41,319 nt of DNA from Thauera terpenica 58Eu (lineage in GTDB: Bacteria > Pseudomonadota > Gammaproteobacteria > Burkholderiales > Rhodocyclaceae), in the NCBI RefSeq assembly GCF_000443165.1, contig NZ_ATJV01000058.1:1-41319 (forward strand). The letters are read 5' to 3'. The notes beneath the pieces are model-generated. The model saw only the letters and a list, made by a program, of their open reading frames with translations. It ran no database searches and had not been told where the DNA came from. Positions 1-41,319 of this stretch are shown in pieces; positions within the stretch are counted from its first letter, which is position 1; each line of letters starts with the position of its first letter. The position numbers and the translations under genes were made by a program.

Positions 1-85
1 GTTGGGTGAAGGGTTCGGATGCGTAATTATACAATTACATCAATGCGTTAGGATGGAATCCGGGCTGAGCGAACACGGATTCAGG
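1..85. other. Left edge, non-coding, small inverted repeat
   Basis: No gene is supported here. Positions 23-28 (GTAATT) and 33-38 (AATTAC) form a 6-bp inverted repeat with a 4-nt spacer, in the only AT-rich patch of this edge. It could be part of a promoter or operator for a gene left of the window, or a weak hairpin after the ImmA/IrrE gene that ends at 86. In Tn4371-type elements the integrase lies on this side, but none of it is visible. Confidence 0.3.
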
Positions 86-976
86 TTAGTCATCTGCAGT
101 TTCCTCAAGGTGACGGAATCGAGCCAATCCAACGTATTGACGCCGGGCGATACGAACATAGGTCGCCCACTGGGTACCAGGCATGACCACTCGCGTGATT
201 CCACACTTGGCAGCACGAAAAAGTCGTCCTGCTGCCAGCTCACGCTCAGGCACGAGCATGGAGGCATCCACAACCACACCTGCTGGGAGGAGCAGCAGCC
301 CGTCCTGCTCGATGTCGAGGGTCGGGGAATTCCAGTGCTGATCCGCGACTGTGAGCGGCATGGAAGTGACCTCGCCTAGCAGTTCCGTGCGGATCATCTT
401 TGGCGTAATCCGTCCAAGGCGATCACGCTGCACCTGGTTGATCATGTTGATACCGTAGGCGAGGTGATTCACCAGAGTCGCCTGCCCTACTCCGAAGTTG
501 CAGGCGATGGCGTACATATCGAGGGCTGTTGCGCGGTTCGGGTCCAAGCCCCGCTTCGCGAAGGCCTCCCGTAGGCCAAGCGTGGGCATTAAAACAAAAG
601 CCGCGAAAGCGTCAGCCAGAATTTCGTTCGGAGGGCGATCGGCGCTGCTGGCCTGATCTTCCCGCAGCTCGTCGATGGTCGAGCCGTGCCCAAAAACGTG
701 ATGCCCCAATTCATGCGCGCACGTGAAAGTTCGTCTCGCCAAAGGCCTGAGTACAGAAACATGAATGCGCGGCTTCGGCGTCCGGTCGTACATGCCCTCC
801 ATATTGATATCGTTGAAGCGCACTGCGACGTTGTGCGCCTCGCACAAGCCATAAATGCAGGTGGGACTCTTGAGATCCACGCCCGCCTTGACGCGCGCCG
901 CGATTGAAGCCTGCATGCCTTGCATCACCAGGGCTTTTCGGCCGGGGGCCGACGTAACCGAGAGCTGAGCGCTCAT
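86..976 (-). CDS. ImmA/IrrE family metallo-endopeptidase
   Basis: A 296-aa protein with a zinc-peptidase motif HELGH at residues 88-92 and a following ExxAD helix (E118 to D122) that supplies the third metal ligand, as in ImmA/IrrE (DUF955) proteases. Family members cleave or inactivate a partner XRE-type repressor, as ImmA does to ImmR of ICEBs1. The start overlaps the stop of the upstream XRE gene by 4 nt (ATGA), so the two are translationally coupled and probably form a repressor/anti-repressor pair. The C-terminal ~150 residues have no motif I recognise and may sense a signal. The substrate is inferred from context; the catalytic motif is seen directly. Confidence 0.9.
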   Translation of the reverse strand: MSAQLSVTSAPGRKALVMQGMQASIAARVKAGVDLKSPTCIYGLCEAHNVAVRFNDINMEGMYDRTPKPRIHVSVLRPLARRTFTCAHELGHHVFGHGSTIDELREDQASSADRPPNEILADAFAAFVLMPTLGLREAFAKRGLDPNRATALDMYAIACNFGVGQATLVNHLAYGINMINQVQRDRLGRITPKMIRTELLGEVTSMPLTVADQHWNSPTLDIEQDGLLLLPAGVVVDASMLVPERELAAGRLFRAAKCGITRVVMPGTQWATYVRIARRQYVGLARFRHLEETADD

Positions 977-1341
977 TTACTCACCCCTCCCTCTTCGGCA
1001 TCCGAGCTGCGCATCGACGCCAGCAGCCGCAGCAGTCGATCCAAATCGTCCGGCTTCAGCTTGCTCAGTTCGCGTGCGGCAAGCTGGAGTCGCGGGTCGT
1101 TCATCTCGAGCTGATCGGCTGTTTCTCCGAGCAGCCATGAAACGGTGACATCGTAGGTCTCCGCAAATCTCGTCAGTTCTTCTGCAGAAACACGGCGATT
1201 GCCGGCCTCGATCTCAGAAACCGTCGGCCGATGCATCTGCAGCACCTTGGCCACCTGGCCTTGCGACAGGCCTGCGGCTTTTCTGGCCTCTCGCAGACGT
1301 TCGGCGAGCGCCGAACGATGCGTGTCCGGGCTGTCTGTCAT
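973..1341 (-). CDS. XRE-family HTH transcriptional regulator
   Basis: A 122-aa protein with a cro/C1-type helix-turn-helix at about residues 12-66 (LREARKAAGLSQGQVAK, then HRPTVSEIEAGNRRVS) and a charged C-terminal tail. It overlaps the upstream small gene by 4 nt and the downstream ImmA/IrrE gene by 4 nt. It most likely represses its own operon through the inverted repeat at 1681-1697, and the downstream metallopeptidase probably relieves that repression. An antitoxin role for the coupled small protein is possible but unproven. Confidence 0.9.
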   Translation of the reverse strand: MTDSPDTHRSALAERLREARKAAGLSQGQVAKVLQMHRPTVSEIEAGNRRVSAEELTRFAETYDVTVSWLLGETADQLEMNDPRLQLAARELSKLKPDDLDRLLRLLASMRSSDAEEGGVSK

Positions 1342-1652
1342 TGCGCGCTCGCCTGCTTAGGTTCAACGACCGCCTGGGCTTCTACCAGGGCTACGACCTT
1401 TGCCACGATCTCGTCAATCGTCAGCGCAATGCTGGAATCGTCCTGCCGGAAGATGTTCACATCATTGGCGATGCTGATTCCGAGCTTCGCGCCCAGCATG
1501 CCAATGGCGACGGGCCATATCTTGCTGTCGAACTTCGGCAGTTCCTCAATAGGCTTCGTCGCGCCGCCAAGCGGTGGGCACTCAAGCTCACTCGTGGCTT
1601 GTATGTTCTGCAGCACTTCCACCAGTGTCGTCTGAACCAGAGCAGCATCCAT
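1338..1652 (-). CDS. Small hypothetical protein, first gene of the XRE/ImmA operon
   Basis: A 104-aa acidic protein I do not recognise. I start it at the ATG at 1652 because GGAGG lies 6 nt upstream. An upstream in-frame ATG would add 22 residues but would run through the inverted repeat at 1681-1697. It has no signal peptide or membrane segment. The C-terminal half (around SSIALTIDEIVAKVVALVEA) looks helical and amphipathic. Its last codons overlap the XRE gene (ATGA), so all three products should be made in fixed proportion. It may be a toxin, a sensor partner of the repressor or an effector; nothing in the sequence decides this. Confidence 0.7.
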   Translation of the reverse strand: MDAALVQTTLVEVLQNIQATSELECPPLGGATKPIEELPKFDSKIWPVAIGMLGAKLGISIANDVNIFRQDDSSIALTIDEIVAKVVALVEAQAVVEPKQASAQ

Positions 1653-1680
1653 TTGAACCTCCATGCACGCCATTACGGCC

Positions 1681-1697
1681 GGTAAGAATATCTTACC
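1681..1697. promoter_or_regulatory. Inverted repeat, probable XRE operator
   Basis: GGTAAGA-ATA-TCTTACC: perfect 7-bp arms around a 3-nt centre, lying 29-45 bp upstream of the first ATG of the small protein/XRE/ImmA operon. Size, symmetry and position fit an autoregulatory operator for the XRE protein encoded at 973-1341. No clear -35 box was identified. Confidence 0.6.
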
Positions 1698-1902
1698 ACC
1701 GCACTGGAATTGCTGCAAGCGGCAACGTGGATGCGTGGCGACGGTCGCAGGTATCCGACTCCGCCCCTGTGCCGCCTGCGCTACGCTTGGCTTGAGGAGA
1801 TGGGCGCGGCACGCACCCCTTGAGGCGTTGCGTGGCGCTGCTGCCTGCCGCTCAAATCGCGCCGATCGGCCCTAAACCGATTTCCAGAACGTTGGGCGGT
1901 AG

Positions 1903-2712
1903 CTACTTGGCTCCATCGCGTCCACGCTGACGGAGCCGCTTCACGTAAGGGCCATCGACCAGGTCTTCGACGCCCAAGTCCAGCGCGCAGCTCGCGAAGG
2001 AAGCGAGAGTGTTATCGGTGGCTTTGAAATCGTTGGGCAGTTGGCCGTGGTTGCGCCCCCTGTTCTCGTCAATGGCTGCGAGCAGCGCCTTGATGAAATC
2101 GGCGCGGGACGGACGCGACGCCATGGTAGCGGCGGCGGTCAAGGGGTCTGTGGCTTCCATGACTGCGTCCTCGGCATCGGAGGCCAGCTCTTGCAGGAAG
2201 TCGCTCAGCGATGGCCAGTACTTCAGATCGAACTGACCGTGAAGAGCATCGAGGCGCTCCTGGACATACGACGTGAAAAGGTAATTGCTCTTGGCCGCCG
2301 CCTCGATCACGTCGCACACGTGGTAGTGGGTGTCGGTGCTGAAGCCGGAGGTGTTGTGCAGATCGGAGCGCTGCTGCAGCAGGTCGGCCAGTTCTGCCGC
2401 CCTCCTCGCAATCTGCTGGTTGACGTTGCCGAGAGCGCCGCGTGCGGCACGCGCCTGCGCGATCTTCTCTGGGCTCCAGAACGCGGCGGTGCTGAGGACA
2501 AGCCCTAGAAAGACCTGCAGCGCGTGTGGATGCGCGTGGAGCTTGCCGTGCAGTTCGTCGTAGGCCTCGGTCAGCTCAATGCCACGAGCGAGGAGCCGGT
2601 TGGCAACAGCGTTCTCGCTGGGCAGGATGCGGTGCTCGATGTTGTAGCGCTTCCCCTCGATGAGGATGTTTTCGCAGATCTGCTTCGGGTTATCGGATTG
2701 GGGTGCGCTCAT
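1903..2712 (-). CDS. Hypothetical protein
   Basis: A 269-aa soluble protein of unknown function. I chose the ATG at 2712 (MSAPQSDNPKQ). A longer frame to 2757 begins with an atypical His/Arg-rich stretch. The ribosome-binding site is weak. The sequence is largely helical, with a heptad-like stretch in the middle (LADLLQQRSD, then VIEAAAKSNYLFTSYVQERL) and a basic C-terminus. There is no signal peptide, membrane helix or catalytic motif I recognise. It lies alone between the XRE/ImmA cassette and the conserved DUF932-parB leader, so it is probably accessory. Confidence 0.6.
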   Translation of the reverse strand: MSAPQSDNPKQICENILIEGKRYNIEHRILPSENAVANRLLARGIELTEAYDELHGKLHAHPHALQVFLGLVLSTAAFWSPEKIAQARAARGALGNVNQQIARRAAELADLLQQRSDLHNTSGFSTDTHYHVCDVIEAAAKSNYLFTSYVQERLDALHGQFDLKYWPSLSDFLQELASDAEDAVMEATDPLTAAATMASRPSRADFIKALLAAIDENRGRNHGQLPNDFKATDNTLASFASCALDLGVEDLVDGPYVKRLRQRGRDGAK

Positions 2713-3327
2713 GGCCTGTCTTTGATGGTGACGATGCCTGGCAGCGTATTTGACCAAGCCAGTTCTGTCGGTACCCCGGAGTCCGCCATCGAACAGGTGC
2801 TCAGGTACCCGAATGCCAATTCAGGTCTGGGCGTCCCCGGCCAAGAAGCACGGCCGGTCGCGCTGTCGTGCTGCGCATCGAGCCTCGCTGCGCGAGTCTC
2901 GCCCCTGGCGGGCTTCCATCGTTCCCTCGCTCCGCTCGGCTGACGCCTTCGGCCCGGCTTCCAGCTTCGGGCCTGCGCGCTTCGCTTGCATGCGGTCGGC
3001 ACAAAGGGATGGCCGTTGCCTGTCCAGCCATCTTTCCTGACTCCATCACCTTGCTCGCGACTGTAGCCCGCGGCCGTGTGCCGTCAAGGCGCGCAGGGCC
3101 GTGTCCTCGGCTGCGCCTGCGGGCCGCACCAACCCTGCGCTTGCCTCCTTGACGGCCCCCGTCCACGAGCTCCCTTCCGTCGCGGGCGATGAACTCAGGG
3201 AAGACGGTGGCAACGAGGCCAACCGGGTTCTTCGTGCCGACCGCACCGAACAGCCGAAAGGCTGGGCTCCGAATCTAGGAATCCGGTGTGCGGTTTCTTC
3301 AACAGCCACTTTGTCAGGAGAAAGACC
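2713..3327. other. GC-rich non-coding leader upstream of DUF932/parB
   Basis: 615 bp with no convincing gene; the open frames here look like GC-driven artefacts. It contains CTGCGCGCTTCGCTTGC at 2973-2989, which recurs exactly at 7156-7172 in the long leader of the DUF736 gene. Both copies are preceded by ACGCCTTCG (2943-2951 and 7136-7144). The stretch probably carries the DUF932-parB promoter and an untranslated leader; I could not pick a convincing promoter. Confidence 0.5.
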
Positions 3328-4155
3328 ATGCAACTCGCATCCCGTTTCGCTTCCCATTCCCCGACGCTGCGCAGCGACTACCCACTGTCCGACGACCAAA
3401 TCCGCCGCGTAGCCCCGTCCATCTTCGCGGACGCCCCTCACGAAAGCCGTTCCGAACGGTACGCCTACATCCCCACCGCCGCCGTGCTGGCAGAACTGCG
3501 CAAGGAAGGGTTTGAACCCTTCATGGCAGCGCAGACCCGCGTGCGCCATGACGAACGCCGCGACTACACCAAACACATGCTGCGCCTGCGCCATGCCAGC
3601 CAGATAAACGGCGCGGAAGCCAATGAAATCGTGCTGTTGAACTCCCATGACGGCACGAGCAGCTATCAGATGCTGGCCGGGATGTTCCGGTTTGTGTGCA
3701 GCAATGGCCTTGTCTGCGGCGACACGGTGGCCGATGTGCGCGTGCCCCACAAAGGCGACGTGGCCGGACACGTCATCGAAGGCGCTTACGAAGTGTTGAG
3801 CGGCTTCGACCGGGTGAAGGAATCCCGCGATGCCATGCGCGCCCTCACCTTGAACGATGGCGAATCCGAAGTGTTCGCCCGTGCCGCGCTGGCCCTCAAG
3901 TACGACGACCCCGACAAGCCCGCGCCCATCACGGAATCGCAAATCCTGATGCCGCGCCGCCACGACGACCGCTGCCCGGACCTGTGGAGCGTGTTCAACC
4001 GCACGCAAGAGAACCTGACACAAGGCGGCCTGCGCGGGCGCAGCGCCAACGGACGCCGCCAGCAAACCCGCCCGGTGCAGGGCATCGACCAAAACATCCG
4101 CCTCAATCGTGCGCTTTGGCTGCTGGCGGATGGCCTGCGCCAGTTGAAGGCCTGA
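3328..4155 (+). CDS. DUF932 domain-containing protein
   Basis: A 275-aa protein of the DUF932 family (related to phage/plasmid LGT_TIGR03299-type proteins), a standard gene of Tn4371-type and other ICE maintenance regions. I start at the ATG at 3328 because AGGAG lies 7 nt upstream, rather than the upstream in-frame ATG at 3286. Family-like segments include the HMLRLRH region, LLNSHDGTSSYQM and MFRFVCSNGLVCGD. Its biochemical role is unknown. It lies 79 bp upstream of the ParB gene on the same strand and is probably co-transcribed with it. Confidence 0.85.
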   Translation: MQLASRFASHSPTLRSDYPLSDDQIRRVAPSIFADAPHESRSERYAYIPTAAVLAELRKEGFEPFMAAQTRVRHDERRDYTKHMLRLRHASQINGAEANEIVLLNSHDGTSSYQMLAGMFRFVCSNGLVCGDTVADVRVPHKGDVAGHVIEGAYEVLSGFDRVKESRDAMRALTLNDGESEVFARAALALKYDDPDKPAPITESQILMPRRHDDRCPDLWSVFNRTQENLTQGGLRGRSANGRRQQTRPVQGIDQNIRLNRALWLLADGLRQLKA

Positions 4156-4234
4156 ACCCCCACGCGGCAGGGGCAGGCAGCAGCCCTTGCCGCTTCTCTC
4201 GCTGCTGCATCCCTAACCGCAAGGAGTTATCACC

Positions 4235-6295
4235 ATGAACGCCGTTACCCAAACCGAAACCCGCGCCATCGAAGCCGCCGCGCCGCTGGAAGTGGCCGAC
4301 CCGACCAAGAACCTGATTTTGGTTCCGCTCTCGCAGTTGCTGCCGCGCCGCTCCAAGCGCAACGCACGCAAGACCCCGCGCCTGTCCATCCCTGAACTGG
4401 CCGCGAGCATTGCTCGCATCGGCCTGCTGCAAAACCTCGTCGTCATCCTCGCCGCCGATGGCGAGCAATACGAAGTGGTGGCCGGCGACCGCCGCCTGAC
4501 CGCGTTGAAGCTGCTGGCGAAGAAGAAGCGCATCGTCGCCGACTACGAAGTGCCGTGCCTGCTGGTGCCCGATGCCTCGGCCCGCACCGTGAGCCTTGCC
4601 GAAAACCTGCTGCGCGAACAGATGCACCCCGCCGACCAGTTCGAGGCGTTCGCCGCGCTGGTCAAGGAAGGCCGCCCCATCGAAGACATTGCCGCCGACT
4701 TCGGCGTGTCCCCGCTGGTAGTGCAGCGCCGCTTGAAGCTGGCCAACGTCTCGTCGCGTCTGCTGGCCGACTACCGCAGCGGCAATCCGGGCGCGGTGAC
4801 GCTGGAACAGTTGATGGCCCTGACCATCACCGACGACCACGCCGCGCAGGAAGCCGCGTTCTACGGAGCGCCCGAATGGCAGCGTGGCGCATCCGCGCTG
4901 CGCGAACGCCTGACCGAACGCGAAATCGACGCCACGCATCCGCTGGTGCGCTTCGCTGGGCTGGACGCCTACACGGCGGCGGGCGGCGGCATCCGCCGCG
5001 ACCTGTTCGCGGAAGGCGATGCCGGAACCTACCTGACCGACGCAGCGCTGCTGGAAACGCTGGTGCGCGGCAAGCTGGATGCGCTGGCCGGGAACGTGCG
5101 CGCCGAGGGTTGGGCGTGGGTGGAAGCCGTGCCGCACATGAGCTACGCCGAGCGGCAGGCATTCCAGAACGCGCCGCGCCAGCGCCGCGAACCGACCGCC
5201 CGCGAAGCCCGCCGCATTGCCTCGCTGCAAAGCCGCCTCGACAAGATCGACGCCGAACTGGAAGAAGCCTACGACGCCGAGGACGAGGACAAGACCGAAG
5301 CGCTGGAACCGCGCCGTGAACAGGTCGCCGGGGAACTGCAAGCCGTAGAGGAAGCCTTGCAGGGCTACGCCCCGGACGTGCGCGCCGTGGCCGGTGCCAT
5401 CGTCACGCTCGACCGTGAGGGAGAAGCCGTGATTCATCGCGGGCTGCTGCGCGAAGCCGAAGCCAAGGCGCTGCGCACGCTGGAGCGCTTGCGGCAGGGT
5501 TTCGGCAGCGCAGAAGGCGAAGCCGGGAACGACGACGAAGGCGAGGACGCCGAGCAGCCCAAGGCCGCGAGCCTGTCCGACCGGCTGGCGCAGCGGTTGA
5601 GCGCCCACCGCACCGCCGCGCTGCAAATCGAAGTCGCCCGGCATCCGCACGTCGCGCTCGCCGCGCTGGTGCATGGCATGGTGCAGACCGTCTTGCAGGA
5701 CAGCCACTACGGCCACGACCTGCCGCTGGGCGTGCGCCTCACGGCGCAAGACCGGCTGGAAGGCATGGCCCCGGACTGGCCGGAATCGCCTGCCGCCGTG
5801 GCGCTGCTCGAACTGCAACAGGTAGCCGGCGAAGCCTTGCCGGAGGACAGCGCCGAACTGTTCGCCGCGCTGCTGGCGAAGTCGCAAGACGAACTGGTGC
5901 GGCTGCTGGCCGTGTGCGTGGCTTCCACGGTGGACGTGGTGACGCCCCGTGCCACGCCGCACCAGCCCGGCGAGGAACTGGCGCAGGCCGTGGGCCTCGA
6001 CATGGCCGCATGGTGGAAGCCGACCGCAGAAGGCTACTTCAAGCACGTTTCCAAGGCTGTGATTCTGGATGCCGTGGGCGCGTTTGCACCGGAATCCGTC
6101 ACCCGGCTGGCGAAACTCAAGAAGGCCGACATTGCCAGCGAGGCCGAGCGGCTGGCCGATGGCACGGGCTGGATGCCCGCTATCTTCAAGGCCGCAAGCC
6201 CGCAGGATGCCGCGCAGGAGGAAAGCTCGGAGCAGGAAGCCCCGGAGGATGCCGAAGCAATGGCGGATGAACCCGCCGAGGCGCTGGCCGCTTGA
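4235..6295 (+). CDS. parB: ParB/RepB/Spo0J-family protein (long, ICE-type)
   Basis: A 686-aa protein. The N-terminal ParB domain (about residues 26-180) holds the nucleotide-binding motifs GDRR (84-87) and ENLLREQMHP (123-132), then a helix-turn-helix (about 149-170). The C-terminal ~500 residues are long, acidic and partly coiled-coil (around SLQSRLDKIDAELEEAYDAE), making it about twice the length of chromosomal ParB. The ATG follows AAGGAG at 9 nt spacing. The family binds centromere-like sites and uses CTP. Here it would stabilise the excised element together with ParA at 11682, although the two genes are not adjacent. Confidence 0.9.
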   Translation: MNAVTQTETRAIEAAAPLEVADPTKNLILVPLSQLLPRRSKRNARKTPRLSIPELAASIARIGLLQNLVVILAADGEQYEVVAGDRRLTALKLLAKKKRIVADYEVPCLLVPDASARTVSLAENLLREQMHPADQFEAFAALVKEGRPIEDIAADFGVSPLVVQRRLKLANVSSRLLADYRSGNPGAVTLEQLMALTITDDHAAQEAAFYGAPEWQRGASALRERLTEREIDATHPLVRFAGLDAYTAAGGGIRRDLFAEGDAGTYLTDAALLETLVRGKLDALAGNVRAEGWAWVEAVPHMSYAERQAFQNAPRQRREPTAREARRIASLQSRLDKIDAELEEAYDAEDEDKTEALEPRREQVAGELQAVEEALQGYAPDVRAVAGAIVTLDREGEAVIHRGLLREAEAKALRTLERLRQGFGSAEGEAGNDDEGEDAEQPKAASLSDRLAQRLSAHRTAALQIEVARHPHVALAALVHGMVQTVLQDSHYGHDLPLGVRLTAQDRLEGMAPDWPESPAAVALLELQQVAGEALPEDSAELFAALLAKSQDELVRLLAVCVASTVDVVTPRATPHQPGEELAQAVGLDMAAWWKPTAEGYFKHVSKAVILDAVGAFAPESVTRLAKLKKADIASEAERLADGTGWMPAIFKAASPQDAAQEESSEQEAPEDAEAMADEPAEALAA

Positions 6296-6309
6296 CCCGC
6301 GCTGAAGGC

Positions 6310-6345
6310 AAGCGCCCCGGCCTCGACCGGGGCGCTTCGCTTTGT
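6310..6345 (+). terminator. Terminator-like hairpin after parB
   Basis: AGCGCCCCGG (6311-6320), loop CCTCGA, CCGGGGCGCT (6327-6336): a perfect 10-bp stem 15 nt after the parB stop, followed by a weak T-rich stretch (TCGCTTTG). It probably ends the DUF932-parB transcript. Confidence 0.65.
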
Positions 6346-6460
6346 GTGGTGGCGCACCGAGACGAAGGAATAACCGCGATCAGCACCGCGCCCTGGGCGC
6401 GGTGGACGCGAAATCCGGGTGCGACAGTGGCCGCGCCCGGTGTTCAAGGCCCAATAGCCG

Positions 6461-6504
6461 AATTAAAACGCCGCCGCCTTCGCGCTGGCTCAGGCGGCGG
6501 CGTT
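6461..6504 (-). terminator. Rho-independent terminator of the GNAT gene
   Basis: A perfect 12-bp stem formed by 6493-6504 and 6467-6478 (AACGCCGCCGCC read on the minus strand), followed on that strand by TTAATT. The upstream arm includes the last codons of the acetyltransferase gene. It faces the parB terminator, as expected between convergent genes. Confidence 0.8.
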
Positions 6505-7008
6505 GAAGGCATCGCTGTAGTGCGCGATGCCTTCCGGCACTGTCCCATGCAGGGCCAGCGCCATGAAATAGCCGGGCAGCACGCCCGGCAGTTGCAAGCC
6601 CGCATGGGCCTGGAAGCCAAAGCGCGTGTAGTACGTTGGATCGCCCAGCAGCACGCAGCCTGCGGCCTGCATAGCCCGCAGTTCAGACAGCGCCTGTTCC
6701 ATCAGGCGCGAACCGATGCCTTGCCCCTGCCTTGGCAGCAGGACGGAGATCGGCCCCAACCCATACCAGCCCTCGGTCTTTCGCCCGTGCTCATGGGTGA
6801 TCGTTACTGGCGACAGCGCGACGTGACCGACGACGCGCCCATGTTCTTCGGCCACGATGGAAAGCGTCAGTTCGTTGGCGGCACGCAAGGCGCGCACGAT
6901 GAATTGCTCGGTGTGGCTGGTGTGTGGTGCATCAGCGAACGCGGCGATGGTCACGGCCTCGATGGCGGCAATGTCGTCCGGGGTTTCGTGTCGGAGCTGG
7001 AGGGTCAT
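6490..7008 (-). CDS. GNAT family N-acetyltransferase
   Basis: A 172-aa GNAT-fold enzyme of the YhbS type (COG3153). It carries the acetyl-CoA pyrophosphate-binding loop RQGQGIG after strand beta-4 (GLGPISVLLP) and the usual ending region GDPTYYTRFGFQ. I chose the ATG at 7008 (MTLQLRHETP); a longer frame to 7119 adds Arg/Ala-rich sequence that does not fit the family. The substrate is unknown. It is transcribed towards parB and has its own strong terminator, so it forms a separate unit within the backbone region. Confidence 0.88.
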   Translation of the reverse strand: MTLQLRHETPDDIAAIEAVTIAAFADAPHTSHTEQFIVRALRAANELTLSIVAEEHGRVVGHVALSPVTITHEHGRKTEGWYGLGPISVLLPRQGQGIGSRLMEQALSELRAMQAAGCVLLGDPTYYTRFGFQAHAGLQLPGVLPGYFMALALHGTVPEGIAHYSDAFNAAA

Positions 7009-7824
7009 GGGCTTGTCTTCGATTGCTTCCTGAAAATATAGAACAGCCTGGGCGTGTCGGCGCACTGCGCCGCCGGGCTTTCGGGCTGCGCCCCGTGCCG
7101 CCTTTGCCGTCACGGCCATTCGGCTTCAATCCCTCACGCCTTCGCGCCTGCGGCGCTGCGCGCTTCGCTTGCCTCCAGGGGAAAGTCCTGCGGGCTATCC
7201 CCGCCGCGCGATGCTTGGCGCCCCTCGATGACGCCGAACCGGCTGCGCCGGATCGGCCCGGCCAGCGCCCCGCCGCGATGGGCGGGGCGCTGGCGAACAC
7301 GCTGGCGCTCGCTGCGGCAGGTTGTGCAGGTGCGTGCCGTCCTCAACGCTGGCGGTTCCTGCCCATCACGTCACGAAGGACGGTTCACGGACAACCCGCC
7401 CGGCATCGCTATGGAGCTTCCACGCCACGCCTCAAGAGCGGCGCCGCAAGGTGCGGCGGGGGCGTTCTCGCCTGTCGTCGGGTGGTTGACCTGGCCCGCG
7501 TCAGTGGGCGAGCCGGAGAAGCCTTCGTGCGGGGATGCCGAGCCGGCCCCATCTCCTTTCGGAGCGGTCCGGCCCAAGGCGTCCTTGTCTCGTTGTGAAT
7601 CCTGGCGGTGGCGCGGCTGCGCCTCGGGCTTCATGGCTGCAACCGTCCGGCGAAAACAATTTCCCCTGCGCTGCGCGCATTCCTCGCGGGCCAAATTCTT
7701 TTCGCCTCCCGGCTCTCCACTGCGTTGCGACCGCAAGCGGTGCAGCCAGCCCGTCCCCCGCCGGCCGGATCACAACAAGGACGCGATGGGCGCGAACCTT
7801 GTTCAACCGAAAGGAGAAAACATC
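7009..7824. other. Long GC-rich untranslated region upstream of DUF736
   Basis: 816 bp without a supported gene. An open frame from 7054 runs into DUF736, but its N-terminal 257 residues are low-complexity Arg/Pro/Ala and match no family I know. The stretch holds a perfect 14-bp hairpin at 7261-7294 and the 17-bp repeat at 7156-7172 shared with the leader at 2973-2989. It probably contains the DUF736 promoter and a long structured 5' leader. Confidence 0.5.
7261..7294. repeat. Perfect hairpin, inverted copy of the post-DUF736 hairpin
   Basis: Arms 7261-7274 and 7281-7294 pair over 14 bp with a 6-nt loop GCGATG. The inner 28 bp (7264-7291) are exactly the reverse complement of 8147-8174, the hairpin just after the DUF736 gene. 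There is no T-run on either side, so it is not a typical terminator. The pair brackets about 880 bp including DUF736. Confidence 0.6.
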
Positions 7825-8139
7825 ATGGCCAACATCGGCACCTTCACCACCGACAAAGACGGCTTCACCGGCACGCTTCGCACCCTGACGCTCAACGTCA
7901 AGGTCAAGCTGGTTCCCAACGACAAGGGCAGCAGCGAGAACGCCCCCGATTTCCGCCTCCAGGCCGCCAGCCACGACATCGGCGCGGCGTGGAAGAAGAC
8001 CAGCGAGGCTGGGCGCGAGTACCTGTCCGTGACCCTCGATGACCCTTCGTTCCCGGCAGCGGTCTATGCCCGCCTGATCGAAGGTGAGGACGGCACGCAC
8101 GACCTGATCTGGTCGCGCAGCAAGCCCCAAGCGGCGTGA
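7825..8139 (+). CDS. DUF736 family protein
   Basis: A 104-aa protein with the DUF736 signature MANIGTFT, then [19 protein letters not shown] and DFRLQA, ending [17 protein letters not shown]. It is a small conserved protein of Tn4371-type and related ICEs and plasmids, with unknown biochemical role. The ATG at 7825 follows AAGGAG at 8 nt spacing, which decides it over the long upstream frame. It is monocistronic, followed by two hairpins at 8147-8193. The strong ribosome-binding site and its own structured leader suggest high expression. Confidence 0.9.
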
Positions 8140-8146
8140 CCGCCGC

Positions 8147-8193
8147 AGCGCCCCGCCCATCGCGGCGGGGCGCTGTGCTGCTAATAGCAGCAC
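8147..8193 (+). terminator. Tandem hairpins after DUF736
   Basis: The first stem is AGCGCCCCGCC (8147-8157) with 8164-8174, loop CATCGC. The second is GTGCTGCT (8175-8182), AAT, AGCAGCAC (8186-8193). The pair lies between DUF736 and the convergent XRE gene and probably ends transcription from one or both sides, although a T-run is lacking. Confidence 0.6.
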
Positions 8194-8202
8194 ATCACCG
8201 CA

Positions 8203-8508
8203 TCACGCGCGCGGCTCCGCCGCGTCGCGTTCGCTCAACACCGCCTCCAGCTCTTGGCGCACCTGCGCCAGCAGCTCGTCGGCCTTGCGCGGGCTGTCGC
8301 CCGCGTAGGCCAGCGTCAGCAGCGTGAGCGGATGGATCTCCATCACCTCGCACAGCTCGGCCAGCTTGTTCAAGGTGGGGCTTTTCAGGTCGCGTTCGAG
8401 GGTACTCATATAGGTGCGGCTGGACACGTCAGAGAAGGCTTCCTGGCTCAAGCCACGCGCCTTTCTGACTGTCTTCAACGCCTTCGCCAATGAGTTCCCA
8501 GCCGCCAC
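8203..8508 (-). CDS. XRE-family HTH regulator
   Basis: A 101-aa protein with a cro/C1 HTH (about residues 6-62: LKTVRKARGLSQEAFSD, then SRTYMSTLERDLKSPTLNKL) and a helical acidic tail. It starts at a GTG at 8508, with GAGAGG about 9 nt upstream. It is divergent from the maintenance cluster starting at 8749. The palindrome CCCTATAGGG (8550-8559) lies in the shared upstream region, inside the likely plus-strand promoter. It is probably the repressor of the DUF2958-RepA-ParA-TraF cluster and of itself. Confidence 0.88.
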   Translation of the reverse strand: MAAGNSLAKALKTVRKARGLSQEAFSDVSSRTYMSTLERDLKSPTLNKLAELCEVMEIHPLTLLTLAYAGDSPRKADELLAQVRQELEAVLSERDAAEPRA

Positions 8509-8544
8509 CTATGGTTTCCTCTCAAAAACCAAGATGACATCCCA

Positions 8545-8573
8545 TTGCACCCTATAGGGCTACAATCTATAGT
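8545..8573 (+). promoter_or_regulatory. Sigma-70-like promoter with palindrome in the spacer
   Basis: TTGCAC (8545-8550), a 17-bp spacer, then TATAGT (8568-8573). The perfect 10-bp palindrome CCCTATAGGG (8550-8559) occupies the spacer, and a further CTATAG follows at 8567-8572. The -10 box is good and the -35 modest. A bound XRE dimer here would block RNA polymerase, so this is the best candidate for the regulated start of the plus-strand maintenance cluster. Confidence 0.5.
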
Positions 8574-8574
8574 G

Positions 8575-8748
8575 TTCATTTGGTGCTCTCCGTTTTTGTG
8601 CCTCTACGGAAATCCGTATCGGCGGATTCCGGCAAAGCCATAGAACCGCATCCGTGCTTGCGCACGAAGGCGCAAATCCGGTTTCGTGGTTCTGCGCTTC
8701 GACGTGAAACCGCATTCGTGCATCATTGGATTTGTGGGATTGCCGACC
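8575..8748 (+). other. Untranslated leader with degenerate direct repeats
   Basis: This lies between the promoter at 8545-8573 and the DUF2958 gene. It holds two related blocks, GAACCGCATCCGTGC and GAAACCGCATTCGTGC, about 60 bp apart, plus GGAAATCCG/GCGGATTCC-type half-sites. It may be a structured leader or additional regulator sites. No gene is supported. Confidence 0.35.
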
Positions 8749-9099
8749 ATGCCCCAGCCATTCGCCACCGCCCCGGAGCGCGCGCAATTGCTCGCCAACG
8801 GCGAGGCCCGCGCCGCTGGCCGGGCCATCGACCCGGTGCCCGTGGTGCGGCTGTTCACCCCGGACGCGCACGTGACCTGGCTGCTGGCCGCACTCGATCC
8901 GGCCGATGGCGACACGGCCTGGGGCCTCATCGACCTGGGGATCGGGATGCCGGCACAGGGCACCGTCAAGCTGTCCGAGCTGGCCGGCATCGTTGGGCCG
9001 CGCCAGCAGCCCGTGATGCGCGACCTCTATTTCCGTCCCACGCGCACGCTGTCGGAGTACACCCGCGCGGCCGAGCGTGACGGCGCCATCCCGGACTGA
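8749..9099 (+). CDS. DUF2958 domain-containing protein
   Basis: A 116-aa protein of the DUF2958 family, recognised from the VVRLFTPDAHVTWLLAALDP core, the DTAWGLIDLGIGMP strand pair and the C-terminal MRDLYFRPTRTLSEYT segment. These small proteins are common in ICE and plasmid maintenance regions. Their role is unknown, though their fold is predicted to be an antirestriction or regulatory type. The ATG at 8749 has a poor ribosome-binding site. It is the first gene after the XRE-controlled promoter. Confidence 0.88.
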   Translation: MPQPFATAPERAQLLANGEARAAGRAIDPVPVVRLFTPDAHVTWLLAALDPADGDTAWGLIDLGIGMPAQGTVKLSELAGIVGPRQQPVMRDLYFRPTRTLSEYTRAAERDGAIPD

Positions 9100-9407
9100 A
9101 CACAGCCTACTGTGACTTTTTCAGTCTGATGTCATGCCGGGCAGGTCTCAATCGGCATTCTTGCAGCGTAGCCCCACCAGTCTGATCCAAATAGACATGA
9201 TGGCTGGCGCGGGCTGCGGCAGGCTGGCCTGTGCAGCACTCCAACTCGGGGCGCTGCCGCCGCAGCATTGAGACGAATACCGCAACGCATCGGAGCCAAT
9301 CGGTCTTGACAACCCGATCCATCTTTTTGACCCATAACCTTTTGACGATGGCGATGTAGCGCGTAGTTCTTCCGTGGTGGCGAGTCCTGTTCGCAGGAGG
9401 AGGCGTC
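9100..9407. other. Non-coding gap between DUF2958 and DUF2285 genes
   Basis: 308 bp with no supported gene. Minus-strand open frames here lack family features and a ribosome-binding site. It is less GC-rich than its neighbours, and a strong GGAGGAGG lies near its right end in front of the DUF2285 start, so a promoter for the DUF2285-RepA genes is likely within it. Confidence 0.45.
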
Positions 9408-10178
9408 ATGGTCGATCACAGCGCCGAGCCTTGGTATCCGACTGCCGCGTATCTGTACGTGCTGCATCTGGACGGCCTTGCGCTTGCCTGGGAATACCTG
9501 CGCCGGCATCCCGACTACCGGCTCGACTGGCTGCGCCGTCATCGTCGGCCACAAGCAGCCCAGCAGGCGGCGCATCACTGGGGCTTGCGCCTGCTGGAAG
9601 ACCCGGCCCTGGATGCGCGCGACGCGCATCCGGCCTGGCTGCCCGGCCATGCCGCCGTGGTGCAGCTCTACCCCGATGCCGATCCGCCGCTGGACGCGGC
9701 GACGTTCGCGTTCTGGCGTATCCCCGGCCACAAGCAACTGCTGCATGACGGCAAAGGGCTGGCGCTAATCGCGCGCAGCCCAGGCCACTGCCTGCGCTTC
9801 GCGCTCGCGGCCGGCCTGGAGGACGGCATGGCTGTCGCCTATGCCTATCGCGGCGGCGCTGCCGCGCCTGCACGCGGACAGGTGCCCGGCGCCGCTCTGG
9901 CCGATGCCAAACCCAGGCCAACACCTACCGCGCTGCTGGAACTGCACAGCTTGCAGGCGCTCGACGCGACCCTGGCGGGCGCGTCCTTGCGTGAAGTCGC
10001 GGAAGGACTGTTCGGCGTGGATGCCGCAGCCGATTGGTACAGCGATGGCGGGCTGCGCTCCAAGGTGCGCCGCCTAGTGCGTCGCGGCGATGCGCTGATG
10101 CGCGGCGGCTACCGCCACCTAGCACAGCTTCCGCCGCTTGAGAAGGGTCGTTTTGAAGACCAAGAAAAACGACCCTGA
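9408..10178 (+). CDS. DUF2285 domain-containing protein (DUF6499 N-terminus)
   Basis: A 256-aa protein with two conserved parts. The N-terminal regulator-like segment (WYPTAAYLYVLHLDGLALAWEY through RHPDYRLDW, residues 8-45) and the C-terminal DUF2285 domain (about 165-245, with SLREVAEGLFG and SKVRRLVRRGDALMRGGY). It is a standard gene just upstream of the AlpA-like HTH and RepA genes in Tn4371-type ICEs. It probably binds DNA through the C-terminal winged-helix-like part; the target is unknown. The ATG follows GGAGGAGG. Its last codons form half of the hairpin at 10144-10176. Confidence 0.88.
   Translation: MVDHSAEPWYPTAAYLYVLHLDGLALAWEYLRRHPDYRLDWLRRHRRPQAAQQAAHHWGLRLLEDPALDARDAHPAWLPGHAAVVQLYPDADPPLDAATFAFWRIPGHKQLLHDGKGLALIARSPGHCLRFALAAGLEDGMAVAYAYRGGAAAPARGQVPGAALADAKPRPTPTALLELHSLQALDATLAGASLREVAEGLFGVDAAADWYSDGGLRSKVRRLVRRGDALMRGGYRHLAQLPPLEKGRFEDQEKRP
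10144..10176 (+). promoter_or_regulatory. Hairpin spanning the DUF2285 3' end
   Basis: AGGGTCGTTTT (10144-10154) pairs with AAAACGACCCT (10166-10176): a perfect 11-bp stem with an 11-nt loop, ending 2 nt before the end of the DUF2285 stop codon. No T-run follows on the plus strand. It could protect the 3' end, attenuate read-through into the AlpA-like/repA genes, or be an operator-like dyad. Confidence 0.45.
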
Positions 10179-10262
10179 GCAGGAGAGCTTCGTTTTCTGA
10201 GACTGCCTCCATCCCGGTTGCGCTGGTGCAGCCGGCGTTTTCAACCGATGGAGGTTCACACC

Positions 10263-10544
10263 ATGCGTCCCGCTCCCTTGCGGCCTGCCGCCACTGTCTC
10301 GACCGCTGCTGCGCAGCCCCAACGCTATCTCACCAACGACGAAGCCGCCGAGTACCTGCGCCTGTCGCCGCGCACGCTGGAAAAGCAGCGCGTGATCGGC
10401 GGCGGCCCGCGCTTTCGCAAGTTCGGCCGTCGCGTCATGTACGCCGTGGCCGACCTCGATGCCTGGGCTGCCGACCGCAGTTTCGAGACGACTTCCGATC
10501 CCGAATACGCCGAGCACCACTCGGCCGACAGTCGTGCGCGCTGA
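10263..10544 (+). CDS. AlpA/excisionase-type helix-turn-helix protein
   Basis: A 93-aa MerR-like winged HTH protein: RYLTNDEAAEYLRLSPRTLEKQR, then GGPRFRKFGRRVMYAVADLDAWA, the pattern of HTH_17/AlpA-family DNA-binding proteins. GGAGG lies 9 nt before the ATG. In ICEs such proteins act as recombination directionality factors or as activators of excision or replication genes. Here it sits directly before repA, so control of RepA or co-action with it is equally likely. Confidence 0.88.
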   Translation: MRPAPLRPAATVSTAAAQPQRYLTNDEAAEYLRLSPRTLEKQRVIGGGPRFRKFGRRVMYAVADLDAWAADRSFETTSDPEYAEHHSADSRAR

Positions 10545-10570
10545 TCGGCGGCGCGCGGCAGGCCATCGCC

Positions 10571-11428
10571 ATGTCCAGCACTGCGCTGCCGCCCCGGCAG
10601 CGGCCGTTGCAGGAGCGCGAACAGCTCGACCTGTTCCGCGCCTTGCCCGGCGACATGGCGCCGCGCGACAGCCAGGACTTGATGGCCTATCCGTTCTTCT
10701 CGCTCGGCAAGTCCAAGCGGGTCAAGCCCATCGACTTCCGTGCGGGCAACGTGACGATCCGCGTGGAGGGAACAGCCGAGCACGGCATCGCCACGATTTG
10801 GGATGCGGACGTGCTGATATGGGCGGCCTCGCAGATCGTGGAAGCGAAGGACGCGGGCCTGCGGCCGTCGCGGCTGATGCGCGCCACGCCTTACGAGATC
10901 CTGCGCTACATCGGGCGCGGCAAGTCGCTGCGCGACTACCAGCGCCTCAAGGCCGCGCTCGACCGGCTGCAATCGACTACGGTGGCCACGTCCATCCGCG
11001 AGACGACCGGGCGGCGCCTGCATCGCTTCTCGTGGATCAACGAATGGAAAGAACTGGCCGATGCCAGCGGCACACCGCTGGGCATCGAGCTGATCCTGCC
11101 GGACTGGTTCTATGCGGGCGTGCTCGACGCCGCCCTGGTGCTGACCATCGACCCGGCGTACTTCCGTCTGACCGGCGGCATCGAGCGGTGGCTGTACCGC
11201 CTAGTGCGCAAGCATGGCGGCAGGCAGGCGCACGGTTGGCAATTCGACTTCCGCTACCTGCACCGGAAATCCGGCAGCACTGCGAAGCCCTACGACTTCG
11301 CCTGCGACCTGCGCGCGCTGGTCGCGCGGCAGTCGCTGCCCGGCTACGTCCTGGGCATCGAGCGGATGCCGGACAGCGGCATGGAGCTGCTGACGTTCCG
11401 ACCCGTGCCGCATACGGCACGGGGATAA
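10571..11428 (+). CDS. repA: Replication initiator protein A (RPA family)
   Basis: A 285-aa protein of the plasmid RepA/RPA family (Pfam RPA), recognised by MAYPFFSLGKSKR, IDFRAG, ADVLIWAASQI, TPYEILRYIGRG and the winged-helix region AYFRLTGGIERWLYRLVRKHGG. I chose the ATG at 10571 (MSSTALPPRQ), 26 bp after the HTH gene; a longer frame runs out of phase through that gene. It should initiate replication of the excised circular element. The three iterons at 11453-11516, just after the gene, are the expected binding sites. Confidence 0.92.
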   Translation: MSSTALPPRQRPLQEREQLDLFRALPGDMAPRDSQDLMAYPFFSLGKSKRVKPIDFRAGNVTIRVEGTAEHGIATIWDADVLIWAASQIVEAKDAGLRPSRLMRATPYEILRYIGRGKSLRDYQRLKAALDRLQSTTVATSIRETTGRRLHRFSWINEWKELADASGTPLGIELILPDWFYAGVLDAALVLTIDPAYFRLTGGIERWLYRLVRKHGGRQAHGWQFDFRYLHRKSGSTAKPYDFACDLRALVARQSLPGYVLGIERMPDSGMELLTFRPVPHTARG

Positions 11429-11452
11429 CTCCGGGAAAGCCTGTGGATGGTG

Positions 11453-11516
11453 TCGTGCTATCAGGCGTGCGGGGTATCGTGCTATCAGGCGTGGGACTAT
11501 CGTGCTATCAGGCGTG
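11453..11516 (+). repeat. Three iterons (putative oriV)
   Basis: Three exact copies of TCGTGCTATCAGGCGTG at 11453-11469, 11477-11493 and 11500-11516, spaced 24 and 23 bp, close to two helical turns. They begin 25 bp after the repA stop. Iterons next to a RepA gene are the standard layout of a replication origin, so this is the probable initiator-binding array. Confidence 0.8.
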
Positions 11517-11526
11517 CCGATCGGCC

Positions 11527-11600
11527 GCAAACCCGCTCCAGCATTGGGTTTGCGCGCTCTCTAACTTCCCTAACTTAATTTCTCTAACTTTTAGTAGAGA
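11527..11600 (+). other. AT-rich region with repeats, likely origin unwinding element
   Basis: It contains an 8-bp dyad GCAAACCC (11527-11534)/GGGTTTGC (11546-11553), three CTAACTT repeats (11561-11567, 11570-11576, 11584-11590) and a TCTCTA/TAGAGA dyad (11581-11586, 11595-11600). It is one of the few AT-rich stretches in the backbone and directly follows the iterons, as a DNA-unwinding element would. It may also carry the parA promoter. Confidence 0.6.
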
Positions 11601-11681
11601 AACGCCGCTGCGGTGGACAACCACCACGCGGCCACAAGCGCAGCAGCAAAAGCCAGGCTTTCCAACACGGAGGGCCGCGCC

Positions 11682-12320
11682 ATGATCGTCGCTCTGCTCA
11701 ACCAGAAAGGCGGCGTGGGCAAGACCACGCTCGCCACCCACATCGCCGGCGAGCTTGCGATGCGCGGTCAACACGTCGTCCTGCTGGACGCCGACCCGCA
11801 GGGTTCATCGCTGGACTGGACACAGCGCAGAAGCCAGCAAGGCTTGCCAAGGCTGTTCAGCGCCGTGGGCCTCGCACGCGAAACGCTGCACCAAGAGGCG
11901 CCAGAACTCGCCAGGCGAACCGATCACGTCATCATCGACGGCCCGCCACGCATCGCGGCACTGGCGCGCTCCGCGCTGCTGGCGGCCGAGCGCGTGCTGA
12001 TCCCCGTGCAGCCCAGCCCCTACGACCTGTGGGCCAGCGCCGAGATGGTGGCGCTAATCCGCGAGGCGCAGGTGTTTCGGCCTGCGCTGCGCGCGGCTTT
12101 CGTCATCAATCGGCGCGTCAGTACCACCGTCATCGGGCGCGAAGCGCGCCAGGCGCTCGCCGACCAACCGCTTCCTGCGCTGCGCTCGGAAGTGCATCAA
12201 CGCATCGTGTTCGCCGACAGCGTGGCTGCTGGCCGGCTGGCACGCGAGACGGCGCCGGACAGCGCCGCCGCGCGTGAAATCACCGCCCTGGTGGACGAAC
12301 TGCTGCGGTGGCCGACATGA
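11682..12320 (+). CDS. parA: ParA family partition ATPase
   Basis: A 212-aa ParA/Soj-type ATPase: deviant Walker A KGGVGKTT (residues 9-16), Walker A' LLDADPQGSSLDW and Walker B-like VIIDGPPR. It is the short form without an N-terminal HTH, as in many mobile elements. The ATG at 11682 begins the conserved MIVALLNQKGG. It overlaps the next gene (ATGA at 12317), starting a four-gene translationally coupled run that ends with traF. With an adaptor it should segregate or stabilise the excised element. Confidence 0.93.
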   Translation: MIVALLNQKGGVGKTTLATHIAGELAMRGQHVVLLDADPQGSSLDWTQRRSQQGLPRLFSAVGLARETLHQEAPELARRTDHVIIDGPPRIAALARSALLAAERVLIPVQPSPYDLWASAEMVALIREAQVFRPALRAAFVINRRVSTTVIGREARQALADQPLPALRSEVHQRIVFADSVAAGRLARETAPDSAAAREITALVDELLRWPT

Positions 12321-12601
12321 CCGAGAAGCCGCCACCGAACAGCAGAAGCACGGCAAAGCGCGTCGGCATCGGCGCGCGTCCGCCCGCGAATCCGCACGCC
12401 GAGGCGTGGATTCGCCAAGGCGACGTCGATGCGCTCAACAAGGGCGACCTCTACACCGCCCGCCTGACCCTCGACATCACGCCCGCGCTGCGCGCGCGCA
12501 TCAAGGTGTCGGCCTTCACGCAGGGCGTGACCGTGGCCGATCTGCTGCGCGGCCTGCTGGAGCGTGAGTTTCCAGAGCATCGCAGGGAGAACGCACCATG
12601 A
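12317..12601 (+). CDS. Ribbon-helix-helix-like partition accessory protein
   Basis: A 94-aa basic protein. The C-terminal half reads ARLTLDITPALRARIKVSA, then TVADLLRGLLEREF: one strand and two helices as in ribbon-helix-helix (Arc/ParG) DNA-binding proteins. I start at the ATG at 12317, which overlaps the parA stop (ATGA); a GTG 9 nt earlier is possible. Directly following parA, it is the likely centromere-binding partner. The fold is my reading of the pattern, not a confirmed family match. Confidence 0.7.
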   Translation: MTEKPPPNSRSTAKRVGIGARPPANPHAEAWIRQGDVDALNKGDLYTARLTLDITPALRARIKVSAFTQGVTVADLLRGLLEREFPEHRRENAP

Positions 12602-13131
12602 CCGCATCCGCTTCGCCTGCCGCTGGCGCGGCTACGGCTGCGCTCGCAGCGCCTTCCGGCCAGCTTGCCAGCGCGCCGTTGACGCGCGTGGCACTGGCCT
12701 ACATCGAACCACGCTTCAAGCTCTACCTGCGCTTCGGCGAACCCGCGCGCATGCATCAGCTCGATCGCTGGCGGCGCTGCGCGGTGTTCCAGCCGGGCGC
12801 CATGTTTTGCCGCATCCGCTGGCAGGCCAACGACTACGGCACGATTCGCTGGCAGCTCATGGTGATGCAGGCTTGCACGCCGCTCGATGCGGCGCAGCGC
12901 ATTCCCGGCGTGCAGCCGGGCGCGCGCCTGCTGCTGCACGCCGAGGGCGAGAATCAGGTGCGCGCCGTGCTGGAGCGCATCGACGCCATCGAGGCGCTGG
13001 GCATCGCGCCTGCCGCTGCCTCGCCCGTGTACTGGCGCACGCTCGCCAACCGGCTCGCTGCGCGCCTACCGCTGCCCGAATACAACGCCGAGCGGCACGC
13101 CGCCTGGCTCATCGGGAGGGCGCTGCCATGA
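12598..13131 (+). CDS. DUF2840 domain-containing protein
   Basis: A 177-aa protein of the DUF2840 family, found between parA and traF in Tn4371-type ICEs. Features include LTRVALAYIEPRFKLYLRFGEP, RWRRCAVFQPGAMFCRIRW and the LMVMQACTPLDAAQRIPGVQPGARLLL segment. It has an Ala-rich N-terminus, no membrane segment and an unknown role. Both ends overlap their neighbours by 4 nt (ATGA), so it is made together with the RHH protein and TraF, suggesting a role in conjugative processing. Confidence 0.85.
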   Translation: MTASASPAAGAATAALAAPSGQLASAPLTRVALAYIEPRFKLYLRFGEPARMHQLDRWRRCAVFQPGAMFCRIRWQANDYGTIRWQLMVMQACTPLDAAQRIPGVQPGARLLLHAEGENQVRAVLERIDAIEALGIAPAAASPVYWRTLANRLAARLPLPEYNAERHAAWLIGRALP

Positions 13132-13724
13132 CCACCGTTTCGACTGCCGGCACCGCGCCGCGTCCTCGCTCGCCCCGCGCACGTTTGCGCGCTCGCATCG
13201 TGCTGGCGGGCCTGTCCGCCTGCGGCCTCGCTGCGTTGGCCTGGGCGTCCTTCGTGCATCCGCTGCCGCGCCTGATCTACAACCCGTCCGACAGCGTGGC
13301 GGTCGGCTGGTATCGCGTTGATCCGCTGGGCCACGGCACCGGCTCGCTGCCACGTCCTTTGTCTGTGGACAGCATCGTCCTGACCACGCTGCCGCCAGAT
13401 GCCGCCGCGCTGGCCGCGCAGCGCGGCTACCTGCCGGCGCGCGTGCCGCTGCTCAAGCGTGTGGGTGCCGTCGCGCCGCAGGAAGTGTGTATCGCGGGCG
13501 GCATCGTCCGCATCGACGGCGTGCCTTCGGCCGCCGTGCTGCCTGCTGACCGCTGGGGCCGGCCGCTGCCATCCTGGCAGCGATGCCGCCGCCTCGAACC
13601 CGGCGAACTGTTCCTGCTCAGCGTGACCAACCCGGCGTCGTTCGACAGCCGGTATTTCGGGCCGGTCAGCACATACGCCGTGATCGGCGTCGCGCATCCG
13701 GTCTGGCTGGATTCCCGCCCATGA
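13128..13724 (+). CDS. traF: S26-family signal peptidase TraF
   Basis: A 198-aa membrane-anchored serine peptidase. It has a basic N-terminus, one membrane segment (about residues 23-43), the catalytic Ser region NPSDSVAVGWYR (Ser56 the likely nucleophile) and the catalytic Lys region LLKRVGA (Lys110). The end shows the usual FDSRYFGPV. In RP4-type systems TraF matures and cyclises the TrbC pilin, which would be encoded right of this window. Its start overlaps the DUF2840 stop (ATGA). Confidence 0.9.
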   Translation: MTTVSTAGTAPRPRSPRARLRARIVLAGLSACGLAALAWASFVHPLPRLIYNPSDSVAVGWYRVDPLGHGTGSLPRPLSVDSIVLTTLPPDAAALAAQRGYLPARVPLLKRVGAVAPQEVCIAGGIVRIDGVPSAAVLPADRWGRPLPSWQRCRRLEPGELFLLSVTNPASFDSRYFGPVSTYAVIGVAHPVWLDSRP

Positions 13725-14172
13725 AGGCCGTTGATTCGCTGCACGTCGCCGTGCGTCTCATCGTGCCATCGGGCGTGTCGTTCTGCTGTTCGTCGCCGTG
13801 TCGTCGCGCGTGCAGTGCTGGTGCATTCGCACCGCACTTCGCGCTGCCTTCGGCGCAGCCGTCCAACGTGCAGGCGTCTTGCCTCGAACGCGCCCGGCCT
13901 GCGGCCGTGTCCGCGTTCGCCGGCGCGCTGGCTGCTCGCGCAGCAGCGCCGCCGGGCCGCCGACGCCCGGAGCGTCAGCGAGGGGCAAAGGCGGAAGGCA
14001 AGACAAAAGGACGCGGCACCGGGCCGCGTCGAAAGCCAGTCTGCACATGGTGGTGGCGCGGCACACAGCGGCTTCGCCGCCGTGCCGCTTGTGGCGCGAG
14101 GCCCGCGCCAATGCGGGTGTGTCCGCGTGCTTTGCACGACCGGACACGCCAGAGCTTGCAGGGAGCACAGCC
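13725..14172. other. Putative origin of transfer (oriT) region
   Basis: 448 bp between traF and the relaxase gene with no supported gene but a row of dyads. GACGCGGC/GCCGCGTC at 14010-14017/14023-14030. GCGGCAC/GTGCCGC at 14058-14064/14082-14088. TGGCGCG/CGCGCCA at 14092-14098/14104-14110. A compound hairpin, GGTGTGTCCG/CGGACACGCC (14116-14125/14141-14150), encloses CGTGC-TTT-GCACG. Such a cluster directly before a relaxase gene is the expected form of oriT. The nick site cannot be named from sequence alone. Confidence 0.55.
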
Positions 14173-16179
14173 ATGAGTGACCGCCGAGACGACGATTTCC
14201 GTATCCGCCCGAACCCTCCAAAGGCCCCGAAGAACCGGGGCCAGGGCTTCGTCTCGAAGGTGCTCAAGCAGGCGGGCAAGGCCAGCGGCGGCAAATCGGC
14301 GATGCGCCGTCCTCGCACTGGCGGCAACGGACAGCACTCCGGCCAGCGGCCCGGCTCGCGCCTCGGGCGCGGCCACACGGCGGCGCGCTTCGCGGGCGCG
14401 AAGCTCACTCCCATGTCGCGGCGCGTAACCATCAAGACGCTGCTGGTCAATCAGCGCCAGGCCAGCCCGCAGTCGCTCGCCAAGCACCTTCGCTACATCG
14501 AGCGCGATGGCGTAGGCCGCGATGGCGAGCCTGGCCAAGCCTACGGGCCACAGACCGATGCTGCCGACCTCGACGCCTTCACGGAGGGCTGCGCCGACGA
14601 CCGGCACCACTTCCGCTTCGTCCTCTCGCCTGAGGATGGCGCGGAGCTGGAAGACCTGCGCACCTATACGCGGCACCTCATGGGTCGCATGGAGGCCGAC
14701 CTGGGCACGGGCCTCGATTGGGTAGCCGTCAACCACTGGAACACCGACAACCCGCACACGCACATCGTCGTGCGTGGGCGCGACGACACCGGCAAAGACC
14801 TCATCATCGCGGGCGACTACATCGCCGATGGCTTCCGCCATCGCGCTGCTGAGCTGGCGACCGAATGGCTGGGGCCGCGCACGGAGCTCGAAATCCAGCA
14901 GACCTTGCAGCGCGAGGTGGAACAAGAGCGGTGGACGAGCCTGGATCGCACCCTGCAACGCGAGGCCGGCGAGGACGGCCGAGTGCAGATCGAACGCTTC
15001 AACGAACCGCGGCTGCAACGCCAGCGCCTGTTGCTGATCGGCCGCCTGCAACGCTTGCAGCGCCTGGGCCTGGCCGACGAAATGCAGCCCGGTACCTGGG
15101 CTGTCCATGCCGATGCGGAAAAAACCCTGCGCGCCCTGGGCGAGCGTGGCGACATCATCCGTACCATGCAGCGGGCCATGCGCGGCGAGCCGCGCGAGCT
15201 GGCGGTGTTCGAGCCTGGCCCGAATGCCCACGGAAGCGGCCACACCATTCTCGGCCGCGTGGCCGCGAAGGGGCTGGCCGACGAGCTGCGCGACCGGGGC
15301 TATCTGGTCATCGACGGGGTGGACGGCAAGGCCCACTACGTCGCGCTCAACGCCCATGACGAGCTGGCGAACTACCCGACCGGCGCCGTGGTGGAGGTGA
15401 AGGGCTCGGCCGACGTGCGCGCGGCCGACAGCAACATCGCTGCGCTGGCGAGCGATGGCCTGTACCGCACCGACCATCACCTGGCGATTGAGCAAGGTCG
15501 GGCCGTGCCCGACCGCGATCCGCGGGAAGTCGTCGCGGCCCACGTCCGCAGGCTGGAAGCCCTGCGCCGGGCCGGCATCGTGGAGCGCGTGGCCGAGGGG
15601 CTGTGGAAGGTGCCGGACGACCTACCCGAGCAAGGCCGCCGCTACGACGCGCAGCGCCTGGGCGGCGTGGCGGTGGAGCTGAAATCGCACCTACCCATCG
15701 AACGGCAGGCCCACGTGATCGGGGCCACCTGGCTCGACCAGCAGTTGATCGGCGGCGGCTCGGGCCTGGGTGACCTGGGCTTTGGCAGCGAGGTCAAGGA
15801 TGCGCTGCAAAAGCGGGCCGACTTCCTGGCCGAACAGGGTCTGGCCGAGCGGCGCGGCCAGCGCGTGATCCTTGCACGCAACCTGTTAGGCACGCTGCGC
15901 AGCCGAGAGCTGGCGCAGGCCGCGAAGGACATTGCCGCCGACACCGGCCTAGAGCATCGCCCGGTGGCCGATGGGCAGCGCGTGGCCGGTATCTACCGGC
16001 GCTCCGTCATGCTCGCCAGCGGGCGCTACGCCATGCTCGATGACGGCATGGGGTTCAGGTTGGTGCCGTGGAAGCCAGTGATCGAGCAACGACTGGGACA
16101 GCAGATCGCCGCGACGATCCGGGGTGCCGGTGTGTCGTGGGATGTAGGGCGGCGTGGACGGGGGATGTCGATCGGCTGA
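14173..16179 (+). CDS. rlxS: Relaxase/mobilization nuclease (VirD2-like, DUF3363)
   Basis: A 668-aa relaxase of the Tn4371 RlxS type. The N-terminal relaxase domain has HLRYIERDG (Tyr108 a candidate nicking residue), RHHFRFVLSPED (about 144-155) and the three-histidine metal motif HWNTDNPHTH (His188, His195, His197). The long C-terminal part matches DUF3363. The ATG follows GGGAG. It nicks oriT, stays bound to the 5' end and is handed to the TraG coupling protein. It is the last backbone gene before the cargo. Confidence 0.93.
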   Translation: MSDRRDDDFRIRPNPPKAPKNRGQGFVSKVLKQAGKASGGKSAMRRPRTGGNGQHSGQRPGSRLGRGHTAARFAGAKLTPMSRRVTIKTLLVNQRQASPQSLAKHLRYIERDGVGRDGEPGQAYGPQTDAADLDAFTEGCADDRHHFRFVLSPEDGAELEDLRTYTRHLMGRMEADLGTGLDWVAVNHWNTDNPHTHIVVRGRDDTGKDLIIAGDYIADGFRHRAAELATEWLGPRTELEIQQTLQREVEQERWTSLDRTLQREAGEDGRVQIERFNEPRLQRQRLLLIGRLQRLQRLGLADEMQPGTWAVHADAEKTLRALGERGDIIRTMQRAMRGEPRELAVFEPGPNAHGSGHTILGRVAAKGLADELRDRGYLVIDGVDGKAHYVALNAHDELANYPTGAVVEVKGSADVRAADSNIAALASDGLYRTDHHLAIEQGRAVPDRDPREVVAAHVRRLEALRRAGIVERVAEGLWKVPDDLPEQGRRYDAQRLGGVAVELKSHLPIERQAHVIGATWLDQQLIGGGSGLGDLGFGSEVKDALQKRADFLAEQGLAERRGQRVILARNLLGTLRSRELAQAAKDIAADTGLEHRPVADGQRVAGIYRRSVMLASGRYAMLDDGMGFRLVPWKPVIEQRLGQQIAATIRGAGVSWDVGRRGRGMSIG

Positions 16180-16279
16180 ATCTACCCCAAGAGAAAGATC
16201 ACCGCGACATCTCGGAGACATATTGCCGGATAACGCTGTCGGCGCACTTCGTGACTGGCACAGCGCTCGCGTGTCCGAC

Positions 16280-18652
16280 TCACGGGCTCAGCAAATCATT
16301 TGGATCACCGGTGCCATCGACAGCAGCGCGCTGTGCGCGGTCGAGCAGCACCTCGCGACTCCAAGCGGCCACGGTCGCTGCTGCATCCACCACATGTGCC
16401 CAGGTGCAGCGGTTGGCGAACAGCATGCCAGGGACATCGAAGGTACCGCCGCGGCTGATGTAGCCAAGGGCGCGAGTCTTGGCGGGGCCACTGTCAATGC
16501 GGCGCAGAATGCCAAGCATGGGTTCCGGGCGAGTGTGCGTGACAATCACGCGCGGCAGGCCCGATGGGAACAGTGTGCTAACGGTTACGTCGTCATCGAC
16601 GAATTCAGCTTCGATGGCATCGCGTGGAATACGCAGGCGGCCGGGTTCCAGGACGACGGTGACACAGGCGCACTTGCCCAGCTCAGCAAGGTGCTGCTGT
16701 GCCTTGATTGCCTCGTCCAACTGGTAGGCGCCCAGCGCGATGAGTTGCACCTCGGCATTGGCGGGATTGCCTATCAGATGGGCTGCGCCGTCACTGATCA
16801 GACGTTGCGCCGATTCGGCGTCGAAGCGATTCTCCACGTCGCGCTTGGAGACGATCAGGCAAGCAAGCTGGCCGTGTCCAGCATAGACGTCACGCAGTGC
16901 GGCGACGGCGGTATTGCCATCCACCGGGAACAGCACGCGCGAGGTGTCAGACATTTCGCCCAGCAGGGCTTCACCGATGGTCGGATCTTGGTGCGACTGT
17001 TCGTTCTTCGCATTCTCCCAAGTGTGCGAGGTGACGATAAGCGGCACCGACAGCCAGTCGGCTGGCCGGCCGGCCTGACGCTGGTGGCGGGCGAAGATGA
17101 TTTCCTGCCGTATCAGGCCAAGCATCTTGACCGCGAAGGCCTCGTAGCTGACGACCAGATTCAGTCCGCCTTTGTTGCCGAGTGCTGCCGCAGCCACAGC
17201 TTCCTCGTTGAGCGCGGTGATGATGGCGCCGTGCAAATCCTCAGGCACACCGGCTTCGGGCTCGTTGACGCGGTGCTTGAGCAGCGCCAACGTGCCGCCC
17301 ATTTTGTTGCTGGCCAATTCGTCAGGGTTGCCGATACGCATGCGCATATCGGGATTGGCCTTGGCGAATTCGACAAACCACTGATCCAGAGCCGTCATTG
17401 CACTGCCTTCGCTGCCTGGTGTCTCCCAGCATGGCTCGGGCAGTTTGGGCGCGGCGGGATGGCGATGCGCCATCGGATTCGCGCTCTCCAGCGGACGTTG
17501 TTGGGCGGCATGGCACGCGAAGGCGTCGAGTGCGGCGTTGAGTTCAACAGGCGGAACGAACAGCGCCGCCGCGCTCTCGTTGAACAGCCCGCGCATGGCG
17601 GCATCGGTGTGTGGATTGCCGCTCAGCGGCAGGTTGTGCGCGGCATTGCTGCCTGCACCGGGAAAGCCGAAGCCCTTCTCGGTCTCGGCGATCACGTAAG
17701 GCAGAGGCGCCGGATAGCGCCGATCCGGATCGGCGGCGAAGGCATGCAGCGTGTCCTCGGCTTTGATGATCGCCCAGGCGATCGCGGACGGGTCGCGACC
17801 ATCGACGATCACTGGATCAAAGCCGTTGTGGCGCACGTCTTCAGCCAGCCATTGCGCACCGCCTTCTTGCATGATCTGAGTACGCTGCTCGATGCGGCGG
17901 CCATTGAGAATCATCACCGGCACGGCGAAGCCGCTGTCCTGCGCGCGCCACCAGCGTGGTGCCCAGTCCGGGCCGCGCTGTTCCTCGAAGGCACCGTCGC
18001 TGAGAAAGGCAACCAGCGATTCGCCAGGCAGCGGCATGTGGATGTACTGCAGTTCGGCAAAGCCGAGGTAGCCGCCTTCGGACACGGCGCCGGCAGTGTT
18101 GGGGCCGGCATGGCTGCCCAGCGGCACAGCCGGGAGGCCCTGCGCATTGATGGCATAGGAATAGAAATCAGCGCACAGGCGCGACAGGCCTTCCTCACTG
18201 CGGTCGTAACGGCCCCGCTGCGCGGGCGAGATGTCGCCGGTGAGCGCATTGACGGCTTCGATGGCGGCGACGCAGTGGCCTTGGCCCATGATCCAGCCGC
18301 GCGTGCTGCCGGTGAGCGCGTTGGCGAGCAGGTAGCCGACGAAGGCCTGCACCATGTTCAGCGAGCCACCGGTGTGGCCTTCTGGCGTCAGCTTGAAGTC
18401 CTCCTCAGCCAGTAGCGCGCCGGACAGGTCAATGCGCTTCGCATAGGTCATGTGCGCGACCACGTTCATTGCCACGCAACCCAAGCGGTCGGCGGCAGCA
18501 AGGAAGGTGTAGGCCGTCGCCTCATCGGCAACGCGGCCATCGGCGATCAAACCGGCTACCAATGCATCTACACGTGCGACGGTCTCCTCGTGATGGACGA
18601 TGGGGCCGTGGCCGGCAAACCAGCGCTGGCGAATGATGGAACCGGTGGTCAT
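16280..18652 (-). CDS. xfp: Phosphoketolase family protein (divergent XFP)
   Basis: A 790-aa thiamine-diphosphate enzyme, the family's usual length. Phosphoketolases split xylulose-5-phosphate or fructose-6-phosphate with phosphate into acetyl-phosphate and an aldose phosphate. Visible motifs are EGHTGG (91-96), GQGH (123-126), the ThDP-binding SDG...N segment (218-220 to Asn250), SNKMGG (448-453) and EQSHQDP (551-557). The canonical GDGEAE is changed to SDGAFEE, so this is a divergent branch, sometimes labelled xylulose 5-phosphate 3-epimerase in databases. It is the last gene of the minus-strand cargo, 42 bp after ackA, which would use its product. Confidence 0.88.
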   Translation of the reverse strand: MTTGSIIRQRWFAGHGPIVHHEETVARVDALVAGLIADGRVADEATAYTFLAAADRLGCVAMNVVAHMTYAKRIDLSGALLAEEDFKLTPEGHTGGSLNMVQAFVGYLLANALTGSTRGWIMGQGHCVAAIEAVNALTGDISPAQRGRYDRSEEGLSRLCADFYSYAINAQGLPAVPLGSHAGPNTAGAVSEGGYLGFAELQYIHMPLPGESLVAFLSDGAFEEQRGPDWAPRWWRAQDSGFAVPVMILNGRRIEQRTQIMQEGGAQWLAEDVRHNGFDPVIVDGRDPSAIAWAIIKAEDTLHAFAADPDRRYPAPLPYVIAETEKGFGFPGAGSNAAHNLPLSGNPHTDAAMRGLFNESAAALFVPPVELNAALDAFACHAAQQRPLESANPMAHRHPAAPKLPEPCWETPGSEGSAMTALDQWFVEFAKANPDMRMRIGNPDELASNKMGGTLALLKHRVNEPEAGVPEDLHGAIITALNEEAVAAAALGNKGGLNLVVSYEAFAVKMLGLIRQEIIFARHQRQAGRPADWLSVPLIVTSHTWENAKNEQSHQDPTIGEALLGEMSDTSRVLFPVDGNTAVAALRDVYAGHGQLACLIVSKRDVENRFDAESAQRLISDGAAHLIGNPANAEVQLIALGAYQLDEAIKAQQHLAELGKCACVTVVLEPGRLRIPRDAIEAEFVDDDVTVSTLFPSGLPRVIVTHTRPEPMLGILRRIDSGPAKTRALGYISRGGTFDVPGMLFANRCTWAHVVDAAATVAAWSREVLLDRAQRAAVDGTGDPNDLLSP

Positions 18653-18694
18653 ACGATTGTCCTTCTTTGGTGCCGATGAACCCTGCGTGGGACA

Positions 18695-19903
18695 TCACCC
18701 GGCGATCATGAGTTTCTGCGTACAGCGTGCTGCGATCCATTCCTCGTTGGTGGGCTCCAACGCGACACGCACGCGGCTGCCAGTGGTGGCGATGACGGGG
18801 GCATTAATGGTGTTGGCATCGGCATCGAGCTTGATGCCGAGGAAGGCCAGGTCGCGGCAGACGCGCTCGCGCACGAAGGCGTTGTGCTCACCGACACCGG
18901 CAGTGAACACGAGCAGATCCAGGCCGCCCAGGACTGCAGTCAGCGCGCCGATCTCGCGCACGATACGGCGCACGTAGAGCGCCAGCGCGATGCGGGCGCG
19001 TTCGCCAGCCTCACCGGGATCATTCTCGTGCTTCACCACCACGCGCGGTTCGGCCGAAATCCCGGAAACACCGAGCAGGCCGGACTGGTTGTAGAGCGTG
19101 CTGCCCACTTCTTCCAGCGAAAGTCTTTCGACCTCCATCAAGTAGAGCAAAGCGCCGGGATCGAGCGAGCCCGTGCGGGTGCCCATCATCAGGCCGTCGA
19201 GCGCGGAAAAGCCCATCGTGGTGGCGACGCTTTCCAGGTTCTGCATAGCGCACAAGCTGGCCCCGCTGCCGAGGTGCGCAACAATGGTGCGGCCTCGTGC
19301 CAGATCACCATGGCGCTCGGGCAGAGTGTGGCTCATGTAGTCGTACGAAAGCCCGTGGAAACCGTAGCGGCGCAGACCACGTTCCCAGGCCGAATACGGT
19401 AGCGGCAGGATCTGCTCCACCTTCGGCAGGCTGTGGTGAAAGGCAGTGTCGAAACAGGCCACTTGCACGATGTCCGGGCGCTGCTCCAGCAAAAGTCCCA
19501 TCGCCTTCAGCGGGAACGGTTGGTGCAGTGGGGCCAGCGGAATGTAGCTGCGCAGGTCGTCCAGCATCTGCTGGGTGACAAGGGTGGGGGCCCAATAGCG
19601 GCTCCCACCATGCACTACGCGATGCGCCACGGTGGTTACGCGGCGGCCATCGAGGCGTTTGCTGATGCGTTCCTGAATAAACTGCAGGGCGGCGGTGTGC
19701 GGATGCTCGGCATCCAGTTCCACCGGAAACGGCTCCACGCCGGATTCGCCGAAATTCGGTGCAGGCTCGCCGATACCTTGTACCTTGCCGTTCCAGAGCG
19801 GAGTGCGCGGCAATGGGTCGGCATCAACAGGGAATACTGCGAACTTGATGCTTGAGGAACCGCAGTTGAGCACCAGGATGAGGCTCGGCTGTGAGTTGCT
19901 CAT
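18695..19903 (-). CDS. ackA: Acetate kinase
   Basis: A 402-aa enzyme that makes ATP and acetate from acetyl-phosphate and ADP (reversible). It has all the family motifs: NCGSSSIKF (Asn13), HRVVHGG (Arg95), FDTAFH (Asp152), RYGFHG (His183), HLGSGAS (His210), GTRTGSLDPG (Arg243) and GVGEH, with the C-terminal EPTNEE. GAGAGAG precedes the ATG. Directly upstream of the phosphoketolase gene, it forms a phosphoketolase-acetate kinase ATP-yielding pair. The phosphate acetyltransferase of the same branch point lies in the plus-strand arm at 35901. Confidence 0.96.
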   Translation of the reverse strand: MSNSQPSLILVLNCGSSSIKFAVFPVDADPLPRTPLWNGKVQGIGEPAPNFGESGVEPFPVELDAEHPHTAALQFIQERISKRLDGRRVTTVAHRVVHGGSRYWAPTLVTQQMLDDLRSYIPLAPLHQPFPLKAMGLLLEQRPDIVQVACFDTAFHHSLPKVEQILPLPYSAWERGLRRYGFHGLSYDYMSHTLPERHGDLARGRTIVAHLGSGASLCAMQNLESVATTMGFSALDGLMMGTRTGSLDPGALLYLMEVERLSLEEVGSTLYNQSGLLGVSGISAEPRVVVKHENDPGEAGERARIALALYVRRIVREIGALTAVLGGLDLLVFTAGVGEHNAFVRERVCRDLAFLGIKLDADANTINAPVIATTGSRVRVALEPTNEEWIAARCTQKLMIAG

Positions 19904-19957
19904 CGTGACTCTCTCGATCGTGATTTCTTATGCGAACCGGTCTGTGAAAAATCCCTG

Positions 19958-20419
19958 TCAGTGTTTCCCATAGAACTGCTCCACGAACGATTGCCGGAAA
20001 CTTTGATGACAGGCAAGGCAGCTTTGTTGCGTTTTGGAGAACGCTGTAATCACGGCCTGGCCGTCGCCCCGCTTCGCGGCATCCCCCATGGCGGTCGCGG
20101 CGTCGTGGACGTGGCCATCGAAGTCTCGAAACTTTCCGGCATCAGTGCCAAGCCAGCCGAGGATGCGCATCTTTTCCGAAAGGGGCGGTTCGGCGTGCTT
20201 GGCGATTTTTGGCGCCAACTCGGCGACCAGCGCCCATTCTTCCTTGGAAATCGCGCCAGTGACGGCTTGCATGTCACGGCCAAGCTTCTCCATGACGGTG
20301 CGCAGTGCCATTGGTTTCGTGGCCTCTACGGACTGTGCGCCAAGTCCTGTTGCGGTAATGGCCAAGGCCACGGACAAGGCGACTGTGAAAAGCGAGCGGG
20401 TGTTCAAGGGGTGGCTCAC
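19958..20419 (-). CDS. Class II cytochrome c (c'/c556-like)
   Basis: A 153-aa exported protein. The signal peptide (residues 1-29) has a hydrophobic core LFTVALSVALAITATGLG and an Ala-Gln-Ser cleavage region. The haem-binding CLACH (134-138) lies near the C-terminus, the hallmark of four-helix class II cytochromes. I chose the GTG at 20419 because GGAG lies 6 nt upstream; an ATG at 20431 would add four residues. A periplasmic electron-carrier or gas/metal-sensing role is typical. Its link to the acetyl-phosphate genes is unclear. Confidence 0.85.
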   Translation of the reverse strand: MSHPLNTRSLFTVALSVALAITATGLGAQSVEATKPMALRTVMEKLGRDMQAVTGAISKEEWALVAELAPKIAKHAEPPLSEKMRILGWLGTDAGKFRDFDGHVHDAATAMGDAAKRGDGQAVITAFSKTQQSCLACHQSFRQSFVEQFYGKH

Positions 20420-20481
20420 GGGATTCTCCATGGGGGTCGTTGATGAATGTTTTGCAAACGGGCTGATGGTGGCTGGCATGC

Positions 20482-21681
20482 TCAAAATTCGATGCTCAGG
20501 GCAATCGATCCGAAGGCGTGGCGGCCGATCTGCTGGTCGAACTCGCGGGTTCTCCAGACGCGCATGACTGCAAGCCGCACGCCGTGCCCGGCAACAATCC
20601 ATTGGCTGCTGATGCCGATGGCCGCCTGAACGACCCAGGGCCGACGGCTAACGTGGTGACTGTGGCGAAACAGGTTTCCGTCGAGCGAGAAGTCCCAGGC
20701 GACCGCCTTGGCCTCGAGGTTCAGGAAGACATGCGCGCCGGGTTTGGGCGCCAAGGCCGATTGCGGTGTTGTCGTGCGCAAATCGGCAACCGCTGAAGGT
20801 GGCCGGTTTTCCGCGCCAGGGCGGATTGGATAGCTGCCGAAGTCGTTCGGAATGTTCCAGCCGGCCCGCCATTCCAAGCCGGTGCTGGCCGCGGTTTCAA
20901 TGTTTCCGATCCGCAGGGCATAGCTGCCGATCACGTCGCTGTCCCATCCTGGCTGGACGGCACCCTCCGTGTACGACTTGAACTTGCGCTCCATGGCCAT
21001 CTGGAACGCAGGCTCGTTGCGCAACTGGTTGTCCCAGCCGCGAAATCGCTCGATGCCACGCACCCGATGCACCAGATCCTGCGACTTCTCTGCCAGCGAC
21101 CAGGGGCCGATCACGCCCAGGGTTAGTTCGCGTACGTCCAGCATTTCATAGCTGGCAGCCTGTGGGTGGATTCGGCGATTCCACGCCAGGCCCAGGTAGA
21201 GCAGGCCAGCGTACGGCCGATCGTCGGCAATCAGATCGGTACGCGTCTTGTCCTCGGGTGTGTACATAGACTGGCCAAAGCGAACGACGAGGTTCTGCGA
21301 TGCCGGTTGGTCGCCGGTATCGCGCCAGAAGCCGGGATCGGCCCAGCCGATGAAGCGGGCGTACAAACCAATCGGCTGTGGCAGGCACTCGGGACGGAGC
21401 TCGCCTTGCAGATCACGTGAGACTGCTGTTAGCGCGACACCGTTGGTGTAATTGCGGTCGGAGCCGGTGAATAGATCGTTCTCCAGGCGCAGGGTGCCAC
21501 CCCGCCAGCGCAGGGATTGCCCTGGCGAGCAGGAGGGAGGATCTGCAGAGAGCGAGAAGTCGGAACCGAAAGCAGAAATCGGGCTGAACAATGCACAGGC
21601 AATCAACAAGGTGGCGCACTGCATCGACTGCTGCACCTTGGTGCCGCACAGGCTCCGGCAATACCCGTCGATGCCGATCAT
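20482..21681 (-). CDS. LpxR-like lipid A deacylase family outer-membrane protein
   Basis: A 399-aa protein with an N-terminal signal peptide (hydrophobic MQCATLLIACALFSPISAFG, residues 20-39) and an outer-membrane beta-barrel pattern ending in Phe (SIALSIEF). It carries the LpxR/DUF2219 signature RLENDLFTGSDRNYTNG (residues 65-81). LpxR enzymes remove 3'-O acyl chains from lipid A, changing envelope permeability and immune recognition. The start ATG overlaps the stop of the LOG-family gene (ATGA). Activity is inferred from the family, and some DUF2219 proteins are uncharacterised. Confidence 0.85.
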   Translation of the reverse strand: MIGIDGYCRSLCGTKVQQSMQCATLLIACALFSPISAFGSDFSLSADPPSCSPGQSLRWRGGTLRLENDLFTGSDRNYTNGVALTAVSRDLQGELRPECLPQPIGLYARFIGWADPGFWRDTGDQPASQNLVVRFGQSMYTPEDKTRTDLIADDRPYAGLLYLGLAWNRRIHPQAASYEMLDVRELTLGVIGPWSLAEKSQDLVHRVRGIERFRGWDNQLRNEPAFQMAMERKFKSYTEGAVQPGWDSDVIGSYALRIGNIETAASTGLEWRAGWNIPNDFGSYPIRPGAENRPPSAVADLRTTTPQSALAPKPGAHVFLNLEAKAVAWDFSLDGNLFRHSHHVSRRPWVVQAAIGISSQWIVAGHGVRLAVMRVWRTREFDQQIGRHAFGSIALSIEF

Positions 21682-22544
21682 GTCGCCCCATCGCCTGCTG
21701 CCCTGTTGACGTAAAAGCGTTCGAGGGCACTAACGATTTCCTCGGCTTCGTCTACGCAGGTGAACAAGTCGAGATCGGATGGAGAGACATAGCCTTCGTC
21801 GAGCAGAAGATCAAAATCAACTACGCGACGCCAGAATGCACGGCCGACCAGCACCACCGGAATACGCTGCATCTTTCCGGTCTGGATCAAGGTGAGCACC
21901 TCGAACAGCTCATCGAGCGTTCCATAGCCACCGGGGAAGGACACTAAGCCCTTGGCGTGCAACAAGAAGTGCATCTTGCGCAGCGCGAAATAGTGGAATC
22001 GGAACGCCAAATCCGGGCACATGTAGGGGTTGGGTGCCTGTTCGTGGGGCAGCGTGATGTTGAGGCCAATCGAACGTGCGCCGACCTCGAAAGCACCGCG
22101 GTTGGCGGCCTCCATGATGCCGGGCCCACCCCCGGTGACGACGACGAAATCACGGCGGTTTTGCTGCTGGAAACGCGCCGAAATAAGGCCCGAGAAACGC
22201 CTCGCTTGCTCGTAGTGACGTGCCTGTTCAACCCGGCGATTGGCTCGGGCAAGCTCTTGCCTCAGCCCGACATCCTCCGGAGTGACGCGCGCCAGACGCT
22301 CCAGCGCGCCAAGACGGGCTTCTGCCGTCTCGGCATCGCTCACGCGTGCGCTGCCGAAGACCACTACCGTCGAGCGAATGCCTTGCTCGTGCAGGATGCG
22401 GTCAGGCTTGAGCAGTTCGAGTTGTAGTCGCAGAGGCCGCAGTTCTTCCTGGCCAAGCAGCTCGATGTCTTCGTACGCAAGGCGGTACGTTGGCGACTCG
22501 CGGATGGCGCGCAGGCGTTCATCGAGATCTTCGGCGGGCTTCAT
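21678..22544 (-). CDS. LOG family protein (Rossmann-fold nucleotide monophosphate nucleosidase-like)
   Basis: A 288-aa protein with the LOG signatures GGGPGIMEA (138-146) and PGGYGTLDE (204-212). Family members (LOG, PpnN) cleave nucleoside 5'-monophosphates to base and ribose-5-phosphate. The ~130-residue N-terminal region is helical and charged. I use the ATG at 22544, whose A is shared with the stop of the upstream metallo-hydrolase gene (TGATG); a longer frame to 22712 overlaps that gene by 170 bp. Released ribose-5-phosphate could feed the phosphoketolase through the pentose phosphate pathway; that is speculation. Confidence 0.88.
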   Translation of the reverse strand: MKPAEDLDERLRAIRESPTYRLAYEDIELLGQEELRPLRLQLELLKPDRILHEQGIRSTVVVFGSARVSDAETAEARLGALERLARVTPEDVGLRQELARANRRVEQARHYEQARRFSGLISARFQQQNRRDFVVVTGGGPGIMEAANRGAFEVGARSIGLNITLPHEQAPNPYMCPDLAFRFHYFALRKMHFLLHAKGLVSFPGGYGTLDELFEVLTLIQTGKMQRIPVVLVGRAFWRRVVDFDLLLDEGYVSPSDLDLFTCVDEAEEIVSALERFYVNRAAGDGAT

Positions 22545-23953
22545 CACTCGTGCGCCAGAAAGTCCGGCCAGCGCAGCGCATGACCATACTCGGGCACCGT
22601 GACCTGCCAGCCGAGTTGCTGTTGCAAGAGTTCGGCGAAGGTCTGGGCGGCGGACAGTTCCCCATGCACCACGAAGGTTTGCGCCGGGGGGTGAATAAAA
22701 CCCCGAGCCCAATCCAGCAACGCCTTTTGATCGGCATGCGCCGAGAGGCCGTCCACGCTGTGGATCGCAGCACGTACCGGAATGTCCTCACCGAAGATGC
22801 GCACGCGTTCGGCCCCCTCGATCAGGCGTCGGCCAAGCGTCCCCTGCGCCTGGAAACCGGTAAACAAGATGCTGCATTCCCGGCGCGGCAAGTTGTGGCG
22901 CAGGTGGTGCCGGATACGTCCCGCATCGCACATGCCGCTGGCAGAAATGATGATGACCCCGGAGCGGATCCGCTTCAGCGCCATGGACTCCTCAGCGCTC
23001 GCTGTGAAACTCAGGTATGGGAGGTTCTCGCCGCGCGCGTGCCATCCTGCCAACCGTTTCGCCTGTTCGTCGAACAATTCGAGATGTTCTCGCGTGATGC
23101 GCGTGGCCTGCGTGGCCATTGGCGAATCGACGAATACCTTCGGTTGCCGCAGCCGCCCCTCGCAGGTGAGTCGGTGCAGGTGATAAAGGATTTCCTGGGT
23201 TCGGCCGACCGCGAAGGCCGGCACGATGACATTGCCGCCGCGTTCGAACAATGTCTTTTCGACGATGCCGATCATTTCCTCTTCGGTCGCCGAGAAATCC
23301 TTGTGCTGGCGGTTGCCGTAGGTGGACTCGATGACGAGGATGTCGGCGTCCTCGATGGTTGTCGGGTCGCGCAGTATCGGGCGCGCCGGTTGGCCGAGGT
23401 CGCCACTGAAAACGAGCTTTGTCGGGTAGCCATATTCGGTGACCCAGACCTCGATGATGGCCGACCCAAGAATGTGCCCGGCATCGCGGAAACGGGCGCG
23501 CACCCCGACGCGGGGCGCGAACTCCCGGTCGTATTCGATGCCTCGCACCTGCTGCAAGCAGTCGCTGGCATCCTGCAGCGTATACAGAGGCGGCAGTGCG
23601 TCCTTTCCGCGGAGTCGCTGCGCATTGCGTTTTGCATCGCTCTCCTGGATGTGGGCACTGTCGGGCAGCATCACGCCCAGCAGATCAACCGTGGCGGGAG
23701 TGGCGTAGATGGCCCCCTTGAACCCGGCGCGCGTGAGTTTTGGCAATAGCCCACTATGGTCGATATGGGCATGGGTCAGGAGCACGAAATCAATCGACGC
23801 CGGGTCGAACGGGAATGGCTCATGGTTGCGGGCCGCCGCCGTGCGGCCGCCCTGAACCATGCCGCAATCCACCAGGAAGCGTACGTTGAGCCCTTCCACC
23901 AAGAAACACGACCCGGTGACTTCGCGCGCAGCGCCCAGAAAATGCAGTTTCAT
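22544..23953 (-). CDS. Beta-CASP MBL-fold metallo-hydrolase (RNase/CPSF-like)
   Basis: A 469-aa protein with the metallo-beta-lactamase motif HAHIDH (61-66), downstream ligands in DAGHILGSA and SGDLG, then the beta-CASP domain (VPAFAVGRTQEIL, VDSPMA) and a C-terminal HSVDGLSAHADQ plus VVHGE. This is the layout of bacterial CPSF73/YSH1-like nucleases (RMMBL domain). An RNA-processing role is likely; the target is unknown. It is translationally coupled to the LOG gene. Similar genes are often seen beside universal-stress and phosphoketolase genes, an association I recall but cannot test here. Confidence 0.9.
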   Translation of the reverse strand: MKLHFLGAAREVTGSCFLVEGLNVRFLVDCGMVQGGRTAAARNHEPFPFDPASIDFVLLTHAHIDHSGLLPKLTRAGFKGAIYATPATVDLLGVMLPDSAHIQESDAKRNAQRLRGKDALPPLYTLQDASDCLQQVRGIEYDREFAPRVGVRARFRDAGHILGSAIIEVWVTEYGYPTKLVFSGDLGQPARPILRDPTTIEDADILVIESTYGNRQHKDFSATEEEMIGIVEKTLFERGGNVIVPAFAVGRTQEILYHLHRLTCEGRLRQPKVFVDSPMATQATRITREHLELFDEQAKRLAGWHARGENLPYLSFTASAEESMALKRIRSGVIIISASGMCDAGRIRHHLRHNLPRRECSILFTGFQAQGTLGRRLIEGAERVRIFGEDIPVRAAIHSVDGLSAHADQKALLDWARGFIHPPAQTFVVHGELSAAQTFAELLQQQLGWQVTVPEYGHALRWPDFLAHE

Positions 23954-23960
23954 GGGATGC

Positions 23961-24170
23961 TCACTCCGGTTTTTTCTTTTGTATCGGGCAAGTGCTCAGG
24001 CCAAGCAGACGGTAGCCCGGACAGCGGCCAGCCAGGCCGGTGATGAGGGGCATGATTCCGATGAGTCCCAGCCAACGCCAGGATGAATCCAGCCACAGCG
24101 GGAGGCTGAGCAGAACCAGTCCGACGACGATGCGGACAATGCGGTCGAGACTTCCAACGTTGATTTGCAT
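23961..24170 (-). CDS. DUF2892 family inner-membrane protein
   Basis: A 69-aa protein beginning MQINVGSLDRIVRIVVG, the DUF2892 (YgaP-like transmembrane) pattern. It has two hydrophobic helices (about 12-31 and 33-50) and CPGYRLLGLSTCP near the end, with two cysteines. AAGGAGA lies 6 nt before the ATG at 24170, which decides the start. Homologues are often linked to sulfur or rhodanese proteins or to membrane stress; the role here is unknown. Only 7 bp separate it from the metallo-hydrolase gene. Confidence 0.85.
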   Translation of the reverse strand: MQINVGSLDRIVRIVVGLVLLSLPLWLDSSWRWLGLIGIMPLITGLAGRCPGYRLLGLSTCPIQKKKPE

Positions 24171-24190
24171 GACGGTCTCCTTGTGTTGAG

Positions 24191-25729
24191 TCAACGGCTT
24201 GAAAACGCGAGGGGGGCGGTAGCGCCACGAAGCGAATGGGTTGCGGTCGGTGCCGCCGTGGATACGTCCCAGCCACCACCAAGGGCCTTGTACAGCGCCA
24301 CCAATTGCACGGCGGCGTTGGTATGTGCCCGCGCGGCTGCGGTTTCGGCCTCGTGCAGGCTGCGCTGGGCGGCCAGCAGTTCGACCAGCGCGATGTCGCC
24401 TGCCGCGTAGCGCGTCCTGGCGTGGCCGTAGCTGGTGCGCGCCGCATCCAGTGACATGCCGCGGCGCGCCAAAGTATCCAGCCCGCCGTGGTAGTCGACC
24501 AGCGCGCGTTCGGCGTCGCCCAGCGCCGCTAACACGGCCTGCTCATAGGCCAGCGCGGCCTGGCGCTCGGCGGCCTCGCGTGCCCGAATTTCGGCTCGCA
24601 CGCGGCCGCCGTCGAACAGGCGCCAGGAAATCAGCGGCAGGATGGAGAAGCGCGAACTGGATGCATCGAACCAGTTGCCCGTGCTGAGTGCCTGAAACCC
24701 GCCACCCACACCGATGGAGAGTTTGGGAAACAGCTCGGCCGTGGCCACGCCGATGTCGGCGGAACTTGCCGCCAGGCGTCGTTCTGCGGCCAGCACGTCG
24801 GGGCGCCGGCGCAGCATGTCGGCGCGCTCGCCCACCGGCAGCGCCCGCAGCGTGCTCGGCGCCAAGGGGCCATCAAGCAGCGCCAACTCCCGCTCCGGCG
24901 GTGCGCCCAGCAGCACGCCCAGGCTGAGCACCGCGGCGCGCTGGCGCGCCTCGATATCCGGGATGAGCGCGTTGACTGCCGTCCATTGGGCGTACGCTGC
25001 CTCTACATCGGCGGCCGACGCGTCGCCCAGCGCATGCCGCAGGCGCACCAACTCCCAAGTCTGCTGCAGCGTGTCCAGCGTGGCCTGTTGTGCGTGCAAC
25101 TCATAGCGGGCGCCGACGGCGTTGAACCAGGTGCGCGCGACCTCGGCCACGATGCGCATGCGTACGCCCTGTGCCTCGGCTTCGGTCGCCTGCAGGCGGG
25201 CGCTGGCGCCTTCCAGGGCGCGCCGCTTGGCCCCGAACAGGTCGGCCTCCCAGGCCGCGTCGAAGCCCGCGTCGTAGATGGTCTGCGTGGCGTCAAGACC
25301 GGGGATGGAGCCTACGGGCAAAGGGCCGTTCTCGCTTTGACGGCGCCGGTTGACGCTCGCGCCAGCGGCGGCGGTGGGCAATGCTTCGCCGGCCACACGA
25401 TCGCGCAGGGCGCGCGCCTCATCGATGCGTGCCGCAGCCTGGCGCAGATCCAGGTTCTGTGCCAGCGCCGTGACCATCAGGCGATCGAGGACGGGATCAT
25501 CCAGTGCAGACCACCATTGGCTTAAGTCTGCGGATTGGGATGCGCTTGCCAACGGCAGAGTCCAGCCGCTGCCGATGTCGACCGGCGGTGGCTCGCGGTA
25601 GTCGGGGCCCACGGTTGCGCAGGCAGTCAGCAGCACGCAGGACAGTGCCAGCGCGAGGGGACGTACGCGCCCAGGGGTCAGGCCGGTGGCGGTTGCGCGA
25701 AGAAAGGGTGTGCGGGTCTTGGATTTCAT
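24191..25729 (-). CDS. NodT-type efflux outer-membrane factor (TolC-like lipoprotein)
   Basis: A 512-aa outer-membrane channel subunit with a lipoprotein signal (lipobox LLTAC, Cys37) and two TolC-type repeats rich in Ala/Arg helices. Typical segments include DYREPPPV, LNVDLRQA-like AQNLDLRQAAARIDEA, RRRPDVLAAERRLAASSADIGVA and DGGRVRAEI. The start ATG at 25729 overlaps the stop of the permease gene (ATGA). It should complete a tripartite exporter with the HlyD adaptor and ABC components encoded upstream in the same operon. Confidence 0.92.
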   Translation of the reverse strand: MKSKTRTPFLRATATGLTPGRVRPLALALSCVLLTACATVGPDYREPPPVDIGSGWTLPLASASQSADLSQWWSALDDPVLDRLMVTALAQNLDLRQAAARIDEARALRDRVAGEALPTAAAGASVNRRRQSENGPLPVGSIPGLDATQTIYDAGFDAAWEADLFGAKRRALEGASARLQATEAEAQGVRMRIVAEVARTWFNAVGARYELHAQQATLDTLQQTWELVRLRHALGDASAADVEAAYAQWTAVNALIPDIEARQRAAVLSLGVLLGAPPERELALLDGPLAPSTLRALPVGERADMLRRRPDVLAAERRLAASSADIGVATAELFPKLSIGVGGGFQALSTGNWFDASSSRFSILPLISWRLFDGGRVRAEIRAREAAERQAALAYEQAVLAALGDAERALVDYHGGLDTLARRGMSLDAARTSYGHARTRYAAGDIALVELLAAQRSLHEAETAAARAHTNAAVQLVALYKALGGGWDVSTAAPTATHSLRGATAPLAFSSR

Positions 25730-26844
25730 TGCAGGCGTCCTCGGACGAATACGGTGGCCATGGTCAACGTGGCGAGGGCGATGACCGCCAGCGGCCACAG
25801 GCTGGCGAGAATGTCACCGGTCGGCATGGCCTTGAGAAAGCTGCCTTCGACGATGATCAGGAAGTGGGTCAGCGGAATGGCCTGAGCCAGCCATTGCAGG
25901 ACGACGGGCATGTTTTCCACAGGCGTGGCAAAGCCGGACATCAGCACCGCCGGAATACCGACGGCGAACGCGCCCAGGATGGCCTGCTGCTGGGTCATGC
26001 TGACGGCGGAAATCATCAGGCCGATGCCAACCACTGAGGCGATGAACAGCACCAGGCTGGCAAGCAGCAGCGCGAACGAGCCCGTGAACGGGATGCCGAA
26101 CAGGAAGACGCCCGCGCTGATCATGAACAGGCCCAGTAGCGTGCCGATGGCCAGCGCCGGCAGGGACTTGGAAATGATGATTTCCGGCGTCGAGGTGGGC
26201 GACACCAGCAACTGGTCGAAGGTGCCGAGCTCGCGTTCGCGCGCTATCGATAACGAGGTGATCATCAACGAACTGAACAGCGCCAGGATGCCCGTGAGGC
26301 CGGGCACGATGTACCAGCGATAGACCAGGTTCGGATTGAACCAGTGGCGCACGACGACCGGCGTCGGCGCTTGCGCGTCGGGCACGACCTCAGCGCCGAC
26401 CTCAGCAGCGATGGAGGACAGATAGGCCACAGTGATTTGGCCCGAGTTGCTGCGCCGGCCATCGACCAGCACCTGCGCGCGGCCGCTGTCACCGGCGGCG
26501 ATGGCGCGCGAGAAATCGACGGGAATAGCGAGCGCGGCGATCACCTCGCCGCGGTCGATCAGTTCGTGCAGCTGCAGCTGGCTGTCGACATGCCGGACGT
26601 GGGTGATGAAGCGGGCACTGTCGAGGCGCTGCACCAGTTCGTGTGACCAACGCCCGGCGTCCTGGTTGTAGACGGCAATGTCGACGTTGCGCACCTCCAG
26701 CGTCGCGGCAAAGGCGAAGACCAGCAGTTGCAGGATGGGCGGCGCGAACACCACCATGCGGCTGCGCGGGTCGCGCAGCACGCTGAGCACTTCCTTGATG
26801 AACTGGGCGCGCAGGCGGGTGAACGAGAATGCAGAGAAGAACAT
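25726..26844 (-). CDS. ABC-2 type transporter permease (YbhR-like)
   Basis: A 372-aa membrane protein with the ABC2_membrane_3 layout: an N-terminal helix, a periplasmic domain of about 150 residues (starting VRNVDIAVYNQDAGRWS) and five C-terminal helices, with the conserved ERELGTFDQLLVSP loop. It pairs with the permease at 26849-28018 to form the membrane channel of a YbhFSR-type exporter. It lies 4 bp after that gene and overlaps the outer-membrane factor gene. Confidence 0.92.
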   Translation of the reverse strand: MFFSAFSFTRLRAQFIKEVLSVLRDPRSRMVVFAPPILQLLVFAFAATLEVRNVDIAVYNQDAGRWSHELVQRLDSARFITHVRHVDSQLQLHELIDRGEVIAALAIPVDFSRAIAAGDSGRAQVLVDGRRSNSGQITVAYLSSIAAEVGAEVVPDAQAPTPVVVRHWFNPNLVYRWYIVPGLTGILALFSSLMITSLSIARERELGTFDQLLVSPTSTPEIIISKSLPALAIGTLLGLFMISAGVFLFGIPFTGSFALLLASLVLFIASVVGIGLMISAVSMTQQQAILGAFAVGIPAVLMSGFATPVENMPVVLQWLAQAIPLTHFLIIVEGSFLKAMPTGDILASLWPLAVIALATLTMATVFVRGRLQ

Positions 26845-26848
26845 CGGT

Positions 26849-28018
26849 TCACTCCAGGTTTTTGCGCGTGGCGCGCTTGGCGATCACGAAGAACAGCGCA
26901 CCGATCGCCGCCATGGCCGCCAGGTTGGGCAGGAAGACGGCCCAGATGTCGCCGGCCAGGAACACTGTCTTGAGCGAATCGACGAAGTAGCGCGCCGGAA
27001 CCGCCCGGGTGATGGCCCGGATCGGTGCGGGCATCGCGTCGATCTCGTACAGGAAGCCCGACAGCATGAAAGCCGGCAGGAAGCCCGAGAACAGCGCGAT
27101 CTGCGCCGCCAGGAACTGGTTGCGCGCCAGTGACGAGATCAGCAGACCCTGGCCCAGCGCCGGCACCATGAACACCGCCGACAGCAGCAGCAGCGCTGCC
27201 AGCGAGCCCCGCATCGGCACGCCGAACACGAACACCGCCAGCGCCGCGGCGCCAAGCGTGGACAGCATGCCGAGCACGAAGTACGGCAGCAGCTTGCCGA
27301 TCAGGATTTCGGCCACCGAGGCCGGTGTGGACAGCACCGCCTCCATGGTTCCGCGCTCCCATTCGCGCGCCACCACCAGCGCCGTTAGCATGGTGCCGAT
27401 GATGGTCATGACGATGGCGATGGCTCCGGGAATCAGCGCTTGACGGCTTTCCAGCTCAGGGTTGAACCAGTAGCGCGGCTCCAGCACTACGGCCTGCGGC
27501 GGCGCCGCGACATCGAGCCCGGCGCGCCAGGTCTGGACCACGCCGCGCGCATAGTTCTCGACGTAGTTCGCGGTGTTGGGGTAGGAGCCGTCGGTGATGA
27601 TCTGCACCAGCGGTTCGCTGCCACGCTGCGCCAGGCGCTGCTCGAAGTCCTGCGGGATCACCACGTAGCCGCGCAGGTCGCCGGAGATCAGTTGATCGGC
27701 CACTTCGCGCCGGTCATGGGCGAAATAGGCATCCAGGAAGCGCGTACCGGCAAAGGCCGCCGCAAGCTCTTGCGCCGCAGCGCCGGGCGACTCCAGCACC
27801 ACGCCGACACGGACATTCTTCGCATCCAGCGACACCGCATACGCGAACAGCAGCAGCAACACCACAGGCAGCACGAACGCAATCAGCAGCGTCGAGGGAT
27901 CGCGCAGCGCCTGGTAGCTTTCCTTGGTGACCAGAGCGATGAGGCGCCGCAGGTCGAAACGGCGCAAATCAGCCTGCGCGGTGCTATCCGCATTTTTGTG
28001 AGGTGCAGCGACGCTCAT
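26849..28018 (-). CDS. ABC-2 type transporter permease (YbhS-like)
   Basis: A 389-aa paralogue of the next permease with the same layout: an N-terminal helix (STLLIAFVLPVVLLLLFAYA), a periplasmic domain and C-terminal helices with the WERGTMEAVLSTPAS motif. Two unequal permeases next to one tandem ATPase is the E. coli YbhS/YbhR arrangement. Its start overlaps the ATPase stop (ATGA), coupling stoichiometry. The substrate is unknown; YbhFSR homologues handle cations or cationic drugs such as cefoperazone and tetracycline-like compounds. Confidence 0.92.
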   Translation of the reverse strand: MSVAAPHKNADSTAQADLRRFDLRRLIALVTKESYQALRDPSTLLIAFVLPVVLLLLFAYAVSLDAKNVRVGVVLESPGAAAQELAAAFAGTRFLDAYFAHDRREVADQLISGDLRGYVVIPQDFEQRLAQRGSEPLVQIITDGSYPNTANYVENYARGVVQTWRAGLDVAAPPQAVVLEPRYWFNPELESRQALIPGAIAIVMTIIGTMLTALVVAREWERGTMEAVLSTPASVAEILIGKLLPYFVLGMLSTLGAAALAVFVFGVPMRGSLAALLLLSAVFMVPALGQGLLISSLARNQFLAAQIALFSGFLPAFMLSGFLYEIDAMPAPIRAITRAVPARYFVDSLKTVFLAGDIWAVFLPNLAAMAAIGALFFVIAKRATRKNLE

Positions 28019-29790
28019 TTGGCGACCTCCATTTCACGTTCGGCGGACTCCACCAGATGAATGAAGGCATCCTCCATGGTCGGATCAGGACGTTCCGAAC
28101 TGATGGCGATCCGCTTGAGTGCGTCGGGCGTGTCCAGCGCAATCAGGCGCGCGCGCGACAGCATGGCCACGCGGTCGCAATACTCGGCCTCGTCCATGAA
28201 GTGGGTGGTGACCATGATGGTCACGCCCTTTCGCGCCAGGCCGTTGATGTGGGTCCAGAATTCGCGCCGGGTGATGGGATCTACCCCTGAAGTGGGTTCG
28301 TCCAGAAACAGCACCGGGGGCCTGTGCATCAGCGAGCAGGCCAATGCCAAGCGTTGCTTGTGCCCCAGCGGCAGGGAATCGGGTGTCGAGGACAGCCAGC
28401 CGCCCAGATCAAAGGTGGCGATCATTTCCTCGATGCGTTCGCGCCGGGTTTCACCTTCCAGCCCGTAGACGCCGGCCGAAAATTCCAGGTTCTGCCGCAC
28501 CGAAAGCAGGCCGTAGAGTGAGAACTTCTGCGCCATGTAGCCGAGTCGGCTCTTGGCTGCGCCGGTGGCGCGGCGCAGATCGTGCCCCACCACTTGCGCC
28601 TCGCCCGCAGTGGGCTTGAGCAGGCCGCACAGCATCTTGAAGGTAGTGGATTTGCCGGCGCCATTGGGCCCAAGCAGGCCGAAGATTTCACCCTTTTGCA
28701 CTTCGAAGCTGACGTTGTCGGTGGCCGTGAATTCGCCGAAGCGCTTGGTGAGATTGCGGCAAGACACCGCAATGTCGGAACCCAGCTCGACCGGCGACAG
28801 GCGCTCGGCGAGCTGCGATGTACCGCCGGGGCCGCCGCCGAGAAGATCGATGAAGGCGTCTTCGAAGCGGGCCGGCACTTGGGCCAGGCGCACTTGGGCC
28901 TGATCCGCCAGCTGTTGTACGTCCTGCACGGTCGCGCCCTCGCGCAGCACCACGCGGACACCAGCGCCCTGAATCACACCATCGCTGACGCTGGGCAAAT
29001 CCAGGACTTTCGTCAGGACTGCTCGGCGTTCGGTGCCGACATCTTCGAGACGGAAGCTCCGGCCTTTGAGCTGCGCGGTCAGCTCTTGCGGTGGGCCGTC
29101 GAAGAGCAACTGGCCTTCGTTGAGCAGAAGCACGCTTTCGCAACGCTCGGCCTCGTCCAGATAGGCGGTGGACCAGACCACCGCCATGCCCTCATCGGTC
29201 AGGGCCTGCACCATGCGCCACAAATCCTGGCGGCTGACCGGGTCCACCCCGACTCCAGGCTCGTCCAGCAGCAGCACCTTGGGTCGCGCCATGAGCGCAC
29301 AGGCAAGGCCGAGCTTTTGTTTCATGCCGCCGGAGAGCTTGCCGGCCAGGCGCTTGGTGAAGGGCGCGAGGCGCGTGAAATCCAGCAATTCGGCGAACAG
29401 CGCGGCGTTGCGATCCGCATCCATGCCGCGCAACTGCGCATACAGCCGCATGTTCTCCATCACCGACAGGTCTTCGTACAGGCCGAAGCGCTGCGGCATG
29501 TAGCCGCTGGCGACGTGGATCGCGTCGTTGTCCTTGACCACGTCGAAGCCGGCCAGAGTGACACGGCCAGCATTGGGCACCAGGAGCCCGGTCAGAATCC
29601 GCATCAGCGTCGTCTTACCGGCGCCATCGGGGCCGACCAGTCCCGTCAGCCGCCCATAGTGGATGCGTGCGCTCAAGCTCCGCAGGGCCTTTACGTCGCC
29701 AAAATGCTTGTTCAGGCCTTCGATGACGACGGCGGCGTTATCGGCGCTGGCGCTTGTAGGCGTGGTGGCCATGGCCGTGTTCGCCTGCAT
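28015..29790 (-). CDS. Tandem ABC ATPase (YbhF-like)
   Basis: A 591-aa protein with two nucleotide-binding domains. NBD1: Walker A GPDGAGKT (53-60), signature LSGGMKQ (152-158), Walker B LLLDEP (173-178), but WSTAY at the H-loop, with Ala209 where His is expected. NBD2: Walker A GPNGAGKS (374-381), degenerate signature LPLGHKQ (473-479), Walker B LFLDEP (494-499), switch His530. The complementary defects suggest one productive ATP site. I chose the ATG at 29790, 1 nt after the HlyD stop, with GGGGGAG upstream. Confidence 0.93.
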   Translation of the reverse strand: MQANTAMATTPTSASADNAAVVIEGLNKHFGDVKALRSLSARIHYGRLTGLVGPDGAGKTTLMRILTGLLVPNAGRVTLAGFDVVKDNDAIHVASGYMPQRFGLYEDLSVMENMRLYAQLRGMDADRNAALFAELLDFTRLAPFTKRLAGKLSGGMKQKLGLACALMARPKVLLLDEPGVGVDPVSRQDLWRMVQALTDEGMAVVWSTAYLDEAERCESVLLLNEGQLLFDGPPQELTAQLKGRSFRLEDVGTERRAVLTKVLDLPSVSDGVIQGAGVRVVLREGATVQDVQQLADQAQVRLAQVPARFEDAFIDLLGGGPGGTSQLAERLSPVELGSDIAVSCRNLTKRFGEFTATDNVSFEVQKGEIFGLLGPNGAGKSTTFKMLCGLLKPTAGEAQVVGHDLRRATGAAKSRLGYMAQKFSLYGLLSVRQNLEFSAGVYGLEGETRRERIEEMIATFDLGGWLSSTPDSLPLGHKQRLALACSLMHRPPVLFLDEPTSGVDPITRREFWTHINGLARKGVTIMVTTHFMDEAEYCDRVAMLSRARLIALDTPDALKRIAISSERPDPTMEDAFIHLVESAEREMEVAK

Positions 29791-29791
29791 C

Positions 29792-30832
29792 TCAACGCTC
29801 CCCCACGCGCGCGCCAGAGACTGGTTTGGCATCGACCGCTATCGTCACCGGCATGCCCTGGCGCAAGGCGGCGTCGGCATCGGCTTCGTCGATGACGATG
29901 CGCAGGCGATAGACCAGATCCGTGCGCAAGTCCGTTGTCTCCACCGTCTTGGGCGTGAACTCGGCGCGCGGCGAGATGAAGCCGATCTGGCCGCGATAGA
30001 CCTTCTCCGAAGAATCGCTCTTGACGCGCACCGCCGTGCCGGGCGCGATGCGCCCCAGATCCGGCTCACCCACGTAGGCGCGCACATACACAGGCTTATC
30101 CAGACTCAGGCTGTAGACCGTGCTCTGGCTCGCGACCATGCTGCCGGGTTCGCGCACCCGCGCGATGACGGTTCCGTCGCTGGGCGACGTCAATTCGGTG
30201 TCCGCCAGGGACGTAGTGGCTTGCGCTGCTGCTGCCTGCGCGGCCGCCAGACGAGCCTCTGCCGCGGCGATGTCCTCTTTGCGAAAACCTTCGATTGCTT
30301 GCGACAAGGCGGCCTTGGCTGCTTCGGCGCCCGCGGCGGCCTGATCCCTTGCGGTGCGGGCGGCATCGACCGTACGCTGGCTGCTGGCGCCCGATGCCAG
30401 CAGGCCGCTCTGGCGCTGAAGATTGCGCTCGGCCTCGGTGACGAGCGCCTGAGCTTTCTTAAGCGCCTCGCGCGCCTGGGTGATCTCCTGCGGCCGCAGG
30501 CCACGGCGCAGCTTGGCCAGTTCCGCCTGCGCCACCTGCACCTGGGCCTGTGCCGCCACAAGGGCGTCCCGATACGGTTGCGCGTCGAGCGCGGCCAGGC
30601 GCGCGCCGGCGCGGACGGCATCACCCTCATCGAAAGCCATCTGCATCACGCGCCCGGGCTGGCGGAAGGCCAGTTGCACCTCGCGGATGTCTACGTTGCC
30701 GTAGAGGCGCAACGCATCTTCCTTGTTACGGTCGCGCGATAGCCAGAACGCCAGTGCGCCGCCAAGAGCGATCACGACGACAGCGATCACGGCCCAACGA
30801 ATTTTTTTGATGGAGAGGTTTGGAGTGGTCAT
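29792..30832 (-). CDS. HlyD-family periplasmic adaptor (YbhG-like)
   Basis: A 346-aa membrane-fusion protein. It has one N-terminal membrane helix (about residues 12-31: RWAVIAVVVIALGGALAFWL), then GNVDIREVQLAF, a long Ala/Gln-rich coiled-coil hairpin (about 85-215), a lipoyl/barrel part TSPSDGTVIARVREPGSMV and a C-terminal beta-barrel. It links the inner-membrane ABC complex to the outer-membrane factor. It lies first among the transporter genes, 27 bp after the small membrane protein gene. Confidence 0.92.
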   Translation of the reverse strand: MTTPNLSIKKIRWAVIAVVVIALGGALAFWLSRDRNKEDALRLYGNVDIREVQLAFRQPGRVMQMAFDEGDAVRAGARLAALDAQPYRDALVAAQAQVQVAQAELAKLRRGLRPQEITQAREALKKAQALVTEAERNLQRQSGLLASGASSQRTVDAARTARDQAAAGAEAAKAALSQAIEGFRKEDIAAAEARLAAAQAAAAQATTSLADTELTSPSDGTVIARVREPGSMVASQSTVYSLSLDKPVYVRAYVGEPDLGRIAPGTAVRVKSDSSEKVYRGQIGFISPRAEFTPKTVETTDLRTDLVYRLRIVIDEADADAALRQGMPVTIAVDAKPVSGARVGER

Positions 30833-30859
30833 TGAAGGGTTTCCGCTAGATAAATATGT

Positions 30860-31279
30860 TCAGTGCTCGCGCGCGGTCGGCACATTCGCCGCTGACCGGC
30901 GCCAAGCCATGGCCGCTATGCCCGCCCACACCAGCGTGCGCAGCGTCATGGCCGCCGCCGTCCGCCGCTCCCAGGCGCCACCCAGAACCACATGCACTCC
31001 GAAAGCCAGGAACACGAGCGCACTCGCCACCGCGATGGCAACCGCCAACCACATAGCCCAGCGCCGGCGCATCCACAAGCCAACGCCCGCGACGATGTAG
31101 GCGAAACCGGCCAGAAAATTGAACCAGAGCACGAACGGCACATAGTGGCCGGCTGCCTGGCGCGCCGCACCGTCGACAAACAGCACTGCGCCACCTTCCT
31201 GGAGGGTCAGCAGGCCAAATCCGATGGCAATCAAGGAAATCACACGCATCCAGATCGCGCGTCCGCTGTGTGCCGTCAT
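30860..31279 (-). CDS. Small four-helix membrane protein
   Basis: A 139-aa protein with about four hydrophobic helices (WMRVISLIAIGFGLLTL; FVLWFNFLAGFAYIVAGVGLW; WLAVAIAVASALVFLAFGVHV; and a C-terminal LRTLVWAGIAAMAW). I chose the ATG at 31279 because GGGAG lies upstream; a longer frame to 31492 would overlap tetR. I do not recognise the family with certainty. It lies between tetR and the HlyD gene and is probably part of the same transcript, perhaps an accessory subunit of the exporter. Confidence 0.75.
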   Translation of the reverse strand: MTAHSGRAIWMRVISLIAIGFGLLTLQEGGAVLFVDGAARQAAGHYVPFVLWFNFLAGFAYIVAGVGLWMRRRWAMWLAVAIAVASALVFLAFGVHVVLGGAWERRTAAAMTLRTLVWAGIAAMAWRRSAANVPTAREH

Positions 31280-31346
31280 GTTTGTTGCTCCCGATTTATC
31301 GAAGGGTTTGGAGGTCGCAGTCGCGCTTGCGGAGCAGACGGATCCT

Positions 31347-31955
31347 TCATTTGGTGCTTTCGATGCCACGCCGATAGATGGCAAACACGCCCGGCGCGTC
31401 TCGCCGAATGCGACTGACCTTGCCGGCCAGCAGCGACTGCATGACGAGTCCCTGGATCGTGCCGATGAACAACACGGCGGCGGCATCCACATTCAGATCC
31501 GCATCCAACTCGCCCTGCACCTTGCCGGCTTCCATCAAACGGCGCAGGCGCTGTTCGTATTGACGAATCAAGGTCTGCACCATCCGCTTGGCGAGTGTCT
31601 CGCCGGAGCGCTGCAGCTCTCCGAACAGCATGCGCGGCACGCCGGGATGCTTGGCCACGAAGTCGATGTGCGCCATGAACATGGCTTCGAGCGCCGCGGC
31701 AGGTGACTTAGCGCCTTCGGCCGCCTTGTCCACGCGTACCAGCAGACGCTCGCCGACCCAGGTCATCGTTGCCTCCAGGATCGCGTCCTTGTTAGGGAAG
31801 TGACGAAACAACGCGCCCTGCGTCAAACCCATTCGATCGGCGATGGCCGTGGTCGTGATATCGGCCGGGTTTTGCTCCGCTGCCAAGTCGACCACGGCTT
31901 GCACCGTGGCTGCACGCCGCTCTTCGGCGGACAGATATTGAGGACGTTCGCTCAT
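31347..31955 (-). CDS. TetR family transcriptional regulator (CecR-like position)
   Basis: A 202-aa TetR-type repressor. The N-terminal HTH (about residues 12-58) includes ITTTAIADRMGLTQGALFRHFPNKDAIL. The ligand domain holds MFGELQRSGETLAKRMVQTLIRQYEQRLR. It is the first gene of the efflux operon, as E. coli cecR precedes ybhGFSR. An 18-bp palindrome lies at 31972-31989 in its promoter, and a near-identical copy lies before phaC (32258-32275), so it probably controls both divergent arms. The inducer is unknown. Confidence 0.92.
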   Translation of the reverse strand: MSERPQYLSAEERRAATVQAVVDLAAEQNPADITTTAIADRMGLTQGALFRHFPNKDAILEATMTWVGERLLVRVDKAAEGAKSPAAALEAMFMAHIDFVAKHPGVPRMLFGELQRSGETLAKRMVQTLIRQYEQRLRRLMEAGKVQGELDADLNVDAAAVLFIGTIQGLVMQSLLAGKVSRIRRDAPGVFAIYRRGIESTK

Positions 31956-31971
31956 CGCTCAGACTCCATAA

Positions 31972-31989
31972 AGTAAGTGACCTATTACT
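31972..31989 (-). promoter_or_regulatory. TetR operator candidate and promoter of the efflux arm
   Basis: AGTAAGTGACCTATTACT, with 5-bp arms AGTAA/TTACT. On the minus strand the -10-like TAGGAT directly abuts it, and TTGCGT lies 18 bp further upstream as a -35. It is 17 bp before the tetR start codon. Sixteen of 18 bases match the site at 32258-32275 in opposite orientation, so a repressor bound here would cover the transcription start. Confidence 0.7.
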
Positions 31990-32251
31990 ATCCTAACACG
32001 CAAATTAACCATGACGCAAGATCAGAAAGCAGACAGGCTGTGGCGGTAAGGGCCAGCTCTTGTCCATCCGGTGCGCTCAACGACCGAGTTTGATGAATCT
32101 CAAGAAGCGAGCGCGCCATTCAAGCGGTTGACGAGGCATTCGACTGACAAGTCGGCTAGTTCGTTGAGGGTGCGGGAAGTTGATTCGCCGGGGCGCCAGT
32201 GGAAATTCATCCCACATGGCCAGCAAGGCTTGCATCTTTTCCTGCAAGCGA
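31990..32251. other. Non-coding region between the divergent cargo arms
   Basis: About 260 bp between the two operator-like sites, with no supported gene; a 62-residue open frame here has no features. It holds both divergent promoters and may carry further regulator sites. Confidence 0.5.
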
Positions 32252-32257
32252 TAAGAT

Positions 32258-32275
32258 AGTAATAAGTCACTTGCT
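32258..32275 (+). promoter_or_regulatory. TetR operator candidate at the phaC promoter
   Basis: AGTAATAAGTCACTTGCT. The -10-like TAAGAT (32252-32257) directly abuts it on the left, with TTGCAT (32230-32235) 16 bp upstream as a modest -35. It ends 17 bp before the phaC ATG. Geometry and sequence mirror the tetR-promoter site, which points to shared repression by the TetR protein. Confidence 0.7.
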
Positions 32276-32292
32276 AAATGAGATGATCAAAC

Positions 32293-34050
32293 ATGAACCC
32301 CCTTGCCACGTCTGACAAGTCCGTGCCGGCACCATCCGAAATCTTTCACCCCGATGTCCTGGATACGCTGGCGAACGCCTGGCGGGCGCGCGCCACTGGC
32401 GGGCTGTCGCCGGCTGCGGGTTTGCTGGCTTGGTACGACTGGGCGCTGCACCTGAGCCTTTCACCGGGCAAGCAGCGCAGCCTGATCGAAAAAGGGCTGC
32501 ACAAGCAGCAACGCCTGGCGCGCTACGCCGCGCACGCTGCAAGCGCTCAGGGCTGCCCAACGTGCATCGAACCGCTGGAGCAGGATCGGCGCTTCGCGGC
32601 TCCGGCCTGGCAGCAGTGGCCGTTCAACGTCATTCACCAAGGGTTCTTGCTGCAGCAGCAGTGGTGGCACAACGCCACCACCGGCGTGCGTGGCGTGTCG
32701 CGCCATCACGAGAACATGGTCACTTTCGCGGGGCGGCAGTGGCTGGACATGTGGTCGCCTTCGAATTTCGTCTGGACCAATCCGGAAGTGCTGGAAGCCA
32801 TCAGAGCCAGCGGCGGCGCCAACCTGTGGCGCGGCGCCATGAACTTCTTCGACGATGCGCAGCGTCTCGCGCTTGAGGATGCGCCGGCCGGGGTCGAAGG
32901 CTTCGAGGTTGGCAAGGACGTGGCGGTCACGCCGGGAAAGGTGGTGTTCCGCAACCACCTCATCGAGCTGATCCAGTACACACCCACGACGCCCGATGTG
33001 TATGCCGAGCCGGTGCTGATCGTGCCCTCGTGGATCATGAAGTACTACATCCTAGACCTGTCGCCACACAACTCGATGGTGAAGTACCTGGTCGACCAAG
33101 GGCACACGGTGTTCATCATTTCATGGAAGAACCCGACCGTGGTCGATCGTGACCTTGGCCTGGAGGATTACCGGTGGCTGGGGGTCATGGATGCGCTGGA
33201 CACGGTCACGGCCATCGTGCCCGAGCGCAAGGTGCAGGCGGTTGGCTATTGCCTGGGCGGCACCTTGCTGACGATCGCCGCTGCTGCGATGGCGCGCGAC
33301 GGCGATGATCGGCTGCACAGCTTGACGTTGCTGGCGTCGGAGACCGATTTCCGCGAGTCGGGCGAAATCGCACTGTTCATCGACGACAGCCAGTTGGCTT
33401 GGCTAGAAGCCGGGATGTGGGACAAAGGCTATCTCGACGGCAAGCAGATGGCCGCATCTTTCCAGATGCTCAACTCGCGCGACCTGATCTGGTCCCGCCG
33501 CGTGCGCGAGTACCTGCTGGGCGAACGCCAGCAGTTCAATGACCTGATGGCCTGGAACGCCGACGTGACGCGCATGCCATATCGCATGCACAGCGAGTAC
33601 CTGCGGCGCCTGTATCTGAACAACGATCTGGCCGAGGGGCGCTACCAGGTCGGCGGACGGCCGGTGGCGATCGCCGACATCGAAGCGCCGATGCTCATCG
33701 TCGGCACGGTGCGCGATCACGTCGCCCCTTGGCCATCCGTCTACAAGATGCACCTGCTCAGTGATGCGGAGCTGACCTTCGTCCTCACCAGTGGCGGGCA
33801 CAACGCCGGCGTGGTCAGCGAGCCGGGGCACCCGCGGCGCAGCTACCAGATGGCGACTCGCAGCACCGGCGCCCGCTACGTTGATCCACAAACATGGCGC
33901 GCCGAAACCCCACTGAACGAGGGCTCCTGGTGGCCGGCCTGGCAGCAATGGCTGGCGCGGCGCTCGACCGGGCGTGTGACGCCGCCTGCGATGAGCGGCA
34001 CGCAAACACCGCTTGGTGATGCGCCGGGAACCTATGTGGCAATGCGATGA
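32293..34050 (+). CDS. phaC: Class I poly(3-hydroxyalkanoate) synthase
   Basis: A 585-aa PHA synthase. It polymerises (R)-3-hydroxybutyryl-CoA into polyhydroxybutyrate on the granule surface. It has the lipase-like box GYCLGG with nucleophile Cys320, Asp475 in VRDHVAPW and His503 in GGHNAGVV, a complete catalytic triad. The N-terminal domain shows DPRF-like EQDRRFAAPAWQQWPFNVIHQGFLL (91-120 region). The length is typical of class I enzymes. The ATG lies 17 bp after the operator-like palindrome. It heads the plus-strand arm and is followed by a phasin and PhaB. Confidence 0.95.
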   Translation: MNPLATSDKSVPAPSEIFHPDVLDTLANAWRARATGGLSPAAGLLAWYDWALHLSLSPGKQRSLIEKGLHKQQRLARYAAHAASAQGCPTCIEPLEQDRRFAAPAWQQWPFNVIHQGFLLQQQWWHNATTGVRGVSRHHENMVTFAGRQWLDMWSPSNFVWTNPEVLEAIRASGGANLWRGAMNFFDDAQRLALEDAPAGVEGFEVGKDVAVTPGKVVFRNHLIELIQYTPTTPDVYAEPVLIVPSWIMKYYILDLSPHNSMVKYLVDQGHTVFIISWKNPTVVDRDLGLEDYRWLGVMDALDTVTAIVPERKVQAVGYCLGGTLLTIAAAAMARDGDDRLHSLTLLASETDFRESGEIALFIDDSQLAWLEAGMWDKGYLDGKQMAASFQMLNSRDLIWSRRVREYLLGERQQFNDLMAWNADVTRMPYRMHSEYLRRLYLNNDLAEGRYQVGGRPVAIADIEAPMLIVGTVRDHVAPWPSVYKMHLLSDAELTFVLTSGGHNAGVVSEPGHPRRSYQMATRSTGARYVDPQTWRAETPLNEGSWWPAWQQWLARRSTGRVTPPAMSGTQTPLGDAPGTYVAMR

Positions 34051-34158
34051 CATGACGCCCCGAGGCCTCAATTCAGCCACCCGACTTCGACCGGGACACT
34101 CCTGCGGGATGGCCCATACCCGCCCTAATGGGGCATCTCATGACCGTGGAGCAATGAA

Positions 34159-34602
34159 ATGAACAGTGAACTGCCCATCCAACTTTACAAGGCCAATGCC
34201 GAACTGCAGCTTCAGATCACCCGTTTGCTGCAAGAAAGCGGCCATCACTGGCTGGAAGCCATGCAACAGCTCAGCGCTGGCAGCATGCTGGAGACCACCT
34301 CGCGCATCCAGAACCTCCAACAGGCGGCCGACTGGCAGGCGCTTGCAACCTTGCCGACCGAGGTGTTCTGGCGCCTGTCCCAGGGCCGCATGGGCGATAC
34401 CCAAGCGGTCGGCCAGGCCGCCGCGAAAAGCCAGGCAGTCTTTGCCGATGGCTTGCGCCAATCGCTCTCGGCCTGGCAGGCATCCGTCTCCGAGGCATTC
34501 GGCGCCAGTGGTGACACAGCCTCTTTTGCCCAGCTTTGCCAGCAATGGGCCCAGCCCTGGACCGCGCCATCCACTGCGCCCCAGGGCAAAGCCAAGAAGT
34601 GA
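34159..34602 (+). CDS. Phasin-like PHA granule-associated protein
   Basis: A 147-aa amphipathic helical protein (YKANAELQLQITRLLQES, then WLEAMQQL and AVGQAAAKSQAVFADGLRQSL), the pattern of polyhydroxyalkanoate granule phasins, with a Lys-rich end. Phasins coat the granule and set its size and number. The ATG at 34159 has GGAG at 8 nt spacing. It lies 108 bp after phaC and 10 bp before phaB, as in many pha clusters. The family call rests on pattern and context. Confidence 0.85.
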   Translation: MNSELPIQLYKANAELQLQITRLLQESGHHWLEAMQQLSAGSMLETTSRIQNLQQAADWQALATLPTEVFWRLSQGRMGDTQAVGQAAAKSQAVFADGLRQSLSAWQASVSEAFGASGDTASFAQLCQQWAQPWTAPSTAPQGKAKK

Positions 34603-34612
34603 AGAGGTTGCC

Positions 34613-35359
34613 ATGAGCATCCCTCAACGAACGGCCTTGGTGACCGGAGGCAACCGGGGACTGGGCGCTGCGATCGCCCGTTCCCTGCACGATGCCGGCC
34701 ACCGCGTGATCGTCACGCATACGCCAGGCAACCCCACGATTGACCAGTGGCAGCACACGCAGGCGGCGCAGGGCTACGGATTTGCGGCCTACGGGGTGGA
34801 TGTGTCCGACTACGAGTCGGCGCAGGAGCTGGCGCGGCGCATTCATGTCGATGGACATCGTATTGACATCCTGGTGAACAACGCCGGTATCACCCGCGAC
34901 GCGACCTTGCGCAAGATGGACAAGGTCGGCTGGGATGCCGTACTGCGTACCAACCTGGATTCCATGTTCAACGTCACCAAGCCGTTCATCGATCCGATGG
35001 TCGAGCGTGGCTGGGGTCGCATCATCAACGTCTCGTCGATCAATGGCAGCAAGGGCCAGTTCGGGCAGACCAACTATTCGGCGGCCAAGGCCGGGGTCCA
35101 TGGCTTTACCAAGGCGCTGGCGCTGGAAGTGGCGCGCAAGGGCGTGACGGTCAATACCGTCTCGCCGGGTTATCTGGCCACCGAGATGGTGATGGCGGTG
35201 CGTGAGGATGTGCGCCAGAAGATCATCGATGCGATTCCGGTCGGGCGCCTCGGTCAGCCAGCCGAGATTGCGGAGCTTGTCGCCTTCATCGCCAGCGAAG
35301 CCGCCGCCTTCATGACTGGTAGCAACGTCGCCATGAATGGTGGCCAGCACATGTATTGA
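34613..35359 (+). CDS. phaB: Acetoacetyl-CoA reductase
   Basis: A 248-aa SDR enzyme of the PhaB type, which reduces acetoacetyl-CoA to (R)-3-hydroxybutyryl-CoA, usually with NADPH. It has the nucleotide-binding TGGNRGLG (11-18), NNAGITRDATLRKM (89-102), the catalytic Ser142-Tyr155-Lys159 set and the C-terminal GGQHMY seen in PhaB proteins. GAAGAGG precedes the ATG. It supplies monomer to the synthase encoded two genes upstream. No thiolase gene (phaA) is in the window. Confidence 0.94.
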   Translation: MSIPQRTALVTGGNRGLGAAIARSLHDAGHRVIVTHTPGNPTIDQWQHTQAAQGYGFAAYGVDVSDYESAQELARRIHVDGHRIDILVNNAGITRDATLRKMDKVGWDAVLRTNLDSMFNVTKPFIDPMVERGWGRIINVSSINGSKGQFGQTNYSAAKAGVHGFTKALALEVARKGVTVNTVSPGYLATEMVMAVREDVRQKIIDAIPVGRLGQPAEIAELVAFIASEAAAFMTGSNVAMNGGQHMY

Positions 35360-35439
35360 GCGGCCATGGAATCCGCGCCACAAGCAATCAATTTCTGACG
35401 CTGCAATCCCCAAGACCAATCGACTTCGGACGGAATGCC

Positions 35440-35904
35440 ATGTATTCACGACTCCTGGTGCCGCTGGACGGCAGTCCCACATCGCTTCTGGCCCTCGATC
35501 ATGCCCGCGCTTTGGCCCATCTGAGTGGCGGCACGGTGATCCTGCTGCATGTCGTCGAGCCGACCCGACACAGCACGGGTTTCGAGCGTCCGAAGGTCTA
35601 CATCGAGGACGTCCGTCCGCGCTTCATGGCGGCTGGACAGGCCTTGCTGGATGAGGCCGCCAACGGATTGCGTCAGGACGGACTTGCCGTGGAGACGGTG
35701 CTTCTTGAAAGCGGTGCCGAGCGCGTGTCGGAACAAATCGCCAAGCAGGCCGAGGCAAGTGCGTGTGATCTGGTCATCCTGGGCACCCACGGGCGTCGCG
35801 GCGTGGATCGGCTGCTGCTCGGCAGCGACGCGGAGCAGATCGCGCGCATCGCGCCGGTTCCCGTGATGCTGGTACGCCAACCGCACCGCAAAGGAATCAC
35901 ATGA
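35440..35904 (+). CDS. Universal stress protein (UspA family)
   Basis: A 154-aa single-domain Usp. It has an N-terminal LLVPLDGSPTSLLALDHA and the ATP-binding end GTHGRRG (115-121) through LLLGSDAEQIAR, the G-2X-G-9X-G-S pattern of ATP-binding Usps. The last 4 nt overlap the phosphate acetyltransferase start (ATGA), so the two are made together. Usp proteins appear under energy or oxygen limitation, which fits a phosphoketolase/acetyl-phosphate/PHB module as a low-energy response; that link is inference. Confidence 0.93.
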   Translation: MYSRLLVPLDGSPTSLLALDHARALAHLSGGTVILLHVVEPTRHSTGFERPKVYIEDVRPRFMAAGQALLDEAANGLRQDGLAVETVLLESGAERVSEQIAKQAEASACDLVILGTHGRRGVDRLLLGSDAEQIARIAPVPVMLVRQPHRKGIT

Positions 35905-36857
35905 ACGAACAAACTTCTGAACACTTTAGTGCCGTTGCTCCCAGTGGTGTCGCGCGTCTCATCGCCCATGTCAAAGCCATGGCCCCGGTGCGCACTGCCG
36001 TCGTGCACCCCTGCGACGCGCTCAGCCTGGGCGGTGCACTGGACGCACGCGATGCCGGCATCATCACGCCAGTGCTGGTGGCGCCGCTTGCCAAGCTGCG
36101 CGCCGTTGCAGCCGATTTCGGGCTGGATCTGGGGGACAGTGAGATCGTTGATGTGCCGCACAGCCACGCTGCCGCGGCCACCGCCGCCCGGCTGGCTGGC
36201 AAGGGCGAGGTGCAGGCACTGATGAAAGGCAGCTTGCACAGCGACGAGTACCTGGGCGCCATTCTGGCCCCCGAGGCTGGCCTGCGCACCGAGCGCCGCT
36301 TGACGCACTGCTACATCATGCAGACGGCCAGCTACCCCCGGCCCTTCATCCTCACCGACGCCGCCATCAACATCGCTCCGTCGCTTGAGGACAAGGCCGA
36401 TATCGTGCGCAACGCCATCGATCTGGCACACGTCATCGGTGTGCCCGAACCCAAAGTCGCCATCCTGGCGGCGGTGGAAACGGTGAACCCTCGCATGCGC
36501 TCGACGCTGGATGCGGCAGCCCTGTGCAAGATGGCCGATCGCGGCCAGATCACAGGCGGCCTAGTCGACGGGCCGCTGGCCTTCGACAACGCAGTCTCGC
36601 CCGAGGCCGCGCAAGTCAAGGGCATCCGGTCGGCCGTGGCAGGGCAGGCTGACGTGCTTGTTGTGCCTGATCTGGAAAGCGGCAACATGCTGGCCAAGCA
36701 GCTTGAGTTCCTGGGCGGTGCCGAGAGCGCCGGCATCGTCATGGGCGCGCGTGTGCCCATCGTGCTCACCAGCCGCTCCGACTCGCGCACCACGCGCCTG
36801 GCATCCTGCGCCATTGCACTCATGCTGGCCGAACGCAGGCGCGCCGCGCCGCCGTGA
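35901..36857 (+). CDS. pta: Phosphate acetyltransferase (PTA/PTB family)
   Basis: A 318-aa enzyme of the short PTA_PTB type: HPCDALSLGGAL, LMKGSLHSDEYLGAIL, GLRTERRLTHCYIMQTASYPRPFILTDAAIN-type core, ITGGLVDGPLAFDNAVS and the C-terminal DSRTTRLASCAIAL. It converts acetyl-phosphate and CoA to acetyl-CoA and phosphate. It lacks the MaoC-like hydratase domain of the bifunctional form. Butyryl-phosphate use cannot be excluded. It joins the phosphoketolase product to the PHB pathway and is coupled to the Usp gene (ATGA). Confidence 0.9.
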   Translation: MNEQTSEHFSAVAPSGVARLIAHVKAMAPVRTAVVHPCDALSLGGALDARDAGIITPVLVAPLAKLRAVAADFGLDLGDSEIVDVPHSHAAAATAARLAGKGEVQALMKGSLHSDEYLGAILAPEAGLRTERRLTHCYIMQTASYPRPFILTDAAINIAPSLEDKADIVRNAIDLAHVIGVPEPKVAILAAVETVNPRMRSTLDAAALCKMADRGQITGGLVDGPLAFDNAVSPEAAQVKGIRSAVAGQADVLVVPDLESGNMLAKQLEFLGGAESAGIVMGARVPIVLTSRSDSRTTRLASCAIALMLAERRRAAPP

Positions 36858-36906
36858 GGCGCTTGCGCCACCGATTCAACCCGCATTTCAAAATGGAGTC
36901 TTCACC

Positions 36907-37659
36907 ATGAAATACAGCTTCAAGGGCAACAGCGCCATCGTCAGCGGCGGTGGCTCCGGCATCGGCGAGGCGACGGCCCGTCTGCTGGCCGCCAACGGCG
37001 TGCAGGTTGTTGTCTCCGACATCGACCTTGAGGCCGCACGGCGCGTGGTGGAGGCCATCGACGCCGCCGGCGGCCGCGCCGTGGCGCACGCCGGCAACAC
37101 CGCCCGTCCCGACGACGCACAAGCAGCGGTGCAGTGCGCACTCGAACATTTCGGCGCCCTGGATCTGGCATTCAACAATGCCGGTATCAGCGGTACGCTC
37201 AAACCTGCGGGAGAACTGGCGGCGGACGAGTGGCAGCACGTCATCGACGTCAATCTCTCTGGTGTTCAATATGCCCTGCGGGCGCAGATTCCGGCCATGC
37301 TGGCCGCCGGTGGTGGTGCCATCGTCAACATGTCGTCCATCCTCGGCCTGGTTGGCAGCGCCACCGCCCCAGCCTACGTCGCCGCCAAGCACGGTGTCAC
37401 CGGCCTCACGCGTTCAGCGGCGCTGGCCTACGCGGCGCAGGGCATCCGCATCAACTCCATCCACCCGGGCTATATCGATACGCCGCTGCTCAAAGTGTTG
37501 GACGAGGCGACGTTGGCGGCGCTCAAGGGCATGCACGCAATCGGGCGCCTGGGCCAGTCCGAAGAGATCGCCCACGCTGCCTGCTTCCTGCTCTCCGAGG
37601 GCGCCAACTACATGTGCGGCAGCGCGCTGGTGGTCGATGGCGGCTATACCGCCGCTTGA
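36907..37659 (+). CDS. SDR-family dehydrogenase (possible 3-hydroxybutyrate dehydrogenase)
   Basis: A 250-aa short-chain dehydrogenase: SGGGSGIG (13-20), NNAG (90-93), catalytic Ser144-Tyr157-Lys161 and the end VVDGGYTAA. Asp38 at the end of the second strand (VVVSDID) predicts NAD(H) rather than NADP(H), unlike most PhaB proteins. GGAG lies before the ATG. As the last gene of the PHB arm it could be a 3-hydroxybutyrate dehydrogenase, a second reductase or an unrelated alcohol dehydrogenase. The substrate is not decided by sequence. Confidence 0.85.
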   Translation: MKYSFKGNSAIVSGGGSGIGEATARLLAANGVQVVVSDIDLEAARRVVEAIDAAGGRAVAHAGNTARPDDAQAAVQCALEHFGALDLAFNNAGISGTLKPAGELAADEWQHVIDVNLSGVQYALRAQIPAMLAAGGGAIVNMSSILGLVGSATAPAYVAAKHGVTGLTRSAALAYAAQGIRINSIHPGYIDTPLLKVLDEATLAALKGMHAIGRLGQSEEIAHAACFLLSEGANYMCGSALVVDGGYTAA

Positions 37660-37706
37660 AATTACGGTCGCGGCTGAGGTCGGCAACGCCGGTGCAGCAT
37701 CAAGGT

Positions 37707-39725
37707 GTGAGACAGGTGGCCTTTGCATTCTCTTTGCGGTGGTCGATCGTGATCGTTGCCGTGTTCGCACTTGGCGGCTGCGCGATTGTCAGCGAGTTCA
37801 AGCCCTCTGTGACTGTACGCGCAATGGCACCGGATGAATACGTTGCGCTACGGCGGGGCGATGTCCTCGGCACGGGAAAACTGAGTGCGTTGACTGTGCA
37901 GGCCCTCCGCGTCGCCGAAATTGATGAACGGGCCTGCGCAAAGAGCACCTCACTTGCTTGTATTGCGGCGATAGCCGCGGTCAAGGACATGGACGAAGAG
38001 ACTAGGACATCGGCTCTGGCTGAGCTTTGGTTGCAGCATGCCGTGTCCATTTCAATTTCGGCTCCTTACACCGAATCCTCCTCCACTTCAGCTTGGATCG
38101 AGACGGCACGGTATGCGTATGCCTATCTCTTCTTTACCAGGCGCGCACCCGGCGAACGCGCGTTTGAGGAGCGGCAGACGCAGGTGCGCGACTGGTACAA
38201 CTACGCAGTACAAAAAACGGTCGCACAGCTGTTTGGCGTACGCCAAGGGAAACCGGATGCGAAGGCTGTCAAGGCCAAAGGTGTGCTGCGTTTGGGTGAT
38301 TGGACTTTGCGAGTTGACCTGAATGCTCGCCTGCCGAACGGCGCGGCAATGCCGCGCGAGTTGTTGCCTGCCAGCGCGCTGAGATTCCAAGGTCTGCGCG
38401 ACATCTACCGTAGGGATGGCCTGGGCGCTGAACTGGTGGCCGTAACCGATGCCCAGTCGTTGACCAATCAAAACGGGTTACCCACCGGAGATGATTTTTC
38501 GACGAAATCCAACGCCTGGAACGAAATGCCCACCCCCAACGTGACGGTAGTGCTCCGCTTCGACGTGCGCTCTATGGAGGAGCTGCTGGCCTCGCACGAA
38601 CTCGTCGTTGCGGTATATGACCCGCTGGTGCAAGACTATTTGTCGCTCCATGGGCAACGCGTTCCGCTGGCTGGCAATTTCACAGCGGGCTATGGTCTGT
38701 GGCTGGCACGCTCGGAGTTCAATCGGCAATCGTTGTTGGGTCTGCTTGGGCGTGACCGTGGAATCGATCAGCCGCGCCTGTATCTGATGCAGCCATTCGA
38801 TCCACAGCGGCGCATCATCGTGATGCTGCATGGACTGGCGAGCAGCCCCGAGGCTTGGGTCAACCTGGCCAATGAACTTCTGGCCGACGAAGAACTGCGG
38901 TGCGCCTTCCAAGTCTGGCAGGTCTATTACCCCACGAACATGCCGCTGCCAGCCAATCATGCGGCAATCCGACAAGTTCTGCTGGCCGCTTTGCATCACT
39001 TCGACCCGGAGGATAAAACTGCAGCTTCACACGGGCTGGTGTTGGTTGGGCACAGCATGGGCGGAGTGCTCGCGCGGTTGATGGTCTCCACGTCGGATCA
39101 GCAATTGTTGAAATGGGCCGAATCGGATCCGAGGATCGATCTGAATCGTCTTGGCAAGAGCCGCGCCAAAATTGACCCTCTCCTGCAATTTCAGCCATTT
39201 CGAGGTGTTGAGCGGGTGATATTCATCGCCACGCCCCACCGTGGAACCGTGGTTGCCGGCCAAGGGTTTGGGCGCTGGGTAGCCGGATTGGTCCGCTTGC
39301 CGCTGACGCTGCTGGAAGCGCTCGCTGGCGCCATTCCGGCTCGCGCCTACACCATGGGAACAACCCAGGAAACGCTCCTGGAGCGCATTCCCAACAGCAT
39401 TGATCAACTCGACGAAAAGGATCCTTTTGTCAAAGCCGCAGCGGAGCTTCCTATCTCGGGTCGGGTGTTATATCACTCGATTATCGCCAGGCAGAACACC
39501 GATGGTTCTCTTGCGGACTCCGACGACGGCCTGGTTCCGTACAGAAGTGCCCATTTGGAGGAGGCCGCCTCGGAAAGAATCATCGTGTCCGGGCACAGCG
39601 TGCAGGAGACCGCTGCTTCAATCGCGGAGATCACGCGAATCCTGCGTGAAGACATTGCAAGGCATCAGCTGACAACCGCAGACCTCCCTCCCGCCGAAAG
39701 GAGGGGGACTTGCCTCGCCTATTGA
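37707..39725 (+). CDS. Large lipoprotein with C-terminal alpha/beta-hydrolase domain
   Basis: A 672-aa exported protein. The N-terminus has a signal sequence ending in a lipobox-like ALGGC, so it is probably lipid-anchored. The first ~350 residues match nothing I recognise. The C-terminal ~300 residues are a lipase-like alpha/beta-hydrolase: VMLHGLASSPEAWVNL, nucleophile GHSMGG, then ATPHRGT and a late GHSVQ that may hold the catalytic His. I chose the GTG at 37707; a GTG at 37716 is also possible. Its base composition is less GC-rich than the pha genes, suggesting a separate origin. Confidence 0.8.
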   Translation: MRQVAFAFSLRWSIVIVAVFALGGCAIVSEFKPSVTVRAMAPDEYVALRRGDVLGTGKLSALTVQALRVAEIDERACAKSTSLACIAAIAAVKDMDEETRTSALAELWLQHAVSISISAPYTESSSTSAWIETARYAYAYLFFTRRAPGERAFEERQTQVRDWYNYAVQKTVAQLFGVRQGKPDAKAVKAKGVLRLGDWTLRVDLNARLPNGAAMPRELLPASALRFQGLRDIYRRDGLGAELVAVTDAQSLTNQNGLPTGDDFSTKSNAWNEMPTPNVTVVLRFDVRSMEELLASHELVVAVYDPLVQDYLSLHGQRVPLAGNFTAGYGLWLARSEFNRQSLLGLLGRDRGIDQPRLYLMQPFDPQRRIIVMLHGLASSPEAWVNLANELLADEELRCAFQVWQVYYPTNMPLPANHAAIRQVLLAALHHFDPEDKTAASHGLVLVGHSMGGVLARLMVSTSDQQLLKWAESDPRIDLNRLGKSRAKIDPLLQFQPFRGVERVIFIATPHRGTVVAGQGFGRWVAGLVRLPLTLLEALAGAIPARAYTMGTTQETLLERIPNSIDQLDEKDPFVKAAAELPISGRVLYHSIIARQNTDGSLADSDDGLVPYRSAHLEEAASERIIVSGHSVQETAASIAEITRILREDIARHQLTTADLPPAERRGTCLAY

Positions 39726-39753
39726 TCGATTCAGTCATTGTCTTTTGATAATT

Positions 39754-39773
39754 TAGTGAGTAATATATCACTA
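39754..39773. promoter_or_regulatory. Palindrome upstream of the LysR gene
   Basis: TAGTGA-GTAATATA-TCACTA: 6-bp arms and an 8-bp spacer in an AT-rich stretch about 150 bp before the LysR start. Its inner 18 bp match 13 of 18 bases of the tetR-promoter site with the same arm/spacer geometry. It could be a third TetR site, a LysR-type binding site or a hairpin after the hydrolase gene. Confidence 0.45.
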
Positions 39774-39919
39774 GCTTTTGCAATTCGGATTGGACTGCTT
39801 GCATCGCAACCGGGACACTTTCGGTTCGGAGGACAGCGTCCCTGGTGTGCTCATATGAATGAAGCATCAGACCGCACCCCATAGAACATGGACGATCTGA
39901 AACGCTAGGAAGGGCATAA

Positions 39920-40846
39920 GTGGAATTGCGCCAACTTCGATGTTTCATCGCTGTCGCGGAGGAGCTTCATTTCGCTCGTGCCGCTGAACGGCTACACATC
40001 GACCAATCGCCGCTGTCTCGCACCATCAAGGAACTGGAGGAAGAACTTGGTGCGCGCCTGTTCGTTCGCACTACCCGCAGCACGCAACTGACCCGTGCAG
40101 GTCGATTGCTCTTGGAACACGTACCACGCATCTTTACTGCGCTGGAGCAAGCCCGCGATAGCGTCAGGTCTGCCTCCAATGGCTATCACGGGCAATTGCG
40201 CATTGCCTTGTCCGATGGCATCACGCCATCACGCTTGCCGGCGCTGCTTGCGCAGTGCCGCGAAGAAGACCCCGAGGTCGAGGTTCGGTTATTCGAGGTT
40301 CCGCTTGCCCAGCAGATCAAAGGCTTGCACGATGACCTATACGATGCCGGCTTTTCGATGGCCGATGATGTGGGCGATGGCATCGTGGCCACATCTGCCT
40401 GGGAGGACGAATTGATGGTCGCAGTACCTGCTCGCCATCCCGTGCTCTCCTTCAGGCAGGTTCCGCTGGAGGAAGTGCTGCACTATCCGCTGGTGTTGGG
40501 CGATCCGGCAATCTGCGAAGGCCATGCGCGTCAGGTCGAGCGCATCCTGCGCAGGCACGAGCAGGAGCCGCTGATAGTCCAGCACGTTTCCACCTTTGAC
40601 CTCATGATGACTCTGGTTTCCGCCGGGTTGGCCTTGGGCCTGGCTGGCGCGGCGCACATCAGCTCCAGTCGCGAGCTTGGTGTTGTGGCTCGACCCTTGG
40701 CGGGTAAACCGCCGATGCTAACAACCTATCTGCTGCGTCGTGATGCGGAGACTCCAGAGATGTTGACCCGGTTCATTGAACGAGTGGCCTTCATTGACTC
40801 GGCAGGTAATCTGAGCAATGCCAAAAATTCCCGACCCACCCGATGA
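39920..40846 (+). CDS. traR: LysR-family transcriptional regulator (TraR-like)
   Basis: A 308-aa LysR-type regulator. The N-terminal winged HTH (residues 1-60) is ELRQLRCFIAVAEELHFARAAERL, then SPLSRTIKELEEELGARLFVRTTR. The rest is the co-inducer domain. It starts at a GTG at 39920, with AGGAAGGG upstream. In Tn4371-type elements a LysR gene (traR) lies just before traG, and the position here, right after the cargo and before eexN, matches. It probably controls the transfer operon beyond the right edge. The inducer is unknown. Confidence 0.92.
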   Translation: MELRQLRCFIAVAEELHFARAAERLHIDQSPLSRTIKELEEELGARLFVRTTRSTQLTRAGRLLLEHVPRIFTALEQARDSVRSASNGYHGQLRIALSDGITPSRLPALLAQCREEDPEVEVRLFEVPLAQQIKGLHDDLYDAGFSMADDVGDGIVATSAWEDELMVAVPARHPVLSFRQVPLEEVLHYPLVLGDPAICEGHARQVERILRRHEQEPLIVQHVSTFDLMMTLVSAGLALGLAGAAHISSSRELGVVARPLAGKPPMLTTYLLRRDAETPEMLTRFIERVAFIDSAGNLSNAKNSRPTR

Positions 40847-40859
40847 AAGGATCGGAACC

Positions 40860-41087
40860 ATGAATAAGGTGATGCTGCTGATGCTGGCTGCCACACTGAC
40901 TGCATGTGGACCCTCTCAACTTTCAGAAACGGTAGACGCGCTTACAGCCAATCCCGATCGCATCAAGGAGATTCAACGGCTGTGCAAGGAAGATCGCGCG
41001 AAGGTCGATGATGAACTTTGCCGACGCGCCGCAGAAGCCGCCAAGCGGCGTTTCTACGGTGATCGGCCGGAGCAGAAACCCAGGTAG
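40860..41087 (+). CDS. eexN: EexN family entry-exclusion lipoprotein
   Basis: A 75-aa lipoprotein: signal and lipobox LTAC (Cys16), then VDALTANPDRIKEIQRLCKED and DDELCRRAAEAAKRRF, the EexN pattern with two conserved cysteines. EexN-type proteins block entry of a second copy of the same element into a cell that already carries it. I start at the ATG at 40860, with AGGATCGGAA upstream; the longer frame lacks a signal peptide at its N-terminus. It lies 13 bp after the LysR gene and is probably the first gene of the transfer region. Confidence 0.88.
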   Translation: MNKVMLLMLAATLTACGPSQLSETVDALTANPDRIKEIQRLCKEDRAKVDDELCRRAAEAAKRRFYGDRPEQKPR

Positions 41088-41319
41088 TCACCCGCGCAGT
41101 CGCTTCGCTTTGGAAAAATCCTTCCGTTACCTCGCCACGCTGAAATGCGCTCGTGGTTGCAACCCCTTTCTTCCCCTCGCTACAGCAAGAACCCCTGCTT
41201 TTTTAGCCTCAATTCCTGCCATAACGGCCTTTGACCGTAAGCGCTCCACGAACCCCATCCTTACATAGCCGCGGGTGAGGCGGCATGCTCAGGCTTCCGT
41301 TTCTCAGGGAGCACGAACA
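41088..41319 (+). other. Right edge, non-coding; ribosome-binding site of next gene likely at the end
   Basis: 232 bp with no supported gene. It is less GC-rich than the backbone. The last bases, CAGGGAGCACGAACA, look like a ribosome-binding site immediately before a start codon just past the window, where traG is expected in Tn4371-type elements. Confidence 0.4.

Follow-up and report, generated by a model that had tools for sequence, protein, structure and literature searches.

Which genes of Thauera terpenica 58Eu travel together on the conjugative element described here, and do they serve a common function? The window, meaning the whole stretch of DNA analysed, covers 41,319 nt of the forward strand of contig NZ_ATJV01000058.1. 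It contains the maintenance block of a Tn4371-family ICE: a ParB-like partition protein (4235–6295, +; PF02195), a RepA (RPA) replication initiator (10226–11428, +; PF10134, 4.2e-87), ParA (11613–12320, +; PF13614 and PF01656), a TraF-like S26 signal peptidase (12564–13724, +, with its real start further in; PF10502), whose reading frame overlaps a DUF2840 gene (12598–13131; PF11000), and an RlxS-type relaxase with DUF3363 (13798–16179, +; PF11843, 2.3e-145). The relaxase scores 650 bits (6e-195) against the RlxS model NF041267, below its cut-off of 850. DNA comparison indicates that the backbone, including the ParB-like gene, is homologous to those of a Delftia element (L197), Acidovorax benzenivorans (G399), Cupriavidus gilardii (G400) and a Burkholderiaceae MAG (G416). 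Homology to the Delftia element, which carries another cargo, stops at 16177 and restarts at 39921; the cargo therefore spans 24 kb, from 16178 to 39920, and is longer than the 16280–37659 first proposed. The accessory genes sit exactly between rlxS and a LysR-type gene at the traR place (39920–40846, +; PF00126/PF03466), as is expected of a Tn4371-family ICE and as the original prediction had located them.

Judged by its sequence, the cargo block is the accessory load of a Tn4371-type ICE, and excision and conjugative transfer of the element are predicted. The contig stops soon past the LysR-type gene and lacks the integrase and trb genes. TrbI is encoded on two further host contigs (C69 and C74) and on the contig of the A. 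benzenivorans relative, and in C. gilardii an integrase gene adjoins that for GMP synthase, with a TrbE-type gene also present. The RepA/ParA/ParB/RlxS block and the accessory genes between rlxS and traR resemble those of CMGI-2 and CMGI-3 of Cupriavidus metallidurans CH34. This gap is described as an accessory site (PMC6210171), and metabolic cargo for toluene, hydrogenase and CO2 fixation is described for the family (PMC2864759, PMC6210171). The main text of PMC2864759 mentions neither phosphoketolase nor acetate kinase nor phosphate acetyltransferase, and PMC6210171 does not mention phosphoketolase; a literature search found no paper with both Tn4371 and phosphoketolase.

Two divergent gene strings flank the tetR–phaC gap. 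The minus-strand string begins with a TetR-family regulator (31347–31955, −; PF00440, 3.6e-10) and a small membrane protein, followed by an HlyD membrane fusion protein of the PRK03598 family (29792–30832, −; NF002939/PRK03598, 482 bits against a cut-off of 393), an ABC ATPase with two nucleotide-binding domains (28015–29832, −; PF00005 in two stretches), two ABC-2 permeases (26849–28018 and 25726–26844, −; PF12698) and an outer-membrane efflux protein, OEP (24191–25798, −, real start further in; PF02321, 8.3e-42). It continues with a metallo-beta-lactamase (MBL)/beta-CASP ribonuclease-like protein (22544–23953, −; Beta-Casp and RMMBL domains), which matches RNase TTHA0252 at 1.5e-83, and a LOG-family nucleoside 5'-monophosphate phosphoribohydrolase-like protein (21678–22712, −, real start further in; TIGR00730 above cut-off), which matches LOG chains in the PDB and contains PGGYGTLDE. 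These are followed by an outer-membrane protein of the LpxR lipid A deacylase family (20482–21681, −; PF09982, 3.7e-84) and a cytochrome c'-like protein with CxxCH (19958–20602, −; PF01322, 30.3 bits against 26.5), whose translation places the real start further in. The string ends with the acetate/propionate kinase AckA (18695–19903, −; PF00871, 6.8e-101; TIGR00016 above cut-off) and Xfp, a divergent phosphoketolase-family enzyme (16280–18652, −; PF03894, 1.7e-40; PF09364, 1.1e-11).

The plus-strand string runs phaC, phasin, phaB, usp, pta, an SDR gene present in only some relatives, and a hydrolase gene. PhaC, a class I-like PHA synthase (32293–34050, +; PF07167, 5.3e-57), matches PDB 9knj at 3.9e-106 with Cys, Asp and His aligned, which we take to be the catalytic triad. 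Because its 524.4 bits against TIGR01838 fall below the cut-off of 622.65, it is a divergent member of the class. The phasin (34159–34602, +; PF09361) is barely above cut-off (25.5 against 24.9 bits). The acetoacetyl-CoA reductase PhaB (34607–35359, +, with an approximate start within the open reading frame 34166–35359; TIGR01829, 352 bits against 302) precedes a universal stress protein, Usp (35356–35904, +, real start further in; PF00582, 9.6e-29), and the phosphate acetyltransferase Pta (35901–36857, +; NF008852/PRK11890, 478 bits against 413). The SDR oxidoreductase (36658–37659, +, real start further in; PF13561) is matched at the DNA level in A. benzenivorans and not in G400 or G416. The alpha/beta-hydrolase (37134–39725, +; PF12697, 6.8e-07) starts near 37.7 kb according to its translation. 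In the PDB comparison AckA, PhaC, LOG, RNase and Pta all match well, and Pfam places xfp, ackA, tetR, phaC, phasin, phaB, usp and pta where the original prediction had them. No RNA families were found in the window.

The same gene order, which had been proposed as something to seek in other genomes, is present on the same backbone in the three relatives G399, G400 and G416, the last of which was read only up to pta and part of the hydrolase, with several genes as split matches. Identities to the backbone, minus arm and plus arm are 88.6%, 85.6% and 83.9% in G400 and 89.6%, 85.1% and 83.8% in G416, so arms and backbone have diverged to a similar degree; per-arm DNA identity across the related elements with kept order is 83.8–99.8%. 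Matches covering less than 40% of the query were dropped (less than 30% for the gene-order and exporter-locus counts). Five loci have a second architecture with nearly the same functions in a different order: exporter genes, phasin, phaB, pta, SDR, ackA, phaC, usp, an LpxR-like gene, xfp and RNase. Pfam confirmed LpxR, AckA, Pta and the PhaB-like SDR in one of them (G401). In the second architecture phaB, ackA, pta, usp and xfp retain 70–77% identity against only 27–44% for the exporter, so conservation there is stronger in the metabolic set. A plasmid DNA search with the cargo gave 83 matching records, none covering 80%. Two plasmids were rejected as relatives: that of Caballeronia has a similar phbB without the other cargo genes, and that of Sphingopyxis has the exporter with arsenic genes instead.

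The tetR–phaC gap is flanked by two operator-like sites, one for each of the divergent promoters: 29-nt inverted repeats at 31967–31995 on the tetR side and 32252–32280 on the phaC side. Both are present in 10/10 loci compared, with a mean conservation of 0.88 for each arm versus 0.66 between the arms, although there are fewer than ten independent cases because one locus (L005) is approximately the window itself and L011–L013 are alike. The operator pattern occurs four times against 0.53 expected; this count is partly circular, since the pattern was drawn from two of the four sites, and we place weight on the ten-locus comparison. The cargo block is apparently under one TetR repressor. Together with the kept order, these sites indicate that the single mobile unit of the original prediction is true of the ICE lineage; elsewhere the arms are mostly apart. 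Outside the ICE and second-architecture lineages, the outcome that the original prediction had named as its refutation, independence of the two arms in most relatives, does hold: phaC lies near (≤18 kb) xfp in 9/44 Xfp loci and occurs in the fetched flanks (at most 10 kb) of 10 of the best 80 exporter loci.

The promoters of the lxa locus of Burkholderia cenocepacia have an FNR-type site. Neither the window nor the sequences retrieved for the ICE and the second architecture contain a strict FNR box. The window has five matches, all with one mismatch, versus 2.0 expected, and 7/100 shuffles had as many. Across the 44 Xfp loci (1.55 Mb) there are ten strict boxes against 2.0 expected from base composition, some sign of such control in the other relatives; four of these boxes precede xfp or its RNase gene (G112, G188, G151 and G415). 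A one-mismatch FNR-like sequence, TTGATGAATCTCAA, lies at 32090; it is similar in L005, L007 and G416 and not in six other aligned loci. We rejected FNR/Anr control of the cargo for lack of a strict box and keep only this weak hint. In lxa a FixK/CRP-type regulator is indicated (PMC6127331), unlike the cargo with its absent strict box. The cargo content resembles the lxa locus, whose table descriptions list PhbB, a phosphate acetyl/butyryl transferase, a metallo-beta-lactamase protein, Usps and cytochrome c; PhbB, Pta, MBL and Usp occur together in both, and the word phosphoketolase is absent from the main text (PMC6127331). Among other partial likenesses, a Burkholderia aenigmatica plasmid holds phbB, AckA, HlyD, an ABC permease, TolC, phosphate acetyltransferase and AckA within 17 kb. 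A conserved Mycobacterium massiliense locus joins Usp, xylulose-5-phosphate phosphoketolase and alcohol dehydrogenase, which its authors link to survival under anaerobic or hypoxic conditions (PMC4263727); unlike the cargo, it is actinobacterial and has DevR. Pseudomonas extremaustralis carries PHB genes on a horizontally acquired island, and the opening of the abstract does not name Xfp, AckA or an ICE (PMC4041789).

The neighbourhood of xfp was compared in 44 loci: 25 (24 genomes) from searches by rank (6/399 for the order, 10/369 for the class and 13/398 for the phylum, in overlapping sets that each count the host), 14 from the 12 genomes that matched among 19 picked, with bias, for possession of the exporter, and five from 15 plasmid records. 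The loci are not independent (the Xfp proteins of G064 and G407, for example, are identical), and the right flank of G412 is truncated. Within 6 kb of xfp, RNase lies in 32/44 loci, a LOG or AMP-phosphorylase-like gene in 31/44, both together in 30/44 and AckA in 21/44; none of these matched in five loci (G188, G151, G657, G903 and G936). The density in near over far flanks is 17.8-fold for RNase, 41.6 for LOG, 14.8 for the phosphorylase and 58.3 for AckA (pseudocount 0.5), and it is 1.9 for phaC, 0.4 for pta and 0 for phaB. The commonest neighbours of Xfp are thus RNase, LOG or AMP-phosphorylase-like genes and AckA, not PHB genes. Since pta, phaB and phaC show no clear enrichment near Xfp, PHB looks like one of two sinks.

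We consider the chance about even (roughly 0.5) that the cargo is a portable low-energy salvage kit, which would convert RNA and pentose phosphate to acetyl phosphate and from there to ATP or PHB. TetR would bind both operator-like sites and let go of them on meeting a ligand, one that is also handled by the exporter. RNase and LOG would free ribose 5-phosphate from RNA and nucleotides, host Rpi and Rpe would turn it into xylulose 5-phosphate, and Xfp would cleave the latter to acetyl phosphate and glyceraldehyde 3-phosphate. When energy is short, AckA would yield ATP from acetyl phosphate; with reductant in excess, Pta, a host thiolase, PhaB and PhaC would store it as PHB. Nine strong thiolase matches in the host fit this reading; another pta–ackA pair and three other PhaC in the host speak against it, and among the cargo enzymes checked only Xfp lacks a second host copy (E at most 1e-50). 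The benefit would be survival when energy is limiting, perhaps under low-oxygen or toxic conditions, rather than bulk carbon storage.

The cargo could instead be an exporter-centred stress island, in which a TetR-controlled ABC efflux operon counters a hydrophobic toxicant. PHB, LpxR, Usp and AckA/Xfp would then ride along as passengers, cushioning stress on the envelope and on energy supply, and carbon flux from Xfp to PHB would be incidental. We regard this as rather improbable. The E. coli YbhGFSR exporter has a TetR regulator, and the drug-type exporter of the cargo is similar: HlyD exceeds the cut-off of PRK03598, a model that we take to be YbhG, and TetR adjoins HlyD, the double ABC ATPase and two permeases. 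Unlike YbhGFSR, the cargo exporter string is divergent from phaC and continues with OEP, RNase, LOG, LpxR, cytochrome and, in the ICE, ackA–xfp. The best 80 of 568 confirmed ABC ATPase matches, with flanks of up to 10 kb and many short contigs, contain HlyD in 80, the permeases in 76 and 71, TetR in 49 and OEP in 42, counts that are high by construction because the ABC ATPase was the query; phaC occurs in ten of these 80 fetched loci, and usp and ackA in two. In L008, L009, L011–L013, L065 and L066 the fetched flank has the RNase–LOG pair after the exporter but no xfp, so the place of this pair in the presumed operon need not reflect xfp, and in L008, L009, L065 and L066 the series MBL–LOG–LpxR–cytochrome c trails the exporter without xfp or phaC. 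Two exporter-locus hosts also carry benzene-derived names. Against an exporter-centred island, the operator-like sites lie on the tetR and phaC sides alike in the ten loci with the pair, and the second architecture conserves the metabolic set better than the exporter.

Unlikely, in our view, is that Xfp is a different ThDP-dependent ketose-phosphate enzyme, whose substrate might be a sugar phosphate derived from nucleotides or whose acceptor might differ, in which case the acetyl-phosphate link would fail and AckA and Pta would act on other acyl phosphates. The original assignment as a phosphoketolase stands as to the domains (XFP 139.1 bits and XFP_N 44.7 bits, both above the Pfam cut-offs) and the kept catalytic motifs; it is weakened by a changed loop and by the curated NCBIfam phosphoketolase models, against which the window Xfp reaches at best 124.7 bits versus cut-offs of 777 and more. 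Where the solved phosphoketolase has QDHNG, the window Xfp has NAKNE. In 43 of the 44 Xfp rows (the fragmentary G416b was omitted here and from the tree), N[ASG]KN replaces QDHN in 43/43, with E next in 29 and Q in 14, and a pattern search for QDHNG found 0/43; the 19/19 aligned members have N[ASG]KNE. The closest solved chain to Pta, the phosphate butyryltransferase 7vg9, and the label 'xylulose 5-phosphate 3-epimerase' for Xfp relatives in 14/15 plasmid records fit a different enzyme, whereas the remaining record says phosphoketolase. The remaining active-site motifs examined argue for a phosphoketolase: PDE, YExF and the residues that we presume to be the catalytic His set, ThDP Asp and Lys are kept in 19/19 aligned members. 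Plain patterns gave GSH, SHQD and NPDE in all 43, GQGH in 42, GHTG in 41, AHNLP in 40 and SYEAF in 39, the misses being counted unaligned. AckA adjoining phosphoketolase is the usual pairing, and its frequency near xfp points the same way. Given the changed loop and the missed cut-offs, we infer rather than observe acetyl phosphate as the product. In the tree, the Xfps of the ICE, the second architecture and G267 form one group (100/100).

That a hotspot simply gathered unrelated genes without joint function is very improbable: the accessory gap holds a different cargo in the Delftia element and the SDR is missing from two of three relatives, but an order repeated in three other genomes at the identities given is not chance, and the shared operator-like sites and the second arrangement of the same functions likewise speak against it.

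A broader idea is tentative: the Xfp clade may be the core of an undescribed RNA-to-energy route, fused in the ICE to PHB and exporter genes under one TetR and spread between genera. The beta-CASP RNase would yield nucleoside monophosphates, from which ribose phosphate would be released by LOG or by an archaeal-type AMP phosphorylase together with a PRPP-synthetase-like partner; Xfp with its remodelled QN-loop would then produce acetyl phosphate, and AckA would make ATP. If this is true, bacteria could gain a starvation programme by conjugation. An uncharacterised clade of the phosphoketolase family stands out in the analysis for its fixed change in an active-site loop and for its frequent partners RNase, a nucleotide-splitting enzyme and AckA. 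If the salvage-kit reading is right, nucleic-acid salvage, substrate-level ATP formation, carbon storage and efflux would move as one regulated conjugative block, and a survival programme would travel as degradation and resistance genes do.

The window corresponds to the entire contig C58 (41,319 bases) of the host draft genome, which comprises 4.15 Mb in 135 contigs. L197, a Delftia element with a different cargo, is arranged in the order relaxase, other cargo, LysR, EexN, and TraG. Because the blastn homology between the window and L197 stops at position 16177 and restarts at 39921 (70% identity), we designated 16178–39920 as the cargo. Genes for ParB, RepA (RPA), ParA, DUF2840, S26/TraF, and the DUF3363/RlxS relaxase are located to its left, and a LysR gene to its right. 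Pfam searches assigned Xfp, AckA, a cytochrome c′-like protein, LpxR, a LOG-type protein, a metallo-beta-lactamase (MBL)/beta-CASP protein (hereafter RNase), an outer-membrane efflux protein, two ABC-2 permeases, a double ABC ATPase, HlyD, and TetR to the minus strand of the cargo, and PhaC, a phasin, PhaB, Usp, Pta, an SDR, and then an alpha/beta hydrolase to the plus strand. A small hydrophobic reading frame between tetR and hlyD (30860–31492, minus strand; about 139 residues counted from an internal Met) had no match in the Pfam search and recurs in the flanks of related exporter loci. The left end of the window holds an IrrE-like (Peptidase_M78) gene and an Xre-type HTH gene (86–1341, minus strand). 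No tRNA was found in the window, and no Rfam family reached its gathering score there.

The left 16 kb of the window was matched in 202 plasmid records, of which 173 are typed as conjugative and two have at least 80% query coverage. In Cupriavidus gilardii CCUG 38401 (G400), the element is preceded on its left by an integrase that adjoins a GMP synthase gene, and a TrbE-type gene follows on the right side of the cargo. The contig of Acidovorax benzenivorans D2M1 (G399) contains a TrbI gene. In the host, TrbI is encoded on contigs C69 and C74, and there are 20 integrase-domain matches; therefore, the complete element appears to be split between contigs in the draft assembly.

The original prediction regarded the cargo as one mobile unit. 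The same gene order was indeed found elsewhere: in longer DNA stretches, G399 and G400 have the complete order, including xfp, between the relaxase and LysR, and a Burkholderiaceae metagenome-assembled genome (G416) keeps it from the relaxase to pta, where some genes are split hits and the stretch stops before LysR. We also scanned the contigs of genomes with the window ABC ATPase and analysed the best 80 of 568 matches (exporter loci). Among these 80, AckA and Usp accompany the rest of the cargo at L005 and L007 alone, with xfp beyond the fetched flank. The DNA identities to the window of the backbone (8300–16179), the minus arm (tetR through the exporter to ackA-xfp), and the plus arm (phaC to the hydrolase) are 88.6%, 85.6%, and 83.9% in G400, and 89.6%, 85.1%, and 83.8% in G416, respectively. 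Based on these values, both arms appear to have travelled together since the split of the three elements. G399 (locus L118) is a mosaic relative to the window, with identities of 99.8% for the plus arm, 80.8% for LOG, 87.8% for ackA, and 88.9% for the compared backbone. Its LOG and ackA genes form divergent patches inside a nearly identical cargo, which suggests that related ICE cargos have recombined.

The cargo functions also occur in a different order at five loci (genomes G401, G403, G407, and G064, and a second locus of G416). With identities to the window in parentheses, this second arrangement consists of the exporter (27–44%), phasin (33–45%), phaB (72–75%), pta (70–73%), SDR (59–64%), ackA (74–75%), phaC (51–59%), usp (71–77%), an LpxR relative (36–37%), a PRPP-synthetase-like gene, xfp (73–74%), an RNase gene, and a thymidine-phosphorylase-like gene. 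Pfam confirmed LpxR, AckA, Pta, an SDR, and phosphoribosyl domains in G401. In the midpoint-rooted Xfp tree, the ICE Xfps, four second-arrangement loci, and a further Xfp-bearing genome (G267) form one group with a support of 100/100.

On a wide scale, the arms are mostly independent in relatives, an outcome that the original prediction itself had named as speaking against it. phaC is located within 18 kb of xfp in 9 of 44 Xfp loci, namely four ICE loci and five second-arrangement loci. Ten of the best 80 of 568 exporter loci have phaC, which shows at least 85% identity and stands beside tetR in eight (L005, L007, L011, L012, L013, L015, L017, and L035) and shows 60–63% identity in two more (L024 and L029). 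Therefore, the single-unit view holds within the ICE and second-arrangement lineages and is confined to them. In Rhodopseudomonas faecalis (L035, 8405–19699), a separate tetR copy (17630) belongs to the PHB arm and is oriented divergently to phaC; another tetR-exporter set lies next to it.

The Xfp clade is rare: searches at the order, class, and phylum ranks found it in 6 of 399, 10 of 369, and 13 of 398 genomes, respectively, with the host included in each. Within 6 kb of xfp in the 44 loci, we observed the RNase in 32, LOG or a thymidine-phosphorylase-like gene in 31, both in 30, and AckA in 21. Relative to the density 8–18 kb away, the enrichment near xfp is 17.8-fold for the RNase, 41.6 for LOG, 14.8 for the phosphorylase, 13 for the PRPP-synthetase-like gene, and 58.3 for AckA. 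Enrichment was also observed for P-type ATPases (8.3) and LysR genes (6.2), but it is not clear for phaC (1.9), usp (2.2), pta (0.4), or phaB (0). There are 12 loci at which xfp stands beside an RNase gene; five come from named Pseudomonas or Stutzerimonas genomes, and LOG is present in 11 of the 12. The set consists of PRPP-synthetase-like, xfp, RNase, and phosphorylase genes on three alpha-proteobacterial plasmids, and of AckA and xfp only on an Alteromonas plasmid. Following a related relaxase, an Acidovorax plasmid (L085, 2462–38340) carries copper genes, AckA, Xfp, a type II GAPDH, PRPP-synthetase-like, phosphorylase, and RNase genes, and polyphosphate kinase 2; this phosphorylase reaches 479 bits with the AMP phosphorylase model, under the cut-off of 535. 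The window RNase matches RNase TTHA0252 (1.5e-83), and the window LOG matches solved LOG proteins. Among the best 80 of 568 exporter loci, the RNase-LOG pair follows the exporter with no xfp in the flank at L008, L009, L011–L013, L065, and L066, which weakens a tight RNase-Xfp link in the operon. A contig of the host (L195, 8122–9731) carries an RNase-like gene, 55% identical to the window MBL, ahead of a further phaC; a Usp-like gene is located close by.

The gap between tetR and phaC contains a 29-nt inverted repeat (83% complementary, 256 nt between the arms), with one arm on each side. We compared ten tetR-phaC regions, those of the window, G416, and the eight exporter loci with phaC of at least 85% identity, among which L005 differs little from the window and L011–L013 are mutually similar. 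Both copies are present in all ten, and conservation averages 0.88 in each arm versus 0.66 between them. We infer that TetR binds these twin operator-like sites. The candidate switch is independent of xfp, because no xfp was seen near 6 of the 10 loci and the genomes of three of these (L015, L017, and L035) have none at E ≤ 1e-20. When up to three mismatches were allowed, a 14-mer core derived from both copies matched the window at four sites versus 0.53 expected, two of the four being the source copies. A third copy, with three mismatches, lies upstream of the LysR/traR gene (39760–39773). Through this candidate copy, the cargo regulator could possibly touch transfer genes.

Phosphoketolase domains were matched by Pfam in the window Xfp, which reaches at most 125 bits on NCBIfam phosphoketolase models (cut-offs of at least 777) and 2.7e-21 in its best match to PDB phosphoketolases. 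All 19 of the 19 clade members aligned conserve the histidines that correspond to 64, 97, 142, 320, and 553 in 3ai7, together with the ThDP motif and further motifs, and in all of them QDHNG, the QN-loop, is replaced by N[ASG]KNE. Over 43 members, the loop reads N[ASG]KN followed by E (29) or Q (14), and QDHNG is absent from all. On this evidence, the clade is probably active as a phosphoketolase, and its acceptor may differ.

The host has three further PhaC proteins, a second AckA with an adjoining Pta on contig C80, and 11 thiolase matches (nine strong), and no second Xfp was found in it at E ≤ 1e-50. Therefore, Xfp is the step added by the cargo among the enzymes checked. The cargo lacks a thiolase gene, so PhaA must be supplied by the host. 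The anatomy, the candidate switch sites, and their conservation can be read directly from the DNA, and a mechanism may be proposed on this basis. An inducer would release TetR, and the exporter, RNase, LOG, AckA, and Xfp would rise together with PhaC, PhaB, and Pta. Acetyl phosphate would then arise from ribose phosphate supplied by RNA or the pentose pathway; AckA would use it to form ATP, and Pta, thiolase, PhaB, and PhaC would use it to form PHB.

ICEs with metabolic cargo and PHB genes on a genomic island are already known, and a search of open-licence papers gave no precedent for the cargo combination, the twin operator-like sites, or the Xfp clade with nucleotide-side partners. No strict FNR box was found in the cargo, which thus gives no such support for oxygen control. 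The low-oxygen-activated (lxa) locus of Burkholderia cenocepacia has PhbB, Pta, MBL, Usp, and cytochrome c in common with the cargo, and a Burkholderia plasmid holds phbB, AckA, HlyD, an ABC permease, TolC, and Pta. These likenesses suggest that the cargo may play a role under low-energy or low-oxygen conditions.
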